64,000 nucleotides of DNA from Bacteroidota bacterium (lineage in GTDB: Bacteria; Bacteroidota; Bacteroidia; Chitinophagales; Chitinophagaceae): positions 34,378-98,377 of the forward strand of contig JAFDYG010000444.1 in assembly GCA_018267545.1 (NCBI GenBank), in the 5' to 3' direction. Below the pieces are notes generated by a model that saw only the letters and a list, made by a program, of their open reading frames with translations, was not told the origin of the DNA and ran no database searches. This document shows positions 1-64,000 of this stretch, piece by piece. Position 1 is the first letter of the stretch; each line of letters begins with the position of its first letter. Position numbers and translations under genes: made by a program.

Positions 1-1
1 C

Positions 2-1567
2 GCACCACAAACACCCGCAGCACAACCCTCCGCCGCGCAGCCGCCCGCCGCCCAACCCGCCGGCAAACAAATCCCCGTCGTCGAAGCGACCATCTCCACC
101 GTCCACGACGCCATAAAAAAGAACACCTGCACCTGCGAATCCCTGGTCAAAGAATACCTGAAGCGCATCGAAGCCTACGACCAGTCCACCGGCATGAACT
201 CCATCATCCTCACCAACCCCGACGCCCTCAACACCGCCAGGCAGCTCGACAACGAATACGCCCGCACCCGAAAGCTACGCCCCCTGCACTGCGTCCCCGT
301 CATCGTCAAGGATAATTACAATACGATAGGCATGCAAACCACCGCCGGCTCTCTGGCCATGAAAGGAACCGTCCCCACCACAGACGCCACCATGGTTCGC
401 AAGCTGAAAGATGCCGGCGCCATCCTCCTGGCCAAATCCAACATGGCCGAATGGGCCTTCAGCCCCATGGTCACCATCAGCTCCATCGCCGGCGAAACCC
501 GCAACCCCTACAACCTCGACCATACCACCGCCGGCTCCAGCGGAGGCACCGCCGCCGCCGTAGCCGCCAGCCTGGGCCTCGTCGGCGTAGGCACCGACAC
601 CGGCAACTCCATCCGCGGCCCCTCCTCGCACAATGCCCTGGTAGGCTTCCGCACGACGATCGGCCTAATCAGCAGGGCCGGCATCGCCCCCCTCTATCTC
701 CGCAACGACGTCGGCGGCCCCATGACCCGCACCGTAGAAGATGCCGCAAAAATGCTCGACGTACTCGCCGGATACGACCCCGAAGACCCCATCACACGAT
801 ACAGCAACAAAAAAATCCCCCATAGCTATACTTCCTTCCTCCAACGCGACGGACTCCGCGGCGCCCGCATCGGAATATTCCGTACGTTGAGCGAACGCGA
901 CCCCGACCCCCAAGTCCACGCCCTCTTCGAACAAGCCATCCGCGACCTCCGGGCAAAAGGCGCCATCATCGTCGACTCTATAAAAGTCGACGACTTCGAT
1001 TCCCTCAGCGCCAACCAATGGTGCCCCACCTTCCAGCAGGACATCAACGGCTGGCTGTCTGCCCTGGGCAGCGCTTCCCCCATGAAAAATCTGCAAGAGA
1101 TAGTAGCCTCCGGGAAATTTGCTCCCTATATCGAACGTAATCTGCAATTCCAGCTGACGAAAGGCGTGACGACCGATACCCTCGACCATCACTGCGACGA
1201 CGCCTGGACCGACCCGCGCCGCATCGCCTATCGCAAAGCCGTCACCGACGCCATGGACAGAAATAACGTCGTAGCGATCATATATCCCACCTGGAACCAT
1301 CCCCCCGCCCACATCGGCGACTTCAAAGGATACAAAGGCGATAACAGCCAGGTCGTCTCACCCGCAACCGGCCTCCCCGCCTTTACCGTACCCATGGGCT
1401 ATACCTACGACAACCTGCCCGCCGGTCTCCAGTTCCTCGGCCGCGCCTTCGACGAACCAACCCTGGTCCGCCTGACCTACGCCTATGAACAAGCAACACA
1501 CCACCGCCACCCACCGGCCCAATTCCCCGAACTGGCCGGCTCGCCCACCGCGGGGCTTACACACTAA
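2..1567 (+). CDS. Amidase signature family protein, 5' end outside window
   Basis: The reading frame is open from base 2, so the start lies before the window; the first in-frame ATG at 194 is internal, since residues before it (helix ending in KRIEAYDQ) fit the normal amidase N-terminus. The family hydrolyses amide bonds with a Ser-cisSer-Lys triad. The Lys is in VIVKDNYNTIG, and the Gly/Ser-rich signature TTAGSSGGTAAA followed by GTDTGNSIRGP carries the two serines. A Pro/Ala/Gln-rich stretch at the visible N-terminus suggests a linker after a signal peptide, so it may be secreted; this is inference. The substrate cannot be told: GatA, peptide amidase and aryl-amidase types share these motifs, but no gatB/gatC is nearby. 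The gene is 40 bp upstream of the Tricorn-like protease in the same direction. Confidence 0.9.
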   Translation, partial: APQTPAAQPSAAQPPAAQPAGKQIPVVEATISTVHDAIKKNTCTCESLVKEYLKRIEAYDQSTGMNSIILTNPDALNTARQLDNEYARTRKLRPLHCVPVIVKDNYNTIGMQTTAGSLAMKGTVPTTDATMVRKLKDAGAILLAKSNMAEWAFSPMVTISSIAGETRNPYNLDHTTAGSSGGTAAAVAASLGLVGVGTDTGNSIRGPSSHNALVGFRTTIGLISRAGIAPLYLRNDVGGPMTRTVEDAAKMLDVLAGYDPEDPITRYSNKKIPHSYTSFLQRDGLRGARIGIFRTLSERDPDPQVHALFEQAIRDLRAKGAIIVDSIKVDDFDSLSANQWCPTFQQDINGWLSALGSASPMKNLQEIVASGKFAPYIERNLQFQLTKGVTTDTLDHHCDDAWTDPRRIAYRKAVTDAMDRNNVVAIIYPTWNHPPAHIGDFKGYKGDNSQVVSPATGLPAFTVPMGYTYDNLPAGLQFLGRAFDEPTLVRLTYAYEQATHHRHPPAQFPELAGSPTAGLTH

Positions 1568-1607
1568 CCATCTCCATCCACTAATATCCACCGCAAAAAA
1601 AATACAC

Positions 1608-4600
1608 ATGAGATTATACCGCAAACACTACCTGATCGCTGCCCTGCTGGGAACAATGCTACACACGCACGGCCATCTGCACGCACAAAGCCAAAACTTC
1701 AGCTTCGATCCCGAAAAAAACATCGCCGGTAAACCCTACTTCGCCGACCCCGGCATCTCTCCCGACGGCTCTACCATCGCCTTCTCTTCCGGCGGCGACA
1801 TCTGGACCGTCCCCTCCTCCGGCGGCGAAGCACGCCTGCTCATTGCCCACCCCGCCTTCGAAACCCGCCCCCTCTACTCCCCCGACGGAAAATGGCTCGC
1901 CTTCAACTCAAACCGAACAGGCAACGGCGATATCTATCTGCTCAACCTGGCTACCAGCGAGCTAAAACGCCTCACCTCCGACGACGGCAACGAAGACGTC
2001 AGCGGCTGGAGCCCCGACAGTAAATACGTTTATTTTTCTACCGCCAGCCACGACATCAACGCCATGCGCGACGTATACAGAGTCCGCATAGACGGCGGCA
2101 CCCCAATGCCGGTTAGCCATAGCCGGTATATGACCGAATTCTGGGCCGCCCCCGCCCCCGACGGCAAAGCCGTAGCATTCGACGCCCGCGGAGTCGCCAG
2201 CAGCCAGTGGTGGCGCAACGGCCACAGCCACCTCGACGAATCCGAGATCTGGCTCTGGAACCCCGGAACCGGCGACGGCTCCTTCGAACGCCTCACCGAA
2301 GGCGGCGCCAAAGACCTTTGGCCCATGTGGAGCAAGGACGGCGGAACATTATATTTTATCTCCGACCGCACCGGCGCAGAAAACCTATGGTCCATGCCCC
2401 TTCACGGCAAGGCCAAGCAGCTCACGAGCTTCAGCAAGGGACGCGTACTCTGGCCCTCCATTTCCACCAACGGCCAGACGATCGTCTTCGAACGAAACTT
2501 CAGTATCTGGAAATACGACATTTCCTCCGGTAAATCTACAGAAGTAAACATCAAACGCATGGGCCAGCCCTCTCCCGGACTACCCGCAACCGCCGGCGGT
2601 GAAGCCGGTCGCCGCGGCGGTGGAATGAAGCTATCCCCCGACGGAAAGAAGATCGCCTTTATCAATCACGGCGAAATATTCGTAGGCGCAGCAACCGGCG
2701 GCGAAGCCATGCGCGTCACCTTCACCGGCGCCGTCGAATCACAGCTGACATGGTCGCCCAACAGCAACGCCATCAGCTACGTATCCGATCGCGACGAGAC
2801 CTCCCACGTCTACGAATACAACTTCTTGACGAATAAGGAAACCCGCCTCACCTCGGCCCCCAAAGACGACTGGACCCCCGTCTATTCCCCCGACGGAAAG
2901 AGTCTCACTTTCGTCCGCGACAACAAAGAGTTGATAATGCTTGACCGCGCCACCGGTAAAGAAACCATCCAGGCAAAAGCATACATCGGCCGCGCGCCCA
3001 ACGGCGGCACCGTCATCCGCTATTCCCCCGACGGAAAATGGATAGCCTTCGGCGCCACCGGCCCCAAGGGCTTCCGCAATATCTACGTCATCCCCTCGAC
3101 CGGCGGCGAAGCCCGCCCCGTCAGCTTCCTCGCCAACTCCAACGGCGGCGATATCAGCTGGGGCGATGACGGCAAGTATATCTTATTCACCACCGGCCAA
3201 CGCACCGAAATCCGTAACATCGCCCGCGTCGACCTCACCGCCAAAAAGCCCGAGTTCAACGAGGACAGATTACAACGCCTATTCGTCGAACAAAATACCT
3301 CACCCTCCACACCAGTCAACCCCTCCGAACCGACCCCTACAGCACCCGCACCAACCCCCGCTGACACCACCACCCGCACCCGCACCGGCGGCCGCCGCGG
3401 CACCCCCCGCACCGAAATCGACTTCAAAGGCATCCACGAGCGACTATCCATCCTCGCCCTCGGCGGCGCAGACGTAAACGACGTCATCGTCAACAAGGAA
3501 GGCGTCGTCGTCATAAGCGCATCCATCGGCGGCCAAACCAATCTCTATCTCTACTCCTCCCCCGAAGGCGGCCGCGGAGGAGGCCGGGGCGCAGCACCCG
3601 GCGGCGCCGGCTCCCCATTAAGACCCTTAACCACCACACCCGGCATGAAGTCCGATATCCAATTCGGTCCCGACGGCAAAGAAGTCTTCTACATGTCCCA
3701 GGGCGGCATCGAATCCATCTCCCTCGACACAAAAACAGTAAAGCCGGTCTCCATCCGCTCCGACCTGCAGCCCGACTTCGACAAAGAGAAAATCGAAGCC
3801 TTCCGCCAGGCATGGACCGCCCAGAAACGCGGCTATGCCGACCCCGATATGAACGGCGTCGACTGGAACGCCGTATTTAAAGAATTTCAACCCATCGTCG
3901 CGGGCGTAGCTAGTACGGACGAACTCCGCCGGGTCCTCAGCATGATGGTAGGAGAACTGAACTCTTCCCACTCCGGCGTATCCGGCCCCGGCGCCTTCAC
4001 CCCCGCACCCACCGGCCGCCTCGGTCTTAGCTTCGACCGCGCCGAATACGAAGACCACGGCAAGCTCAAAGTCACCGAAGTCATCGAAAGCGGCCCCGCC
4101 GACCTCTCCGGCCTCATCCACGTCGGCGACTACTTAACAACTGTAAACGGCACCCCCCTGACAAATCACGACAATCTCGATCAAGTCCTAGAAGAAAAAG
4201 TAGGCCGAAAAATAAACTTAACAATCTCCACCGCCGCCGGAACCACCACTACCGTCACCATCAAACCCATAAACCTCGCCACCGAAAAAGGCCTGCTCTA
4301 CAAACAATGGGTCCGCCAGGAACGCGAATACATAGCCAAAATAAGCAACGGCCGCCTCGGCTACGTCCACATGAACGACATGAGCGAAGAATCCCTCAAC
4401 CAGCTCTACCTCGACCTCGACGCCGAAAACCAAAACAAAGAAGGCGTCGTCGTCGACGTCCGCGCCAACAACGGCGGCTTCGTCAACCCATACGCCCTCG
4501 ACGTCCTCACCCGCAAATCCTACCTCACCATGATCAACCGCGGCCTCCCCGGAGCACCCGCACGAGCCCAGCTCGGCCAACGCTCCCTCGAGCTGCCCAC

Positions 4601-4922
4601 CATCCTCCTGACCAACCAGCACTCCCTCTCCGACGCCGAAGACTTCACCGAAGGCTACCGCACCATGAAGCTCGGTACCGTCGTCGGCGAACCCACCGGC
4701 GGCTGGATCATTTTCACCGGCAGCGTCTCCCTCATCGACGGCTCGGCCGTCCGCATGCCCGGCAGCAAAATCCTCGACCACGAAGGCAAAGTGATGGAAA
4801 TGCACCCCCGCCCCGTCGACATCCCCATTTCCAACCCCATCGGCCACGCCCCAACCTCCGACCCCCAGGCCGACGCCGCCGTCAAAGAGCTTCTCAAACA
4901 AATCGACGCAGCAAAAAAATAG
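1608..4922 (+). CDS. Tricorn-like S41 protease with TolB/WD40-type propeller
   Basis: The start at 1608 gives MRLYRKHYLIAALLGTML, a signal peptide ending near HAQ; the open frame runs further upstream into the amidase gene but would mask that signal. The protein is 1104 residues. Repeated propeller blades with SPDGK motifs fill about the first 650 residues. A Pro/Thr/Ala/Arg linker follows, then a PDZ domain (around GRLGLSFDRAEYEDHGK) and a C-terminal S41 peptidase domain with VDVRANNGG and NQHSLSDAEDF, the second carrying the expected nucleophile Ser. The architecture resembles archaeal and bacterial Tricorn core proteases, which degrade oligopeptides, but the signal peptide places this one in the periplasm or outside. 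It probably shares a transcript with the amidase, suggesting a peptide or amide catabolic role; that link is inference. Confidence 0.88.
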   Translation: MRLYRKHYLIAALLGTMLHTHGHLHAQSQNFSFDPEKNIAGKPYFADPGISPDGSTIAFSSGGDIWTVPSSGGEARLLIAHPAFETRPLYSPDGKWLAFNSNRTGNGDIYLLNLATSELKRLTSDDGNEDVSGWSPDSKYVYFSTASHDINAMRDVYRVRIDGGTPMPVSHSRYMTEFWAAPAPDGKAVAFDARGVASSQWWRNGHSHLDESEIWLWNPGTGDGSFERLTEGGAKDLWPMWSKDGGTLYFISDRTGAENLWSMPLHGKAKQLTSFSKGRVLWPSISTNGQTIVFERNFSIWKYDISSGKSTEVNIKRMGQPSPGLPATAGGEAGRRGGGMKLSPDGKKIAFINHGEIFVGAATGGEAMRVTFTGAVESQLTWSPNSNAISYVSDRDETSHVYEYNFLTNKETRLTSAPKDDWTPVYSPDGKSLTFVRDNKELIMLDRATGKETIQAKAYIGRAPNGGTVIRYSPDGKWIAFGATGPKGFRNIYVIPSTGGEARPVSFLANSNGGDISWGDDGKYILFTTGQRTEIRNIARVDLTAKKPEFNEDRLQRLFVEQNTSPSTPVNPSEPTPTAPAPTPADTTTRTRTGGRRGTPRTEIDFKGIHERLSILALGGADVNDVIVNKEGVVVISASIGGQTNLYLYSSPEGGRGGGRGAAPGGAGSPLRPLTTTPGMKSDIQFGPDGKEVFYMSQGGIESISLDTKTVKPVSIRSDLQPDFDKEKIEAFRQAWTAQKRGYADPDMNGVDWNAVFKEFQPIVAGVASTDELRRVLSMMVGELNSSHSGVSGPGAFTPAPTGRLGLSFDRAEYEDHGKLKVTEVIESGPADLSGLIHVGDYLTTVNGTPLTNHDNLDQVLEEKVGRKINLTISTAAGTTTTVTIKPINLATEKGLLYKQWVRQEREYIAKISNGRLGYVHMNDMSEESLNQLYLDLDAENQNKEGVVVDVRANNGGFVNPYALDVLTRKSYLTMINRGLPGAPARAQLGQRSLELPTILLTNQHSLSDAEDFTEGYRTMKLGTVVGEPTGGWIIFTGSVSLIDGSAVRMPGSKILDHEGKVMEMHPRPVDIPISNPIGHAPTSDPQADAAVKELLKQIDAAKK

Positions 4923-4994
4923 ACTCGACAAAAAATAAATACCCCTTACCCCGGCCTGCGCTGACCTCTGGTTCTCACCTTTTCTATCTATGCA

Positions 4995-5022
4995 AAAACC
5001 CCGTGGTTCTCCACGGGGTTTT
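4995..5022. terminator. Bidirectional intrinsic terminator
   Basis: A perfect 12-bp stem (AAAACCCCGTGG with its complement) closes on a 4-base TTCT loop. The A-run on the left and T-run on the right let it work on both strands. It lies between the convergent ends of the Tricorn-like protease (ends 4922) and the long minus-strand operon (last stop at 5051), so it marks the 3' end of the biosynthetic operon. Confidence 0.88.
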
Positions 5023-5050
5023 CAATAAACTACCAGGCACAACCGCCAAC

Positions 5051-6292
5051 TCAAACCGAAGGCGGACCCGTCGAACCCACCAGCCTCCTCCTCACACCCG
5101 AACCACCCGCATATAGATCCACATTCCCCGGCGTAACCACCCAAACCCGCTTCCTCGCCTTCCGCCGGAAAAGCAATATCGCCCGCACCCACGCCACCCA
5201 TTCCATACTTAATTTGATAAAAGGAAAAAGAAAGCTCACCTTCACCACCATCCGCCTGATCTCCCGATACTCCATCCGCGCCCCCAACAACCCCGTCATC
5301 GGCCAAAAGATCCCAGCCACCACCGCGCCCCCCAGCAAAAAAATCCCCGCCCTCCAGCTAATCCAAAACACAATCGCCACAAGCACCGGTCCCGCCAAAA
5401 CCCCCGCGACAAAAATCATATCGAATAAAGTAAGCACCCCCATCCGCGTCAACGAAGAAACCTGCCGACCATACCACTCCCGCTCTCTACTAAAGGTCTC
5501 CAGGTACCCCAGGTTCCACCGGACCCTCTGCCGCAGCAACGCCCGATACGTCAGCGGAGGCCGCGTAAGCGCCTGCACCTTCGGCAGATAATGTGTACGA
5601 TACCCGTTTTTAATACCCAGCACCGTCGTCTCCCGATCCTCGCCGTTGCGAAGCCCGCTATGCTCATTGAACAGCTGCACCAGTATTTCCCGTTTGTAGC
5701 ACGAGCCCGCACCAGGCATCACCCGCACGCTTTGGTCTTTCCGGTGCCACCGGTACAGCCCCCTTAAAAAAGTATATTCCAGCTGCTGAAACAAAAAGAT
5801 CGGCCCCTCACCTTCGAACGGCAACATCCGGAAGTAGCCCCCCATCACCGAAGGGTCACGCATAAGCGGCAGATAACGACGCAGCTCCTCGAGACCATAG
5901 AGGTCGGTATCGAAATCCGAAGTGACCACCCATTCATGAGAAATATTGAGCGCCGTAGCAAATAAGGCCCCCACCTTCCTGGCATTGGGAAAGATCGCAG
6001 CCAGCAGCAGCGGAGACTTTCTTTCTGCGACAAAATGCTGTATCGAACCCAAACTCCCGTCACTCGACCCATCGTCGATCAAAATCAGGTCCAGCCAGTC
6101 CCGATACTTCCGGGCCATCGAATCGTAATAATAGAGCCGGTCAAGGATATTACAATGCGTCTTCTCGTTATACAAAGGGACCAGCAACGCGACCCTTTTC
6201 TCCAAGGCAACCCTTTTCTCCAACACGACCCCTTTCTCCGAATCCGCAGGACGATGAATCCAGGTTAGCGTTCTTGCAATGCTGTTTTTCAT
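5051..6292 (-). CDS. Processive-type GT2 glycosyltransferase with C-terminal membrane segments
   Basis: Start chosen at 6292, where ATG overlaps the TGA of the upstream gene (ATGA); the longer open frame would overlap that gene by over 100 bases. The product is 413 residues. The GT-A domain begins with VALLVPLYNE, has LILIDDGSSDGS for nucleotide binding, a DFDTD (DxD) metal site, a GEDRE acid motif and QRVRW, the QxxRW motif of processive GT2 enzymes such as hyaluronan, chitin or cellulose synthases. Two or more hydrophobic helices follow (LTLFDMIFVAGVLAGPVLVA and AGIFLLGGAVVAGIFWPMTG). It is the last gene before the terminator. In context it may add sugar to the peptide product or a lipid carrier; the acceptor is unknown. 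Confidence 0.85.
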   Translation of the reverse strand: MKNSIARTLTWIHRPADSEKGVVLEKRVALEKRVALLVPLYNEKTHCNILDRLYYYDSMARKYRDWLDLILIDDGSSDGSLGSIQHFVAERKSPLLLAAIFPNARKVGALFATALNISHEWVVTSDFDTDLYGLEELRRYLPLMRDPSVMGGYFRMLPFEGEGPIFLFQQLEYTFLRGLYRWHRKDQSVRVMPGAGSCYKREILVQLFNEHSGLRNGEDRETTVLGIKNGYRTHYLPKVQALTRPPLTYRALLRQRVRWNLGYLETFSREREWYGRQVSSLTRMGVLTLFDMIFVAGVLAGPVLVAIVFWISWRAGIFLLGGAVVAGIFWPMTGLLGARMEYREIRRMVVKVSFLFPFIKLSMEWVAWVRAILLFRRKARKRVWVVTPGNVDLYAGGSGVRRRLVGSTGPPSV

Positions 6293-7704
6293 GCTCCGTA
6301 TTTTTTGTAATCGAGAGCCATCTCCCTCAGCTCGGCCCGGAAATACGCTGCCAGCTTCTCCACATCCGCAGGACCATGCATCCGTTCCTTGTACGTCCAC
6401 ATAAACGTCAACCCGTTGACAAATTCTTTGATATTACAAGCCAGCGCATAAAAGGACGTATTATGCCGGGCATGCCCCACACTCACTTCCGGCAGCGTTT
6501 CCGAAGGATCACGAGAAGGCTCGAAGTTGACAAAGCAATTGCAGCTCATCCGCAACGCCGCCCCATCCAGGCTGAAGTCGTCATGGTTGAAGATCAAATG
6601 ACGGCAGGCCTTCATAAAGGCCGAGCTGATCGCCGCCAGACATTCTTCCGCCGTCGCCCCCACACCCATCGACCCACCCCCCATTGACCCACCCCCCATC
6701 GACCCAACACCCATCACCCCAACCCCCATCACCCCAACACCCGTCGCCCCCACACCCATTGACCCACCCCCCATCTCTAGCGGCAGATAGATTCCCGCAG
6801 TCAGATTCCCGATCAGGTCTTTATACTTCGGATGAAATCTATCCGCCACCGGCGAAGCAAATAAAACCGAATCGACCCCAAAACACTTTTGATAAGCCCT
6901 GTACAAACCCAGGTAAAGAACATTCCTCAGGCTGACCCTCCGATGACGCGCAAAGTCCCGCAGCTCGTCTACAAGCGGCGCCCCGATCGCCATATTATAA
7001 CAGCTCGCCGGCGACGTACTGAGCCTCTTCAACAGCTGACCATACGTCTCCGAAACACCTCCCGCAATGGCCGCCTTCGAAAGAATCCCATTCCACATCC
7101 GCTCCGCATACCCCGGGACAAAAGGCTTTAGCTGCTGCTGCCAATAAAGCCGATGCCGCTCCGTCTCCCCGTTCACCTCCCGGCAATAATTGGTGATTCT
7201 CGGCGCCGGCGACAGCTCATCCCGCAGAGAACCCTCGTAATACCCCTTCAGCTCCTGGCGAATAACCCACACCGACCACGCATCGCTGATAATATGATGA
7301 ATGATAAAAGTCACCTTGTACCTTCCGTCAGGCATTTTTACCGCATAGACCCGGAACAAAGGCCCCCGTTTCAAATCGCACACGACCGCCAGGTTGTCGA
7401 AGAACAGCCTCCGTTCCATCTCTTCCCCCCCGACCTCCGTAACCCTCACCCGAAACAACCCCCTATCCACCGGATGCAGCACCAGCCAAACCTTCTCCTC
7501 CACCAACGGAAAATGCGCCCTCAAGCTCTCATGCCGTCCCACCAGCCACATCACCGCCTCTTCCAATAGATCTACATCGAGCGCATCGAGCTCCCAGCTC
7601 TCGAAAAGAAACTCTTTCTCCGTCAGCTTGGTAAAATAGCTGTCCGATTCCCAGTCCTGCCGCTGGCGGGGACTGGGCTCATAATAACAAGTAGTTTGTC
7701 CCAT
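6289..7704 (-). CDS. Stand-alone condensation-domain protein (NRPS C-domain-like)
   Basis: The 471-residue protein has HHIISDAWS at residues 136-144, the HHxxxDG active-site motif of NRPS condensation domains with Ala in place of the final Gly. The N-terminal PSPRQRQDW and downstream layout also fit that superfamily, which includes acyltransferases such as PapA. No adenylation or carrier domain is fused. C domains join an acyl or aminoacyl group on a carrier protein to an amine or hydroxyl acceptor, so the acyl carrier protein at 18862 in the same operon is a natural partner. A 15-base tandem repeat encoding MGxG[A/S/V] units interrupts the C-terminal half. The gene ends in an ATGA overlap with the GT2 gene and starts 3 bases after DUF4254. 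Confidence 0.8.
   Translation of the reverse strand: MGQTTCYYEPSPRQRQDWESDSYFTKLTEKEFLFESWELDALDVDLLEEAVMWLVGRHESLRAHFPLVEEKVWLVLHPVDRGLFRVRVTEVGGEEMERRLFFDNLAVVCDLKRGPLFRVYAVKMPDGRYKVTFIIHHIISDAWSVWVIRQELKGYYEGSLRDELSPAPRITNYCREVNGETERHRLYWQQQLKPFVPGYAERMWNGILSKAAIAGGVSETYGQLLKRLSTSPASCYNMAIGAPLVDELRDFARHRRVSLRNVLYLGLYRAYQKCFGVDSVLFASPVADRFHPKYKDLIGNLTAGIYLPLEMGGGSMGVGATGVGVMGVGVMGVGSMGGGSMGGGSMGVGATAEECLAAISSAFMKACRHLIFNHDDFSLDGAALRMSCNCFVNFEPSRDPSETLPEVSVGHARHNTSFYALACNIKEFVNGLTFMWTYKERMHGPADVEKLAAYFRAELREMALDYKKYGA
6656..6775 (-). repeat. 15-bp tandem repeat, 8 units, inside the condensation-domain gene
   Basis: Eight consecutive 15-base units of the type GACCCACCCCCCATC (plus strand) with small differences. 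Read on the coding strand they give a Met/Val/Gly-rich pentapeptide repeat (MGGGS, MGVGA and similar). The length is a multiple of three, so the frame is kept. It probably forms a flexible loop and would vary in copy number by slippage. Confidence 0.9.
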
Positions 7705-7707
7705 ATG

Positions 7708-8322
7708 CTATAGTTGAGCTTCACGTTGACCGTACAGCACCGGATTTAGCTCCGGATCATTGTACATTTTGACTTGTCGGTAGGTTTTGATCTTTTTGAC
7801 GCCGGCGGCGAGATCATCGTCCAGCCAGTCGATCGACTGAAGCAGATCGTCCAGTTGACGGCACAGCAGCGCCCGCCGTGAAACACAAGCAGCGCGATGA
7901 CCCTCCGACGCCGAATGCCTCCTCAGCTCCGCTTCGATATGATAGATCTTCAACGAAAGAATCGACAGCCGGTCGATGGCCCAGCCGATGCTCTCCGTAT
8001 TATGCCTGGCCCCGCTTTGCACCGGCCGGTCCCGGTACATCGACACGAAATAATCGTCGATCTCCTCCACGCAATCCGTCCTTCGCTGGTTGAGCTCGTC
8101 AATCCGCCGCTTGATCCCTAATGCTTCGCATGGATCGATCCCCGGATCCCGGATAAGATCTTCCAAATGCCATTGAACCGTGTCTATCTCACATTTGCGG
8201 AACAGCTTTTCCTCGAACGACCCCTCGGAGTAAGGACACGACAGCCGTTGATTCACATCGTCGACGAGATGATATAGGCGAACGCAGGCGGTAAAAACAT
8301 CGTAGTAGCTTGCAGCTTTCAT
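7708..8322 (-). CDS. DUF4254 family protein
   Basis: Start taken at 8322, giving MKAASYYDVFTACVRLYHL, in an ATGA overlap with the stop of the GT9-like gene; the longer frame to 8415 would run deep into that gene. The 204-residue helical protein carries the hallmarks of DUF4254 as I recall them: an IDELNQRRTDCVEEID helix, WAIDRLSILSLKIYHIE, and the C-terminal YRQVKMYNDPELNPVLY. The family often sits next to GT9 (heptosyltransferase-like) genes, and here it directly follows a GT9-like gene, which supports the call. The biochemical function is not known; a partner role in glycosylation is an inference from that pairing. Confidence 0.82.
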   Translation of the reverse strand: MKAASYYDVFTACVRLYHLVDDVNQRLSCPYSEGSFEEKLFRKCEIDTVQWHLEDLIRDPGIDPCEALGIKRRIDELNQRRTDCVEEIDDYFVSMYRDRPVQSGARHNTESIGWAIDRLSILSLKIYHIEAELRRHSASEGHRAACVSRRALLCRQLDDLLQSIDWLDDDLAAGVKKIKTYRQVKMYNDPELNPVLYGQREAQL

Positions 8323-10019
8323 ATGATTTGTTTGATGAAGTCGGTCAATAGCGGAACGGTAAATTCGGAAACCGGCAAAGTCACACGCCTGTACTCCTCC
8401 GTCGCCGTCGGACACTGTCCCAGCTTTCGAATCGACTTTTCACCGTTTTCGCCTTTCGAGATAATGGCGCACTTTACCAGGCTGCCAATCCACCAGTGGC
8501 TGGCATTGTAGTCCGGATTCAGATCGTTGAGCCTCCCGGTGTAAACCATGAGCAGCGGCAGCTCCGTCTTTGTAAGATGGCCGTGATTCAGCAGGTAGGT
8601 ATAGATGCTGTTGGCAAGGTGCAGCATGCCCGTACAGGGTCCGATTACCGACCTGACATAGCTGCTTCCCAGCAGACACATGTCTTTGCGAAGCCCCAGA
8701 GAAGTCGCCACGATAATTCGCCCGGCAAACGCTTCCCCATACAGTTCCACCAGCCTGCCCGCTTTGCCGCTTCCCATCTCATCATACAGCAGAATTTTCA
8801 TCTCAGGATCCCCCAGCAGCCACCCCATCAATCCCAAAAACACATCGGCCGCCAGCAGCTTATTATCGGTCGACGCCCCTTCGATAAGAATAGCAACCTT
8901 CTCCCCCGGCCGGACACCCTGCTCTTCCAGCCAGCGGTCTGCCCATCCACGCTCGTCTTCACCCAGAATGATCTCCTTGTCGGCAAGCGCCAGCCCATAC
9001 TGCCGCACATGTACCCGCTCCCTGGGGACAACAGACTTCGCCAGAAGACGATAGTTCCATTGATAGGGATCGCCCACGTTCCTGGCATCCATCATATGAT
9101 CATAGTGATACACCATAGTCCCCGGGAGCCCGTCCGGATAATACCGCTCCAGGTGACACAACAGCTTCAAGATCGAATCCGGATGACAGAGGACAAGATC
9201 ATAGCTTCCGAAATCTATTCCTCCCCATGCCGTACACGTGAATTCAGTATTCGGGCCAAAGGATCCCCGGAACATCTCGGCCAGCCTCCCATAGACCTTT
9301 TCATTGTCGCAATTGATCCTGCACCGCGCATCCGTGCTGATCTTATGCAGCGTCCTCTTGGTATTGTATAAAAACCAGAAACAGGCATCGCCAAGAAAAA
9401 ACTTGCGGTAATGGTCGTCGAGAACCAAAATACTTCGAATAGCCCTTCCCGCTAACCCGCTATTGACACGCCTGATCTCCTCCAGGACCCGCGGGTAAGC
9501 AGCCTGCTGCCTGTCCCGATCCAAACCCAGAAAATGCGGCCAAAGCTCACGGCCCCTGTCGCGGATATAATCGAAATCCCCATCAGGAAGCCGGCTTATC
9601 AATTCATACACCGAAGGAAAGATGCCCTTGCTTCCCCTTTCATCGATCCGAAACACCGCCGGCGCAGCCCGCCCAATCCAATCCCTCACCCGCCCCTCCA
9701 TCCAATCCCGCAAGCGAACCTCCATCCACGGCTGACAAAGAACAATTTGATACGCCCCCCAATCGATTCCCTCCGGCTCCATCCTCGTAACACAAGCCTG
9801 CAATTCACCGCCCCCCGCTCCCCAGAGCCCGCCATAATCGATACCGCTCCGGTCATTGATCGCAATCGATGCATCGGGATATAGCTGCTGCAATACCCAA
9901 TAGATATTGTATAGCGACTTCAGATGCTTTTCCTGCAGATGATTCCAGTGAATAAGATCGTACAGGTCGCTAAGAATTAAAATGCTGTTTACATGACGGG
10001 CGCAGGTCGGACGATTCAT
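8319..10019 (-). CDS. GT9-like (heptosyltransferase-like) protein with duplicated N-terminal module
   Basis: The 566-residue protein ends with a GT-B nucleotide-sugar half: EKVAILIEGASTDNKLL, then the IGPCTGMLHLANS motif, which matches the GxDTGxxHLA signature of GT9 enzymes with Cys replacing Asp. The first 300 residues contain two related modules: one at about 12-115 starting NSILILSDLYDLI and ending IDWGAYQIVLCQP, and one at about 195-300 starting RSILVLDDHYRKF and ending IDFGSYDLVLCHP. Each looks like a Rossmann-type half. The protein is longer than ordinary heptosyltransferases. It overlaps DUF4254 by ATGA and follows the HlyD gene by 6 bases. It probably glycosylates a cluster product, but activity is uncertain because the Asp is missing. 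Confidence 0.7.
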   Translation of the reverse strand: MNRPTCARHVNSILILSDLYDLIHWNHLQEKHLKSLYNIYWVLQQLYPDASIAINDRSGIDYGGLWGAGGGELQACVTRMEPEGIDWGAYQIVLCQPWMEVRLRDWMEGRVRDWIGRAAPAVFRIDERGSKGIFPSVYELISRLPDGDFDYIRDRGRELWPHFLGLDRDRQQAAYPRVLEEIRRVNSGLAGRAIRSILVLDDHYRKFFLGDACFWFLYNTKRTLHKISTDARCRINCDNEKVYGRLAEMFRGSFGPNTEFTCTAWGGIDFGSYDLVLCHPDSILKLLCHLERYYPDGLPGTMVYHYDHMMDARNVGDPYQWNYRLLAKSVVPRERVHVRQYGLALADKEIILGEDERGWADRWLEEQGVRPGEKVAILIEGASTDNKLLAADVFLGLMGWLLGDPEMKILLYDEMGSGKAGRLVELYGEAFAGRIIVATSLGLRKDMCLLGSSYVRSVIGPCTGMLHLANSIYTYLLNHGHLTKTELPLLMVYTGRLNDLNPDYNASHWWIGSLVKCAIISKGENGEKSIRKLGQCPTATEEYRRVTLPVSEFTVPLLTDFIKQII

Positions 10020-10025
10020 GCCGGA

Positions 10026-10772
10026 TTATTTTATGGTTGCGTGATTGGAATTGTCGTTAGGCAGCACATTTCCGAAAATGCGTTGAAGCAGGTTCTTGTC
10101 CGTAAGAATAACCTCCGCAGACCCCTGGTTGAATCGCTGCAGCAGAAGCTCCTTGCCTTCCGTAGTAACCATCCCGTCCGTGAGCTTCACCTCCGCACGC
10201 ATACCGCCTTCATACCCCATCGGGATCAGAGAAGATATCCGCCCCCGCAACCTGCCATACTCCGCCTCGGGAAAAGCGTCCATCGCAATCAGCACCGTCT
10301 GCCCATTGCGCACATTGCCCAGCCCCTTGGCCGGTAGATCTACATATATATCGTAGGAAGAATCCGGAGGCTCGATCATCAGGATCGACCGCTGCGGATT
10401 GTCTATCGTACCATGGGTCAGCAGAATTTTTCCGTCCAACGGGCTAACCTGCGTATTCAGGGCGCTGTCCGCAAGGTTGAGCTCGCTTAGAAGCGTATCC
10501 CCCACATGCACCATCTGGTTCTGCCGGACGAAGAGCTTATGGACCTGCGGACCGTTCCGATACCAGCTGATCTTATACGGCTGACTCCTGCTGGCCACGA
10601 TCACCCGGCTGGTCAGAACATCCGGGAACCGGATGATCAACGCGCAAACGACAAGAATAGAAAGGAGAAAAAACAGCAGCAGAACGCCCCAGCGCACGAT
10701 CCACGGAGGAATAATCCCAATGATGAACTGGGTGTCTTGATGTTGATTGTATTGATGAGCGGCGATTGGCAT
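10026..10772 (-). CDS. HlyD-family membrane fusion protein (short hairpin)
   Basis: The 248-residue protein has one N-terminal membrane helix (WGVLLLFFLLSILVVCALII), then a beta-barrel/lipoyl-type region with typical HlyD phrases: VRQNQMVHVGDTLL, SPLDGKILL and VRNGQTVLIAMDAFPEAEYG followed by RGRISSL. The long coiled-coil hairpin of HlyD/TolC-coupled adaptors is nearly absent, so the protein is shorter than the family norm. It lies 35 bases downstream of the C39 ABC transporter and would connect it to the outer envelope for peptide export. No TolC-like gene is present in the window. Confidence 0.85.
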   Translation of the reverse strand: MPIAAHQYNQHQDTQFIIGIIPPWIVRWGVLLLFFLLSILVVCALIIRFPDVLTSRVIVASRSQPYKISWYRNGPQVHKLFVRQNQMVHVGDTLLSELNLADSALNTQVSPLDGKILLTHGTIDNPQRSILMIEPPDSSYDIYVDLPAKGLGNVRNGQTVLIAMDAFPEAEYGRLRGRISSLIPMGYEGGMRAEVKLTDGMVTTEGKELLLQRFNQGSAEVILTDKNLLQRIFGNVLPNDNSNHATIK

Positions 10773-10807
10773 ATGGGATATTTTAGGCAGTCGGCTTTCA
10801 GCCCCAG

Positions 10808-13078
10808 TTAGGCGGCTTCCAGCTCCAGCTGGTTTTTGACGAGCTCATAATAATCGCCCCTGAGAGCGATCAGCTCCTGGTGAGTACCCGTTTCCTTGAT
10901 CCGGCCGTTTTCCAGCACGATGATCTGGTCCGCATTCTTGACCGTGCTGAGCCGGTGGGCGATGACGACCGTAGTTTTCGACTGCAGGAAAAGGTCCAGG
11001 TTCCGCAGGATCGTCCGTTCGTTGTTGGCGTCGAGCGCGCTCGTAGCCTCGTCGAAGAAAATATAATGCGGATTCCTGTATACGGTGCGGGCGATGAAAA
11101 TCCGCTGTTTCTGCCCCCCGCTCAACCCGGCGCCCGTGCTGCCGATCTTGGTATTGAGCCCCAGGGGCATTTTTTTAAGCACGTCCTGCAGATTGGAAAT
11201 GCGGATGGCTTCCATCAATCTTTTTTCGTCGATATTGTCTCCATCCACGGCAATGTTTCGCAGGATCGTGTCGGAAAATATATATCCGTCCTGCATCACC
11301 GTTCCACAGCTTTTCCGCCAGTAGGTATGGCTGAAATTCTGCAAATCTGCGCAGTCCACGCTAATGCTCCCGGACGATGGCTCGTAAATTTTCAGCAGGA
11401 GCTTGAGCAGCGTCGTCTTCCCGCTGCCGCTCGAACCGACGATCGCCGTCGTCTTGCCTTCGGGAATATAAAGGTTGATATTGTCCAGGACCAGCGGCGA
11501 CTTCGAGCTGCCGTATCGGAAGGAGACATTGTTGAACCGGATGCCCTTTTCCTGTTCCTTGACCAGGTCACGCGTACAATGATTTAATAGCTCGCCATAA
11601 TAGCCCGCATTTCCCGGCGAAGCATCTTCATTCAGCTCCTCATCGCTGCGGGCATGAATCTCGCTGAGCCGGTTCAGGCTCATCTTCGCATCCTGCATGC
11701 TCCGTATAAAGGAGATCAGCTGGCTGAGCGGCGCATTCATTTGTCCCACCATATAAGAGATGCTCAGCATGATCCCCAGCGTCATCGAGTTATGAATGAC
11801 CGCAGACGCCGCCACATAGGAGATCAAAATATTTTTCAGCTGCGTGACGAAAGACGCCCCGACGGTCTGGTACTGCTCGAGCGCAAGCCCTTTTATATTG
11901 ACCCGAAACAGCTTGGCCTGTATCCGCTCCCATTCCCACCGCCTGGACCGCTCGCAATTGTTCAGCTTGATTTCCTGCATGCCCGTAATAAGCTCATAAA
12001 TCGTATTTTGATTTTCCCGCATCTGCTGGAAACGCATATAGTCGATGTTCTTCCTACCCTTGAGGAACAGCAGCACCCAGGATACCGAGATCAGGCTCCC
12101 CGCGATAAAAATTGAAAAAATCACCCCATTATATAACCACAAAATCGCCGAGAAGACCAGCAGGTTGATCAGCGAAAACATCGTATCCAGCGTAGACCCC
12201 GTCAAAAACGATTCGATCCGGTGGTGGTCATTGATCCGCTGCGTCAGGTCCCCCACATTCTTGCTCTCGAAAAAGCTGAGCGGCAGCTTCATGATCTTGA
12301 TAAGAAAATTGGAGATCATGTTCACACTCACCCTGGTATTGATATGCAGCAATATCCAGTTTCGCAGAATATCGACAAACGTACCCCCCAGAAACAGCAG
12401 GAGCTGGGAAACAAGAATCAGGTGGATAAAATGAAAATTATGTTTATGGATGCCATAATCCACGACGCTTTGCGTCATAAAGGGAAAAATCAGAGAAAGT
12501 AAGCTGCCAAAGACCATCGCCAGCAGCACCTGTACGATATATCTCTTATAAGGACGCAGATAGGTGAATAGGAAACGGTAGCTGCTCTTCTCCGCCCCCC
12601 TTTCTTCCTCCTTTTCATAAAAGGATGGAGTCGGCTCCGCCAGTAAGGCAATCCCCTTCGAATCACCCGACTGCAGCCAGCATTTTTTAAAGGTTTCTTC
12701 ATCGATGACCACGAGGTCGTGACCCGGGTCCGCCACCACCAGCCGAACCGGGGGTTTCTTATACAGGAACCCGAAACGGCTGTTCCTTACCGCATACAAA
12801 ACGACAAAGTGCTGTTGGTTCCAATGCAGTATGCACGGCAACGGAGCCTCGGTAGTAAGCTGCTCATACGTCAGCTTCACCGACAACGTCTTCATGCCGA
12901 TCTTTTCGGCAGCCTCGCTCATGCCGAGAAAATTCACCCCCGACCGGGTAATATAGGAGTGCGAGCGTAGATAGTCCAGCGAATAGTCCTTGCCATAGCA
13001 GGCCGCAACCATTTTGAGACAGGTCGGCCCGCAGTCCATGTAGTCCAATTGCCGGAAGAACGGATATTTATGCTTCAT
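10808..13078 (-). CDS. Peptidase C39-containing ABC transporter (PCAT)
   Basis: The 756-residue protein combines an N-terminal C39 peptidase, six membrane helices and an ATPase. The peptidase has Cys16 in YMDCGPTC, His90 in WNQQHFVVLY and Asp117 in VADPGHD, a complete triad. The ATPase has GSSGSGKTT (Walker A), LSGGQKQR (signature) and FFDEATSALD (Walker B). PCATs cut leader peptides after a Gly-Gly motif while exporting the core. The precursor at 14306-14506, two genes upstream, ends its leader in KIRGG and is the best substrate. The start overlaps the end of the radical SAM gene by 11 bases, so translation is probably coupled. Confidence 0.94.
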   Translation of the reverse strand: MKHKYPFFRQLDYMDCGPTCLKMVAACYGKDYSLDYLRSHSYITRSGVNFLGMSEAAEKIGMKTLSVKLTYEQLTTEAPLPCILHWNQQHFVVLYAVRNSRFGFLYKKPPVRLVVADPGHDLVVIDEETFKKCWLQSGDSKGIALLAEPTPSFYEKEEERGAEKSSYRFLFTYLRPYKRYIVQVLLAMVFGSLLSLIFPFMTQSVVDYGIHKHNFHFIHLILVSQLLLFLGGTFVDILRNWILLHINTRVSVNMISNFLIKIMKLPLSFFESKNVGDLTQRINDHHRIESFLTGSTLDTMFSLINLLVFSAILWLYNGVIFSIFIAGSLISVSWVLLFLKGRKNIDYMRFQQMRENQNTIYELITGMQEIKLNNCERSRRWEWERIQAKLFRVNIKGLALEQYQTVGASFVTQLKNILISYVAASAVIHNSMTLGIMLSISYMVGQMNAPLSQLISFIRSMQDAKMSLNRLSEIHARSDEELNEDASPGNAGYYGELLNHCTRDLVKEQEKGIRFNNVSFRYGSSKSPLVLDNINLYIPEGKTTAIVGSSGSGKTTLLKLLLKIYEPSSGSISVDCADLQNFSHTYWRKSCGTVMQDGYIFSDTILRNIAVDGDNIDEKRLMEAIRISNLQDVLKKMPLGLNTKIGSTGAGLSGGQKQRIFIARTVYRNPHYIFFDEATSALDANNERTILRNLDLFLQSKTTVVIAHRLSTVKNADQIIVLENGRIKETGTHQELIALRGDYYELVKNQLELEAA

Positions 13079-14309
13079 AAACCTTTCTTGACGAGTGATA
13101 ATCTGTATGAAAGTTTTTCATTTCCTCATAGGTGACCGGGAGTAGCTTCCCCGTAACGGACGCGGGAAGAACCTCCCAAAGACGGCTTCTTATATAGGTT
13201 ATCAGTTTCATATAATCCAGGCAATAGAAGGACGGGTTGTCGAAACCCCTCTCCCTGCTATACCGGGTAGGCAGATGCCCCCCGCCGCAGATGGATTTAA
13301 TCGGACACCGCCGGCACTTGTCCGGCAATCGTCGGTGACTTCGATGATAGCGACGGATTAACGGAGTCGCCAAAGCATCATCCAGGCCATGCACGCCGAT
13401 ACGCATACCCGCCTTCGTAAACCCATTCCCGCAAACCTTCAGTGCACCCGAAGGCTCGATGCTCCCATCCGTCTCGACGACTAGATATTGAATGTCACCC
13501 CGTCCGAAATAATCGAACTCGCTGCCCAACCCAAGCAATAATCCCATCACCCTCGAAAAAAGCGGGATCGCAGGGCGCCGTTCATCCTCGAACCACCGAT
13601 CGAACAAGCCGATCAACCAGTCCGCATACAGCGTCGCAGCCGCCCCCACTCCCTCCGGCGGCGACCCCTTCACCACCCCTTCCGGCAACGCATCATACGT
13701 CCCATAAGGCAACAGCACATTGAACTGTCGTATACCCAATGCCTTTATATTCTCATAAATATCACCCGCGCTGGAACCAACATCCACCACACAAAGCACC
13801 CCCAGGCTGCGGCTGAGCACAGGATCCCGCTGAACCTCCCGGATCCCCCTCACCACCCAGTCATAAGAACCCCGCCCGCTGTGATCCCTCCGGTGCAGAT
13901 CGTTCGTTTCCCGATCCCCATCGAGACTTATCCCGACAGAAATCCCCAGCGAACCCAACAACCCGCACCAGGACTCGTCGAGCAGCACACCATTGGTTTG
14001 CATAGAGTATCGTACCCGTACCCCCGGGTCAAAAGACCCCGCCGCCACCCGGATAAAATCCCGGTAGAAAGCATGCCCCGCCAGCAGCGGCTCCCCGCCG
14101 TGAAAGACAAATTCGAATTCCCGCAGCCCATGACGACGACAGTGCTCGCCAGCCGCCCGGCACACGGCTTCTACCGTCTGCCGGGCCATAACCTTTGGCT
14201 GATGCAGGTAGGTGGTATCCCCCGCATTATACATATAACAATACGTGCAGTTAAGATTACAACGGCTAGCCACTTTCAGCACCAGCGACGTGCATATCGC
14301 ACTTGTCAT
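13068..14309 (-). CDS. Radical SAM/SPASM peptide maturase (FxsB/GrrM-like)
   Basis: The 413-residue protein begins with a radical SAM core: CNLNCTYC at residues 17-24 binds the [4Fe-4S] cluster and reductively cleaves SAM, and FVFHGGEP is the GGEP motif. The C-terminal SPASM region has CRRCPIKSICGGG and ends FDNPSFYCLDYM, a pattern typical of the FxsB/GrrM/XyeB type enzymes that form crosslinks (often three-residue cyclophanes) on peptides. The start at 14309 overlaps the TGA of the precursor at 14306-14506 by ATGA, which strongly pairs the two. The likely product is an aromatic-side-chain crosslink in the FIEYGG part of the core; the exact chemistry is inference. Confidence 0.9.
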   Translation of the reverse strand: MTSAICTSLVLKVASRCNLNCTYCYMYNAGDTTYLHQPKVMARQTVEAVCRAAGEHCRRHGLREFEFVFHGGEPLLAGHAFYRDFIRVAAGSFDPGVRVRYSMQTNGVLLDESWCGLLGSLGISVGISLDGDRETNDLHRRDHSGRGSYDWVVRGIREVQRDPVLSRSLGVLCVVDVGSSAGDIYENIKALGIRQFNVLLPYGTYDALPEGVVKGSPPEGVGAAATLYADWLIGLFDRWFEDERRPAIPLFSRVMGLLLGLGSEFDYFGRGDIQYLVVETDGSIEPSGALKVCGNGFTKAGMRIGVHGLDDALATPLIRRYHRSHRRLPDKCRRCPIKSICGGGHLPTRYSRERGFDNPSFYCLDYMKLITYIRSRLWEVLPASVTGKLLPVTYEEMKNFHTDYHSSRKVYEA

Positions 14310-14506
14310 TTGCTTCCGCCCTCCGGACCCTGGCTGCCTCCGGGACCACCGACTCCGCCGCCGCCATACTCGATAAACCCGCCTCGAATCTTGTCATTGT
14401 CTTCATCATCCAGGTGAAAATTCTTGTCCTTCAGCGCGTCCAAACCTTTTTTCTTGTCTTTTTTGCCTTTTGGCGTAAGCGATGGTTTTTTCTTCTTCTT
14501 TTTCAT
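14306..14506 (-). CDS. Candidate RiPP precursor with Lys-rich leader and Gly-rich core
   Basis: A 66-residue peptide. Residues 1-28 are extremely Lys-rich, residues 29-41 are acidic (HLDDEDNDKI) and end in the Gly42-Gly43 motif KIRGG expected for a C39 peptidase. The remaining core is FIEYGGGGVGGPGGSQGPEG plus a short GSK tail: two aromatic residues, then glycine repeats. Its stop codon overlaps the start of the radical SAM/SPASM gene, and the C39 transporter is next in line, so leader, modifier and exporter are adjacent. No Cys is present, which argues against thioether chemistry and for aromatic crosslinking. The start is the only ATG after a short AT-rich leader. Confidence 0.75.
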   Translation of the reverse strand: MKKKKKKPSLTPKGKKDKKKGLDALKDKNFHLDDEDNDKIRGGFIEYGGGGVGGPGGSQGPEGGSK

Positions 14507-14528
14507 ATGTTTTTGTTTTTAAGTTGAT

Positions 14529-14891
14529 TTATAACCCACCCGAGCGGACAGTAAAATGCCCCGCCGCCTGCTGCCCCCGCAGCTTAACCTTGTACCCCTG
14601 CCGACCGGGATTATCGATAACCAGCGAGTCCGTCCATCCCGAAGAAATCGTAGTATCCTTTACAACACCCGTCGCCGATTGCAGGATAACACCAAGCGAC
14701 CCCTTCTCCACTCCTACGTCGAACTTCACATAGAAGCGACTATTCGTGCTGCCGGAAACCGGGTACTCCGCACGGCCATTGAACAAGGCAAAAGACGCGC
14801 TCGAACCCTGCGCCGTATCGTTGCTTTTCCATTCCCGCGTAGCCGCACACGAAACAAGGACCAACGAAAGAAAAACGATGTACTTATTCAT
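14529..14891 (-). CDS. Small lipoprotein in the RiPP operon
   Basis: The 120-residue protein starts MNKYIVFLSLVLVSCAATRE: a signal peptide with lipobox LVSC, so it should be lipidated and anchored in the envelope. The mature part is beta-rich with alternating charged and aromatic residues and no recognised domain. It overlaps the SPASM-like gene by ATGA and precedes the Gly-rich precursor by 22 bases. In this place it could be a self-protection (immunity) lipoprotein or an export accessory; neither is shown by the sequence. Confidence 0.75.
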   Translation of the reverse strand: MNKYIVFLSLVLVSCAATREWKSNDTAQGSSASFALFNGRAEYPVSGSTNSRFYVKFDVGVEKGSLGVILQSATGVVKDTTISSGWTDSLVIDNPGRQGYKVKLRGQQAAGHFTVRSGGL

Positions 14892-16447
14892 ATTGATAGT
14901 TTTATCATTTTTCGCGCCCTCGTCTTCACATATCCCTGAAGAGCGCCAATCCCAACCCCCGGATTACGGGACGCCATAAAGGCCGGCAGGCAAGCCGATA
15001 CAAAACCTTCGTCCCGCCGCTCCACAGCCCGAAGAAGCCGCACCCATTGCCTGAGCTGCTCGTCGAAAAGCGCATCTTCCCGATTGGCGCTGATCCTGGC
15101 TATGAGCCGGTCGCCGTGAGTCAAATGCCGGTTCGTCAAATTGAATTTGAGCACCTGCCCGATCACCTCCATCAGCATCCAGTGACGCAGCCCCACATCG
15201 AGACCTCCAAAAGCCGCCATGTCCATCCCGCTGCATTCGGCCGGAGCCTCCAGGTTGGCCAGGTAGTGGATATTGGAGAGCATTACCTCCTCCCAGCCCG
15301 CATAATCTTTTACCGTAAGCAGCACCTTGGCCTTGTTCAGCAGCATCTGCGAAATAAAAAGCGTCATCACCGGCGAAGAAGGGTAGGAGAGCAGGCTCAC
15401 CGCATATCCGATAGCTTCTTCCGTAATAGCGATAGCCTTTTTGTGACCGCCCGTCTTGAAGGCCAGATAAGACTTGGTAGAAGCGGCATGTGTTTGAATC
15501 CACTTCCACGCGAAACCCCGCCCATCCATCCTATCCGCAACAGCATCCATCTGCCCGAAAATTGCAGCCGCCAGCCGCACCCGCCCCGTCCTCGAGAAAT
15601 GAAACGCCTTATGATATTCGTACGCGAGATAGTCGAGCAATACGATTTCCCCCGCAGAAGCATTGACCGCAACCATCTGATCGAAAAGCCCGCCGATCGA
15701 TTCGTTTAGCGTAAGACTATTGCTCACACCCGCGCTCGACCCCACCGAAACCGCCTCACCCGCCTCCCCCGCAAACGCCGGACACCGCACAACCGCCTGC
15801 TCACCATACCCCCCACAGCTCGCCAGCATCCTGCACGACCTGCACTTCTCATGCAGCCGCCAGTCCCCGCCCATCAACCCGCTATCCACCACCAAACCCG
15901 ACAGCGGCAATTCCTTCCCATACCGATAATCCGACACGATCGTCGAAGCCTGCCCCGAATATTTCATCCTCCTCGGTCCAACCTGCCGAAGCAGCAGCTC
16001 CCTCGACCCATCACCCTTCAAAGCCGACAAATACAACACCCCCGGCTCCCGCTCATCCTCCACCACAAAGAACCGTATCTCTTTCACCCCCAGCTCCGGC
16101 ACTTCACCTCTCTCCCGATTTATAAAAACAACAGAAACCTGACTAATTTGATTCCGCCGCACCACCTCTCCCACATCCCCCCAAAAATCCACACCTTCCC
16201 CCCTGACCAGCACCGTCAGCTTATCCTTCGCCAGCAGCCGCTCTTCCGTGAGAGCCGCCTCATCGACCGCCAAAGGAACAATCACCTCATTCGCCATAAG
16301 CTGCTTCCGCACAGAAACCGGCAGCCCCTCCATCTCCACCCGTACGACCCGTTCGATCTCATCCTGCCGCAGCCCGACAAACCCGCCCGTGGCGTACGAA
16401 AACACCCCGCCAGGAATCATTTCACTATAGACCGAAAGCTTAAACAT
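14888..16447 (-). CDS. SPASM-like protein lacking the radical SAM core, with helical C-terminal half
   Basis: The 519-residue protein has no Cys in its first 200 residues, so no CxxxCxxC motif. A cluster at Cys202, Cys205, Cys211 and Cys222 (CRSCRMLASCGGYG) resembles the SPASM auxiliary-cluster half of peptide-modifying radical SAM enzymes. The first 200 residues are mixed alpha/beta and resemble a degenerate barrel or peptide-binding part. From about 245 on, the protein is helical and looks TPR-like (repeated LLDYLAYEYHKAF, ISQMLLNKAKVLL). It lies between the outer-membrane protein and the lipoprotein. A role as docking or scaffold partner for the neighbouring radical SAM enzyme is inference. 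Confidence 0.6.
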   Translation of the reverse strand: MFKLSVYSEMIPGGVFSYATGGFVGLRQDEIERVVRVEMEGLPVSVRKQLMANEVIVPLAVDEAALTEERLLAKDKLTVLVRGEGVDFWGDVGEVVRRNQISQVSVVFINRERGEVPELGVKEIRFFVVEDEREPGVLYLSALKGDGSRELLLRQVGPRRMKYSGQASTIVSDYRYGKELPLSGLVVDSGLMGGDWRLHEKCRSCRMLASCGGYGEQAVVRCPAFAGEAGEAVSVGSSAGVSNSLTLNESIGGLFDQMVAVNASAGEIVLLDYLAYEYHKAFHFSRTGRVRLAAAIFGQMDAVADRMDGRGFAWKWIQTHAASTKSYLAFKTGGHKKAIAITEEAIGYAVSLLSYPSSPVMTLFISQMLLNKAKVLLTVKDYAGWEEVMLSNIHYLANLEAPAECSGMDMAAFGGLDVGLRHWMLMEVIGQVLKFNLTNRHLTHGDRLIARISANREDALFDEQLRQWVRLLRAVERRDEGFVSACLPAFMASRNPGVGIGALQGYVKTRARKMIKLSI

Positions 16448-16453
16448 GACTGG

Positions 16454-18865
16454 TTATTTGCTGAGTCGTTCGATAGCATCGTCGTTACGGGTATTGATAT
16501 ACTCCCGCGTCGTTTTCTTCTTTCCTTTTTGGATATTATAAGACAACCCGACCGACAGCTTTCGAATCGGCAGATAATTATGCAGCACCCGGTCGAACTG
16601 CGCCTCGTTGATATTGATATTGATCCGCTTGATATTGAATGGGTCGTCCGCACCCACCGTACAGGTCAGCCGGTCGCCAAAAAACGATTTCTTGACGGAG
16701 AGATTAATAATCGCCTGTGGCCCCAGGTCATAGACGCTATAAAATGAATTATACAGCCAGTTCCCATACACCTCCACGAAATATTTCCCCGGAAGACTAA
16801 AACGGTTGTTCAGCTGCAGATACGTATGTACCTTCTCCCGCGTAAGCCCTCCCATATCGTTGCGCCGGATAGACGTATACCCGGCATAGGCATACGTGCT
16901 GACCTGCCACCACTTCGTCACGTCGACCGGGAAGCTGAGAGAAAGACCATAGTCTTTTTGGTCATTGACATTACCGTAAGTAGAGACGATCACATTGCTG
17001 CCATCCGCGGTTTCATAGATATTGTTGATGATCCCCTTGATCGACTGATGCGAAAGGGTAAAATTGTATTTCGACGCCAGCATCCAGCTCAGCTCGTAAT
17101 TGTTGGAAAAATAAGGAACCAGCGATGGATTGCCCCTGTTGATAAAATAAGGGTCTTCCACATCCTGGAACGGATTTAGCACCTGGTACGACGGCCGGTT
17201 GATCCGGCGTCCATACGAAAAGCTCAACAGGTTGTTCGCATTGAGCTTGTTTTGCACGAATACCGAAGGAAACAGGTTCCACCGCTTATTCTCGATGAAG
17301 TCATGACTGAGAAAAGAAGTACCCGTATAATCCGACCGTTCATAACGCACACCGGCATTCACGCTCCATTTCCCCCAATCCTTTGCAAGACTCGTATACA
17401 ACCCCAATATATTCTCCTTGTATAAAAAATCGCTCGTCCGGCTCGAGTCGAGCGTTTTCAAACCACTGGGCTGCCCCATATAATAAAAGATATGGTTATC
17501 CGTCTCCGAATGTTGGATCCTGCCGCCCATCTTCAGCTCGTATCCGCTCCGGTACTCCTTTGTCAGATCGAGATATCCCGTATGGATATCGATTTGCAAA
17601 GGATTTCGGATAGTAATATCCAGCGGAGACCGGGACGGCGACTTGTCGGCAAGAAAGAATTCACTATATATATCGGACGTTACCTTGTTGTTGTAGCCGA
17701 CGTAGCTATACCCAACCACCAGCTTGCTCCCAAGCGAATCGAGCCTGTTGCGGTAAAACAGGTTGGCCATCTGGTTCGTCAGCCGCATCGTCTTGTTGTT
17801 ATCCGTGGTGAAGCTCGAATCGACCGCTGCATCCGCCGCTTTCTTGACCACCGTATTGGCCGACCCGTAAGTATGCCCATCCCAATAGGTCAGCTCATAG
17901 TCTCCCCCGATTACCTGTGTATTGGACAATATATAATCGACCCCCAGCTTGCCCCGCTGCAGCGTTACCCGCTCCCTTCCCCGCTCTACCTGGCCGAAAT
18001 ACAACGGCTGATTCTTAAAGGTCTGGTCCTCGGTATTGTCGGAAAAGCCCTTTCCGGCAATAATGCTATAGCTGTTCTCGAACTTGAACTTCCCGACCCT
18101 GTAGTTCAGCTGGTACCCATTCGTAAAACCCGCATAACGCGTCTGCTCGTAGGTCGAGTAGACCGTCCCCGTTAGTCCGAATTTATAATTTTCTTTCAGC
18201 ATGATGTTGACCACGATACCCGACCCCCCCGCTTCGAATTCGGCCCCCGGGACGGTGCTCACCTCGAAGCTCTTGATAGACTCGGAAGGAATAGACCGCA
18301 AATAGTCCATCAGCTGACGCCCGCGAAACTGAACCTTCCTGCCGTCTACATAGACCACTACCTGCTCCTGCCCCCTGAACTGCATATTTCCGGAACCGTC
18401 GGCCTGCACACCCGGAATGACATTGAACAGTCGATAGCTGTTTTCCCCTTTGTTGTAGACGCTGCTTTCTATATTCAATACCATCTTGCCCGCCTGCCGC
18501 GTGATCAGTGGCTTCCTTGCCGTAACCGTGACCTGCTCCAGGCCCTTGCTTTTCGGATACAGGACGATCTCCTCCAGCGCCACTTCTGCGGAGTCGATAG
18601 CCAGGTTGACACTATACTCTTCCATTCCCACACAGGATACCCGCAGGACATACTTCCCTCTTGCTACCTTTTCGAGCACGAATGCACCCTTTTCACCCGT
18701 AGCGGCGCCTTTTGCAAGCGTCGAATCGGGAAGGCTCCGCAGCACCACGGTGGCGTCGGGGACATCTTTTCCCTTCTCGTCCCGGATATGCCCCCGGATG
18801 TCCGACTGTGCCCCTACCGTCATGCACAGCAGGCTTGCAGTAAGTAAAAGCATTAATTGTTTCAT
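16454..18865 (-). CDS. Outer-membrane beta-barrel family protein (TonB-receptor-like)
   Basis: Start set at 18865, giving MKQLMLLLTASLLCMTVGAQ, a clear signal peptide, in an ATGA overlap with the acyl carrier protein stop; the frame further upstream has no signal and overlaps that gene. The 803-residue protein has a carboxypeptidase-regulatory-like beta-sandwich (residues about 20-105), a plug domain with VVYVDGRKVQFRGRQLMDYL, and a long C-terminal barrel. This matches the outer membrane beta-barrel family common in Bacteroidota. A TonB box and full receptor length are not clear. In a peptide operon it could export the product, take it back up, or carry a metallophore; the direction is not known. 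Confidence 0.88.
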   Translation of the reverse strand: MKQLMLLLTASLLCMTVGAQSDIRGHIRDEKGKDVPDATVVLRSLPDSTLAKGAATGEKGAFVLEKVARGKYVLRVSCVGMEEYSVNLAIDSAEVALEEIVLYPKSKGLEQVTVTARKPLITRQAGKMVLNIESSVYNKGENSYRLFNVIPGVQADGSGNMQFRGQEQVVVYVDGRKVQFRGRQLMDYLRSIPSESIKSFEVSTVPGAEFEAGGSGIVVNIMLKENYKFGLTGTVYSTYEQTRYAGFTNGYQLNYRVGKFKFENSYSIIAGKGFSDNTEDQTFKNQPLYFGQVERGRERVTLQRGKLGVDYILSNTQVIGGDYELTYWDGHTYGSANTVVKKAADAAVDSSFTTDNNKTMRLTNQMANLFYRNRLDSLGSKLVVGYSYVGYNNKVTSDIYSEFFLADKSPSRSPLDITIRNPLQIDIHTGYLDLTKEYRSGYELKMGGRIQHSETDNHIFYYMGQPSGLKTLDSSRTSDFLYKENILGLYTSLAKDWGKWSVNAGVRYERSDYTGTSFLSHDFIENKRWNLFPSVFVQNKLNANNLLSFSYGRRINRPSYQVLNPFQDVEDPYFINRGNPSLVPYFSNNYELSWMLASKYNFTLSHQSIKGIINNIYETADGSNVIVSTYGNVNDQKDYGLSLSFPVDVTKWWQVSTYAYAGYTSIRRNDMGGLTREKVHTYLQLNNRFSLPGKYFVEVYGNWLYNSFYSVYDLGPQAIINLSVKKSFFGDRLTCTVGADDPFNIKRINININEAQFDRVLHNYLPIRKLSVGLSYNIQKGKKKTTREYINTRNDDAIERLSK

Positions 18866-19122
18866 ACTGTCTGGTTTAGTGTATGGTTGATTCTGTCGAC
18901 GACCAGGTTCATACTGCTGAAGAAGTCGATATCGAGGACATCGTCGTCGAAGCTGATACCGAATTCGTCCTCCAGGGCCGTGATGAACATGAGCGCCAGC
19001 AGCGACTCTGAAGGCAGCAGCTGCAGCTTTTCGTCGGCAGTCACGCACAGGGCGAACAGCTCGCGGTACTCGTTGTCCGTAAGATCGCGCAGGATCTGTT
19101 CTACCTTTTGTTCGATATTCAT
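18862..19122 (-). CDS. Acyl carrier protein
   Basis: An 86-residue acidic helical protein. The phosphopantetheine site is Ser40 in SESLLALMF, in place of the usual DSL, followed by ALEDEFGISFDDD and the typical fourth helix VVDRINHTL. ACPs carry acyl or aminoacyl groups as thioesters. The condensation-domain protein at 6289 in the same operon is the likely user. No adenylation domain, ketosynthase or phosphopantetheinyl transferase is present in the window, so loading must come from elsewhere or from an unrecognised enzyme. The stop overlaps the start of the outer-membrane protein by ATGA. Confidence 0.87.
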   Translation of the reverse strand: MNIEQKVEQILRDLTDNEYRELFALCVTADEKLQLLPSESLLALMFITALEDEFGISFDDDVLDIDFFSSMNLVVDRINHTLNQTV

Positions 19123-19126
19123 AGAG

Positions 19127-19684
19127 CTAGTTTATTGTGTTGAAGTATTTCAATGCCAGGCTAAGCCTGGGTTCCCGGCACACCCTCGTGGCGATGCTGC
19201 CCAGATGCTCGATATTGCCCGGGAAGATGACAAACCGCCCCGGAGTCGGCAACACCGCAACCCGCGAGTCCTTTTGAGAGTAGAACATGGTCTCGCCGCC
19301 GAATTTGTAGTGCCAGCTTTTGTTCACGTAATACAATACCGTTATATCGTTGCGGTCCGCCGGACAGTCGTAGTGCGGATATTCCACATCCCCGTAGTTC
19401 GACAGGTTCACATAGGCCCTGAAGAGCTTATAGCCGTCGGCATTCGTAATGAATTCATTCATCAGCTCCCTGGCCTTGACCCCGACATACGTCTCTTCCT
19501 CGAAACGATCGGGGACAAAGTCGGTGCTGAAAATCGGGAACTCGTCATAAGAAGTGCTTTTTTCACGCTTCCTGAAAGAAAGCCCGCTGACATATTCGTG
19601 AAAGGCCTCGATTTCATCGGGGGAGAATACATTATCGATGATATAGATGTTCTTCCCGTCGACATTTTCAATTCTCGTGTCCAT
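19127..19684 (-). CDS. 2-oxoglutarate/Fe(II) oxygenase (prolyl-4-hydroxylase-like)
   Basis: Start chosen at 19684 (MDTRIENVDG), overlapping the JmjC-like gene by 17 bases; an ATG at 19711 is also possible. The 185-residue protein has the double-stranded beta-helix iron site: His104 and Asp106 in YPHYDCP, distal His160 in FPGNIEHLG, and Arg173 in REPRLSL for 2-oxoglutarate. The spacing of about 55 residues between HxD and the distal His is normal. It probably hydroxylates a peptide or carrier-bound residue. Two non-heme iron oxygenases side by side suggest two different hydroxylations. Confidence 0.85.
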   Translation of the reverse strand: MDTRIENVDGKNIYIIDNVFSPDEIEAFHEYVSGLSFRKREKSTSYDEFPIFSTDFVPDRFEEETYVGVKARELMNEFITNADGYKLFRAYVNLSNYGDVEYPHYDCPADRNDITVLYYVNKSWHYKFGGETMFYSQKDSRVAVLPTPGRFVIFPGNIEHLGSIATRVCREPRLSLALKYFNTIN

Positions 19685-20525
19685 GACCGTAGGTTTTAGT
19701 GGTGAAAGCATTATTGGAGAAGCCCTCTTTGACGATGGCCTCGATACTATTGATGTTCTTCCGGTTACCCCGCGAACGGAACCAGGTTCGAACCAGGTCG
19801 TAATTCGTCTCGTTGACGAAGTTTTCCGTCAGGGAAATACTGTCGGCGATATTGTAGACGCCGTGATAATAATGACCGGGGATAAAGATGAGGTCGCCCG
19901 GCCGCTGGACGCAAATCAGCGGCCGATACGTCATCTCCGCCGCCGCATCCGGATTTTCGAGAATTTTCTTAACACAAAAAGCATCCATATCCTCCTTTAT
20001 AAAATCATTGTACACCGGCGGGTAGATAAACCAGACCTTCAGACCGCTGACAAGATAGTTCCAGGCGCTGGTCCACCAGATATCCCGGTGAAGCTCCGAC
20101 TGGCTGCCCGTCTTTCCGACATAGAGCCAGGAGAGACGGCCGCGCGGCGTTCCCGCCTTGGTTCCGGCATACCAGCAGTCGAACAGATCCAGCGGGACCC
20201 AATCCCCCGATAAAGCCCCCTCACAATGCCGGCTCGTCTTATAATAATAACCGGCCGGCCCCTCCCGCAAGTAATCCTCCAGGTTCTGGTACAGCATCCT
20301 ACCATTCCCGGCGCTGTCTTCCACCGCTTCTTTCTCCGGCAGGGCATTCATCAGGTACCCCGGCGTCCATTTTTCCCGGATAGGCAGCTCCCGGAAGGCC
20401 TGGGTAAAAAGTACAGGCAGACCGGGATATCCATACATCTCGTTGAACCGCTCCTTCGTCAGGCCGGGACTGCTATCGATAGTGATGTTGTTCAATCTTC
20501 CCACCAGGGAATCAAGCTGGGTCAT
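19668..20525 (-). CDS. JmjC/cupin-8-like Fe(II) oxygenase
   Basis: The 285-residue protein resembles cupin-like JmjC hydroxylases (FIH/PHYD1 type). The iron triad is His146 and Asp148 in SELHRDIWW and a distal His in GDLIFIPGHYYHGVYN (probably His221), with LVSGLKVWFIYPP between them, a hallmark of the family. These enzymes hydroxylate amino acid side chains in peptides or proteins. It sits 5 bases after the subtilase fusion gene and overlaps the next oxygenase gene. The substrate is presumably one of the operon's peptides; that is inference. Confidence 0.86.
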   Translation of the reverse strand: MTQLDSLVGRLNNITIDSSPGLTKERFNEMYGYPGLPVLFTQAFRELPIREKWTPGYLMNALPEKEAVEDSAGNGRMLYQNLEDYLREGPAGYYYKTSRHCEGALSGDWVPLDLFDCWYAGTKAGTPRGRLSWLYVGKTGSQSELHRDIWWTSAWNYLVSGLKVWFIYPPVYNDFIKEDMDAFCVKKILENPDAAAEMTYRPLICVQRPGDLIFIPGHYYHGVYNIADSISLTENFVNETNYDLVRTWFRSRGNRKNINSIEAIVKEGFSNNAFTTKTYGHGHEN

Positions 20526-20530
20526 GGTGT

Positions 20531-22429
20531 TTAATTTGTGGAGAATCGCTCCTGGATCAGCCGAAGGATCCTCGGATATTCTTCCGTGTTTAAAATATTT
20601 ACCGTCGGCCGCTGCAGGTGCAGGTTATAAAAGGCCAGTCTTTCCTGGTATTCCTCGTCCCCGATCTTGCGGAATGACACGATCGACTGCTTGCCGTGAT
20701 GAAACTCATACTGCCAGGGAGTAAGCACGTAAAACAAAACCCTGGTGTCCACGAACGAGGTAATCACATCGGTCGTTCGTTGGATGAAACCCAGCTCGTC
20801 ATACGGGCTGATCGTACAGACCAGCGCATCGGGGTAGAAGGCCTTTACGTAACAAAGCTTCTCAGGCGCACCGGAATCGTTGACGGGATGCAGCGGCAGG
20901 ATCCCCCCCTGGCTGCCGGTCACGATCAGGTCGGGTTTTTTCTTTCGTTCCAAAACCTGCTGCAAAAGCCGGAGGGTCTTATGCCAGTCCCGCACATCCA
21001 CAAAGACCGTGTTCTTATGACCGATCGGAAACGTAAGGTCCGCCCCCAGCAGGATGCCCTGCGGCTCGGTAGACAGATGCGACACCGCATATCCCTGCTG
21101 CTCCATTATTTTTTTGATCGTCAGCTGCGTAGTGAACTTGCCCTGCCGGCTGTTTGTCCCGATCACACAAAGCGACGGAACCCTCAGCTCCGTATATTCC
21201 TGCGAGCTGTACAGCAGGTCCTGCTTTTCCCGGTCGAAGCTCGTAAAGAAGATTTCCGAGCTATAACCCGGGTTGACCTCGTTTTTTATGGTCTGAAGTA
21301 TATCGTACACCGCCTTGTCCCAGACGATAAAATTTTTATTACGCCGGATACATTCCCTCAGCAGGTTCAGCCCATAGATCGAATTGTAGTCCGAGAGCTT
21401 GTCGAGGAAATATCCGACGACCAATGTGTCGAACCGGTCGTACTCCTCCTCCGTCAGCTGCTGGAGAGTATAAGGAAGCCCCTTCTCCTGGATCAGGTCC
21501 AGGGCCTGGTTTGATTTGATTACACGGGGATAGCCGATGGCAAGCGACAGGTCGAAGGACAGCCGGTCGCTGAACTCGAGCAGGGACTTCATTTCTTTCT
21601 CCTCGAAGGGAAAGATGGCAATCCGCTGCCGGTCCTGTGAAGGACGCAGCGTGGCGTAGAGCTGATCGTCCGTGGGCTTTTCTTCACGGGCCGCCTTCTT
21701 GTCGTAGGGCTGGTCGTGCCGGGTCAGGCTGAGAATCGTGTTGTCGGAATGCTCCCGCAGCCACCCCGCCAGCTCTTCCCTCGTGCTCCACCCGCCCGCG
21801 ACGAAAGCAGCCGCGATAATGCCGGTGAAATGAGCGGTCGCCAGGCTCGTGCCATTGCTGAAGCGAAACTGGTTTCCCGGACAGGCCACACGCTGAAACC
21901 CGCCCTTGGCCAGTATGTCCGTTACCCGTCCCTCCTGCAGCCGAAAGTCGCTTTTATCCTTTGCAACGCCCTGCCCGACGCCATAAACCGAGCCGAACCC
22001 GGCCGGGTAGCAAAGCTCATGGTGTACATACCACGCCGCCGCATTCACGACGATTCCCTTCGCCGCGGCTTCCTCGCAGACCTGCTGAAGCTCCAATCCC
22101 GGATTACGCGTCTTGATGCCCATGCTGATATTGATGATGCGCACATCCGTATGCCGTACGAGGTGCGCAATCGCAGCCGTCAGCAAATCCTCGGGAACCC
22201 TCCCCCCATCCGGCGTCAGCTTGACCACATAGATCGACGACTGGGGCGCGTGCTGCAGAATGATCGACACAATTCCCGTTCCGTGCAGCAGCTCGTCGTT
22301 GTACACGTCTTCCGGGTCCGCAACGATCCCGCCCTCCTGGCTCCGGCGAAGCGCAACTCCCCCGATGCTGGCGCTGGCGAGCCGGCGATGCGTCCTGTCC
22401 ACACCTGTATCTATGACTCCTATTCTCAT
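20531..22429 (-). CDS. Subtilase fused to a DUF1611-like P-loop domain
   Basis: The first 245 residues are an S8 subtilisin domain with complete triad: Asp7 in GVIDTGVD, His49 in LLHGTG and Ser195 in SNGTSLATAH, with Asn129 as a likely oxyanion residue. There is no signal peptide or propeptide, so it should act in the cytoplasm. The C-terminal part from about 415 has VIGTNSRQGKFTTQ (residues 422-435, P-loop type) and IVTGSQGGILPLHP, which resembles the DUF1611/DgcN family. The middle part is unassigned. It could remove leader peptides, with the second half acting on the product or on a small molecule. The stop of the radical SAM gene is 3 bases upstream. Confidence 0.8.
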   Translation of the reverse strand: MRIGVIDTGVDRTHRRLASASIGGVALRRSQEGGIVADPEDVYNDELLHGTGIVSIILQHAPQSSIYVVKLTPDGGRVPEDLLTAAIAHLVRHTDVRIINISMGIKTRNPGLELQQVCEEAAAKGIVVNAAAWYVHHELCYPAGFGSVYGVGQGVAKDKSDFRLQEGRVTDILAKGGFQRVACPGNQFRFSNGTSLATAHFTGIIAAAFVAGGWSTREELAGWLREHSDNTILSLTRHDQPYDKKAAREEKPTDDQLYATLRPSQDRQRIAIFPFEEKEMKSLLEFSDRLSFDLSLAIGYPRVIKSNQALDLIQEKGLPYTLQQLTEEEYDRFDTLVVGYFLDKLSDYNSIYGLNLLRECIRRNKNFIVWDKAVYDILQTIKNEVNPGYSSEIFFTSFDREKQDLLYSSQEYTELRVPSLCVIGTNSRQGKFTTQLTIKKIMEQQGYAVSHLSTEPQGILLGADLTFPIGHKNTVFVDVRDWHKTLRLLQQVLERKKKPDLIVTGSQGGILPLHPVNDSGAPEKLCYVKAFYPDALVCTISPYDELGFIQRTTDVITSFVDTRVLFYVLTPWQYEFHHGKQSIVSFRKIGDEEYQERLAFYNLHLQRPTVNILNTEEYPRILRLIQERFSTN

Positions 22430-22432
22430 GGG

Positions 22433-23884
22433 TTATTTATTTGAATGTCCTGTGTTGACGGCATCTGCGGCGTCCGCCGGCCGGATGATGGTCTCCGGCT
22501 GCGTGACCATCCTCAGATACTGTTCCCGGACATAGCTTTCTGTTTTATATTTCCATTCCGTGCACTGCGGCACCGTATTCTTGATCGCTTCGTGCGAGCA
22601 CGAGATCTTGTCGCAGACGGGCAGGAACTTGCAATGCCGGCACACCGTATTGTGGGTGTAGCGGTTGAATGAGCTGTAATACGCGAAGACCGACGGGTCG
22701 TAGGGGTCGAATACCGAGCTGGGCGCCTTCGTATCGTCGTGAATCGTCTCCCAGCACTTGTGGATATAGCCATTCGGGTCTACCACGAGGCTCACGGGCG
22801 ATGCCCAGGTCGCACAGGTAGACTGATACTTCGGAAGGTCCCATTTCAGCCTTGCCTGCTTGGTGCCGCTCCTGGCGATCCATTCATTGAGCCTGCGCAG
22901 AAGGCTGAGCCTGAAATTCTGCTTGAACTCGAAGAACTCGTCGACGTGCATGCGCGTCTCCTTCTCATCGTCGGTTAGCTTGATCTCTTCGTAGGAACGC
23001 AGCCACGCCGGGTCGAAGTTGAATTGTTTGTGCTTATGCGGCCAAATTTTGAAGGCGTTGAGGTCGTCCAGCAGGTGCTCCGCCGATTCGGCGACCTCCT
23101 TGTCGACATTCATACGAACATTGATGTTGATGCCTTCCGGCAGCAGGGACAGGTGCCGGAGGATCTTGAAATAGTTTTCTCCGTTTTTCTGCTTGAGGGG
23201 ACGCTTCTTGTCATGGACCTTCCGCGAACCGTCGATAGTGACCTGGGCGCTGCTGACCTTGCAGTCGATCAGCATTTGAACGTTCTCCTCGGTCAGGTAA
23301 ATTCCGTTGGTGATGATCTTGGCGTCGTAATCCACGCCGTGCTTTGCCGTGAGCTCGAAAAATCCCTTCGTAAGGTCGCGGATAGCCTTTACATTGATCA
23401 GCGGCTCGCCTCCATACCACGTCACGTTGAGACTGTGGATTTTCCGGTCGGCATTCAGAATGATCTGCTCGATATAGTCCACGGTATGTTTCTTCACCCG
23501 GTCGTCTTTGAGGGTATGAGCCGGCTTTACAAATTCGAAGCAGTACGGACATCCCATATTGCAGGTGATCGTAGTGCCTACCGTCAGGAAAATAGTCCCC
23601 GAATTTTTGAACTGGTTTCTCTCCGTATATTTCTCGAAGACATCGATGATATCGACCTCGCTGTTGAGAATATATTCACGCTCCTGTAAATATTCGAACA
23701 GGTAATCCCTTTCGCAAAAACTATCCTGGGTAAATTCTTTCAGACAGAAGAGCTCGGCAAGCAGGCTGCCTTCTTTTATGTCGAATAATTCGATACCGCC
23801 CGTGAGCGTGTTGAACAGGAGAAATTCACCGGTCTCCCGGACCGGAACCAGCAAATTATACGGGTTTGACTTGAACAGTTGCAT
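22433..23884 (-). CDS. Radical SAM/SPASM peptide maturase with N-terminal recognition domain
   Basis: The 483-residue protein has about 95 N-terminal residues that resemble a RiPP recognition element, then the radical SAM motif CNMGCPYC (Cys108, Cys112, Cys115) and WYGGEP. The C-terminal SPASM part has CATW, CWET, a CRHCKFLPVCDKISC cluster and a final Cys in PQCTEW. Such enzymes form thioether, C-C or C-O crosslinks or epimerise residues. It is directly downstream of the 58-residue precursor at 23959-24135, with a hairpin between them. Both nearly identical precursors carry two Cys residues, so thioether (sactipeptide or ranthipeptide-like) bonds are possible; this is not shown. Confidence 0.92.
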   Translation of the reverse strand: MQLFKSNPYNLLVPVRETGEFLLFNTLTGGIELFDIKEGSLLAELFCLKEFTQDSFCERDYLFEYLQEREYILNSEVDIIDVFEKYTERNQFKNSGTIFLTVGTTITCNMGCPYCFEFVKPAHTLKDDRVKKHTVDYIEQIILNADRKIHSLNVTWYGGEPLINVKAIRDLTKGFFELTAKHGVDYDAKIITNGIYLTEENVQMLIDCKVSSAQVTIDGSRKVHDKKRPLKQKNGENYFKILRHLSLLPEGININVRMNVDKEVAESAEHLLDDLNAFKIWPHKHKQFNFDPAWLRSYEEIKLTDDEKETRMHVDEFFEFKQNFRLSLLRRLNEWIARSGTKQARLKWDLPKYQSTCATWASPVSLVVDPNGYIHKCWETIHDDTKAPSSVFDPYDPSVFAYYSSFNRYTHNTVCRHCKFLPVCDKISCSHEAIKNTVPQCTEWKYKTESYVREQYLRMVTQPETIIRPADAADAVNTGHSNK

Positions 23885-23920
23885 GGAAGGGATATTTTAA
23901 TGAGTGCTGAAAAGAGAGGA

Positions 23921-23947
23921 TAACAGGCAGGCGACACCTGCCTGTTA
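23921..23947 (-). terminator. Intercistronic hairpin between precursor and radical SAM gene
   Basis: A perfect 11-bp inverted repeat (TAACAGGCAGG and its complement) closes on a 5-base loop. No T-run follows on the minus strand, so it is more likely a partial terminator or an RNA-stabilising stem than a full stop. It would let the precursor mRNA exceed that of the enzymes downstream, a usual arrangement in peptide operons. Confidence 0.7.
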
Positions 23948-23958
23948 TCGATTGAGAT

Positions 23959-24135
23959 TTACACCAGGATGTCATTGTCTGAACCAGTGTCGCCGGCGGG
24001 ACGGCTGAGACCGTAAGTGCCGCAGGAGAAGCCGTCGCAGAGCGATTCTACTTCCTTGGAAAGACGTTCTTCAGTGGTATTGGGTTTTACCAATGCCTTC
24101 TTCTCCAACGCTTCTTTCAGTTGTTGCTTGTTCAT
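23959..24135 (-). CDS. RiPP precursor peptide, copy 1 (58 aa, Cys33/Cys38)
   Basis: Found by reading the gap between two genes. The peptide begins MNKQQLKEALEKKALVK, a helical charged leader, and ends with core SLCDGFSCGTYGLSRPAGD followed by an acidic tail ending DILV. It differs from the copy at 26032-26208 by one residue, Ser37 here and Thr37 there. Key core residues are Cys33, Cys38, Tyr41 and Arg45. There is no Gly-Gly site, so the leader is probably removed by another protease, for example the subtilase. Arg45 in GLSRPAGD is a candidate substrate for the UPF0489 arginase in the operon. A radical SAM/SPASM enzyme follows at once. Confidence 0.88.
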   Translation of the reverse strand: MNKQQLKEALEKKALVKPNTTEERLSKEVESLCDGFSCGTYGLSRPAGDTGSDNDILV

Positions 24136-24174
24136 GTTGATTTGTTTTGATGGTTAAAAAAATGGATAATATAT

Positions 24175-26016
24175 CTATTTCGAAATAGCAGTAGTTAACA
24201 CCTTGTCACGGTAGGGCTGCAGGTCGTCTACCTGCTCCAGCACTACCCTGAAATCGGGTGCGATACCCTTCTCTTCGATGGAACGGCCCCCTAGCAGAAA
24301 CCTGCCGGTGTCGAGACAGTTCGTGGCGATCACGACGTTGTCCTTGGGAAGGTTGATCTCGTAGATAAAGGCCAGCGCCCCACGGGTGGACTCCCTCCCC
24401 ACAACGACCACGTTGTTCCGCTGCGCGCGAAGCGTATAGACCAGCAGCTCCGCAATACAGGCAGTGGCTTCGTCGACCAGCAGGACCACCTTCCCATCGG
24501 ACCGGTAGTGGAACGGCGTTTCGTTCGCCTTGATGACCACCGAATCGATCTTGCCCGTTCGGACATCCTCATAATCGAAATAATGATAGCTGCGGCCGAT
24601 CAGGTAGGAAAGAAACTGCGCTCCGGCAAGGAAATCACCTCCGCCGTTTCCCCGGAGGTCCAGGATCAGCTTTTTTCGGGTATTGACGGAATCCAGTCTC
24701 GACGCGAAGTCCAGCGGAAGTTCCATATTGATCTTGCCTATCCTGTAGTAGCAGATCGAATCACCGATGAATTTCATGTCGAGATTGCCGGGACTGAATG
24801 TCGCGGGGATTTTGTATCTATCTTTTACCTGCCAGGCAAGGTCTTCGACCCGCCCGTCGGGATGTCTCACGGTGATATTGACCCTTTCGCCGGGAAGCCT
24901 TCTCAGCAGTCCATTTATATCACGGGCCCTGGCAGTGTCCAGGACCTTCCCGTCGACGGCAAGCAGCTCCGTACCCAGGGATACCCTGCTCTTCAGGCTG
25001 TCGTCGAAGATGCCGGCAATACGGTAGCGGCCTTTCAGATAATAGGTGTACAGCGGTGTTCGCAGAGCTTTCCTGTTGTCGCAGGCGCCCCGGATGGAGA
25101 AATGCGGGTCGTGCAGCGACGCCCAGAGAAATGTATTGATCGAGTCGATAAAGGGGCAGAGGGGAAGGTTTTGGTTCCTGTGCAGGAAGGCCGAAGCGCT
25201 TCGCAGAATACTGTCCTTGCTGACCTTCCTGGTCGCATAGAAAGGATAGTGATCGAGCAGCGACGGAAGTATCCCCGACAACAGCTGGTTGCTCGTTTGC
25301 GTAGTGTCCTGGATAAAGATGGAGCCCTTGAAATTTTCTTCCTTCTGATCTGCGGGGAAATAGGCGCACTCGCCATACGAGTCGAAAGGCGACCATTGCC
25401 ACGAAGTCTGACGCGCCGCATTGGCGAAAGGCGCGTGGACAAAAATATCCGAAGGAGACAGCCGGTCCGCAATATGTTCCTCCCCAATCCAAAGATCCCC
25501 GATAACCAGCGTAAACGGACGGCTGCTGTCGCTCAGCGAATAGCTGATTCTCAGGGCCGCCGGGTCGCCCAGCCACGGCAGAAGCTTTTCGGCCTTTAGA
25601 AAGGCCGGTATCTGGTACCCATCTTTGCTGACGGAAATCTCCAGTGGCTTTTTCTCTTCACCACCGGTACCCGCCCCGGCGAATCTGACCTTGCTGATAT
25701 TACGCGTATACAGCCGGATAAAGAGAGCGGTTTCCGAAGTCGGAACGCCGCTGAATTTCCCAGACAACGCAATTAATCCGGGCGCCTTGATCGCATAGCC
25801 TTTCTTCAGCGGGCCGAATTCCTCGGCATGCGGAAAGAAAAAGGCGGTTTCCTGGGAGCCGTCGCCCGCAATGGTAAAGGCTTTTTTCACTTCCCTCACC
25901 TTGTATAAGGCCAGGGGTTGAGCCTGCATGCGGGAGACGGCCAGGAAGAGCGTCAGCGATATCAGGCATCCCACGCGCGTAGCGCGAAAAGAATAAGATA
26001 AAGCAGATTGTCTCAT
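24175..26016 (-). CDS. S41 (C-terminal processing) peptidase-like protein with altered catalytic residues
   Basis: The 613-residue protein starts with a signal peptide (hydrophobic GCLISLTLFLAVSRMQAQ). After an N-terminal beta-rich part and a PDZ-like part (RVSLGTELLAVDGKVLD), the S41 domain has LILDLRGNGGGDFLAG, and then ATACIAELLVYTLR where the family normally has the nucleophile Ser in TASASE. The aligned residue is Cys520. The general-base Lys expected 25 residues later is Arg545 in STRGALAF. The spacing of 25 equals that of Ser/Lys in E. coli Prc. The protein may therefore be a Cys variant or a catalytically dead binding protein. It lies between the two twin precursor genes. Confidence 0.86.
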   Translation of the reverse strand: MRQSALSYSFRATRVGCLISLTLFLAVSRMQAQPLALYKVREVKKAFTIAGDGSQETAFFFPHAEEFGPLKKGYAIKAPGLIALSGKFSGVPTSETALFIRLYTRNISKVRFAGAGTGGEEKKPLEISVSKDGYQIPAFLKAEKLLPWLGDPAALRISYSLSDSSRPFTLVIGDLWIGEEHIADRLSPSDIFVHAPFANAARQTSWQWSPFDSYGECAYFPADQKEENFKGSIFIQDTTQTSNQLLSGILPSLLDHYPFYATRKVSKDSILRSASAFLHRNQNLPLCPFIDSINTFLWASLHDPHFSIRGACDNRKALRTPLYTYYLKGRYRIAGIFDDSLKSRVSLGTELLAVDGKVLDTARARDINGLLRRLPGERVNITVRHPDGRVEDLAWQVKDRYKIPATFSPGNLDMKFIGDSICYYRIGKINMELPLDFASRLDSVNTRKKLILDLRGNGGGDFLAGAQFLSYLIGRSYHYFDYEDVRTGKIDSVVIKANETPFHYRSDGKVVLLVDEATACIAELLVYTLRAQRNNVVVVGRESTRGALAFIYEINLPKDNVVIATNCLDTGRFLLGGRSIEEKGIAPDFRVVLEQVDDLQPYRDKVLTTAISK

Positions 26017-26031
26017 TGGAGTTGGAATTGA

Positions 26032-26208
26032 TTATACCAGGATGTCGTTATCGCTGCCCGTGTCGCCGGCAGGACGGCTCAGGCCATAGGTACCGCAGGT
26101 AAATCCATCGCAGAGAGACTCCACTTCTTTGGAAAGGCGCTCCTCAGTGGTATTGGGCTTAACCAATGCCTTCTTTTCAAGCGCTTCTTTCAGCTGTTGC
26201 TTGTTCAT
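26032..26208 (-). CDS. RiPP precursor peptide, copy 2 (58 aa, Cys33/Cys38)
   Basis: Second copy of the 58-residue precursor; same leader and same core, with Thr37 instead of Ser37 (GFTCGTYGLSRPAGD). Synonymous third-base changes are scattered along the gene, so selection seems to have kept the protein while the DNA drifted. Stop at 26032 is 15 bases before the S41 start, and start at 26208 is 11 bases after the arginase gene. Two copies around one secreted S41-like protein suggest a duplicated cassette and a product made as a pair of variants. Confidence 0.88.
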   Translation of the reverse strand: MNKQQLKEALEKKALVKPNTTEERLSKEVESLCDGFTCGTYGLSRPAGDTGSDNDILV

Positions 26209-26219
26209 GTTGTTTGTTT

Positions 26220-27137
26220 TTAATGGTTAAAAAAGATATTCTCGGACGGCGCCCTGCTGCCGCGCAGCAGAGAACCGATATGACTGATGCGGGCGGGATA
26301 TAGACAGCAAAGAGCAGAAAGCAAATGCGCCTCTATAAAATCCCATTGATGCCGGGGCGTAAATCCGCTATGACGGCTGCGGCAGATCGTAATCACGGCC
26401 GGCTGTATCGACCGGTTCGCCAGATCGTTGACCAGCTTTTTGATGCGCAGCACTATTTCCGCTTCCGTCACCTCGCGCCTGCTGGGATAGGTTTCCCCGA
26501 TCCTGTTGAGGACATAGAAGTATGACCCGTTCCAGGTTTGCACCTCGGCATGCGCCGTGATGAAATGCAGATAATGGTAGGGATTGGTATTGAATTCTTC
26601 GTATTCCTGCTGCGTAATCTCGATCACGATTTCATTGGAGATGTACGGGTTCTCACAGCAGGAGAAATAGTCGAGGTCGATATCCAGCAGAAATGACCCC
26701 CCGGCCGGCAGCTCCAAATCATTGAACCCCTCAGGTCCGGTCTTGACCTGCGTAAACGGCCGGCTCCCCGCCGTACCCGCCGCCGCCGGCAGAAAATACT
26801 TGCCCTCATTGTTGAACGTCCGGACCGCCATCGGCTGAACCTGCGTTTTTTCGACCCCCTGCCGCACCCAGCAATACTGCCCCACTAAACCAGAATAAAT
26901 CGCCGGCACGATAAAGCTGTCGATATGCAGCTCTTTCCTTACGAAATGCTCGAGAAAACGATCCCCCTCTTCCCGTAGCCTGTAAATGCTGCTATTCAGC
27001 GCAGGATAACGCATATCTGCATGATCATCGAAATGCAGCAGGCAGCTGCCTGCGTCGATCAGGCCGTTTTGCCTCGCCTTCGACCAGACGTAAAAGGCCT
27101 CGTTGTGCTCTTCGATGATATGAATATCGGGGATCAT
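26220..27137 (-). CDS. UPF0489-family peptide arginase-like enzyme
   Basis: Start chosen at 27137 (MIPDIHIIEEHNEAF), 7 bases after the ABC exporter stop; the longer start at 27164 would overlap it. The 305-residue protein has LLHFDDHADM (residues 33-42), matching the DxHxD metal site of arginases, and LLDIDLDYFS, the second metal site. ICRSRHSGFTP follows. UPF0489 includes OspR-type enzymes, known to turn Arg side chains in RiPP precursors into ornithine. Arg45 in both nearby precursors is a natural target. The 74-residue peptide at 28922 also has three Arg residues near its C-terminus. Confidence 0.82.
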   Translation of the reverse strand: MIPDIHIIEEHNEAFYVWSKARQNGLIDAGSCLLHFDDHADMRYPALNSSIYRLREEGDRFLEHFVRKELHIDSFIVPAIYSGLVGQYCWVRQGVEKTQVQPMAVRTFNNEGKYFLPAAAGTAGSRPFTQVKTGPEGFNDLELPAGGSFLLDIDLDYFSCCENPYISNEIVIEITQQEYEEFNTNPYHYLHFITAHAEVQTWNGSYFYVLNRIGETYPSRREVTEAEIVLRIKKLVNDLANRSIQPAVITICRSRHSGFTPRHQWDFIEAHLLSALCCLYPARISHIGSLLRGSRAPSENIFFNH

Positions 27138-27144
27138 GGTATTA

Positions 27145-28893
27145 TTATGCGATGGCCGAAACACTCTGATAGGTGCTTTCCATCTGGTTCTCGAATAGCC
27201 TTACATAATATTCGCAATTGGCCGCCAGCCAGTCATGAGAGCCCTTCGCGATGATATGGCCCTTGTCCAGGACGATGATCTCGTCGGCCTGCCTTACGGC
27301 GCTGATGCGGTGGCTGATAATGATGCTGATCTTGTCCCGGTACATATCTTTTACGAACCGGATGATCTTTTCCTCGCTCTGCGAGTCGAGCGCCGAGGTC
27401 GCCTCGTCCAGGATGACGATCTCCGATTTTTTCAGGAAAGCCCTGGCAAGCGCCACCCGCTGCGCCTGACCGCCGGAAAGCGTAGCGCCCCGGTCTCCGA
27501 TCATCGTTCCATCACCGGCTTCCATGTTCGCAATAATATCCCGTATGCCGACCTGCCGCAGGATAGGCTCGATGTCCTCCGGCCCTTCATACCGGTTGTT
27601 GTACACGATATTCTCCCGGATAGTATCGTGAAGGATATAGCTGTGCTGCTGAACGACCGTGATATACTCCATCCATTCGCTGATGCTCATTTCATTCACC
27701 GGGTTGTCGTTGTACAGGATCGACCCCTCCGAATGCTTGTAAAATTTGGTCAGAATAGAAATGAGCGTGGATTTACCGCAGCCGCTGGCGCCTACCAGCG
27801 CATAGGAACGCCCCTTGACGAATTGCAGGTCGACGCCATTCAGAATCTTCTTTTTCTCATAGCTGAAGTGGAGACCGTGAATCAGGACCCGTTCGACCGG
27901 TTCGATGACTTTGGAGCCCGGCTGTACCCAGCGTTCCGTCCGGGCATCGAAAATCGCCTTTATCTGCTTCATGGAAACACCGGCCCTGATCAATTCGTCG
28001 TGCAGGTAGAACATGTCCATGCTGGGACTGTAAAGCCGGTTGATGTATTGCAGGAAGGCGACCAGCGCACCCAGGGTCATGCTTCCGTCGAGCACCTTCG
28101 AGCCTCCCCAGCCGAAGATCAGCACCGGACCCATCGCGATGAAGAAGGAGGCGATGTTTCGGTTCAGCGAAGAGTAAATCGTATTTTTCAGCTTCGCGTG
28201 ACGGATATTTTCAATCCTTCCATTCAGCTTCTCGTTTTCGTAGTCATAGCTGTTGAAAGACTTGATTAAACGTATGCAGTTGAATCGCTCGGTATAGAAA
28301 TTGTTGGTCTCACCCTCTTTTTCACTCACCTTCTCGTACGATTTACGGATCAGGGGTGTAAAGTATCGAAGGGTAACAAAGATAAACGGAAATACGACCA
28401 GCGACACGAGAAACAGGCTGAGATTGAGCCAGGCCAGCAGGAAAGCAAGACCGACCAGCAGGACCACGTTGTTGCACAGGCGGATAACGCTTCTGGTAAG
28501 CGTGCCTTCGATGATGTTGACCTCGTTGTTGATCTTGTGCACGATCTCGCCTACCTTGTTCTTGTCGTAGAAGGCCAGGGACATATGGAGCAGATGGCTG
28601 AACAGGTCGCGGCGAATATCGCCGACTACCTTGCTGCTCAGCCAGGAAAATAGATAGTCGAAGAAATAGGTAGCGAGAATCCTGACGACATACAGGACGA
28701 TCAACGTCGACAGCAGCTTCATCAGCAGATGATAGTCCTTGTGCGGGAATACATCGTCGATAATGAGCTTCAGGATGTAGGGAGAGGCGAGAGAACCCAG
28801 GCTGCTGACTGCTATCAATAGGAAAAGCAGCAATTCTTTGTCCCAGTATTTTTTGATATACCGGGCGAACCACAGGTATACATGGCTGCGCAT
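27145..28893 (-). CDS. ABC exporter without peptidase domain
   Basis: A 582-residue half transporter: six membrane helices (two obvious near residues 23-70) fused to an ATPase with GASGCGKST (Walker A), TLSGGQAQR (signature), VILDEATSALD (Walker B) and IISHR. No C39 domain is present, so it cannot cut a leader itself. With the PCAT at 10808 the operon carries two exporters. This one lies with the arginase and the twin precursors and may export their product, or a lipid or glycolipid intermediate. Confidence 0.9.
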   Translation of the reverse strand: MRSHVYLWFARYIKKYWDKELLLFLLIAVSSLGSLASPYILKLIIDDVFPHKDYHLLMKLLSTLIVLYVVRILATYFFDYLFSWLSSKVVGDIRRDLFSHLLHMSLAFYDKNKVGEIVHKINNEVNIIEGTLTRSVIRLCNNVVLLVGLAFLLAWLNLSLFLVSLVVFPFIFVTLRYFTPLIRKSYEKVSEKEGETNNFYTERFNCIRLIKSFNSYDYENEKLNGRIENIRHAKLKNTIYSSLNRNIASFFIAMGPVLIFGWGGSKVLDGSMTLGALVAFLQYINRLYSPSMDMFYLHDELIRAGVSMKQIKAIFDARTERWVQPGSKVIEPVERVLIHGLHFSYEKKKILNGVDLQFVKGRSYALVGASGCGKSTLISILTKFYKHSEGSILYNDNPVNEMSISEWMEYITVVQQHSYILHDTIRENIVYNNRYEGPEDIEPILRQVGIRDIIANMEAGDGTMIGDRGATLSGGQAQRVALARAFLKKSEIVILDEATSALDSQSEEKIIRFVKDMYRDKISIIISHRISAVRQADEIIVLDKGHIIAKGSHDWLAANCEYYVRLFENQMESTYQSVSAIA

Positions 28894-28921
28894 AGGCGAG
28901 TGTTGTAAGGTTTAGGAATAT

Positions 28922-29146
28922 TTACGGCAGCATGTCGAGCTCGGAGTTGATGCCGCGGTGCGTGAGTCGGGGAGTCAGGTCCACGAAATCCGGCGAACGG
29001 CCTTCGAGAACTCCTCCCAGGATCAGCTCGTCGTTCTCGATGAGACTGTCGTCTCCTTCCTTCTGAATATTTTCCTTGTACTGGTCGAGGGATACCTTTG
29101 GCTTCTTTTTATTGTTGAAACCGAGGATCTGAGATAGTTTTTTCAT
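28922..29146 (-). CDS. Small protein, possible further precursor (74 aa)
   Basis: A 74-residue protein starting MKKLSQILGFNNKKKPKVSL, then an acidic Gln/Asp/Glu-rich helix and LILGGVLEGRSPDFVDLTPR, ending DMLP. It has a possible Gly-Gly site at 44-45 and Arg50, Arg60 and Arg64 in the tail, no Cys. The start resembles Bacteroidota natural-product leaders (MKKL...). It lies just upstream of the exporter gene. It could be a precursor acted on by the arginase or a small helper protein; the sequence alone does not decide. Confidence 0.55.
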   Translation of the reverse strand: MKKLSQILGFNNKKKPKVSLDQYKENIQKEGDDSLIENDELILGGVLEGRSPDFVDLTPRLTHRGINSELDMLP

Positions 29147-29184
29147 ACATAAAGTTTATGAGAGTTAGGTGTGTGATAATCGAT

Positions 29185-29475
29185 CTATTCCTGTATGCGG
29201 AGGTTCCTTATCTTTTCCTCCTTGTTGAAGGTGACCCTGTATTCACAGTGTGAGATCCTTTTTTCGAAATTCAGCCGGAAGCTGAAATAGTTGAACTTGT
29301 TGAGCTCGGTCCATATCTTTTTTTCGACTTCGGTATCGGTGGGGGTCAGGAAAAAAACGGCCGTTCTCAGACTCGTTAATTGATTTTCAAAAGGAAGCGA
29401 CCATTCGGTGACCAGGCCGTTGGACCGCATGTTTTCGAGTAGTTTTTTGACTTCGTTGATCTCTTTGACGAACAT
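29185..29475 (-). CDS. Hypothetical protein, 96 aa
   Basis: A 96-residue charged protein with no signal peptide or membrane helix and no motif that I recognise. It begins MFVKEINEVKKLLENMRSNG (helix), then beta-rich residues 40-90 (VFFLTPTDTEVEKKIW, FSFRLNFEKR). The size would suit a RiPP recognition element or adaptor, but I see no direct proof. It is the first gene after UpxY, separated by a 173-base stretch, and 38 bases before the 74-residue peptide. Confidence 0.6.
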   Translation of the reverse strand: MFVKEINEVKKLLENMRSNGLVTEWSLPFENQLTSLRTAVFFLTPTDTEVEKKIWTELNKFNYFSFRLNFEKRISHCEYRVTFNKEEKIRNLRIQE

Positions 29476-29502
29476 GGGGGATTGAATTTTTGCTGCCTGT
29501 CT

Positions 29503-29591
29503 TTCCGGCCTGCCGCCTGTCTTTCCGGGCAGAGCTTCGCTGCTTCAACTCACAGGCCATTTCTCCGACCCATGGGCTTCCGGCCTGCCGC
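29503..29591. repeat. 14-bp direct repeat in the UpxY 3' gap
   Basis: TTCCGGCCTGCCGC occurs at 29503-29516 and again at 29578-29591, inside the 173-base gene-free stretch between the UpxY stop (29649) and the next gene (29475). Partial GCCTGTCTTTCCGG copies lie beside the first. This is the longest gap in the operon and has no ORF that I can support. It may form RNA structure used in processive antitermination or mRNA processing. Confidence 0.6.
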
Positions 29592-29648
29592 AGAGTTGCC
29601 GGTGGCAGGTATGGTAAAATATGATTCTACGGGTTTTTGCTTTCGGGA

Positions 29649-30161
29649 TCAATTCATTCTTAGCAGATCATCCATGGAAATATCTACGGAGATCGCCTGC
29701 TTCAACAGGGGAAGTCGAATTAGAAAACGGGACCGGTGGTTGACTTGCCGTATTAGGATACCCTCCAGTCCCTCGAATACCCCTTTTTTGACGATAACAT
29801 GGTCCCCGGCGAGATAGAAGCCTTCGACCTGAATATTTTTTCCATTCTCTTCGATCAGCTTTATCCGGTCGATTTCCTGGAACGGTATTGTTTCCGGCTT
29901 GCCGTCGGAACAGACAAAACGGATGACACCCTGGATTTGCAGCAATTCCGCTTTATTGCAAAGGTTCGTTCGGACAAAGATGTATCCGGCAAACAGGGGC
30001 TCTCTGACTTTTTTCATGCGGTCACTCCATTGATGGACCACATTTCGCATGGGTAGGTAACACTCGTGGTTCATCAACCCGATCTCGGCCTGGATCTTCC
30101 TTTCAAAGCGAGGCCTGGTATACAAGGCGTACCATTGATTATTTTGCGTTTCCCTGCTCAT
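29649..30161 (-). CDS. UpxY-family transcription antiterminator (NusG paralogue)
   Basis: The 170-residue protein has the NusG N-terminal domain (QWYALYTRPRFERKI, then EPLFAGYIFVR) and a C-terminal KOW region (GDHVIVKKGVFEGLEGILI). Bacteroidota UpxY proteins are encoded at the start of capsule and other long operons and suppress early termination of that operon. Here it is the second gene, 27 bases after the Thr-rich peptide, and about 25 kb of co-directed genes follow. I infer that it acts in cis on this transcript. Confidence 0.92.
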   Translation of the reverse strand: MSRETQNNQWYALYTRPRFERKIQAEIGLMNHECYLPMRNVVHQWSDRMKKVREPLFAGYIFVRTNLCNKAELLQIQGVIRFVCSDGKPETIPFQEIDRIKLIEENGKNIQVEGFYLAGDHVIVKKGVFEGLEGILIRQVNHRSRFLIRLPLLKQAISVDISMDDLLRMN

Positions 30162-30188
30162 GGCGAATGGTTGTTAGGGTGGGTATGA

Positions 30189-30380
30189 TCAATTCCGGGG
30201 CCTTTGCGCAAACGCACCGACGGTCACGAAAGAGGTGCCGGTGACGGGAAGGGTCGTCGTCATAGTGGACGTAATGGTCGTCGTGTCTCCCGTTTCGCCG
30301 GACCGGCTTGCAGCACTGTGCTGGTAAAGAAACAGGGTCCTGGTCTTGAGCATAAGCGGTGTTTTGGTGGAGTGATTCAT
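30189..30380 (-). CDS. Candidate Thr-rich RiPP precursor (63 aa), first gene of the operon
   Basis: A 63-residue peptide. Residues 1-20 (MNHSTKTPLMLKTRTLFLYQ) look like a leader with an aromatic/Leu patch. Residues 27-56 are very rich in Thr and Ser (GDTTTITSTMTTTLPVTGTS) and there is no Cys. Such a core could be dehydrated by a LanB enzyme to dehydrobutyrine and dehydroalanine without thioether rings; the full-length LanB at 34135-37239 is close by. The gene reads out of the repeated promoter element at 30404-30490, shared with LytS, and UpxY follows 27 bases later. Another frame (30139-30420) is also open over this region, so the call needs proof. Confidence 0.65.
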   Translation of the reverse strand: MNHSTKTPLMLKTRTLFLYQHSAASRSGETGDTTTITSTMTTTLPVTGTSFVTVGAFAQRPRN

Positions 30381-30403
30381 GATTGCTTGTTTTAGTATTT
30401 ACT

Positions 30404-30490
30404 GGCAAATTATCAGTCAATCGGACGGGTTCAAAATTTTTTACACCAATACAGCCTTTCCCAATACATATTTTGCTATTTTAGAGACAT
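30404..30490. promoter_or_regulatory. Divergent promoter element A (repeat of element B)
   Basis: This stretch aligns without gaps over about 87 bases with 33265-33351. The strongest core is TTCAAAATTTTTTACACCAA inside 30427-30450. On the minus strand a -33 TTTG (30435-30432) and a -7-like TAATTTG (30412-30406) are 19 bp apart, pointing at the Thr-rich peptide and UpxY operon. On the plus strand it runs up to the LytS start at 30489. A LytTR regulator binding site is the likely function. Confidence 0.75.
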
Positions 30491-31604
30491 GGCCTCAGAC
30501 ACCAAATCCTATTTCCAGCGATTCCGCAACCATCCTGTTTTTTACCACCTGTTGGGATGGGCCTGCTTCATCTTCTACGAGGCTATGTTTGTGGTGATTA
30601 TGGTGGTAAGCGGCAAGCGCGGAGGCTTTTTTTATGGATACTTCCTGCCATACGCAGTCAATATCGGGCTCTTCTACTTTCACGCCGGCTTTACCTTACG
30701 CCTGTCTTTTGGGAAACGGAAGAGGTCCTTTCCCCTTTTCCTGCTCCTGCTGGTGCTGGAGCTGCTCGCATACCTCTTTCTCATGAACCTCATCAATCTG
30801 CTGTCGAACGACCAGTGGAGCTTCTTCCCCTCCGGGCATACGCTTCAGGACCTTCAGCCCATGCTGAGACAACTATGGCGGGGGATCTATTTTATCGCAT
30901 TCAGCTCCGCCTACTGGCTGGTCAGCCGGTCCTCGGAATACCAGAAACGCGTGCTGGAAATGGAGAAGATGCAGCTGATCAACCTGGCGCAAAAAAATAA
31001 GCTGGAAAGAAACCTCGTCGAAACCGAAAACGCATACCTGCGTGCCCAGATCAACCCCCACCTTCTCTTCAATACCCTAAATTTTATTTATAACAACGTG
31101 CAGCAGGCGTCCACCAAGGCCTCCGAAGCCGTAGTGCTGCTGTCGGACCTGATGAACTATTCCCTGCGGGAACCCGAGGCGGATGGAAAAACCAGCCTGG
31201 AAAAAGAGATAGAACAGATTTTGAACCTGATCCGAATCAACCAGATCAGATTCGAAAACAAGCTCTTTCTCGACGTGGAGGTGGAAGGAGATTTTAGCGA
31301 CGTGAAGATTATCCCGCTGCTGATCGTAGTCTTTGTCGAAAATGTATTCAAGCACGGAGACCTGACCGAGCCCGAAAACGCCGGGAAGATCACGATCAGC
31401 TACGAAGACGGCTGCTTACAGCTTTTTACCGTAAACAAAAAGAAGAAACGTACCCATATCGCCAGCCACGGTATCGGGTTGACCAATATCAAAAAGCGCC
31501 TGGAAAAGGAATACGGCGACCACTACCGCATCGATATCCGCAATGACGAAACCCATTTTTACCTGCACCTGAGCATCCGGCTCGCCGCCGAAGAAGAAGC
31601 CTGA
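30489..31604 (+). CDS. LytS/YehU-type sensor histidine kinase
   Basis: The 371-residue protein has four hydrophobic segments in the first 150 residues (for example FPLFLLLLVLELLAYLFLMN), a coiled-coil linker (residues about 155-180) and a His_kinase domain with LRAQINPHLLFNTLNFIYNN, where the His is the phospho-site, plus an HATPase region (VFVENVFKHGD, HGIGLTNIKKRLE). It would phosphorylate the LytTR regulator encoded at 33409. The gene starts right at promoter element A, divergent from the long operon. The stimulus, perhaps a peptide or envelope signal, is unknown. Confidence 0.92.
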   Translation: MASDTKSYFQRFRNHPVFYHLLGWACFIFYEAMFVVIMVVSGKRGGFFYGYFLPYAVNIGLFYFHAGFTLRLSFGKRKRSFPLFLLLLVLELLAYLFLMNLINLLSNDQWSFFPSGHTLQDLQPMLRQLWRGIYFIAFSSAYWLVSRSSEYQKRVLEMEKMQLINLAQKNKLERNLVETENAYLRAQINPHLLFNTLNFIYNNVQQASTKASEAVVLLSDLMNYSLREPEADGKTSLEKEIEQILNLIRINQIRFENKLFLDVEVEGDFSDVKIIPLLIVVFVENVFKHGDLTEPENAGKITISYEDGCLQLFTVNKKKKRTHIASHGIGLTNIKKRLEKEYGDHYRIDIRNDETHFYLHLSIRLAAEEEA

Positions 31605-31619
31605 CGGCGCCAGAGACCT

Positions 31620-32948
31620 TTACCCCACCATCTGCAGATGATCGGCCTTTTTTCGAATCGTATCCAGCCGGACTATAGAACGCGAAAATTGCTCGGTTAT
31701 CGAACGCTGGTCCGTCTGAACATTGTAAAGAGGGTCTCCAAAATCCTTCTTCGTCGAGATAAATGGATCCAGGAGCATTTTATGGCTGGTCAGCTGCATA
31801 AAAATATCCTTTCCCTCGGCAATGCCCTCTATCGGCTCGTCCAGTATTTTCTGGAAGACATTTTTGAAAAGCACCACAAACTGCAGATGCCATACCGCGC
31901 TTGTCCAGAAGAACCGCTGAGATACCGGAAACAGCTGGTCTATCCTGCCGACCCCGCCTGAGATCATTTCCGCCCCGGCATTCGACGCCTCGATGATACT
32001 TTGGAAAAAGGAATGGCGCGAATATTCCGCGGTAAACTGATGATCGTCCTCACAAATCGCGATAACATCATCATCGTTTGCAATAGCGAGACCGGCAATG
32101 CGCTTGATCGAGGAAAACAAAGAGACGGCCAGGTTCGGATGCGGACTGGCCTCGATGATTCGGGTGTCGAATTCCTTTTTTCCGCTGAACTCGCCCGTGA
32201 TATGCCCGAGCCGGTCCGCCCTGCCCGGTTGATGGATGATATAGGCGGGGATCGATATGTTTTCGAATGTTTCCTCTTCATCCCCTGTAGCCGGCCGCCC
32301 CATTTTACTGTAATAATCGCGCACGTTTACTAAAGTTTTAGCGCATTTCCGGCTGACATCGAAAAGCTTGTCTACACGGCCGGGATCATTATTGGTCGGA
32401 GTGGCGTCGGAATAGCCGAATTCGATCTGGGTCGAGATGGAAGGATAGATGAAATACTTATTCTCGCTGAGATCGGCGATTTTATAGTCTGCCGCATCTC
32501 CCCGGCGAAAATCCGCGCGAAGAATCCTCGGAAAGAACTTGCGGAATAGTACGGTAAACTGAAGACCGGCAAATCTGTCCACCCAGAAAAGGTCCGGGGA
32601 GACCTGCAACGCACCGCTAAACCAGCTGGGGCCACCCAGCAAAACGTCGGCATCGTGCGCAATGGCTTCGTCAATCCGGTCGAAAAGAGCCGCCGGCGAA
32701 TAGTCTTCGGTGAACTGGTGATCGTCCTCGCAAAGAATGATATACTCATAGCCCGCCTGCTCGACCTTCGAGATCAGCTTGACGATGGTATTCCACAAAC
32801 CGATGGCGCCGGTAGTATGCTCTTCGGCCTGAACAATGGTCAATTCGAATTCGGGCCGGCCGGAGAAAACCTGCCGGATATGCTGATGGCGGTCCGTCCT
32901 GCTTTTCAGGTTCACCGCAAATACGGGTAGAATTCGGGAATTATTCAT
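31620..32948 (-). CDS. Tandem GT25-like glycosyltransferase (two copies in one chain)
   Basis: The 442-residue protein is an internal duplication. Each half starts with a beta strand and a Gly/Arg/Asp loop (ILPVFAVNLKSRTDRHQHI; IPAYIIHQPGRADRLGHI), carries a CEDDHQFT motif (CEDDHQFTEDYS in half 1, CEDDHQFTAEYS in half 2) and ends in a similar PFIST/PSIST segment. ExDD is the metal and sugar-nucleotide site of GT25 (LPS beta-galactosyltransferase/collagen glucosyltransferase) enzymes. It follows the 37-residue peptide on the minus strand and may glycosylate it; this is inference. Confidence 0.75.
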   Translation of the reverse strand: MNNSRILPVFAVNLKSRTDRHQHIRQVFSGRPEFELTIVQAEEHTTGAIGLWNTIVKLISKVEQAGYEYIILCEDDHQFTEDYSPAALFDRIDEAIAHDADVLLGGPSWFSGALQVSPDLFWVDRFAGLQFTVLFRKFFPRILRADFRRGDAADYKIADLSENKYFIYPSISTQIEFGYSDATPTNNDPGRVDKLFDVSRKCAKTLVNVRDYYSKMGRPATGDEEETFENISIPAYIIHQPGRADRLGHITGEFSGKKEFDTRIIEASPHPNLAVSLFSSIKRIAGLAIANDDDVIAICEDDHQFTAEYSRHSFFQSIIEASNAGAEMISGGVGRIDQLFPVSQRFFWTSAVWHLQFVVLFKNVFQKILDEPIEGIAEGKDIFMQLTSHKMLLDPFISTKKDFGDPLYNVQTDQRSITEQFSRSIVRLDTIRKKADHLQMVG

Positions 32949-33035
32949 GGTGCTGGTTTTAAAGATGACGCCCGCGACCTTAGTAGATAAAGATCGGGGG
33001 CGCCTTGGAAAGACCGGATAGTCTGGTTGGCATTA

Positions 33036-33149
33036 TTATGCACCGACGGCTTCGACGCCGCTGGCGACATCGCTGCAAAAATTATTTGCCAGCTGTTCTC
33101 TTGTGAGCATGTCGGACACTTTGGAAGTGTTTAATGTGAGCTTTTTCAT
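33036..33149 (-). CDS. Candidate RiPP precursor, 37 aa
   Basis: Found by reading the gap. The peptide begins MKKLTLNTSKVSDMLTREQL, which strongly resembles the leaders of Bacteroidota natural-product precursors (MKKL.LN...LSREQLK), and ends NNFCSDVASGVEAVGA with one Cys (residue 24) and Ser residues that LanB could dehydrate. There is no Gly-Gly motif. It reads out of promoter element B (33265-33351), divergent from the LytTR regulator. The GT25-like gene is 87 bases downstream. One Cys and nearby Ser/Thr residues allow at most one lanthionine ring. Confidence 0.72.
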   Translation of the reverse strand: MKKLTLNTSKVSDMLTREQLANNFCSDVASGVEAVGA

Positions 33150-33264
33150 TGTTGTCGTTTTAAAAGAATTTTAAAAAATGCTTACTCTTTTTTAAGGGTT
33201 TTCGGCTACCGCCCTGTTCCCTGGCCAAGGAATATATTCGAAGGATGTACGTTATCTATATGCG

Positions 33265-33351
33265 GGCAATTTATCAGTGATTTATACGGGTTCAAAATTT
33301 TTTACACCAATGAAGTTTTTCCCAAGACATATTTCGGTATTTTCGATACGT
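33265..33351. promoter_or_regulatory. Divergent promoter element B (repeat of element A)
   Basis: Ungapped copy of 30404-30490, with the same TTCAAAATTTTTTACACCAA core (within 33288-33311). On the minus strand the -33 TTTG (33296-33293) and -7-like TAAATTG (33273-33267) are again 19 bp apart and point at the 37-residue peptide. On the plus strand it leads to the LytTR regulator at 33409. Bases between the peptide start (33149) and the element hold a leader with no ORF. Confidence 0.75.
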
Positions 33352-33408
33352 GATTTTGCACCCGTGCAATAAGTGTTTTCCGGATTCAGTTTAAACCTTA
33401 ACCTCAAA

Positions 33409-34149
33409 ATGATCAGTTGCTACATCATTGACGATGAACCACATGCTATCGAAGTGCTGGCGAAATATATCCAGCAGACGCCTGGATTGCAATTGACAGG
33501 GACCTCGACTAATCCACTCGAGGCCTTACAGATTTTCCGCGACAACGGCTATCCCGATATCAGCTTTATCGACGTGGACATGCCCCAGCTCAGCGGCCTG
33601 GACCTCGCCGAGCTGCTCCAGGATAAGACTTCCATCGCTTTTGTAACGGCCTATGATAAATATGCGATAAGAGCCTTCGAGCAGAACGCCGTAGACTATA
33701 TGCTGAAGCCGATCCAATACGAGCGCTTTCTCAAGTGCATCAACCGGCTGAACAGCAATAAGGCCAGGGCTGGCCAGGAAGAAAAAAGCGGAGGACGGCG
33801 GGACCATTTTTTCATCCAGTATGAAATGAAGGGAAAGATCGTAAAGCTCGATTATGACGACGTGATCTTTATCGAAGGGATGAAAAACTATGTGGTCATC
33901 CACACCCAAACCGGACAATACATTACCTATATCACCATGAAGGAAATGGAGGAAAACCTCCCGCCCACTCAGTTCATGCGCATCCATAAATCGTACATCA
34001 TCAACCTCGACAAGGTAGTAGCCCTCGATGGCAATATGGTTCATTTGAAGCAGAAGCACGAAATCATCGTCGGCGTCAGCTACAAGGATACCTTCCTTCA
34101 GAATCTGAAGGATAAGATGATCCGGACCAAGCGCCTACCCGGCTCCTGA
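33409..34149 (+). CDS. LytTR-family response regulator
   Basis: Start at 33409 gives MISCYIIDDEPHAIEVL, the normal beginning of a receiver domain; an upstream ATG at 33373 adds 12 unlikely residues. The receiver has Asp8-Asp9 and phospho-acceptor Asp55 (FIDVDMP) with Lys in TAYDKYAI. The LytTR DNA-binding domain is C-terminal (IEGMKNYVVIHT, FMRIHKSYIINLDKV). It should pair with LytS at 30489 and bind the repeated elements A and B. Its 3' end overlaps the convergent LanB gene by 15 bases. Confidence 0.92.
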   Translation: MISCYIIDDEPHAIEVLAKYIQQTPGLQLTGTSTNPLEALQIFRDNGYPDISFIDVDMPQLSGLDLAELLQDKTSIAFVTAYDKYAIRAFEQNAVDYMLKPIQYERFLKCINRLNSNKARAGQEEKSGGRRDHFFIQYEMKGKIVKLDYDDVIFIEGMKNYVVIHTQTGQYITYITMKEMEENLPPTQFMRIHKSYIINLDKVVALDGNMVHLKQKHEIIVGVSYKDTFLQNLKDKMIRTKRLPGS

Positions 34150-37100
34150 TTTCGCCTTGTAATAAAGCGCCGAATAGTGTTTGTGCAGGAGGAAATACAC
34201 GATCATCTCCTGCTTCCTCGGATTGTCCGTAAAGACACGGTTCAGGTGCATATGGAGCATGTCCGACAGCAGCTTTTCCTTTGAAGTCACCGGCTTTTTT
34301 CTCAGCTTCTCCGCTATCAGGGCAGCCGAATCCCTTAATTGGCCGCAGAGCTGGCGGAACCTGCTCTTCTTTAGCAGGAAGGGATTCTCGCAGAGGGCGT
34401 TTATTTCCCCTCGAAGAGAGGCATATTTTTTATCCAGGCTCTTCTTCAATTCTTTTCCGTTACCGAACTCCTGCAGCATCGACTCGTAAAGTGTCTTGAA
34501 CAGCGCCACCCGTTCTTCGATCTTGAACGAGAACGCGTCTAAAATGGTGTCGATGGAAAGCACGATGACATCGAGATGGTATGGATACAGCGCTGTCCGG
34601 CGGGCAAAGTATCTGAAGTACCATAGCAGCAGATGGCTGCTGTAATAGAAAAAGGTCTCCACATCGGCCATCAGGGCAGGAGTATATCTTTCCAGCTCCC
34701 GGATATAGGTGTCTACATAATAACGCTCTATAATGCCCTCGTCGAGGAGCTTCTTCAGCTTGCTGCTGAACAGGGACATCAGGTTGCCGGGAGATTTGCC
34801 CTTGATATGAAGCCGAAGACGAATATGATAATTGGGGTCGTTGTAACGAACAAAGAACCATTTGTCGATCGCATCCCATTTTACCGCTTTATCCAGGAGA
34901 GGCAGCAGGATGTCCTGCAGCAGCTCGTTCGACCAGGAAGGATGACAATATATTTTAAAATAAAGCCATTCTGTCCCCGGCAGGAAGCTCCGCGACACCA
35001 CATCCTTTTCGTCGAATCCACGGCTGCTCGACGGCCCGTAAACATTTTCCCGCAGGAAAAGGGGCGCCATGTACTGGCAGATCAACGGCCTGCTGTCCTT
35101 CCTGTCCGATAACAGCGACTCGCCCGCTTCCAGCAGATACTCCGAAAGCGAAATTTTTTGATAGTTTTTTACCGTATCGAGAAAAAGCAAAATGTCTTCT
35201 TCCGAGCTTCGGTCGAATACCAGGTGATTGTCATTTTCGACCAGCGCGAAGTGGTTCGGCAGCCCGAGGATATCCGCCAGCTTGTTGAAATGAGAATAGT
35301 AATCGGAAGCAGGTGCCTCCCGGAGAAACGAAACGTCTTTTGCGGACAACCGCCATTTGGCCAGGCACAGAATGGCCGATCGATAGACGATCCGCGGGTA
35401 GAAGGACAGATCCGGAAACATTTCTTCCAGGTCGAGACGAAAGCTCACCTTGATACCCTGCTGCTGCAGATCACAGAGGAAGCGGAATACCGCCAGCTCC
35501 CCATGGACGTAATTGAAGGCCGAGCTCAGCCGGGGCACTACGAGGGCGTTGAGCTTTTTGGAGCGCAGGACCAGCGTACGGTCGTTGACCGAAATATACA
35601 GGTCGGAAATATCTATGCGCGCCGAAGAATCCATCGTAGACATGACCATCACCGGGATTTCATAATCACGGATATGCTCCCGGCGGTTGATATTGTCCGT
35701 ATGCGACTCGGTGGCATGCGCAATCTCTGCAAAGACGATATCCCTGTTGAGAGCTTGCTCCTTGTCGGCGATTTCCTTCGCCATTTGATGCAGCTCCCCG
35801 CTGAAGGGGGAAAACCGGCCGATCAGCGATGCCGCCGAAGCCCCCCCGGCCGTTTCGATCACCACCTTTTCACCGGCAATCCTGAACAGAACGGAAAGGG
35901 AAGGGGGGAGCTTATAAAGCGTGGAGTCCGGCTCCATATCCGCAATATCTTCCCGGGTGATCTCGATCTCGTAATACCCCCGGTCCAGATGATGGCGCTG
36001 GATCTTATTGAGCAGCAGCGCATGCGCCGGTGTCCATTTTACGTATTTTTCGTGCTGGTCGTGCGCATTGTCGAACTGGACATCATTCATCAGCGAATGC
36101 TGGGCAAATCCCGATTCCAGGTTTTCATAACCCACCCCAACCTCGGGGTCGAGCGCAAACAATAGCGGCAGCTCCCGGTCACCGAATCTGGCGCTAAAGG
36201 CGTTTACGAAATTGTCAAGCGCCTCGTTCCGGTAGTAGGGTAGGAGCCTGTCGAGACAATGCAGCGCTTCCAGGATCGCCTCCTGGTATTTGACGGGCAC
36301 CCCTCCCGCGGCCTGGTTCCTTTCCGACACCACATAAAAGGGATGACGGCCCCCCGCTCCCCCGCCACCGGCCCCCTCGGCCCCTCCCCCCAGCAGCTGC
36401 CTGACCTGGCGGCCATACATGGGCACCTGCCCCAGGGCGGGCCCATTACCCGGTTTGAGCATCGCCAGGATCGAATTGACCTGCTGAAGCTCCGGCACGC
36501 TCACTTCCTTCGTGGACAACACCTCCGTCAACGTCTCCAGACAATCCGCGCCGGTAACATTCATACCGGTTTGCGGCAGGATGATCTGCTCGGCGACCAG
36601 CTGCGCGATATAGGCTTCCGTATCCTCTTCGGAGCTGCCCGTCAGCTCCGCCAAAAACGCCGCTATCTCCGGCAGCCTCCTGCCCGGCGCGCAATACTCC
36701 AATAGCGCATCCACCACCCGGTCCACAGTAAGCGAAGAGACGGAGAATCGCCTTCCCGCCCGTCGTTCCTCCGTATGGTATTTGATATACCGGATATTCT
36801 CATGTACACGATACATCGAGGAATTGGGCTGATAAAGGAGCCGGTCCCTTGCATCCTGCTCCACAACTTTTTTATACAAAGCAAGCCCCGATACATAATC
36901 TACCCTGAAATGTACATTCAGCTGCTGCTCGATAAACGAAGGAAGCTGCAGCGAAGTCGTCCAGCTCACCGGCGAAACCGCAGAAAACGCCCCAAATGGC
37001 ACCGGCCGGTAACAAGCCCGGTTGTAATACTTGCGAAGCGTATTCTTCTCGGCCGGCTTGAGACTCTCGTAATCGAAATTCTTTTTCTCCAGCACTTCAT

Positions 37101-37239
37101 AAAATTCAGGACTGGCGATGTAAAGCGCGCTCAGAAAAAAATCTTGTTTCAGTAAACTTGCATAATCGATGGAAGGATAATCCTGGAAACTAAAAACAGG
37201 AGCCCTTGCGATCAACGAAGGGAAGAACGCATAATTCAT
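34135..37239 (-). CDS. Full-length LanB-type lanthipeptide dehydratase
   Basis: The 1034-residue protein has the LanB N-terminal (glutamylation) domain, recognisable by YYNRACYRPVPFGAFSA and the long alpha/beta body, and a C-terminal elimination domain (thiopeptide-type) starting near FLPGTEWLYFKIYCHPSWSN with FFVRYNDPNYHIRLRLH. LanB uses glutamyl-tRNA to glutamylate Ser/Thr and eliminates Glu to dehydroamino acids. Full length is normal for class I lanthipeptide enzymes. No LanC cyclase gene is visible. Candidate substrates are the Thr-rich peptide at 30189 and the 37-residue peptide at 33036. A Gly/Ala-rich low-complexity loop (around 36350) is inserted. Confidence 0.92.
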   Translation of the reverse strand: MNYAFFPSLIARAPVFSFQDYPSIDYASLLKQDFFLSALYIASPEFYEVLEKKNFDYESLKPAEKNTLRKYYNRACYRPVPFGAFSAVSPVSWTTSLQLPSFIEQQLNVHFRVDYVSGLALYKKVVEQDARDRLLYQPNSSMYRVHENIRYIKYHTEERRAGRRFSVSSLTVDRVVDALLEYCAPGRRLPEIAAFLAELTGSSEEDTEAYIAQLVAEQIILPQTGMNVTGADCLETLTEVLSTKEVSVPELQQVNSILAMLKPGNGPALGQVPMYGRQVRQLLGGGAEGAGGGGAGGRHPFYVVSERNQAAGGVPVKYQEAILEALHCLDRLLPYYRNEALDNFVNAFSARFGDRELPLLFALDPEVGVGYENLESGFAQHSLMNDVQFDNAHDQHEKYVKWTPAHALLLNKIQRHHLDRGYYEIEITREDIADMEPDSTLYKLPPSLSVLFRIAGEKVVIETAGGASAASLIGRFSPFSGELHQMAKEIADKEQALNRDIVFAEIAHATESHTDNINRREHIRDYEIPVMVMSTMDSSARIDISDLYISVNDRTLVLRSKKLNALVVPRLSSAFNYVHGELAVFRFLCDLQQQGIKVSFRLDLEEMFPDLSFYPRIVYRSAILCLAKWRLSAKDVSFLREAPASDYYSHFNKLADILGLPNHFALVENDNHLVFDRSSEEDILLFLDTVKNYQKISLSEYLLEAGESLLSDRKDSRPLICQYMAPLFLRENVYGPSSSRGFDEKDVVSRSFLPGTEWLYFKIYCHPSWSNELLQDILLPLLDKAVKWDAIDKWFFVRYNDPNYHIRLRLHIKGKSPGNLMSLFSSKLKKLLDEGIIERYYVDTYIRELERYTPALMADVETFFYYSSHLLLWYFRYFARRTALYPYHLDVIVLSIDTILDAFSFKIEERVALFKTLYESMLQEFGNGKELKKSLDKKYASLRGEINALCENPFLLKKSRFRQLCGQLRDSAALIAEKLRKKPVTSKEKLLSDMLHMHLNRVFTDNPRKQEMIVYFLLHKHYSALYYKAKSGAG

Positions 37240-37389
37240 GTGCAGGAGTTGAAGGTTTATGGCTATACCAGGCGGCTTGCACCGCCATACTCAATATAAC
37301 GAATTAGCAGGCGATCTCCAAGTTTATTTAACCCCGTGCGGCTATCCCTCGATCTTCGGCGACAAGGTCATCGGCTGCGGCGATGGCCG
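37240..37389. other. Gap upstream of LanB with a possible 3' gene remnant
   Basis: No gene is supported. On the minus strand one frame without a start reads NKLGDRLLIRYIEYGGASRL followed by V and a stop near 37261, which resembles the IRGGFIEYGGGG part of the precursor at 14306-14506. It is closed upstream by a stop, so it may be the remains of a gene or chance. A plus-strand ATG at 37259 gives 49 residues but has no context. LanB presumably has its promoter here. Confidence 0.35.
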
Positions 37390-37743
37390 CTACGGCGCCT
37401 GCGCGTCATAGCGATTTCGCCATTCGTTTACCGCCTTAAGAGCCGCATAAAATTTCCCTTTGAACCCATCATCCCATCCATACTCGCTAAATTTCTTCAC
37501 CGCCCAGTCAAAAACAGTTATACCATATCCCGTTTCTTCGTGAACGATGATCGAGTTGAAGTAAGGCTGCGAATACAACCATCCAAATCCCGGCTGTTCT
37601 GTAAATAGTTTCCCCAGCGTAGCCCCAAACTCACAAACCGAAACAAGATAATCATTGGAGAAATCCTTCGGGTCGCTTATTTTTATCAGGTTTCTTATCC
37701 TTTCCCTATCGTGCGGAAGCTTCCTTTTGAATGGATTGAACAT
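37390..37743 (-). CDS. Hypothetical protein, 117 aa
   Basis: A soluble 117-residue protein starting MFNPFKRKLPHDRERIRNLI, aromatic-rich toward the C-terminus (PGFGWLYSQPYFNSIIVHEE, AVKKFSEYGWDDGFKGKFYA). No known domain is recognised. The coding pattern differs from a shadow, and the frame is free of overlap with other genes. The gene lies between LanB and the EamA transporter with 27 bases to the latter. Function is unknown; an immunity role for the adjacent cluster is only a possibility. Confidence 0.65.
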   Translation of the reverse strand: MFNPFKRKLPHDRERIRNLIKISDPKDFSNDYLVSVCEFGATLGKLFTEQPGFGWLYSQPYFNSIIVHEETGYGITVFDWAVKKFSEYGWDDGFKGKFYAALKAVNEWRNRYDAQAP

Positions 37744-37770
37744 GCCTAAAAATAATGAAAACGCCGAACA

Positions 37771-38676
37771 CTAACGAGTACTATCCGCTGCGCGAACACG
37801 GCTGAGCAAAAATACCGTAGCGATAATACAAAGGCTCCCTATCCAGTCAAAAAAAGTCCACCGTGTATTCAGCCACAATACAGACAACATCGTCGCCGCC
37901 AGCGGCTCAGCAGAAGAAAGCAAGCTGGCCTTCTGGCCACCGATGGTCTTTACGGCCGTCATATACGAATAAAAAGCCACCAATGTCCCCATCACCACAA
38001 TAAACCCCACACACAACCAGGTTTGGACATCCCAATATCCACTCACTTTCCAGGGCGCATGTATAAAGCTAAACACAATCCCCCCAAACAACATCCCCCA
38101 GCTGATCACTACCGCCGACGGATATCGCGACAACAACCCAAGCGGCTGTAAAGTATAGATGACCAGCGTCACGGCCGACGCCAGACCAAAAACCACCGCC
38201 AGCCCAGAAATAGAAAGACTATGCATATTCCCATGCGTAACCAGCACAAAAGTACCGGCCACCGCCAGCCCTATCGCCGCCAGTTCCATTGGCGTCGGCA
38301 CACGCCGATACTTCAATGCCAGCCACACCGCAATAAGAATCGGTCCCGAATACTGTAGCACCGTCGCCGTAGCCGCATTGGAATACCTTATCGCCGCAAA
38401 ATACGTATACTGAACCGCGACCATCCCCCCAATGCTAAAAATCAACAGCTGCAACGCATCCCTCTTATTCCCCCAAATCGCAAATACCCTCGCCCCGCTC
38501 TCCCTAACCGCAAAGCACAACAACAACAGCCCCGCAGCCAACAACCTTATCGTGATCAGCCATTCTATATTGATACCCCTGTGCTGAAACAAAAACTGCG
38601 CACAATTCCCCGACACCCCCCACAACACCGCCCCAAAAAGCGCCAGCGAAACCCCCTTTATATTTTTACTTTCCAC
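37771..38676 (-). CDS. EamA-family drug/metabolite transporter
   Basis: The open frame extends to 38754, but its first 26 residues lack a plausible start context; a GTG at 38676 gives VESKNIKGVSLALFGAVLWG, the usual EamA N-terminus. Ten hydrophobic segments in two repeats of five are visible, such as LQLLIFSIGGMVAVQYTYFA and TWLCVGFIVVMGTLVAFYSY, the layout of DMT superfamily exporters. These export amino acids, nucleotides or other metabolites. The start lies about 170 bp from the divergent amidohydrolase, with the operator pair between. Confidence 0.85.
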   Translation of the reverse strand: MESKNIKGVSLALFGAVLWGVSGNCAQFLFQHRGINIEWLITIRLLAAGLLLLCFAVRESGARVFAIWGNKRDALQLLIFSIGGMVAVQYTYFAAIRYSNAATATVLQYSGPILIAVWLALKYRRVPTPMELAAIGLAVAGTFVLVTHGNMHSLSISGLAVVFGLASAVTLVIYTLQPLGLLSRYPSAVVISWGMLFGGIVFSFIHAPWKVSGYWDVQTWLCVGFIVVMGTLVAFYSYMTAVKTIGGQKASLLSSAEPLAATMLSVLWLNTRWTFFDWIGSLCIIATVFLLSRVRAADSTR

Positions 38677-38773
38677 TCTATTGATTTGAAGCCGCAAAAA
38701 TAAGGCATCGAAGGCGCTCCCAAATAGCAAAACAACTTCTTCGGGCAAACCCAAAATAAACCCGACAAAAAAC

Positions 38774-38819
38774 TTGCGCAGCCGATCGGCTTCATATATA
38801 TTTGCAACCGATCGGCTTC
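38774..38819 (+). promoter_or_regulatory. Promoter with twin CCGATCGGCTTC operators
   Basis: CCGATCGGCTTC occurs at 38782-38793 and 38808-38819, 26 bp apart, each built on the palindrome CCGATCGG. Between them is TATATTTG (38797-38804), a perfect TAnnTTTG -7 box, with TTG at 38774-38776 20 bp upstream. The promoter faces the amidohydrolase at 38845. A repressor bound to both sites would block it. Confidence 0.75.
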
Positions 38820-38844
38820 TTATCTAAATAAAATTAACCGCTAC

Positions 38845-40257
38845 ATGAAAAAACTTCTCCTTGCTGGATCCTGCCTGCTCGTCACTTTACAGGCAATCAC
38901 TCAAACCTCCTTTTCCCCCCAGGTTAAAAAATACATCGACTACGATACCGCATCTATCACCTTTACTCACTGCAGACTCGCCGACGTAAAAAATCTAAAA
39001 GTCCTCGAAGACATGACCGTAATCGTCCGCAACGGCGCCATCACTTCCATAGCCGATAGCAAAAAACTTCCTCCCCCCGCCGGCAGCACCGTCATCGACC
39101 TGACCGGAAAATCCCTGCTGCCCGGCTTCGTCCTCCTGCACGAACACATGTACTACGCCGCCTATCCCGCCGACTTCAGCTATCTGCACGTCAAACAATT
39201 GCCCTTCACCTTCCCAAAACTATACCTGGCCTGCGGCGCAACAACGATTCGTACCGCCGGCAGCGTTGAGCCCTATTCCGACTTGAACCTTAAACGGGAC
39301 ATCGACCAGGGCCAAATCCTCGGACCCTACATGGACGTAACCGCCCCCTACCTCGAAGGAAAAGGAACCTTCTTTCCCCAGATGCACGAGCTAAACAGCC
39401 CCGCAGAAGCAAAAGCCTTCGTCGACTTCTGGGCCAGCCAGGGCTGCACTTCATTCAAAGCATATAATTATTTGGACAAAGCCACACTAAAAGCCGCCAT
39501 AGACGAAGCACACGACAAAAAGCTAAAAGTAACAGGCCACCTCTGTTCCGTCACCTACCGCGAGGCCGCCGACCTGGGCATCGACCAATTGGAACACGGC
39601 TTCTCCGTATCCACAGATTTCGTCCCCGACAAAAAGGAAAACGCCTGCCCCCTCGGAGCCCCACCCATCGCCTCCGCCGACTCTCCCAAAGTAAAAGACC
39701 TGATCCACTTCCTCGTCGATAAGAAAATAATCATCACATCCACCCTCGCCGTACTCTACAACATGACCACTCTCGACACAACCATGCGCCCCGAAGTGCT
39801 GGAAGCCATGTCCCCCGATACCCGCAGCATGTTCCTCAACGTCTACACTAAAATGCGCAACCCCTCCGGTAACAATGCCATGCTGGAAGAGATGAAGATG
39901 GAGAAGAAATTCTCAGACGCCGGCGGCCTCCTGACCGTAGGCACTGACCCCACCGGCAACGGCGCAACCCTCGCCGGATACGGCTCACAACAATCCATCG
40001 AGCTCCTCACCAAAGCCGGGTTCACCCCCATAGAAGCCATCCGCATCGCCACCTACAACGGCGCAAAAGCGCTCGGCCTCGAAAATAAAATCGGCTCCAT
40101 CGAAGTCGGCAAGACTGCCGACCTTATCGTCATCGACGGCGACATCTCCCAAAACATCGAAAACATCAGAAAAATCATCTGGGTATTCAAACAAGGCGTA
40201 GGCTTCAACGCCCAAAAGATCTTCAGCTCCGTAAAAGGCGAGGTCGGTAAATATTGA
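38845..40257 (+). CDS. Secreted metal-dependent amidohydrolase
   Basis: The 470-residue protein has a signal peptide (MKKLLLAGSCLLVTLQAITQ) and an amidohydrolase (imidazolonepropionase-like) barrel: the metal-site HxH is in LPGFVLLHEHMYY, the bridging Lys in SFKAYNYLDK, further ligands in VTGHLC and LEHGF, and the final Asp in LTVGTDPTGNG. The C-terminal strand IGSIEVGKTADLIVIDGD is typical. Family members hydrolyse cyclic amides, dipeptides or similar compounds. Expression is probably controlled by the twin operator just upstream. Confidence 0.9.
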   Translation: MKKLLLAGSCLLVTLQAITQTSFSPQVKKYIDYDTASITFTHCRLADVKNLKVLEDMTVIVRNGAITSIADSKKLPPPAGSTVIDLTGKSLLPGFVLLHEHMYYAAYPADFSYLHVKQLPFTFPKLYLACGATTIRTAGSVEPYSDLNLKRDIDQGQILGPYMDVTAPYLEGKGTFFPQMHELNSPAEAKAFVDFWASQGCTSFKAYNYLDKATLKAAIDEAHDKKLKVTGHLCSVTYREAADLGIDQLEHGFSVSTDFVPDKKENACPLGAPPIASADSPKVKDLIHFLVDKKIIITSTLAVLYNMTTLDTTMRPEVLEAMSPDTRSMFLNVYTKMRNPSGNNAMLEEMKMEKKFSDAGGLLTVGTDPTGNGATLAGYGSQQSIELLTKAGFTPIEAIRIATYNGAKALGLENKIGSIEVGKTADLIVIDGDISQNIENIRKIIWVFKQGVGFNAQKIFSSVKGEVGKY

Positions 40258-40261
40258 CGCA

Positions 40262-41119
40262 TTACTGTCGAGCCTGCAGGCTAAGATCCTTATAGCTGAT
40301 GATCTGTACATTCTTTTGCCGGATAGCCGCCTTTATTTTGTCGCTGGTAAACAGATCCGTCACCCCCTGCCGGTCTTGTGCCACATTTTCATATCCGATA
40401 TGGTGAATGGCCCGCAGCTCCGGCGTATCGAAACCGGGATGGTCCAGGAATAAGTAAGTCTCCCCCGGCTGTAGCTGATTGAGCATAGCGATAAAACCCT
40501 GTATCTTCTCCTGCGGCGTGGCATGGGCCCCGATATAAGAAACGTCTTTAACCCCATATTCCTGCAGGTCGATATCGATCTTAAACTCCTGCGCCAGTTT
40601 TTTGGTGATGGCGCTTATGGCAGGACTTATATTCGTACACCCCATATGCGCCGAAATATGCGTAACACGCGGGAGCTTTTTTAGCGCCAGCACTATCTGC
40701 GCACGAAACTCTTTTTCGATATCTTCCGGCAAAGATTTATTTTCTATAACAGATTGTCCCGGGTAGTTCTTGTTGGGCCATATCATCGGGTAGAAATAGC
40801 CGTTCGAATCTTTCAGGCTGGGACAATCGGACAGCGGCCGCCATTTTACATTGTCCCATTCACTGGTTATAGCCAGGTGCACCCCGACATCGATTCCAGG
40901 ATTTTCCTGCAGCAGCTTCACCGCCTCCGGAAACCACGGCGAAGGCACAATAACCTCCACCGAGCGCTCGATACCGTTTTTATAGCACTGTATAATAGCT
41001 TCATTGCCCGAATGAGAATACCCCATATCATCCCCGCGGATAATCAAACGTGCTGGCTTCTGTGCCATAGCTCCAAAAAGAACAAGGCATATTGCAATGG
41101 TGAATGCTATTTTTTTCAT
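40262..41119 (-). CDS. YdjC/ChbG-like carbohydrate deacetylase, secreted
   Basis: The 285-residue protein starts with a signal peptide (MKKIAFTIAICLVLFGAMAQ). RLIIRGDDMGYSHSGN carries the metal-site Asp-Asp of the YdjC family, VGVHLAITSEW and VTHISAHMG hold the His ligands, and LFLDHPG the distal one. ChbG/YdjC enzymes remove an acetyl group from N-acetylated sugars such as diacetylchitobiose. It converges on the amidohydrolase with only 4 bases between stops and is the first gene after the terminator of the hydrolase operon. Confidence 0.87.
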   Translation of the reverse strand: MKKIAFTIAICLVLFGAMAQKPARLIIRGDDMGYSHSGNEAIIQCYKNGIERSVEVIVPSPWFPEAVKLLQENPGIDVGVHLAITSEWDNVKWRPLSDCPSLKDSNGYFYPMIWPNKNYPGQSVIENKSLPEDIEKEFRAQIVLALKKLPRVTHISAHMGCTNISPAISAITKKLAQEFKIDIDLQEYGVKDVSYIGAHATPQEKIQGFIAMLNQLQPGETYLFLDHPGFDTPELRAIHHIGYENVAQDRQGVTDLFTSDKIKAAIRQKNVQIISYKDLSLQARQ

Positions 41120-41146
41120 ACCAGGTAATATAGGATAAATTTTAAT

Positions 41147-41175
41147 AAGGACCAGGCAAATTCAGCCTGGTCCTT
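41147..41175 (-). terminator. Intrinsic terminator after the alpha/beta hydrolase operon
   Basis: An 11-bp perfect stem (AAGGACCAGGC and complement) with a 7-base loop sits 11 bases after the stop of the minus-strand hydrolase at 41186. On the minus strand an ATTAAAATTTAT tract follows the stem. The hairpin also separates this operon from the YdjC-like gene. Confidence 0.8.
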
Positions 41176-41185
41176 CATCCAGTCA

Positions 41186-42049
41186 CTAGTCCGCTTTCAA
41201 AAAATCAACTGCTTCCTCTACAAACCGGTCGGCATACTGATAGATCGCCCCATGACCCGAATCTGAATACAGACTTAGCTTTGCATTCGGCAGATGTTGA
41301 AAGAGATTATAAGAATTGATAGTCGGAAACATTATATCGTTATTCCCGTTTACCACCAGCGAAGGATGCTTGATCCGCCCCAGCTCATCATACACATTCT
41401 TGCCGTCCGCCGCCCATCCCAAAATCGACTTCACCTGCGCCTGTATAGAAGGCATACCCGTTGCCGGGACGCGATTTACCTTTCTTTTCTTGACCCTGGC
41501 TAACGACTCCCGGCCGAGAGCAATGCTTTCGGGACTTTTGGAGTAGAATAGGAAAAGCCTGGGATCCTCCGGTGCGGTTGAAAATGCCTGATTCATGATG
41601 TTGGGAAGATTGGATATTCCTTCACCGCCCTTCGGGCCCGTAGCGGCGAGGATAAGCTTGTTGACCAGACCCGGACTATCCAGCGCGATTTGCTGGGCGA
41701 CAAACCCACCCAGAGAGAACCCCAATAAATTTACTTTTGTAAAACCCAACGCCCTGATAGCCGCAGTAGCGTCATCGGCCATTCCTTTGACATTATCGGG
41801 TGTCTGTCCATCCGACGCGCCGATACCCTTATTATCCAATAAAACAACCTTGAAATGTTGTGCAAGTCCATTAGTCACCCGGGGATCCCAGTCATCGATA
41901 GTCGCGGTGAAGTGATGCAGGAAAACGAGCGGAATACCGGTTTCTGCACCAAATATGCGATAAGCATACTTAGTCCCGCCCGCCTCGATAAACTGTGTGT
42001 TGGCTGATTCATGAAGATCAGGAATTGCTCCAATTGTTGTGCTTGACAT
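41186..42049 (-). CDS. Alpha/beta hydrolase
   Basis: A 287-residue cytoplasmic alpha/beta hydrolase. The nucleophile elbow is GFSLGG (Ser), the acid is in NGNNDIMFP and the His in DSGHGAIYQ. FLHHFTATIDDWDP is the oxyanion strand. Substrate not determined; non-heme haloperoxidase/esterase-like members share this layout. It follows the secreted hydrolase at 42067 by 17 bases and should share its sigma-54-type promoter at 42967. Confidence 0.88.
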   Translation of the reverse strand: MSSTTIGAIPDLHESANTQFIEAGGTKYAYRIFGAETGIPLVFLHHFTATIDDWDPRVTNGLAQHFKVVLLDNKGIGASDGQTPDNVKGMADDATAAIRALGFTKVNLLGFSLGGFVAQQIALDSPGLVNKLILAATGPKGGEGISNLPNIMNQAFSTAPEDPRLFLFYSKSPESIALGRESLARVKKRKVNRVPATGMPSIQAQVKSILGWAADGKNVYDELGRIKHPSLVVNGNNDIMFPTINSYNLFQHLPNAKLSLYSDSGHGAIYQYADRFVEEAVDFLKAD

Positions 42050-42066
42050 GACTTATACTTTTTAAT

Positions 42067-42936
42067 TTACTTTACAATCTCCAATAGCAAATCCACCAGC
42101 TGACCCGGCATCGACAGAAAAGGCGTATGACTGCTATCGAGCGAATATTCTTTTACGACCTTGGGAGCTGCTGCCACCATCCGTTTTTGTAACGCAGACG
42201 AAACGGTGTGATCCTGCAGTGTATGGATGTAATACTTCGGCACGTGTCCAAAATTTGCCGCCGTCAGCGTTACCTTATTCGTAAACGGAATGGCAGGCTC
42301 TGCACGAAACGTCGATACCACCGCGCTTTTCACTCCATCGGGCGCATCCTGGCAAAAGGCCGGGACAATCACATCTTTTTTAATACCGATAGTAGTATGG
42401 TCTTCTGAAGGCATAAGTGCATTACCGAGGTAGGAGTCTTTGTCGGTAGTCGCCAGGTCCAGCAACGACTGACCATTGGCAGGCAAATAAGCAGCCAGGT
42501 ACACCAGCTTGTCGATACGGTTCGGTATCTTCTCGGCTACCGCAGAGATAACCATCCCCGCCATGCTATGGCCAACCAGGATGACCTTTCCCTGTATAGC
42601 ATTGATCGCCTCGATGGTTTTATCACGGTAGACGTCCATCGTCAGCGTTCCGGGCGGCGTCTGGTCATCACCATGTCCCGGCAGAGATACCAGTATTACT
42701 TTCTGTCCGGCTTTTTCCAGCAGCTCTTTTACCGGCTCCCAACCCGCCGACGATGTCCACGCGCCATGAACCAATACATAGGTCCGGGGAGCGGCGTTTT
42801 CTCCCCCCGCGCCAGGCGTTCCCGCTATCCCCGCGCCAGGTACTCCCGCTACCCCCGCGCCAGGCGCTCCTGCAAAAGTGGCTAACCCCAAAAAAGTCTT
42901 CGCTGTAAATAACATTGATGCGAAAAGCATATTCAT
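42067..42936 (-). CDS. Secreted alpha/beta hydrolase with tandem-repeat spacer
   Basis: The 289-residue protein begins with a signal peptide-like segment (MLFASMLFTAKTFLGLATFA), a 24-base repeat-encoded spacer (GAGVAGVPGAGIAGTPGAGG), then an alpha/beta hydrolase of the salicylate-esterase type: YVLVHGAWTSSAGWE, VSLPGHGDD, nucleophile GHSMAG, and the His in LDSSHTPFLS. It is clearly a paralogue of the lipoprotein at 44983. A sigma-54-like promoter lies 30 bases upstream, so it should be activated by one of the two neighbouring AAA+ regulators. Confidence 0.88.
   Translation of the reverse strand: MNMLFASMLFTAKTFLGLATFAGAPGAGVAGVPGAGIAGTPGAGGENAAPRTYVLVHGAWTSSAGWEPVKELLEKAGQKVILVSLPGHGDDQTPPGTLTMDVYRDKTIEAINAIQGKVILVGHSMAGMVISAVAEKIPNRIDKLVYLAAYLPANGQSLLDLATTDKDSYLGNALMPSEDHTTIGIKKDVIVPAFCQDAPDGVKSAVVSTFRAEPAIPFTNKVTLTAANFGHVPKYYIHTLQDHTVSSALQKRMVAAAPKVVKEYSLDSSHTPFLSMPGQLVDLLLEIVK
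42806..42874 (-). repeat. 24-bp tandem repeat, 3 units, inside hydrolase gene
   Basis: Units of the type CCCGCGCCAGGCGTTCCCGC plus four bases occur three times, coding for the PGAG spacer between signal peptide and hydrolase domain. The paralogue at 44983 lacks it, so the repeat grew after duplication. Confidence 0.85.
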
Positions 42937-42966
42937 GTTTTATAGGTTTTGTGAGCCCCTATAAAA

Positions 42967-42983
42967 ACCAACAATATGCCACT
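42967..42983 (-). promoter_or_regulatory. Sigma-54-like promoter of the 42067 hydrolase operon
   Basis: On the minus strand AGTGGCATATTGTTGGT, 31 bases before the hydrolase start. GG and GT are separated by 10 bases (the -24/-12 spacing), with GT in place of GC. It matches the promoter of the paralogous hydrolase (45829-45845) at 13 of 17 positions. Confidence 0.6.
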
Positions 42984-43063
42984 GCTGCAAATAATTGATG
43001 CTCAATTAACTGAAATATCCAAGCCTTGAAATGCTTACTTTATTTGATAATTCTACCGTAAGA

Positions 43064-43080
43064 CTTACGACACAAAGTAA
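43064..43080. promoter_or_regulatory. Shared 17-bp upstream element (candidate activator site)
   Basis: CTTACGACACAAAGTAA differs at 2 of 17 positions from 45897-45913. It lies about 84 bp upstream of the -24 element of the hydrolase operon, a usual distance for a sigma-54 activator site. Confidence 0.55.
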
Positions 43081-43084
43081 CGCG

Positions 43085-44878
43085 CTATTCGAATTCATCA
43101 CGCTTGATCTTAAAGCGTTTCATTTTTGAGCTGAGAGTAGTCGATGGAATTTTTAACAGCTCCGCCGCGCCGCCCGGACCAGAGACTTTACCATGGCACT
43201 TTTTTAGCACCAGTACGATATGTTCTCTTTCGATCTCCTCGATAGTCCTGACACGATCTTCTACCGGCAAAGCGGCCATCTCCGCCCCCGCACCCTCCGC
43301 CCCCGCACCCTCCGGTCCCAAACCCTCTGCCCCCGCACCCTCCATCGCGGGCATATCGATATATCGGATCAAAGGTTCCTGCGCCAGCAATACCGTTCGC
43401 TCGATCATATGCTCCAGCTCACGGATATTTCCCGGCCAGGAATAAGTCTTTAGTGCAGCCAATACCTGCTCCGAAACTCCGCTGATCGATTTACCCATCT
43501 TCCGGGCATACTTGGCGATAAAGTGCTCTACGAGCGCAGGGATATCCTCCGGCCGATCCCGTAACGGCGGAATGACGATCGGAAAGACGTTCAAACGGTA
43601 ATAAAGATCGCTCCGAAACCTTCCTGCCTGCACTTCCTGCCATAGCTGACGATTCGTGGCCGCAATAATTCGTACGTCCGTAGGAATCACCGCTTTGCCA
43701 CCCACACGCTCGATCTCTTTCTCCTGCAAAACACGCAGCAATTTAACCTGAAGGTCCAATGGCATCTCCCCGATCTCATCCAGGAACAATGTCCCTCCTG
43801 CAGCCAGCTCGAATTTTCCAATGCGCCGGTCCGTCGCCCCGGTGAAGCTTCCCCGCTCATGACCAAACAGCTCGCTCTCTATCAGATGAGGAGATAATGC
43901 GGCGCAATTGACTTTCACCATTAGTTGATCCTTTCGATGGGACTGGTTATGGATGGCCCTGCTGATCAATTCCTTTCCCGTACCCGTTTCACCAAGAATC
44001 AGTACGGAGCTGTCGGACTTTGCTACCTGCGATACACGCTGAAGCACCTGCTGTATGGCCGGGCCGGCTCCAATGACCTCCTGGTAATTGAAGGCATCGT
44101 TTATCTCCTCCTGTAAATAAGATTTTTCCTTCTCTAGCTGCTGTTTATAACCCTGGATCGTCTTTATCTTCCTCTCGAGCTCTTCATTGGCCAATATATT
44201 AGCGACAGCCACAGATAATTGTGACGCAATCCCCTGGATAAGATGCAGCTTCTGACGATTGATTTCATTCGCGGCCTTCGAGCACATCATCAAAAAACCC
44301 AGCCGCTCTTCTCCATTCCGGAGCGATACGAACAGAAACTCCCTGATCCCGCATTCGTAATTGATCCGCACACATAAAGAACCCTTGCTTTCTCTAACCA
44401 GCATTTCTGCGTCGAACAGCACCGGGCTGTCCGCATGTAAGGCAAGATTCAGCAAGCTGTCGTCGATGGGAAATATTTCACTCGCCAACCGGGGATAATC
44501 GGGATGCTTTTGATTCGGAGAATGAGGGTCCAATAAAAAAGTACGTACCGTTTTTTTATCATTGTTGAGTGTGCAGATCACCGTGTGGGAAAAGGAGAAT
44601 AGCTTTCCCAGCTTTCCATGTAATATCTGTAACAGATCTTTTTTATCGCGTGTCGTAGCAATTTCATTACTCACCGACAATAACATAGATTGCTCCCTGT
44701 CTATTTCCGCAACCTGCTCGGCGGCCAGAACATTGGCCATTGCAACGGACAGCTGCATATAAATACCTTGCACCAGTTCCGGTGCAGCATTTTTAATATC
44801 GTCGATCAATTGCTGAAGTTCACGCTTGTCACGAATCGCAGCAATAACCTTGCTCAAGTCGTCCGTCTGCTCGCTCAT
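43085..44878 (-). CDS. GAF-AAA+-HTH sigma-54-dependent transcriptional activator
   Basis: The 597-residue protein has a GAF-type sensor region (residues about 60-230), a linker helix, an AAA+ domain with GETGTGKE (Walker A), GSFTGA (the sigma-54 contact loop) and [10 protein letters not shown] (Walker B), then a C-terminal HTH_8 helix-turn-helix ([20 protein letters not shown]). Between AAA+ and HTH lies a repeat-coded GAGAE-rich spacer. It activates sigma-54 promoters in response to a small molecule or redox signal bound by GAF. The hydrolase genes on both sides have matching promoters and are its likely targets. Confidence 0.94.
43281..43340 (-). repeat. 15-bp tandem repeat, 4 units, inside activator gene
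   Basis: Four units of TCCGCCCCCGCACCC (one diverged) code for GAGAE/GPEG pentapeptides in the linker between AAA+ and HTH. The period is the same as that of the repeat at 6656-6775 and of the intergenic one at 50247. Confidence 0.88.
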
Positions 44879-44982
44879 ATATTGTAAAAGTAAATTATTT
44901 GTTGCAGATATGGCCAGGGCAGCAAACCGCCCCGGCCATATACTACGTTCTTACCTGCCTACTATTGAATCCGCTTACCTAC

Positions 44983-45801
44983 CTACTCTTTAATACCCGC
45001 AATAGTCAATAAGATTGAAGTCACCGAGTCGGGTTTCGACAAAAAGGGACTATGGCTCGTATTCAAAGAATATACCTTACTAATACCAGCCGTCTGAACC
45101 ATCTGATTTTGCAGATCGATGCCGATGACCTCATCCTGCAGCGTGTGGATATAATATTTGTCTGCGCGACCAAAATTAGCCGTCGTTATATCTACCGTAT
45201 TCATAAACGGAATGACGGGATCCGGTCTGTAATTGGCAATCACTTTCGCTTTGAGCCCATCGGGTGCATCCGGAACGAAGATCGGCGCAATACTATCGTT
45301 CGCAATACCGAGAACACCATGAATCGAATCGACAATCAAAGCCGGGGGCTTGACATGCGACTGCTTGTCCGAAAGTGCCAGCGACAGTGGATTTACACCC
45401 GCAGAAGGCAGGTAGCTGGCCAGGAATACCAGCTTGTCGATCCGGTTAGGAATAGTTTCTTCCACGCTGGATATCGCAAACCCCGACAGACTATGGCCGA
45501 CCAAAATGACTTTCCCGTTTACGCTATTGACGGCCGAAACGATCCGGTCCCGATAACTGTCCATCGTTATCGTCCCCGGGTTGGTCGTGTCGGTGCCATG
45601 ACCAGGCAGCTGCACCACAATAACATTCTGCCCCGCCCTGGTCAGCTGAGCCTTAACACTGTCCCAAACGAAGGGCGCCTGCCAGGCGCCATGCACCAGC
45701 ACAAAGGTCTGAGGCGCCGGTCCATAACTGCTTTTCTTACAGGAGAACATTCCCAAGCTGAGGACAAGTATCCCTAACAGCTGCTTAACTTTCATTTTCA
45801 T
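44983..45801 (-). CDS. Alpha/beta hydrolase lipoprotein
   Basis: The 272-residue protein starts with a lipoprotein signal (LLGILVLSLGMFSCKKSS, lipobox MFSC). TFVLVHGAWQAPFVWDS, VVQLPGHGTD, nucleophile GHSLSG and the His in LNTSHSPFLS mark the same subfamily as 42067. Whole-length similarity shows recent duplication. ATG at 45801 and 45795 are both possible starts. A good -24/-12 promoter lies 28 bases upstream. The gene stands between the two sigma-54 activators, divergent from the second. Confidence 0.9.
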   Translation of the reverse strand: MKMKVKQLLGILVLSLGMFSCKKSSYGPAPQTFVLVHGAWQAPFVWDSVKAQLTRAGQNVIVVQLPGHGTDTTNPGTITMDSYRDRIVSAVNSVNGKVILVGHSLSGFAISSVEETIPNRIDKLVFLASYLPSAGVNPLSLALSDKQSHVKPPALIVDSIHGVLGIANDSIAPIFVPDAPDGLKAKVIANYRPDPVIPFMNTVDITTANFGRADKYYIHTLQDEVIGIDLQNQMVQTAGISKVYSLNTSHSPFLSKPDSVTSILLTIAGIKE

Positions 45802-45828
45802 CGTTGTAAATTTTGTTCGCCGGAGTTT

Positions 45829-45845
45829 GCCAAAACGATGCCACT
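45829..45845 (-). promoter_or_regulatory. Sigma-54 promoter of the hydrolase lipoprotein gene
   Basis: On the minus strand AGTGGCATCGTTTTGGC: GG and GC exactly 10 bases apart as in the -24/-12 consensus. The start codon is 28 bases downstream, leaving a leader of about 16 bases. Confidence 0.72.
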
Positions 45846-45896
45846 AAAATCAAAAAACTGAAAGACAGGATGTTAAAATAAACCGCCCCCTCCTCA

Positions 45897-45945
45897 CTTA
45901 CGATATAAAGTAAAAAGTACCCCGCCGTTTACGATGTATCGTTAA
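45897..45945. promoter_or_regulatory. Activator-site region between divergent hydrolase and activator genes
   Basis: Contains CTTACGATATAAAGTAA (45897-45913), near-copy of 43064-43080, and an inverted repeat TTTACGATgtATCGTTAA (about 45928-45945). They lie about 55-100 bp upstream of the sigma-54 promoter at 45829 and between it and the activator gene at 46027. Confidence 0.55.
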
Positions 45946-46026
45946 CGCCTTGGCATTCATTGATTTGTTGGAAAAAAAATTTCAATCGCAAACAACCCTT
46001 TTGGGTTTGTCTCGTTTATTTGTTGC

Positions 46027-49000
46027 ATGTCGCAAACAAGGAATTTTGAAGCCACACCCGCATTTCATAATAAAGCCGTCGGCTTTCAGCTATTGGCCAC
46101 TATAAGTCAGTCTGCAAACACTACAACATCGACCGAATCCCTCTTCCGTGACATCGGCCGGGAGCTGCTGTCCAGCCATATGGCCGATGCGGTAAGCCTG
46201 ATTATCTATGACCAGGATGCAACCCGCATCACCGGACTATTCCTGATGAATGAGCCACGGGATTTCAAACAAACGAATTTTCACCACATGCCTCTTGGAG
46301 GACTCTCCATTTCGGGCACAAAGGCGGCTGGCCTGACCGAGCTGGTTCAGCCTCGTGCAATGATGGCCCCCGAATCCCGGGACAGACTGTACAAAGCCGA
46401 TGCCCCCCTGCACTTTTTCACCATCTACAGCCAGCAATTACACATCCCCCTCATCGCAAAGGCTTCCCCCATAGCTACCCTGACGCTCCATAGTAAATGG
46501 CAAGACCTCTACTCCCACCAGGATCTGTCTCCATTCGTCGTTATAGGTTATCATATGTCGATGGCGATGCGGCTACACGCGTCGGTAAATGAAAGACAGC
46601 GTGTAGAAGAAGAAAGAAAGCGCCTGCTGGCCCTTGGTAATGCACTGACAACTGTAAAAGACAGGAAAGACCTGACCGATGTAATGCAAGACCAGTTCAG
46701 AAGCCTGTTTCCGTCGGGAGACATCGTTATCTGTATTGCCAACCAGGAGAAACAGACACATTCCGTCTTTCTTTTCTTACCTGAAGAAGGCAGGCACCCC
46801 GATCATTCAGCTGTAACATCTGCCGATTATCCGATAGACGACGGGTTCTATAAACAAATACACTCGGCCAGAAGCGTGCGGTTATTCGACATCGAAGACC
46901 TGATCCGGCAGAGAAAGGTTCCGCCTTATATCCGCTATCTGTTCGACAACGGCATTAGAGAGATCGCCGGGGTTGGCTTAAAATCGGGCCATACCAGCAT
47001 CGGTTCATTATTCGTCCTGTGCGATCGTCGTCAACGGCTGATACCAAGCCAAACGATTTCCATGCAGGCAGCCTCCATCCATTTGTCCATGGCAATCGCC
47101 AACGTGCTTGCGGCCGAAGTCATTCCCGTCCGGCCGCCGGCCGCCACCAGCGGGACGCACATCCTGGCCCAAAAGACTTCCGGAATGATAGGCTCATCAC
47201 CGGCTATGCAGAAGATCAGGCAGCTCATCCTCCAGGTAGCCTCTTCCGACAGCACTATCCTGATCTCGGGAGAGACAGGCACCGGCAAAGAATTAGTAGC
47301 AAAGGCTATCCACGAAAACTCCACCCGAAGACATAAGTCGATGGTAAAGGTCAACTGCGCAGCCCTACCCGCTAGCCTGATCGAAAGCGAATTGTTCGGT
47401 CATGAAAAAGGAAGCTTTACCGACGCCATCGACCGGAAGATCGGTAAATTCGAAATGGCTAATAACAGTACTCTATTTCTGGACGAGATTGGAGAGCTCC
47501 CCCCCGATCTCCAGGTCAAGCTGCTAAGAGCGCTGCAGGAAAAGGAGATTGAACGAATCGGCGGTAGAGAAGTCATCCGAACCGATGTCCGAATCATCGC
47601 AGCCACAAACCGCTGCCTTCGGAAGGAAATGCAGGCCGGTAGATTTCGCAGTGACCTTTTTTATCGTTTGAATGTACTTCCCCTTGTTTTGCCGCCGCTA
47701 AGAGAAAGAAGAGAAGACATCCCCGCACTCGTCGCCAGCTTCATCTATAAATACGCCCACAAAACCGGTACGAAAATAAATGGTCTGTCCGCGAATGCAC
47801 TACGGGACCTGATGGCCTACCACTGGCCCGGCAATATCCGGGAGCTCGAACACCTGATCGAACGAAGCATCCTGCTTAGCCAAAGTCAGCAAATCACGAA
47901 AATAGACCTCCCCTCCACCAAAAGCCCCGAAAATGCTCCCAACCCGGAAAAAGCCCCCGAAGAACCTTTTCGCATCCGAAGCCTCGAAGAAGTAGAACGC
48001 GACCACATCCTGGCCATCCTGAAAAAATGCAACGGAAAAGTCGCCGGCGAAGGCGGAGCCGCCGATCTCCTGAATATTCCATCCACCACGCTGAATGGCA
48101 AAATCAGGCGGCTGGGTATCAAAAAGAACTTCATCGCGGGGCTCACTAAAGCAATTTTATTTTTTCTACTAACCACGCCCATTCTGCACGCAACAGCGCA
48201 GCAATCCGCCGAACAGATATTTCAGAATACGGCCCAACTCCACGGCGATAGCATCGTTTTTCCCCTAACCCTGGTCAACGCCTATCCCTTCGTATCGGTC
48301 GAGGTAAACGGCATCAAAGGAAAGTTCATGTTTGATACCGGACTCAACGGTGACATGCAGATCAACGACAACGCAGTAAACCTTCCCGGCAAGAGACCAG
48401 TAAAGAAAGGACAGGTCGGCAGCGGCCAGTCCTTTACCCAAAACATAAATGATACCATTGCAGAAGTCAAATTTAAAAATGGCCTGACCTACCACAATCT
48501 CTTGAACATTACCAGCGCAAATTTTGACTTCCTTCAAAATAACATCACCCCCGACTGTATCGGCTACATCGGTCACAATTTCTTCAAAGGATACCTGTTC
48601 AAGCTCGACTACTTAAGAAGAAAGCTCACTTTTTATAAAATCACAGAAGAACGCAAGCAGTCGAAAGACTTCCTAAAAGGAGAAACCGTATTGGCCACCC
48701 TTACTTTCGAAACCAGAAGGCTCCCCAATCATCCAATGGTCCGCGTAACAATCGGCAACGTCGACCTGCTCGGCTCATTCGATACCGGCCAATACGGCCT
48801 AATCCAACTAGACGACCAGGCCGCCCAAACCCTAAAAAACACCTCCCTCGTAACCCCCGCCGGAAACGACGCCTACGGCGACACCCTCATCAACGTCAAC
48901 CATATCGTTTTAAACGGAAACTTTACCCTAAGCGTAAAAGGCATCTACCCCCTAACCCTCGAACAAACAGCCCCCTTCCGCAAAGGGATGCAAATCACCG

Positions 49001-49095
49001 AAACCAGCTACATCTGTTTCGGTTACCGATTTTTCGAACAGTACAAAACCGTTTGGGACTACGCAGAAAAGAAAATCTATATTCTTGAAAAATGA
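46027..49095 (+). CDS. Sigma-54 activator fused to a secreted retropepsin-like domain
   Basis: The 1022-residue frame joins two proteins. Residues 1-700: GAF-like regions, AAA+ domain with GETGTGKE, a contact loop GSFTDA (residues 462-467, Asp instead of the Gly of GAFTGA), [10 protein letters not shown] and an HTH_8 ending [16 protein letters not shown]. Residues about 707-723: [20 protein letters not shown], a typical signal peptide. From 730: a bacterial aspartyl-protease-like domain with [12 protein letters not shown] and a second [13 protein letters not shown] site. Either a membrane-tethered activator exists or the stop and start between two genes were lost. Nothing in the sequence shows a frameshift. 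Confidence 0.85.
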
Positions 49096-49146
49096 CTCCA
49101 TTGTCCCTCTCTTTAAACTTCCTGATCCTGGCCTTCATTAATCATT

Positions 49147-49755
49147 TTATGCCACCACAATGCTTTCAACCCCCTTTTCAAACGCGCGCTCTTTTACCCC
49201 TTCGATCTTCAACCCTTCGGCTCGTACGAAGGAAACATCCGTTACTCCGACAAAACCCAGGATAAACTTTAAATACGGGCTTACATGGTCAAAGGCCTGG
49301 AACGGCCCCTCCGTATATACCCCGCTCGACGCCGTCGCGATATAAGCTTTTTTGTTTCTCAATAACCCCTCCGGCTTTCCTTCTTCAGTGTAACGGAACG
49401 TTACGCCTGGCCGGGTAATATGGTCCAGGTAAGCCTTCAGCGTCGACGGAACGGCAAAATTATAAAAAGGAGCACCGATCACATAGATATCAGCCTCCTG
49501 CAGATCGCGGATCGCCTCATCCGACACCTCGACAGCACTCGCCTGCTCCGGCGATCTTGCATCGGCAGGGGCAAACCAGGAACCGATCTGCAATTCATCC
49601 AGATGCGGAAAATCATCGGCCGCCAAATCCCGCTCCTTCACGACCGCATCCGGGTATTTTTCCTTGATCTTTTCGATGATAGCTCCCCCCAGCTTGTTCG
49701 TAACAGATGCCGCGCCTCTGGGACTTGACTTGATATACAAAACTTTCTTTGTCAT
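49147..49755 (-). CDS. azoR: FMN-dependent NADH-azoreductase/quinone reductase
   Basis: The 202-residue flavodoxin-like protein has KVLYIKSSPRG at the N-terminus, the FMN loop IGAPFYNFAVPSTLKAYLD, and ASSGVYTEGP. This is the AzoR family, which reduces quinones and azo compounds with NADH. It is divergent from the HxlR regulator, the normal arrangement for quinone- or aldehyde-responsive control. Confidence 0.92.
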   Translation of the reverse strand: MTKKVLYIKSSPRGAASVTNKLGGAIIEKIKEKYPDAVVKERDLAADDFPHLDELQIGSWFAPADARSPEQASAVEVSDEAIRDLQEADIYVIGAPFYNFAVPSTLKAYLDHITRPGVTFRYTEEGKPEGLLRNKKAYIATASSGVYTEGPFQAFDHVSPYLKFILGFVGVTDVSFVRAEGLKIEGVKERAFEKGVESIVVA

Positions 49756-49827
49756 AGCGTGATATTTTTTCCTTTGATATCACAAAACTATGTATACTTG
49801 CTATCAAAATAATAGTAGTAAACAATA

Positions 49828-49841
49828 GGTTAGCGGTAACC
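49828..49841. promoter_or_regulatory. Inverted repeat in the azoR-HxlR divergent promoter
   Basis: GGTTAGCGGTAACC, a 5-bp inverted repeat around GCGG, with a half-similar TTTAGCGGTA 17 bases further. It lies in the 119-base divergent region and is a candidate HxlR operator. Confidence 0.5.
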
Positions 49842-49874
49842 TTTTGTTTAGCGGTATCGAGACCGCGGAAAAAA

Positions 49875-50246
49875 ATGAAACGACCCAAAGAGATAAAGCC
49901 CGCCTTTACCGAAGCCCGTTGCGCCCAGCACCTTTCCGCAACGGAAGACGCCATCTATGTCATAGGCGGTAAATGGACGCTGCGAATCGTCATTGCCGTA
50001 ATGAGCGGTCACCATCGATTCAATGATCTTCAACGCACCATCAATGGCATATCCGCCCGCGTCCTTTCATCGGAGCTCAAAGACCTCGAGCTCAACGGAC
50101 TCGTTGAAAGGGTAGTGCTGGTCGACCAGAAACCTGTCGTCACAGAATACCTCCCAACCGATTACACCCGCACCCTCCGCGAAGTCATCTCCGCCCTCGC
50201 CATCTGGGGTGAAAAGCACAAAAAGAAAATTACAAACCGCGAGTAG
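49875..50246 (+). CDS. HxlR-family transcriptional regulator
   Basis: The 123-residue winged-helix protein has the HxlR core: AIYVIGGKWTLRIVIAVMSG, RFNDLQRTINGISARVLSSE and LKDLELNGLVERVV. One Cys near the N-terminus (ARCAQH) could sense quinones or electrophiles as in HypR/YodB types. It probably represses the divergent azoR gene and itself. Confidence 0.92.
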   Translation: MKRPKEIKPAFTEARCAQHLSATEDAIYVIGGKWTLRIVIAVMSGHHRFNDLQRTINGISARVLSSELKDLELNGLVERVVLVDQKPVVTEYLPTDYTRTLREVISALAIWGEKHKKKITNRE

Positions 50247-50291
50247 CCCCAAACTCACCCGCCCCAAACTCACCCGCCCCCAACCCCTCAA
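50247..50291. repeat. 15-bp C-rich tandem repeat, intergenic
   Basis: CCCCAAACTCACCCG occurs twice in a row (50247-50261, 50262-50276), followed by a diverged third unit, between the HxlR stop and the NmrA fragment. Same period as the coding repeats at 6656 and 43281. Confidence 0.8.
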
Positions 50292-50709
50292 CCCCCAAGC
50301 ACCCCTTTGTTTTTAACGATAAACTCCATCATGCTCATCGGCTTCCTGCCGGTAATCCGCTCTACATTATCGTTGGTCCCGGAGAAATATCCATCGAGAC
50401 AATCCTGCGCGACCGCCAGAATATGTTGCGCGAAGTAGTCGTTCGCCTTCATATCGCTCCTTAAGATGGGCTCGAATTCCGGGATGCTGACAGGAATATA
50501 CCTGATCTTCCTCCCAAGGACTTCGGAAACCATGTCTGCAATCTGGTATTGCGTAAGCTCTTCGAGACCGAAAAGGGGATAGGTCTTCCCCGCATGCAGA
50601 CCGGGGTTTGCCAGGATGCTCGCGATCACGCGGCCCTGATCCTCACCGGTGATAGGCGCGTAGGCTGCATTGCCGAATGGATACACCAGCGCGTTCTGCA
50701 TTTTGATGG
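50288..50709 (-). pseudogene. C-terminal fragment of an NmrA-like NAD(P)-binding protein
   Basis: The frame (up to 137 residues) corresponds to the second half of an NmrA/NAD(P)H-binding reductase of about 290 residues: VYPFGNAAYAPITGEDQGRV, ILANPGLHAGKTYPLFG, and a helical C-terminus. The N-terminal Rossmann fold with its GxxGxxG is missing. Immediately upstream, the DNA switches to a different gene fragment, so this is a truncated remnant unless the short form is used. Confidence 0.75.
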
Positions 50710-50997
50710 CGCGCCGGTAGATGCTGCGTCCTTCAGCTTATTTACGAGCGGCACCGATCGCTTCAATACGTCCAGTCCACTGTCGAGGTCTATCTTATTC
50801 TCACCAGGCTTAGCTATATAATAGTAAGCCAGATCGTACAGTATGTTCAACCGAGCCGAATCGGGCACATCCGCATCCAACCGGCTCAGAGCCTCGGACG
50901 CCCTTTTCAGCTGATTAAACTGCCCCGACACCGAAAATGCGATGATAGAGAGCCAAAGGGTAACAAATATCTTTTTGGATAGTAATTGCTTTAGCAT
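50710..50997 (-). pseudogene. N-terminal fragment of a sensor or TPR-type protein
   Basis: Starts MLKQLLSKKIFVTLWLSIIA with signal peptide, then helical TPR-like text (ALSRLDADVPDSARLNILYD) up to about 50715, where it runs into the NmrA fragment in another frame. The beginning is like that of Bacteroidota TPR-containing histidine kinases. The rest of the gene is absent. The junction marks a deletion that fused two unrelated genes. Confidence 0.65.
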
Positions 50998-51230
50998 GGA
51001 GGAAATTTTTATACCTCGACAAGCATTTCACACAACAGCAAAACAATAATACACAATATAGAATGGGCATTAATGTACCTTTTACCGTTCCAGACTGCTT
51101 TTTCAAAGGTTCGCTCCAACCTTTCGCATTACTCCCTGACTTTGCGCTCGGTTATCCACTCCGCTTTGCATAACCCAATAGCCCTCAGATTTGTGAAGGC
51201 TGCGTTGGGTGGAAGTACGACAAACGATAG

Positions 51231-51253
51231 TCCGCGATTTTGACGCGGATTTT
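51231..51253 (+). terminator. Short terminator-like hairpin
   Basis: TCCGCG, 7-base loop, CGCGGA, followed by TTTT, in the 418-base gene-free stretch 51001-51418. No gene is seen upstream on the plus strand, so it may be left from deleted DNA. Bases 51001-51230 hold no ORF or repeat that I can support. Confidence 0.45.
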
Positions 51254-51347
51254 ACCCTGATAAGAAACGACAAGGTGGAGGCCTAAATATCGTAATATAT
51301 TGATTGTTAGTTGTTTGAAAAATAAACCAATAAATCAGACCAAAGAT

Positions 51348-51415
51348 GTAAGGAAAATTGCAAGAAACCTTACAAAACCCCATATATTTGTAAGGAAAAT
51401 TACAAAAAACCTTAC
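51348..51415 (+). promoter_or_regulatory. Twin inverted-repeat operators and promoter of the AbiE pair
   Basis: Two 26-base sites, each GTAAGG...CCTTAC (51348-51373 and 51390-51415), start 42 bases apart, that is four helical turns. TATATTTG (51383-51390), a TAnnTTTG -7 box, lies between them, and the antitoxin start is at 51419. AbiEi antitoxins are known to bind inverted repeats and repress their own promoter. Confidence 0.85.
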
Positions 51416-51418
51416 AAA

Positions 51419-52045
51419 ATGTCTGCCGATACTATAACAAGAGCAATAACTGAACGTGTCAAAGACGCGAAGTCAGGTACGCTATTCTTTCCGGGTGACC
51501 TTTTGGAACTCGGCAGTCCGGAAGCTATTCATACCACATTTTCCCGGCTGGCTGAATCTAAACAATTGATGCGTCTGGCGAAAGGAATTTATTTGAAACC
51601 TAAAATAGATCCCGAACTTGGACCTATCAAACCTTCGTTGGAAGAGCTGGCCCGGACCATTGCCGAGCGGGAGAAGGTGGTTATCAGACCCACAGGATCG
51701 TATGCGCTAAATAGATTAGGATTGTCCACACAGGTGCCGACAAGAGTCGTTTTTCTGACGAGCGGCAACCCCAAAAATATCAAGGTAGGACGGTCAACTC
51801 TTGTTTTTCAGAAAACGACGCCCAAACAGCTGGCTGTCGAACAAGAGAATATTTTCCTGGCGATCCAGGCATTGATCACCCTGAAGGACCAGGCTGAAAA
51901 CCCCGGGGTGCTAAGGCGACTTACCGAAGTTTTGGCTCAGCAACAGCCAGCCGATATTCGTGGAGGAGCAAAATTGGCTCCCCAGCGTGTGGCCCGTATT
52001 TTATATCAGATTGCCGAAAATATTGAAAAAAACAGCCATGGTTGA
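51419..52045 (+). CDS. AbiEi-type antitoxin (DUF6088-like)
   Basis: A 208-residue protein with an N-terminal winged-helix (FFPGDLLELGSPEAIHTTFSRL, LMRLAKGIYLKPK) and C-terminal DUF6088-like part (IRPTGSYALNRLGLSTQVPT, VVFLTSGNPKNIKVG). It acts as antitoxin and transcriptional repressor for a type IV toxin-antitoxin module linked to phage defence. It overlaps the toxin gene by 8 bases and is preceded by two matching operators. Confidence 0.88.
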   Translation: MSADTITRAITERVKDAKSGTLFFPGDLLELGSPEAIHTTFSRLAESKQLMRLAKGIYLKPKIDPELGPIKPSLEELARTIAEREKVVIRPTGSYALNRLGLSTQVPTRVVFLTSGNPKNIKVGRSTLVFQKTTPKQLAVEQENIFLAIQALITLKDQAENPGVLRRLTEVLAQQQPADIRGGAKLAPQRVARILYQIAENIEKNSHG

Positions 52046-52760
52046 GTTTCTAATTCTACCGGAAGAAAGGAGACGATTGTATATCCAGCAGGTGAGCATC
52101 GAGACAGGCATGAGTGAGAAGGCGGTAGAGAAAGACTGGTGGGTCACCCTGGTCCTGAAAGCCGTATTTGCTTTGCCGATGGCCCGGCATTTCGTCTTTA
52201 AAGGCGGAACCTCTCTTAGTAAGGGATGGAAATTGATCGAACGATTGTCAGAAGACATCGATATTGCCATGGCGCCGGAGGCATTCGACATGGCCTATAA
52301 AAATGCACCGAGTCATAGCTATGTGAAACAGCTAAAAAGAGAAGGAGCTATTTACACCAGTTTAACCATTTCGGAAGCAATGCATGCCCAGCTAAGGAAG
52401 ATGGGTGTTCCGGAACAATTATTTTCGATCTCGGTAGAAATAATCAAACCGATACTGCCTGATAAGGATCCCCAAACTGTCTTTGTACACTACACTTCCC
52501 TTTATGAAGCGAATGCTTACCTGGCAGACTCTGTAAAAGTGGAGTTGGGAGTACGGTCCCTGAAAGAACCGTTTGCTGAAGTAGCTATCCTTTCGGAAGT
52601 TGGAAAATATATCCGGATATCTTCATATGCCGAAAATCCGTTTGTTGTCCGTGCTGTGGTACCGGAGAAGACAATGATTTATGGCGAAGCGCCGGATTTT
52701 GATACGATTATCGCCGAGCTGAAGCAATTGAATGAACAATTCCAAACATTCAATTCGTAA
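52038..52760 (+). CDS. AbiEii-type nucleotidyltransferase toxin
   Basis: Start at 52038 (MVEFLILPEERRRLY) overlaps the antitoxin stop; the longer frame is antisense-like text. The 240-residue protein has the minimal nucleotidyltransferase motif HFVFKGGTSLSKGWK followed by ERLSEDIDIAM (GGTSLSK..SEDID), as in AbiEii/MenT toxins, which modify tRNA 3' ends or phosphorylate/GTP-label targets. The partner is the preceding AbiEi. Confidence 0.9.
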   Translation: MVEFLILPEERRRLYIQQVSIETGMSEKAVEKDWWVTLVLKAVFALPMARHFVFKGGTSLSKGWKLIERLSEDIDIAMAPEAFDMAYKNAPSHSYVKQLKREGAIYTSLTISEAMHAQLRKMGVPEQLFSISVEIIKPILPDKDPQTVFVHYTSLYEANAYLADSVKVELGVRSLKEPFAEVAILSEVGKYIRISSYAENPFVVRAVVPEKTMIYGEAPDFDTIIAELKQLNEQFQTFNS

Positions 52761-52821
52761 CTTCCTGATCATCCAATAAATATAATTTCCCATGCAAATT
52801 TTTTCTTTTCCACCGATCAGA

Positions 52822-52855
52822 TTCGCCAGCGGCAAACTTGTTAAATAGTCGGATA
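52822..52855 (+). repeat. Remnant of the 3' end of a gene like 57510-58217
   Basis: TTCGCCAGCGGCAAACTTGT followed by TAAATAGTCGGATA matches 58191-58224 with two or so changes, including the last codons and stop of that gene. Only the 3' tip survives here, in the 186-base gap after AbiEii. The rest of this gap holds nothing recognised. Confidence 0.7.
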
Positions 52856-52946
52856 AATCGATAGTATAGACCCGGGGACATTGCCGTTGCCCATACAATA
52901 AATATTATTGCTTTTTTTATTATTTCAATTGCTTAACTTAGGAATA

Positions 52947-54116
52947 ATGAAAGCTGCCTTTTACATATTCTTACTTTTCTCCCTGTGCGCAGCCCCATTC
53001 ACTGGCCGCTCGCAGCCACCACCCTCGCAGCCACGCCCCTCACCATCTGCCTCCAAACAGTGGGAAAACCTCCTATCCACTGCCGAAAATCAAAACAAGA
53101 ATGTATTGGTTTATCTACATGCAGCCTGGTGCGGATCCTGCAGAGAATTCGAAAAATTCATCCTGCCCTGCCCAAGCGTCGTCGATAGCCTGAAAAACTT
53201 CCTATTTGTCCCGACTTCTTTGGACTCAGATGAACTAGGTATCCAATTGGCCAGAAAATATGGCATTACCACCGCACCCGTATACCTTCTGATCTCTCCA
53301 TCCGGACAGCTGCTTCACTATCACACCGGCATCGGCGGCGACTCCACCTCTTTTTTCCGCATACTGACAGAATTCAAAACAAAGGGACAGATCAGCGGTT
53401 ACTCGGAGAATTTCTCCATCGCCTATCCTGCCTTTTATACCGACTTTTTTCCTTCTTTTAAAAATACAACGCCGGCGTCGGAAATATCCAGCTGGCTATC
53501 CAGCCAAAAAGACCTGGAAAATGAGGTCTGCTTTAATATCCTCAGCAACTTACCGGTGAACAATAAATATCTTTCCTACTTTTTCAGCCATTGCCGCTCC
53601 TATGCCAAAAAATACGGAGTATGCTACTATCAAAAGCTGGGTCATATGTACCTGCGATCCATTGATTCGATCATCTTACATAAAGACACCCTGCAATACG
53701 GCCGTCTGGAGGATGCGCTATATGTCACCGATAGCCTTAGGGGATATAACTACGAATGGCTGAAACGCTACAGATATATCCAGTTCCTCGGCCGGTCGGG
53801 GCTGAACTGGGACAGATACATCCGTCAGATAGCGTTCTGGCAGGAAAAGTATGGTAATGCCTATATACGCGGCTTCGCCGACGACGTATACAACAAATGC
53901 TTCGATAAGAAGACCTGTAATAAGATGGCGCAGTACCTGGAAGGAACCTTTTCTGATGGCAAAGATCTAAATACCGATCTCTATTTTAAATATGCCGTTC
54001 TCCTCCGAAGAGGCGGTCAGCAGGAAGCTGCGCTCCGGGCCCTGAAAAGAGCAATCGAGCTTTCCCCGGACAACCAGAGCAAAGCGACCGTTCAGCAACA
54101 ATGGAATAGCCTCTGA
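52947..54116 (+). CDS. Secreted thioredoxin-fold protein with helical C-terminus
   Basis: Start at 52947 (MKAAFYIFLLFSLCAAPFTG) gives a signal peptide; the frame upstream adds 13 hydrophobic residues of doubtful value. After a Pro/Ser linker, a thioredoxin domain has YLHAAWCGSCREFEKF (CxxC active site CGSC) and the cis-Pro in ITTAPVYLL. The 250-residue helical C-terminus ends in a TPR-like segment (AALRALKRAIELSPDNQ). It is probably a periplasmic thiol-disulfide protein. 389 residues. Confidence 0.85.
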   Translation: MKAAFYIFLLFSLCAAPFTGRSQPPPSQPRPSPSASKQWENLLSTAENQNKNVLVYLHAAWCGSCREFEKFILPCPSVVDSLKNFLFVPTSLDSDELGIQLARKYGITTAPVYLLISPSGQLLHYHTGIGGDSTSFFRILTEFKTKGQISGYSENFSIAYPAFYTDFFPSFKNTTPASEISSWLSSQKDLENEVCFNILSNLPVNNKYLSYFFSHCRSYAKKYGVCYYQKLGHMYLRSIDSIILHKDTLQYGRLEDALYVTDSLRGYNYEWLKRYRYIQFLGRSGLNWDRYIRQIAFWQEKYGNAYIRGFADDVYNKCFDKKTCNKMAQYLEGTFSDGKDLNTDLYFKYAVLLRRGGQQEAALRALKRAIELSPDNQSKATVQQQWNSL

Positions 54117-54124
54117 CATCATTT

Positions 54125-54178
54125 ATTACGCTCATTCGCTCTATTACGCTCATTCGCTTTATTCCCCTCATTCGCTGC
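54125..54178. repeat. 18-bp tandem repeat, 3 units
   Basis: ATTACGCTCATTCGCTCT, then ATTACGCTCATTCGCTTT and a diverged ATTCCCCTCATTCGCTGC unit. It lies between two convergent genes and reaches into the 3' end of the FtsX-type gene, whose last codons (LRSE) are part of it. Confidence 0.85.
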
Positions 54179-56609
54179 GCAGAGATTTTACGGGATTAGC
54201 GAGGGCCGCGCGTATGGCCTGAATACTGACCGTCAGCAGGGCAATGACAAGGGCGACGGCGCCAGCTACGAGGAAGATCCACCAGCTGATCTGCGTACGA
54301 TAGGCAAACGTCTCGAGCCACTTGTACATGGCCCACCACGCGACGGGGAAGGCAATGAGCGCAGCGATCCCAACAAGCATCGTGAAGTCCCTGCTTAGGA
54401 GGCCAACGATACCCCTGACGCTGGCGCCAAGGACCTTGCGGATCCCGATCTCCTTAGTACGTTGTTCGGCAGCATAGGTAACGAGGCCGAAGAGACCGAG
54501 ACAGGCAATGAGGATGGCGAAGACAGCGAAGGTGATGAAGACCCGGCCAGTCTGCTGCTCGGCGTGATACAATTTATCAAAGTCATTATCCATGAAGGTG
54601 TAGTTGAAGGGCATGCCTTGCTTAGCGTCATGGAACTTACTTTCCACCTGCCGGACTAGACCCGAGGCATCATTCGTGTGGAAGCGGACGGCCATGCTGC
54701 TCCAGTTAAACGTGTTGACCACCATGAGAAGGGGATGGATCTTGTCATGCATGGAGTTGTAGTTGAAATCCTTTACGACGCCGACGACATGATAGGTGAG
54801 AAGCTTGAACTGATCGTCGTGATTGTAGAGGATCAGCTTGAGCGGGTCCTTCACACCGAGCATCGCTACGGCGGCTTCATTGAGGAGGATGCCGGTGGAG
54901 TCGGTAGGAAATTGCGCGAGGTCGAAATTGCGGCCTTTAACGATCTGCATGCCGAGGGTTGGAATATAATGGTCGTCGGCCCTGATCGTGGTCATGAGGA
55001 TCGCCTTCCTGGCGTCGAGCGAGGCATCCGGGAACCAGCCTTGCTGCCAGTACTGGCCATCGACGGTGGGAAGGTCGGGGGTGACAGTTACGTCGGTGAC
55101 CCCTGCAAGGGTGAGCAGATTCTTGCGAAGATTGGTCGTCCCATCATGGCCGAGCGACCAGGTACCATGGATGACGAGCACCTGCTCCCGATTGAAGCCG
55201 ACTTCCTTATTTCGAATATAATGCAGCTGGCGATAGATGACGAGGGTGCTGACGATGAGGCCAATAGAAATAAAAAATTGAAAGACCACCAGGCTGCTAC
55301 GGAGCCAGCTGCTCCTGAAGCCTGCGGCTATCTTTCCTTTTAGCACCTGAATCGGCTGAAAGGAGGAAAGGTAGAAGGCGGGGTAGCTGCCTGCGAGAAA
55401 GCCGACCACCAGCACCAGCAGGATGAGGACGGGCAGGAACCGGCCACTGAAAAGCACGTCGGCATGGAGCGATTTGCCGGCAAGCTGATTGAATACCGGT
55501 AGCAGCAGGACAGCGACGCCAAGTGCAAGGATCAGGGAAAAGAGGCTGAGCAGGATGGACTCGGTGAGAAACTGAAGGATGAGATGTCCTTTTGTCGAGC
55601 CGGCGACCTTGCGGATTCCCACCTCCTTGGCGCGGTTCGCGGAGCGGGCGGTGCTGAGGTTCATGAAATTGACACAGGCGATCAGCAGGATGAGCACGGC
55701 GATGACGGAGAAGATGTATACAAACTGGATATTGCTGTTGGCTTCGAGCTCACCGGACTTGTTGGAATGGAGGTGCACGTCGGTGAGGGGGGTGATGGGG
55801 CACCGGAAATGATTACCCGCTTTCTCCAGGTCGGCGCCCGAAGTGTGGAACATTGCCTCGAGCTCCGGGCTGACATGGAGGTTGACCACTTCGTCCACAT
55901 CCTTCTGGACCTCTGCTCGTGTGGTGCCGGGTTGGACAAGGATATATGTATAATAATTATTGCTTACCCAGTTGTTGTCGCTGGGGTCATTAAAGTTGTA
56001 GGATTCGCGGAGAGGGCGAATGAAGCTGAAATGAAACTGCGACTGTTCCGGCATATCCCGGAAGACCCCGGTGATCTTGAGGAGTGTATTGTCACTACCT
56101 ACCTCCAGCGTGCGGCCGATGACATCGGTGCTGTTGAAATAGCGGCGGGCGGCACTTTCATCGATCACTATCGAACCAGGGTTATTGAGGGCGGTATTGG
56201 GGTCGCCCGCGATCATAGGCAGCGTGAAGACCTTAAAGATCGTCGAATCGGCGAAGGTGAAGTGATGTTCAAAGACGTGGTCATTACCCTTCCTCACCAG
56301 CAGGCTGCCCGGGTTGCGGAACCTGACCATCTGCTGTACCTTCGGATAGGAAGCAACGAGAGTAGGGCCAAAAAATTTGGAGGTGCTGACAGCGTCGTAC
56401 TTGGTGTTATTGAAATACAGATCCTCATCAATCCGATAGATGCGGTCGGCATTGACGTTGTACCGGTCGTAGCTGAGCTCATCGGTAACGTACAGGACAA
56501 TCAGCAGACACACACCCAGACCGGCAGCGAGGCCGATAATGTTGAGTGCGGTAAAGCCCTTGCTTTTCCTGAGACTGCGAAAAGCTATCTTGAGATAGTT
56601 TCGGAACAT
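54168..56609 (-). CDS. FtsX/MacB-type ABC transporter permease
   Basis: Start at 56609 gives MFRNYLKIAFRSLRKSKGFT, the usual beginning of the Bacteroidota FtsX-like permease family; the longer frame adds 13 residues. The 812-residue protein has two MacB-PCD periplasmic domains and eight predicted helices, including ALNIIGLAAGLGVCLLIVLY and VFITFAVFAILIACLGLFGL, with EQRTKEIGIRKVLGASV, the FtsX coupling motif. No ATPase gene is adjacent, so it works with an ATPase encoded elsewhere. Confidence 0.92.
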   Translation of the reverse strand: MFRNYLKIAFRSLRKSKGFTALNIIGLAAGLGVCLLIVLYVTDELSYDRYNVNADRIYRIDEDLYFNNTKYDAVSTSKFFGPTLVASYPKVQQMVRFRNPGSLLVRKGNDHVFEHHFTFADSTIFKVFTLPMIAGDPNTALNNPGSIVIDESAARRYFNSTDVIGRTLEVGSDNTLLKITGVFRDMPEQSQFHFSFIRPLRESYNFNDPSDNNWVSNNYYTYILVQPGTTRAEVQKDVDEVVNLHVSPELEAMFHTSGADLEKAGNHFRCPITPLTDVHLHSNKSGELEANSNIQFVYIFSVIAVLILLIACVNFMNLSTARSANRAKEVGIRKVAGSTKGHLILQFLTESILLSLFSLILALGVAVLLLPVFNQLAGKSLHADVLFSGRFLPVLILLVLVVGFLAGSYPAFYLSSFQPIQVLKGKIAAGFRSSWLRSSLVVFQFFISIGLIVSTLVIYRQLHYIRNKEVGFNREQVLVIHGTWSLGHDGTTNLRKNLLTLAGVTDVTVTPDLPTVDGQYWQQGWFPDASLDARKAILMTTIRADDHYIPTLGMQIVKGRNFDLAQFPTDSTGILLNEAAVAMLGVKDPLKLILYNHDDQFKLLTYHVVGVVKDFNYNSMHDKIHPLLMVVNTFNWSSMAVRFHTNDASGLVRQVESKFHDAKQGMPFNYTFMDNDFDKLYHAEQQTGRVFITFAVFAILIACLGLFGLVTYAAEQRTKEIGIRKVLGASVRGIVGLLSRDFTMLVGIAALIAFPVAWWAMYKWLETFAYRTQISWWIFLVAGAVALVIALLTVSIQAIRAALANPVKSLRSE

Positions 56610-56837
56610 GAAATCGTCGGTTTTATGAGAGTAAGGCGGCCAGATCATTAGTCTGTCCCCAAAAGAGTGCCGGGTTTATAAAGCCCTGAAGACCATTCTT
56701 CTGTCAATGCCAGCGAAAGACCCTTACGTCCGATTTCGATACAGCAACCGTGCAAGAACGAGCACCGGCGGGAGTGAACTATACCGGTTCTACAGGATCC
56801 CTTTCCAGAATTAAAAAATAGATGTAAATTGCAGATA

Positions 56838-57128
56838 ATGTATACGTTAGAGACCATAATCGAAAAGCTCCGTGCACACAAACCGGAACTTCAACGGAAA
56901 TACCCTATTTCCCGATTAGGTGTATTTGGCTCTTACGCACGCGGGGAGGCAACCGAGAAGAGCGACATCGATGTTGCCGTCGAGCTTAATGGTCCCATGG
57001 GACTTAATTTTGTCGCTATGGCTGATGAAATCGAAAGTCTTTTTGGCGTTAAGGTTGATGTTGTCCCCCAAAGATCTATCAAGCCTGCTTATCTCCCCTC
57101 TGTCGAAAAAGACATTCTTTATGTCTAA
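56838..57128 (+). CDS. MntA-type minimal nucleotidyltransferase antitoxin
   Basis: Start at 56838 (MYTLETIIEKLRAHK); the frame could begin at a TTG nine bases earlier. The 96-residue protein has LGVFGSYARGEATEKSDIDV, the GSxARG...DxD motif of MNT-domain proteins. In MntA/HepT modules it AMPylates HepT and so neutralises it. The HEPN gene overlaps its end by 8 bases. The 228-base stretch upstream (56610-56837) holds no recognised gene. Confidence 0.92.
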   Translation: MYTLETIIEKLRAHKPELQRKYPISRLGVFGSYARGEATEKSDIDVAVELNGPMGLNFVAMADEIESLFGVKVDVVPQRSIKPAYLPSVEKDILYV

Positions 57129-57477
57129 GCGATCACCCTCAGTTATTGTAGGAGATATACTCCGATGTATCGAGCATGTCGAATCTTATACAAAGGCGCT
57201 TACTTTTGACGACTTCTCTTCTAATTTTATGGTTATTGAAGCTTGTTTGTATAACATTCAAGTAATTGGCGAAGCTGTTAATCAACTTGCCGACGCCGTC
57301 AAGGCCGCTAACCAGCAGGTTCCTTGGAACCTGATAAAAGGAATGAGGAACAGATTGATCCATGAATATTTCGGGACTGACCTTCCATTAGTTTGGAATG
57401 TTATTACCGATGATCTTCCTGGGTTAAAAAGCGAGTTAAAAGCTATTCTTAGGAAATTACAAGTTGAGAATCGATAG
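57121..57477 (+). CDS. HepT-type HEPN RNase toxin (DUF86)
   Basis: Start at 57121 (MSKRSPSVIVGDILRCIEHV) inside the end of mntA; the longer frame is the mntA gene in another phase. The 118-residue helical protein has MRNRLIHEYF, the Rx4-6H active site of HEPN RNases. It forms a toxin-antitoxin pair with MntA. Confidence 0.92.
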   Translation: MSKRSPSVIVGDILRCIEHVESYTKALTFDDFSSNFMVIEACLYNIQVIGEAVNQLADAVKAANQQVPWNLIKGMRNRLIHEYFGTDLPLVWNVITDDLPGLKSELKAILRKLQVENR

Positions 57478-57509
57478 AATTGAACTGATATTCCGCATCT
57501 GCACTGCCA

Positions 57510-58217
57510 ATGAACCTCTGCTCGTTTATAATACTCATTTGTTTTATGACTCTCTTGAGTTGTAACCATCCCCTAAAAGATACAAAAAATGCGTTGCCAC
57601 TAAAGTTTGACACTCCTCGAAGTTTTATTAAAAACTATGGCGTACATGATAATAACAAGCTTTTCGCTTTCGTAGGACAGAAAATCTGGGTGCAGCCTTT
57701 ACCCTCAAAACGCAATTCTTCTGATAACGGGTTTAAAGCCAGATATGCGGTGCTCGAAAAAGTTTTTGGAGACTTTCCTGAAGATACGATTGAATTTGTC
57801 GCCTATGATCACTATGGAATTCCACCTTTTTCGGAGTCCAAAAATGTGCTATTATATGTATCGGCAGATAGCGGGACTTATTTTCAACAGAAATACATGT
57901 ATAATAATGTTTACAGAACAAAGGACGGCCGTTGGGCTGGAACATATGATTGGGACGATTATAAGCACGAGTATAACAAGGGAACAAAAATTAAACCCGT
58001 TAAAATTGAAATTGTAGAACCTATATCATTCCCTCTTAGAAAGGTCAATTCACATGGAGATACGTTAACACTATCAATGCCCCATCGATATTTTAGAATA
58101 ATTGGCGACACTGCATTTGCTGTGTATGGCAATTATGTAAATGACCTTTTTATCTTAAAAAGAGACGGTTATCTGACTGCCAGAGGAATATTCGCCAACG
58201 GCAAACTTGTTAAATAG
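57510..58217 (+). CDS. Hypothetical lipoprotein, 235 aa
   Basis: Signal peptide with lipobox LLSC (MNLCSFIILICFMTLLSCNH) and a beta-rich mature part with many aromatic residues (YMYNNVYRTKDGRWAGTYDW). No family recognised. A+T content is visibly higher than that of neighbouring chromosome genes, which suits acquired DNA. The 3' tip is repeated at 52822-52855, so a second copy once lay beside AbiE. Confidence 0.8.
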   Translation: MNLCSFIILICFMTLLSCNHPLKDTKNALPLKFDTPRSFIKNYGVHDNNKLFAFVGQKIWVQPLPSKRNSSDNGFKARYAVLEKVFGDFPEDTIEFVAYDHYGIPPFSESKNVLLYVSADSGTYFQQKYMYNNVYRTKDGRWAGTYDWDDYKHEYNKGTKIKPVKIEIVEPISFPLRKVNSHGDTLTLSMPHRYFRIIGDTAFAVYGNYVNDLFILKRDGYLTARGIFANGKLVK

Positions 58218-58332
58218 TCAGATATTCAAAGAGACAAGTATTTCAAAGACTTGTCACCCGACCTGGATTATCCCCGTCACCCTTCGGGATGGCGGGGCTG
58301 ATCCACCCCGCACTGCATTACCCAAGTGACCT

Positions 58333-58361
58333 CATCCGGCTAGCGCCGGATGGCATTTTTT
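58333..58361 (+). terminator. Intrinsic terminator after the lipoprotein gene
   Basis: CATCCGGC, TAGC loop, GCCGGATG, then GCATTTTTT: 8-bp stem with T-run, about 115 bases after the stop at 58217. Confidence 0.75.
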
Positions 58362-58410
58362 CGCCTGTCCGCTCTTGCGAGCAAGCTCGCATAGCTACCA
58401 GACAAAAAAA

Positions 58411-58432
58411 TACCCTCAGCAAAGCTGAGGGT
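58411..58432 (-). terminator. Terminator of tRNA-Gln
   Basis: ACCCTCAGC, AAA loop, GCTGAGGGT: a perfect 9-bp stem 7 bases after the tRNA 3' end. On the minus strand it is followed by ATTTTTTTG. Confidence 0.88.
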
Positions 58433-58438
58433 CACTTG

Positions 58439-58509
58439 TTGCCCGACCTGGATTCGAACCAAGACAAACAGAACCAAAATCTGTCGTACTACCATTATAC
58501 TATCGGGCA
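58439..58509 (-). tRNA. tRNA-Gln (anticodon UUG)
   Basis: Minus strand, 5' TGCCCGA pairing with 3' TCGGGCA, D arm AGTATAATGGTAGT, anticodon arm CAGATTTTGGTTCTG with TTG, T arm TTGGTTCGAATCCAG, discriminator A, CCA not encoded. A -33/-7 promoter lies upstream and a terminator downstream. Confidence 0.95.
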
Positions 58510-58535
58510 ATCCGTCCTTTCTTTCAAAAGGAGTG

Positions 58536-58567
58536 CAAAAATAAGCTCTCACTCAAGACATTCCAAA
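58536..58567 (-). promoter_or_regulatory. Promoter of tRNA-Gln
   Basis: On the minus strand TTTG (58567-58564), 20-bp spacer, TATTTTTG (58543-58536): both elements of the Bacteroidota consensus, 27 bases before the tRNA 5' end. Confidence 0.85.
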
Positions 58568-58800
58568 AGAATTTGCAAAAATCATCATAATCAATCCCTT
58601 AAACCTCATTCCCTCAAAAACCCACCCCGGCGCCGCAGGCGCCAACCCCTCAACCCCTCAAACCGCAAACGCCAACCCCGCAGGCGCCACCCAACCCCAA
58701 CCCCACGCGCGCGCCGCACTACCAACCCACGCAGCGCACCCCCCCAAAAAACAAAAAAAGGGTGCGCAGCACCCCACACACCCCTCCAAAACCAATAAAG
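58568..58800. other. Low-complexity C-rich spacer
   Basis: No gene supported. Contains short repeats of CAACCCCTCAACCCCTCAAA and GGCGCC-centred palindromes (CGGCGCCGCAGGCGCC), then A/C-rich text. A plus-strand frame crosses it but has biased Pro/Arg composition typical of a shadow. Confidence 0.6.
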
Positions 58801-58806
58801 TATCGT

Positions 58807-59115
58807 CTAGATAAACTTATAAAGTAACGCCACAATCGCATAAATCAACGTCGCCGCAAAAATCCCCTTAGCCGTCGAATCCTTATGCGAATTAATATAA
58901 TAAGTAAACATCGCAATGTTCAACACCAAACACGGCACCGATATCGCCGTAATCTGCGACCTATTCGCCCGCAAAAAATCGAATATAAAATCCCTAAACG
59001 TAAACGTCGGGTAAAACTTCACAAAGTAATACACCACCAGGCTCACCAGCGGCGCCACCAACCCCAAAACCAATCCAAGTCTCAGGTTATCTTTCTTAAG
59101 TATCACGATTTCCAC
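58807..59115 (-). CDS. Small membrane protein, 102 aa
   Basis: Three hydrophobic segments (LGLVLGLVAPLVSLVVYYFV, ITAISVPCLVLNIAMFTYYI, GIFAATLIYAIVALLYKFI) with a short charged N-terminus. No known family. It overlaps the 3' end of surE by 13 bases and is likely co-transcribed with it. Confidence 0.7.
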   Translation of the reverse strand: MEIVILKKDNLRLGLVLGLVAPLVSLVVYYFVKFYPTFTFRDFIFDFLRANRSQITAISVPCLVLNIAMFTYYINSHKDSTAKGIFAATLIYAIVALLYKFI

Positions 59116-60134
59116 GTTTTTTCGAGTTTGCTTTTAAGAACGTAATTCGTCATATCAAATTGTACCGGCACCACACTAACATAATTATGCTCTAATGCCC
59201 ACACATCCGTATCCCTTCCCCGGTCAAAATTTACAAATTTCCCCGTCAACCAATAATATTTTCTCGAATTCGGGTCGTTCCTCTCGACAAAATCCTCCTC
59301 GTACTTCGCATAGGCCTGCCTGCAAACCTTGATCCCCTTGATCAAACTATCCGGCACCGCCGGGAAATTAACGTTGAGTATCAAGTGCTTATTCTCCATC
59401 AGCCGACCTAGCACCTCCTCCACGATGATCTTCACATACTTCCGAGCCGCCGTAAAATCAGCCTCCACACTATAATCCAGCAACGAAAACCCTATCGAAG
59501 GAATACTCTCGATCGCCGCTTCCACCGCCGCCGACATCGTCCCCGAATAAATCACATTGATCGAATGATTCGCCCCATGGTTTATCCCGCTCAAACACAG
59601 ATCAGGCTTGCGCCGCAGCACTTTATCCACCGCCAGCTTTACACAATCCACCGGCGTACCCGAACACTGCCATGCCTCCACACCTTCGAACAAATGATGC
59701 ATCGGCGTCAACCGCAGAGGATTGCCGATCGTAATCGCATGCCCCATCCCCGACTGCGGCTTGTCCGGCGCCACAACGACCACCTTCCCAAGCCCCTTCA
59801 CAGCCTCCACCAGATTCCGTATCCCCGGAGCGCTAATCCCGTCGTCATTGGTCACCAGTATCGTCGGCACACGCTTCCGCCCGCCCTTTGACGCTGACTT
59901 CGGCCGGCTCGTTACAGCCTTCTTCACCCCATTCCCATTCGCCCCGCCGTCGGCGCCCATCCCATTGGTCCCCGTCTCCCGGATAATCCCCGTCGCCCCG
60001 GTCTTCCCCGTCCTCGCCGGCCGTTCCGCCGTATCCGTAGTCTTGATAATACCAGTCGCCCCGGTCTTACCCGGCTTGCGCGCGGCGGCCGTAGCCCCCA
60101 AATTCTTCGTTTTGCGGTCGTTAGACTTCTTCAT
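59103..60134 (-). CDS. surE: 5'/3'-nucleotidase SurE with long N-terminal extension
   Basis: The SurE core starts near residue 89: TILVTNDDGISAPGI (Asp-Asp metal site), VVVAPDKPQSGMGHAI, LSGINHGANHS and YSGTMSAAVEA. SurE removes phosphate from nucleoside monophosphates. It is preceded by about 85 residues of Lys/Thr/Gly-rich text with a repeated GKTGATGII, absent from normal SurE of about 250 residues. Translation may really begin later (no good internal ATG seen), or the extension is a disordered tail. 343 residues in all. Confidence 0.92.
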   Translation of the reverse strand: MKKSNDRKTKNLGATAAARKPGKTGATGIIKTTDTAERPARTGKTGATGIIRETGTNGMGADGGANGNGVKKAVTSRPKSASKGGRKRVPTILVTNDDGISAPGIRNLVEAVKGLGKVVVVAPDKPQSGMGHAITIGNPLRLTPMHHLFEGVEAWQCSGTPVDCVKLAVDKVLRRKPDLCLSGINHGANHSINVIYSGTMSAAVEAAIESIPSIGFSLLDYSVEADFTAARKYVKIIVEEVLGRLMENKHLILNVNFPAVPDSLIKGIKVCRQAYAKYEEDFVERNDPNSRKYYWLTGKFVNFDRGRDTDVWALEHNYVSVVPVQFDMTNYVLKSKLEKTWKS

Positions 60135-60357
60135 AGTGCTTGTAAAGATCGTTTAAATTTTCAAAAACCAGCCGCAGACCTCCCGCGGTTTAGCTATTTA
60201 GCCAGCATTCGCACTTTGATAGGGCAGCCGTTGCGTCGCACACTTGTACGCCAACAATTCAATTCAACTATTCCAGGGACTAACTTTCCTTACTACCCCT
60301 TAGGATCGCTGCCCCGTACCGGCGCCATAGGCGCCTAACCGGGCCAACGATTTGTAA

Positions 60358-60400
60358 TGAAAAAACTGGCCCGCCATGAGGGCAGGGGCCAGTTTTTTCA
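60358..60400. terminator. Large bidirectional hairpin upstream of atpG
   Basis: TGAAAAAACTGGCCC and its exact complement, 15-bp stem with a 13-base loop, A-run left and T-run right. It lies in the 302-base gap between surE start and atpG and probably ends a transcript coming from outside. The rest of the gap holds short GGCGCC palindromes and nothing else recognised. Confidence 0.8.
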
Positions 60401-60401
60401 T

Positions 60402-60409
60402 TACCTTTG
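60402..60409 (+). promoter_or_regulatory. -7 box of the atpG promoter
   Basis: TACCTTTG fits TAnnTTTG, 27 bases before the atpG start and next to the hairpin. No clear -33 TTTG is visible. Confidence 0.65.
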
Positions 60410-60436
60410 CGTCCATTTTAAACCCGACTTACGTCT

Positions 60437-61318
60437 ATGGCAGGACAACTCAAAGAGGTACGCAACCGGATCAAATCCATCCAGAACTCCCAACAGATCA
60501 CCAAAGCCATGAAAATGGTCTCCGCGGCCAAACTCCGCCGGGCTCAGGATGCCATCATCCAAATGCGTCCCTATGCCCAGAAACTCCAGGAGCTGCTCTC
60601 CAACATCGTCAGCAACTCCGAAGGAGAGATCGGTATGGACCTCGCCGCCGAAAGACCCGTCGAAAAAGTCCTCCTCATCGTCATCACCAGCGACCGAGGT
60701 CTGGCCGGAGCCTACAACGCCAACCTGATCAAGCTCGCCAAAACCACCATCCAGAACAAATACGCCGCTCAGCAATCCAAGAGCAACGTAACCATCTGGT
60801 CCATCGGCAAGAAAGGCTTCGAACACTTCCAAAAGAACAACTTCAAGGTCACCGATACCTATAAAGATATCTTCCTCAACCTGACTTTCGAAAACGTCCA
60901 GGCCGCAGCCCAGGCCGCCGTCAAGGCTTTCGAAAACAAGGAATTCGACGCCGTCGAGATCGTCTACAGCCAATTCAAGAACGCAGCTACTCAAAGTTTC
61001 GTACTCGAACGCTTCCTTCCCATCCCCAAGGTGGAAAAGAAAGAAGGCGCCTCCAACGTCGACTTTATCTTCGAACCCAGCAAGGAAGAGCTCGTCGCCG
61101 AGCTCATGCCCAAGATCCTCAACACCCAGCTGTATAAAGCGGTTCTCGACGCCAACGCCTCCGAGCACGGCGCCCGTATGACCGCCATGGACAAGGCAAG
61201 CGACAACGCGAACGAGCTTCTCAAGAATCTCCGCCTGTCCTACAACCGTGCACGCCAGGCCGCCATCACCACCGAGCTCACCGAGATCGTCAGTGGCGCC
61301 GCCGCTCTGCAAGGGTAA
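60437..61318 (+). CDS. atpG: ATP synthase F1 gamma subunit
   Basis: The 293-residue protein has the conserved N-terminal helix MAGQLKEVRNRIKSIQNSQQ with MKMVSAAKLRRAQ and the C-terminal helix ARMTAMDKASDNANELLKNL, which form the rotating coiled coil of F1. It couples proton flow to ATP synthesis. Other atp genes are not in the window, so the locus is split. The promoter is just upstream, followed by scpB and lysA. Confidence 0.97.
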   Translation: MAGQLKEVRNRIKSIQNSQQITKAMKMVSAAKLRRAQDAIIQMRPYAQKLQELLSNIVSNSEGEIGMDLAAERPVEKVLLIVITSDRGLAGAYNANLIKLAKTTIQNKYAAQQSKSNVTIWSIGKKGFEHFQKNNFKVTDTYKDIFLNLTFENVQAAAQAAVKAFENKEFDAVEIVYSQFKNAATQSFVLERFLPIPKVEKKEGASNVDFIFEPSKEELVAELMPKILNTQLYKAVLDANASEHGARMTAMDKASDNANELLKNLRLSYNRARQAAITTELTEIVSGAAALQG

Positions 61319-61378
61319 TTCGCACGGACCGGCTGACATGACGACCAAACCCGCATGCCCGCCGCCAAAACTTTACAT

Positions 61379-62269
61379 ATGGAAATCGGAAACATCATCC
61401 CCCACATCGAAGCGCTGATCTTCGCCAGCGACAAGCCCCTCACCTCTATGGAGATTACGGAGCTGATCAACAACGCATTCGGTTTTATGGAGGAAAAGCT
61501 TACGCTCGAACAAATCCAGACTTCCATCGACGGCATCCGCGAAAAATACGCCTCCGAATTCTACCCCTTCGAAGTCCGCGAAAGCGGGGGAGGCTGGCAA
61601 TTCCTGACCAAAAAAGACTTTCATAAAACCGTAGCCCAGCTCAACGGAGAGAAATTCCTCAAACGCCTCTCCTCCGCCGCGCTCGAAACCCTGGCCATCA
61701 TCGCCTACAAACAGCCCATCACAAAAGGCGAAATCGAAGCCATCCGCGGCGTCAGCAGCGACTACTCCATCCAGAAGCTCCTCGAAAAAGAGCTCATCGT
61801 CATCTCCGGCCGCAACGAAGACATGCCCGGCAAGCCCCTCGTATACGCCACCTCCAAGAACTTCATGGACTACTTCGGGATCAACTCCCCCGCAGACCTG
61901 CCCAAGCTCAAAGAGGTCTTCGCCGATACCATCATCGAACCCACCGTCGTCCAAACAGACGAAGATGGCTTCCCCCTCGTCGTCTCCGAACAGGGCGAGC
62001 TCGTCGAAAGCGAAGGCGACACCGAGACCCCCATCGCAACCCCAGACCCCTCACTCGAAGAATCCGACGAAATAGCAGACACCGACGCCCAGGCCGTCGA
62101 GTCCGCCCTCGAAGAAACCAGCTCTCCCGAATCGCCCGACGAAGAAGTAGAAACCTCTTCCGAAAGCGACGAAGAAGCCGACGAGCCCGACACCTCCGCC
62201 GAGGAACAAGACACCCCCGGCGAACAACCCCCTCACGGCCCGGCGCCCGACACAACAGACGAACACTAA
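61379..62269 (+). CDS. scpB: SMC-ScpA-ScpB complex subunit ScpB with acidic tail
   Basis: Start chosen at 61379 (MEIGNIIPHIEALIFASDKP), the usual ScpB beginning; an ATG at 61355 adds eight residues. Two winged-helix domains follow, with LSSAALETLAIIAYKQPITK and EIEAIRGVSSDYSIQKLLEK, the family signature. ScpB binds ScpA and SMC for chromosome condensation. The last 95 residues are a Glu/Asp/Ser/Pro-rich disordered tail, longer than usual. Confidence 0.94.
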   Translation: MEIGNIIPHIEALIFASDKPLTSMEITELINNAFGFMEEKLTLEQIQTSIDGIREKYASEFYPFEVRESGGGWQFLTKKDFHKTVAQLNGEKFLKRLSSAALETLAIIAYKQPITKGEIEAIRGVSSDYSIQKLLEKELIVISGRNEDMPGKPLVYATSKNFMDYFGINSPADLPKLKEVFADTIIEPTVVQTDEDGFPLVVSEQGELVESEGDTETPIATPDPSLEESDEIADTDAQAVESALEETSSPESPDEEVETSSESDEEADEPDTSAEEQDTPGEQPPHGPAPDTTDEH

Positions 62270-62285
62270 ACCCGGCAACACGACC

Positions 62286-63497
62286 ATGTCAGACCAATTA
62301 TCCCAACAATATCTCATCAGCCTCGGCAACCAATTCGGAACCCCCCTCTACGTCTACCACGCGGAAAAAATAAAACAGCAATACGCCAAGCTGACCACCG
62401 CGTTCAAAAACAGCGACACAAAATTCTTCTACGCCTGCAAGGCGCTCACCAACATAAACGTTCTTAAATATATCTGCAGCCTCGGCGCAAACGTCGACTG
62501 CAGCTCCATCAACGAAGCCAAGCTGGCCCTCCACGCCGGCTTCCCCTCCGACCGAATCCTATACACCTCCAACGGCATCGCCTTCGACGAAATCGCAGAA
62601 GCCGTATCCCTCGGCATCATCATCAACATCGACAGCCTGTCCAACCTGGAAAAATTCGGCCAGACCTACGGCCGTTCCTACCCGGTCGGCATCCGCCTTC
62701 GCCCCAACATCATGGCCGGCGGCAACCTCAAAATATCGACAGGCCACGACCGCTCCAAATTCGGTATCCCCGTCGACCAAATAGAAAAAGTACTTGACCT
62801 CGTCAAAAAATACGACCTCAACATCGCCGACCTGCATATCCATACCGGCAGCGAAATAAAAGACGTCGACGTCTTTGTAAAAGGCATCGAAATCCTATTC
62901 GACCTCATCCCCAAATTCGCCGACCTCAAATTCATCGACCTCGGTGGCGGCTTCAAAGTCCCCTATAAAGAAGGCGACTCCGAAACAAACATCGACGAGC
63001 TCGCCAGTAAAGTAAAAGAAGCCTTCGCCAACCACCCCAATCCCGGCGGCCGCCCCCTCCAGGTCTGGTTCGAACCCGGTAAATTCCTCGTCAGCGAATG
63101 CGGCTACTTCATCACCAAGGTCAACGTCATCAAACAAACCGACGCCGCCACCTTCGTCAGCGTAGACAGCGGCTTCAACCACCTCATCCGCCCCATGTTC
63201 TACGACGCCTACCACCGCATCGAGAACATCAGCAATCCTAACGGCCAGCCCAAACGCTACTCCGTCGTCGGCAACATCTGCGAAACCGACACCTTCGCCT
63301 GGGACCGCACCATCAACGAAGTCCGCGAAGGCGACTACCTCGTCTTCTACAACGCCGGCGCCTACGGCTTCGAAATGTCCTCCAACTTCAACTCCCGCTA
63401 CAAACCCGCCGAAGTTTTAGTCAAGGACAACCAGGCCCACCTGGTCCGCCGCCGCGACGTCTTCGAAGACCTCCTGCGCAACCAGATCGAGCTCTAA
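62286..63497 (+). CDS. lysA: Diaminopimelate decarboxylase
   Basis: The 403-residue PLP enzyme has the Lys in FFYACKALTNI, DLHIHTGSEI, the phosphate-binding FIDLGGGFKVPY, GKFLVSECGYF and CETDTFAWDR with the catalytic Cys. It makes L-lysine from meso-diaminopimelate. The gene is 16 bases after scpB, in the same transcript. Confidence 0.95.
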   Translation: MSDQLSQQYLISLGNQFGTPLYVYHAEKIKQQYAKLTTAFKNSDTKFFYACKALTNINVLKYICSLGANVDCSSINEAKLALHAGFPSDRILYTSNGIAFDEIAEAVSLGIIINIDSLSNLEKFGQTYGRSYPVGIRLRPNIMAGGNLKISTGHDRSKFGIPVDQIEKVLDLVKKYDLNIADLHIHTGSEIKDVDVFVKGIEILFDLIPKFADLKFIDLGGGFKVPYKEGDSETNIDELASKVKEAFANHPNPGGRPLQVWFEPGKFLVSECGYFITKVNVIKQTDAATFVSVDSGFNHLIRPMFYDAYHRIENISNPNGQPKRYSVVGNICETDTFAWDRTINEVREGDYLVFYNAGAYGFEMSSNFNSRYKPAEVLVKDNQAHLVRRRDVFEDLLRNQIEL

Positions 63498-63568
63498 CCA
63501 GCCGCCCCCAGCTGCGCCGCCCCGCGCCCCCCCTTGCAAATCGGAAAGAACCGTCGTATCTTCTCAGC

Positions 63569-64000
63569 ATGAAAACCCAAGGCCTCCTTGTATTCACGCT
63601 GACCATCAGCCTGTATTCCTGTCATATCTCTTCCCAAAAAAAGCAGATCACAGCCGTCACCGTTCCGGTTGAACACACCGACCCTACACCCGACCAAAAA
63701 ATCAGAAGACAACAATCCGAATCCATTTGCCGCCAGCACAACATTCCCATCTATTCAAACCCGAACGCCATGTTCGTCGACGCAGAAGCCCAGACCTCCA
63801 TCCGGCCCCAGGACTCCGTCATCGATCGTGCGCTCGCGTTAGTTTATACAGCCCTTAAAGCCCAGGACTACCCGGCCAAAAGACTCGACTCCCTCGCCAA
63901 AGCCTGGGCAATCACCGATAAGCTTTCCCCAAACGAAAAAGAGCTCGTCCGTGCCTCCAAACCTACCGACCGGCAGAAGACCGACGCAATCTGGAAATAC
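63569..64000 (+). CDS. DUF4272 lipoprotein, 3' end outside window
   Basis: The frame starts MKTQGLLVFTLTISLYSCHI (lipobox LYSC) and continues to the window end (144 codons). The mature part has the DUF4272 text RALALVYTALKAQDYPAKRL, KLSPNEKELVRASKPTDRQK and DAIWKY. Function of the family is unknown. It follows lysA by 71 bases. Confidence 0.82.
   Translation, partial: MKTQGLLVFTLTISLYSCHISSQKKQITAVTVPVEHTDPTPDQKIRRQQSESICRQHNIPIYSNPNAMFVDAEAQTSIRPQDSVIDRALALVYTALKAQDYPAKRLDSLAKAWAITDKLSPNEKELVRASKPTDRQKTDAIWKY

Follow-up and report, generated by a model that had tools for sequence, protein, structure and literature searches.

Gene content of the operon

The window (i.e. the whole 64,000-nucleotide stretch of DNA that was analysed) contains a run of 25 open reading frames (ORF listing of the window; a doubtful Thr-rich one included) on the minus strand from 30380 to 5051 (Table 1). 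This agrees with the original prediction of a single-direction run of about 25 genes, as do the longest intergenic gap (173 bases, at 29476-29648) and the strong terminator behind the last gene, recovered by folding as a hairpin with a T run. The run had been proposed to begin with a Thr-rich peptide and an UpxY antiterminator, of which the second was borne out by its family match, while the first found no counterpart in NCBIfam or Pfam or in an Rfam scan of 4500-31000, and none of the 8 relatives with UpxY has a Thr-rich ORF of 30-99 aa in the 400 bases preceding that gene. UpxY would keep the polymerase running over the length of the operon. No Bacteroidota-type promoter was found when the minus strand of 4901-30700 was searched, and a sigma-70-type scan of 4000-18000 (both strands) returned 15 sites against 10.6 (sd 3.1) expected, a count that leaves room for internal promoters.

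Profile searches confirmed most of the enzyme families named beforehand (two radical SAM enzymes, UPF0489, the S8 + DUF1611 fusion, GT2, condensation domain and two ABC exporters), the two Fe(II) oxygenases being a JmjC and a FlmC-type enzyme. The announced ACP is probably real as well: what looked like a 264-base gap in front of the TonB-type gene is occupied by an ACP-like gene. Families beyond that list are DUF4254, S41, the TonB-type barrel, HlyD, the TPR/4-Cys protein and a small lipoprotein. Furthermore, the core gene set was found again in 26 related clusters (which, besides the window, constitute our comparison set), i.e. more than chance would give.

Table 1. Features of the operon in order of transcription; the last column gives the number of the 26 related clusters in which a homologue was found.
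Feature	Position	Strand	Evidence (bits; cut-off)	Relatives
Thr-rich ORF, doubtful gene	30189-30380	-	open reading frame alone	
UpxY family antiterminator (NusG paralogue)	29649-30161	-	NF033644 126.2 (100); PF02357	8
96-aa protein	29185-29475	-	no match in NCBIfam, Pfam	0
74-aa peptide	28922-29146	-	sequence; no match in NCBIfam, Pfam	0
ABC exporter without C39 domain	27145-28893	-	PF00664/PF00005	25
UPF0489 peptide arginase	26220-27164	-	PF12640 55 (27)	17
FlmA-family precursor A1	26032-26208	-	against A2: one residue, 31/177 bases different	
S41-fold peptidase, Cys520 at nucleophile position, His305	24175-26016	-	PF03572 59.9 (24)	24
FlmA-family precursor A2	23959-24135	-	NF052472 53.2 (30)	
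Radical SAM/SPASM maturase, FlmE/OhkG family	22433-23884	-	NF052473 715.5 (500)	
Subtilase (S8, QhpE-like) fused to TIGR04066/DUF1611 P-loop domain	20531-22429	-	PF00082, PF07755 above cut-off	24, plus one S8-JmjC fusion
JmjC/cupin_8 hydroxylase	19668-20525	-	PF02373 49.7 (24)	21
FlmC family 2OG-Fe(II) oxygenase	19127-19711	-	NF052475 281.4 (240)	13
ACP-like carrier protein, S-E-S motif	18862-19122	-	family profile against PDB	18
TonB-type outer-membrane barrel	16454-18862	-	PF14905 E 1.2e-85	15
4-Cys (CxxC..CGGY..CP) + TPR-like helical protein	14888-16447	-		5
Small putative lipoprotein (by eye)	14529-14891	-	sequence	3
Gly-rich double-glycine precursor	14306-14506	-	sequence	0
FxsB-like radical SAM/SPASM enzyme	13068-14309	-	TIGR04269 339.2 (370)	0
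C39 peptidase-ABC exporter	10808-13078	-	PF03412, PF00664, PF00005	
HlyD family adaptor	10026-10772	-	PF13437 26.4 (22.2)	0
GT9-like protein	8319-10019	-	NCBIfam heptosyltransferase, weak, E 0.021	13
DUF4254 protein	7708-8415 (start probably near 8319)	-	PF14063 166	2
Standalone condensation domain, HHIISD motif	6289-7704	-	PF00668 E 8.3e-25	9
GT2 glycosyltransferase	5051-6400 (start probably near 6292)	-	PF13632 38.5 (27)	0
Intrinsic terminator hairpin with T run	about 4994-5021	-	fold of 4931-5060	

A FlmA-family RiPP cluster in the upper half

The upper half of the operon belongs to the ‘DD(I/V)LF’ (FlmA) family of RiPP clusters, a kind already known: the flm and ohk clusters, with the same precursor type and an arginase, were published in 2025 (PMC12703449) and NCBIfam holds models named after Flm/Ohk, which supersedes the earlier view of such a combination as unfamiliar. 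The window's precursor, radical SAM enzyme and FlmC oxygenase pass the curated NCBIfam cut-offs (the precursor scan was run on A2, and A1 was assigned through its one-residue difference), and the FlmE/OhkG-type enzyme adjoins a precursor, as befits the family. In both precursors the leader bears an LVKP-type motif, the core contains two Cys (exactly two in 45/49 precursors) and a single Arg, and the hydrophobic tail reads NDILV. This tail departs from DD(I/V)LF at the first D (likewise flm precursors such as EENDILF), and its final V is confined, among the 49 precursors, to the two of the window. The tail reads [DE][IV]L[FVI] in 46/46 precursors from the 25 S41-bearing clusters and SLLF/ELIF in all 3 precursors of two clusters without S41, a statistic that is partly circular since many precursors were collected via a C-terminal pattern (those of Chost, Gemma, Pedo255w, Chit823w and Chit852w were taken from a listing of all small ORFs).

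The arginase carries the peptide arginase motifs EEH(N/H)EAF (here EEHNEAF), DXHXD (DDHAD) and LDIDLDYFSC, and scores 310.5 bits against the FlmR/OhkR model NF052474, below a cut-off (350) that is missed by 6 of the 18 arginases found. A core Arg accompanies the arginase in 18/18 clusters (window included) as compared to 1/9 without the enzyme (Chit852w), and three arginase-free clusters have Lys at the aligned position; when kinship among the clusters is counted, this pattern shrinks to two or three independent changes and is not significant. The homologues FlmR and OhkR were experimentally shown to convert Arg to Orn (PMC12703449), and by homology the core Arg of the window peptide is probably turned into ornithine.

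The subtilase fusion scores under the cut-offs of NF049966 (102 against 165 bits) and TIGR04066 (71.9 against 200 bits); its D7, H49 and S195 are invariant in 14/14 aligned sequences. QhpDEF, which matures quinohemoprotein amine dehydrogenase, likewise unites a radical SAM enzyme, a subtilase (QhpE, which the window protein resembles with the said 102 bits) and an ABC exporter; the window differs by the fusion of the subtilase to a P-loop domain and by many more tailoring genes.

Genes for the carrier, the TonB-type barrel, the GT9-like protein and the C-domain are recurrent companions in the relatives, an observation that is new here. The ACP-like protein alone reaches 17.7 bits against PF00550 (under the cut-off of 20.8), and the PDB matches of its family profile are nearly all named carrier proteins (best: 2jq4 and aminoacyl carrier protein 4h2w, E about 9e-5); its candidate phosphopantetheine Ser sits in S-E-S instead of D-S and is absent from 5/17 aligned proteins. 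Of 12 listed C-domain homologues, 6 lack a match to the HHxxxD pattern (one of these is a 95-residue partial match). The proposed GT9 likeness is retained through its weak NCBIfam match, Pfam giving none. The four Cys of the TPR-like protein are invariant in 6/6 aligned sequences, and its model (pLDDT 75.4) has TPR-type fold matches, all weaker than E 0.001.

In common with flm (Flagellimonas meridianipacifica) and ohk (Ohtaekwangia koreensis), the window has FlmA-type precursors, FlmE/OhkG radical SAM enzyme, arginase, Cys-bearing S41, subtilase, JmjC, ABC exporter and ACP-like gene (present in both clusters); it differs from them by the extra TonB-type barrel, GT9-like, DUF4254 and GT2 genes and FxsB-like double-glycine module, by one core Arg instead of two and by the final V of the tail. 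A cluster in a genome of the genus of Chitinophaga hostae (G834) shares, in similar order, UpxY, ABC, arginase, Cys-S41, twin precursors, radical SAM enzyme, S8-DUF1611, JmjC, FlmC, ACP, TonB-type, TPR/4-Cys and C-domain genes; it has a methyltransferase at the place of the FxsB-like module, and a search for GT9, DUF4254 and GT2 homologues in it found none.

A probable nested double-glycine module

A module of double-glycine peptide, FxsB-like radical SAM enzyme and HlyD was found in 0/26 relatives, and so has the look of a separate RiPP pathway set within the operon. The radical SAM enzyme falls short of the cut-off for FxsB cyclophane maturases, and its likeness to them is a putative one of function. 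In the 74-aa peptide, the leader ends, judged by eye, in a double-glycine-like ELILGG, and the C-terminal part contains Arg. The original prediction had placed RiPP, carrier-protein and glycosylation chemistry in one regulated pathway: the RiPP does come with carrier, C-domain and glycosyltransferase-like genes (which recur in relatives), but a single pathway is doubtful, as homologues of the FxsB-like enzyme, Gly-rich precursor, HlyD, GT2 and the 74-aa and 96-aa proteins were found in 0/26.

We argue that two or more RiPP systems are probably joined in a single putative transcription unit, and lean towards two pathways within the 25 kb (FlmA-type and double-glycine/FxsB-like), plus the 74-aa peptide as a further double-glycine one. 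In line with this, 4/5 fetched loci (4 genomes) with FxsB homologues from the window's family show a double-glycine peptide before the radical SAM gene and a C39-ABC homologue after it, and searches of the 26 relatives gave no homologue of the FxsB-like enzyme, Gly-rich precursor, HlyD, 74-aa or 96-aa genes (BLAST can, however, miss short peptides). On the other hand, the adjacent TPR/4-Cys and lipoprotein genes also occur in FlmA-type relatives, and a Pedobacter cluster carries a stand-alone C39 peptidase next to a third precursor of the FlmA type.

The Cys-bearing S41 peptidase and the precursor tail

The S41 protein possesses the catalytic domain of S41 serine peptidases but has Cys520 in place of the Ser nucleophile. 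Cys at this position and the His are both found in 25/25 cluster S41s (window and 24 relatives), whereas Ser occupies it in 63/63 alignable controls (70 of 81 non-cluster S41 matches in five genomes of the comparison set, the remaining 7/70 unaligned and some with low alignment scores); this replacement alongside an invariant His is new here. The predicted structure (mean pLDDT 87.3) retrieved C-terminal processing proteases (top hit with a best TM-score on target of 0.53), and Cys520 falls on the position of Ser300 in H. pylori CtpA (mutated to Ala in structure 9ku3, S300A). The cluster motif T-A-C-x-x-E corresponds to T-A-S-S-A-E of the nisin resistance protein, whose dyad is Ser236-His98 (PMC4698656). 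With this protein and the C-terminal processing peptidases the window enzyme shares the catalytic-domain fold, T-A-[S/C]-x-x-E and the conserved His, and differs by Cys for Ser and by being encoded in a RiPP cluster. A precursor is found no more than 400 bases from the gene in the window and 17/24 relatives, and 2.8-8.9 kb from it in the other 7/24; two clusters lack the gene within the fetched stretch. Core borders and tail fate of DD(I/V)LF RiPPs were left open by the 2025 authors (PMC12703449); the sequences suggest the Cys-S41 as the best candidate for cutting, or transpeptidating at, the conserved C-terminal tail.

Gene identities, the Cys/His conservation and the Arg-arginase pattern are seen in the sequences; the chemical steps (that of the window arginase included) are inferred from homology, and so is their order. 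In the cytoplasm, the FlmE-type enzyme would probably form a Cys-based cross-link, the UPF0489 enzyme may convert the core Arg to Orn, and hydroxylation of the peptide may fall to the JmjC and FlmC oxygenases; following the logic of QhpE, the subtilase would take off the leader, and the ABC exporter would deliver the peptide to the periplasm, where the S41-fold enzyme, with Cys-His replacing Ser-His, may cleave at the tail or immediately in front of it, or transfer the acyl group via a thioester. Acyl or sugar groups are probably added by the carrier protein, C-domain and glycosyltransferase-like proteins, and a separate double-glycine RiPP (FxsB-like enzyme, C39 exporter, HlyD) would be embedded in the second half. 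We regard this pathway, tail cut and separate RiPP included, as fairly probable.

The tail may alternatively be a recognition element for a maturase (e.g. the radical SAM enzyme) or be retained in the product, with the S41 acting elsewhere; structural models in the 2025 paper have it contact the arginase, and its replacement slowed OhkR, but left FlmR unaffected (PMC12703449), and the tail is kept in 9 clusters of genomes without an arginase match, so that we hold such a role to be somewhat unlikely. That the S41 is a self-protection enzyme or binding protein, cleaving or sequestering the finished peptide in the periplasm, would fit the motif of the nisin resistance protein (an S41 enzyme cutting a RiPP near its C-terminus; PMC4698656) and the signal-like N-termini, judged by eye, of the window and cluster S41s. 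Its retention in 24/26 relatives, mostly beside a precursor, and the conservation of the tail, as expected of a processing signal (with the circularity noted above), make this unlikely in our view.

A bolder form of tail processing, which we regard as quite unlikely, is that the Cys-S41 is a new RiPP cyclase/transpeptidase, forming a thioester before the [DE][IV]L[FVI] tail and passing the newly formed C-terminus to an upstream amine to yield a macrocycle; the acceptor would be the N-terminus freed by the subtilase, or an Orn/Lys side chain. On the assumption that this is accurate, the arginase would unmask the nucleophile, for which Lys would stand in in the three arginase-free clusters. Two Chryseobacterium-group clusters without core Arg or Lys, where the N-terminus would have to serve, count against its generality. 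The same chemistry is described for AgrB-AgrD, in which a Cys nucleophile takes off a C-terminal tail and a thiolactone forms (PMC10885120); AgrB is an integral membrane protease of another family and unrelated fold. In biphenomycin, an arginase-bearing RiPP, leader and follower are both removed, by one TldD-type metalloprotease (PMC12707348), with MNIO and B12-radical SAM chemistry unlike that of the window.

Taken together, the cluster-specific Cys-S41 makes tail removal directly testable for DD(I/V)LF RiPPs and, used with the radical SAM enzyme as a marker, extends the family to arginase-free clusters that arginase-based mining would miss. Moreover, a replacement of Ser by Cys in all S41 copies that accompany a single peptide family would be of interest to specialists in proteases and peptide ligases.

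Operon layout and family membership

The original prediction of a single-direction operon of about 25 genes was borne out: between 30380 and 5051, 25 ORFs (the Thr-rich one among them being doubtful) lie tightly packed on the minus strand, at most 173 bases apart, and the series ends, as had also been claimed, at a strong hairpin and T run. The predicted ACP was likewise located, as an ACP-like gene that fills the apparent larger gap before the TonB-type gene. Promoters of the TTG/TTTG plus TAnnTTTG type were absent from the minus strand of 4901-30700, where the -7 motif alone was observed 3 times versus 5.84 expected from mononucleotide shuffles; a putative Thr attenuator at the operon start is regarded as unproven. 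Between the second precursor gene (A2) and the radical SAM (rSAM) gene lies a stem-loop of 14 pairs, rich in GC (-24 kcal/mol), with a T-rich stretch after it; it could lower expression 3' of the precursors. Directly upstream of the operon, and divergent from it, is a histidine kinase gene (PF06580, LytS type), and the cluster is adjoined by a protein whose two halves resemble each other by eye and which matches GT25 below the cut-off.

NCBIfam places the A2 precursor in the FlmA family (53.2 bits against a cut-off of 30), the rSAM enzyme in FlmE/OhkG (715.5, cut-off 500) and one oxygenase in FlmC (281.4, cut-off 240); the UPF0489 protein scored 310.5 with the FlmR/OhkR arginase model (below its cut-off of 350), and is above the Pfam cut-off with all three metal motifs. 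Judged by their names, these models belong with a 2025 paper (PMC12703449), which reports 30 arginases with 57 ‘DD(I/V)LF’ precursors and the conversion of Arg to Orn by FlmR and OhkR, its authors leaving open the core, the cleavage sites and the fate of the tail. The cluster is of a kind already known since 2025. The twin precursors A1 and A2 differ at 31 of 177 bases, yet only a single residue is changed (S37/T37); both therefore look as if kept by selection rather than recently duplicated.

Features of the window and its relatives, with the number of relatives (of 26) holding a homologue (best BLAST hits no more than 22 kb from the rSAM gene, at E < 1e-4, with stricter limits applied to TonB, C39 and FxsB)
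Feature	Position	Relatives
Two-halved protein	31620-32948	
LytS-type histidine kinase	30489-31604	
Thr-rich ORF	30189-30380	
Precursor A1	26032-26208	
Cys-S41 peptidase	24175-26016	24
Precursor A2	23959-24135	
Stem-loop	23885-23958	
FlmE/OhkG-type rSAM	22433-23884	
FlmC	19127-19711	13
ACP-like	18862-19122	18
Gly-rich precursor	14306-14506	0
FxsB-like rSAM	13068-14309	0
C39-ABC	10808-13078	
HlyD	10026-10772	0
Terminator	~4994-5021	
ABC exporter		25
S8		24, plus one S8-JmjC fusion
JmjC		21
Arginase		17
TonB-type		15
GT9-like		13
C-domain		9
UpxY		8
TPR/4-Cys		5
Lipoprotein		3
DUF4254		2
C39 peptidase		1
GT2		0
74-aa gene		0
96-aa gene		0
Subtilase-JmjC fusion (G804)	L065:17681-19222	
AraC-type regulator ORF (Flagellimonas)	L043:18061-19065	

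Relatives, arginase and a probable nested module

A genome scan with the rSAM protein as query yielded 14 loci, 12 of which were used (L022 and L023 were left out as remote). FlmE above the cut-off was found in 1/33 genomes of the window's genus (its own), 6/173 of the genus of Chryseobacterium antibioticum, 4/145 of that of Pedobacter cryoconitis, 7/79 of that of Chitinophaga hostae, 1/397 of a sample of the Flagellimonas family (its own) and 1/395 of a phylum sample (its own). The 26 clusters compared with the window include three below the rSAM cut-off (G255, G823 and G852), retained in every count, other sub-cut-off matches from the group searches being left out; in several loci, which extend no further than about 10 kb on one side or on both, gene absences carry little weight. 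A fold search with the TPR/4-Cys protein led nowhere.

Several relatives differ in arrangement: G804 has a direct subtilase-JmjC fusion of 514 aa; in G203 (locus L058) the subtilase-DUF1611 gene is split in three within an otherwise full cluster, perhaps decaying; and the Pedobacter cryoconitis loci (L031 and L032) carry downstream a second set with a stand-alone C39 peptidase, a third FlmA-type precursor, another homologue of the C-domain gene and a protein that by eye is UGT-like. In the flm locus of Flagellimonas, the ORF of an AraC-type regulator (HTH_18) bears a precursor-like C-terminus (..PKELKKPS..FLCREYQGGPHCRVNSESGINEDILF) and reads like a regulator-precursor fusion or a fourth FlmA precursor.

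The 86-aa ACP-like protein falls below the Pfam carrier cut-off; a profile of 17 family members (two of 19 were left out of the alignment) matched carrier proteins among PDB entries, with 55 sequences at E up to 0.05; the top matches were 2jq4 (named hypothetical) and 4h2w (aminoacyl carrier protein). The S-E-S serine is kept in 12/17, the five without it all being of the type of the Ohtaekwangia koreensis (ohk) cluster. C-domain homologues occur in nine relatives, and six of the 12 listed lack HHxxxD by our own pattern (one of the six is partial). Carrier and C-domain may acylate the peptide or a sugar; a search of open-licence papers for this pair in RiPPs led nowhere.

Of 27 genomes searched in full, 18 hold the arginase. 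With the core taken as all residues from the first Cys onward, a core Arg is present in 32/32 precursors of the 18 arginase clusters and in 1/17 precursors of the nine arginase-free ones (Chit852w). G203 was rejected as a core-Arg cluster without arginase, the enzyme being present there. Mapped onto the rSAM tree, presence of the arginase shows three changes of state, two or more of them forced by well-supported branches; the pattern agrees with core Arg as the arginase target, short of statistical proof. This arginase-free branch of the FlmA family was found neither in the literature searched nor in the text of PMC12703449 consulted. In three Chryseobacterium-group clusters (G060, G061 and G151) the aligned residue is Lys and FlmC is retained; two others (G123 and G186) have a core without Arg or Lys and have lost FlmC as well. 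On this pattern FlmC may act on Orn/Lys, but it is also missing from arginase-bearing ohk-type clusters and from G819.

Further along the operon, a Gly-rich peptide (..NDKIRGG/FIEYGGGG..) precedes an FxsB-like rSAM (339.2 bits, cut-off 370), and together with C39-ABC and HlyD these resemble the usual gene set of a double-glycine RiPP. Within the window's family, 5 of 394 genomes, counting its own, hold homologues of this rSAM (E < 1e-70); because four of the five loci fetched from the other four genomes share the order double-glycine peptide, rSAM, C39-ABC, we read the module as a separate RiPP nested inside the operon. The interpretation in the original prediction is partly supported: a RiPP cluster is borne out, and one regulated pathway is doubtful.

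A cysteine-bearing S41 peptidase and the precursor tail

In the S41-fold peptidase encoded between the twin precursors, the nucleophile position is occupied by Cys, as in all 24 cluster homologues (25/25; motif T-A-C-x-x-E, with T replaced by S in two), and the D-x-H histidine is invariant (25/25). The control comprised 70 of 81 non-cluster S41 matches from five of the genomes compared (the other 11 lay outside it); the 63 that aligned at this position, some at low score, all have Ser (seven did not align), as do three more non-cluster S41s within the fetched loci. The AlphaFold2 model is confident (mean pLDDT 87.3; 95-96 in the blocks around the Cys) and matches C-terminal processing proteases. 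Cys520 aligns with H. pylori CtpA Ser300, the residue that is Ala in the S300A structure. The nisin resistance protein (NSR) is described as having the same motif with Ser236, paired with His98 (PMC4698656); from motif and conservation we infer a Cys-His pair, in which His305 would correspond to NSR His98. Cluster S41 N-termini are signal-peptide-like by eye, and the enzyme is therefore probably periplasmic. Its gene and a precursor are no more than 400 bases apart in the window and 17/24 relatives, and 2.8-8.9 kb apart in the remaining seven. Searches of open-licence papers for a Cys-nucleophile S41, or for S41 in RiPP pathways, found nothing on point, and Cys-S41 was not found in the text of PMC12703449 consulted.

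The precursor C-terminus is [DE][IV]L[FVI] in all 46 precursors of the 25 S41-bearing clusters, a statistic that is partly circular as many precursors were searched for by their C-terminus (those of five clusters were found without this filter), and SLLF or ELIF in the three precursors of two S41-free clusters. The tail is retained also in arginase-free clusters, so that it must do more than serve the arginase.
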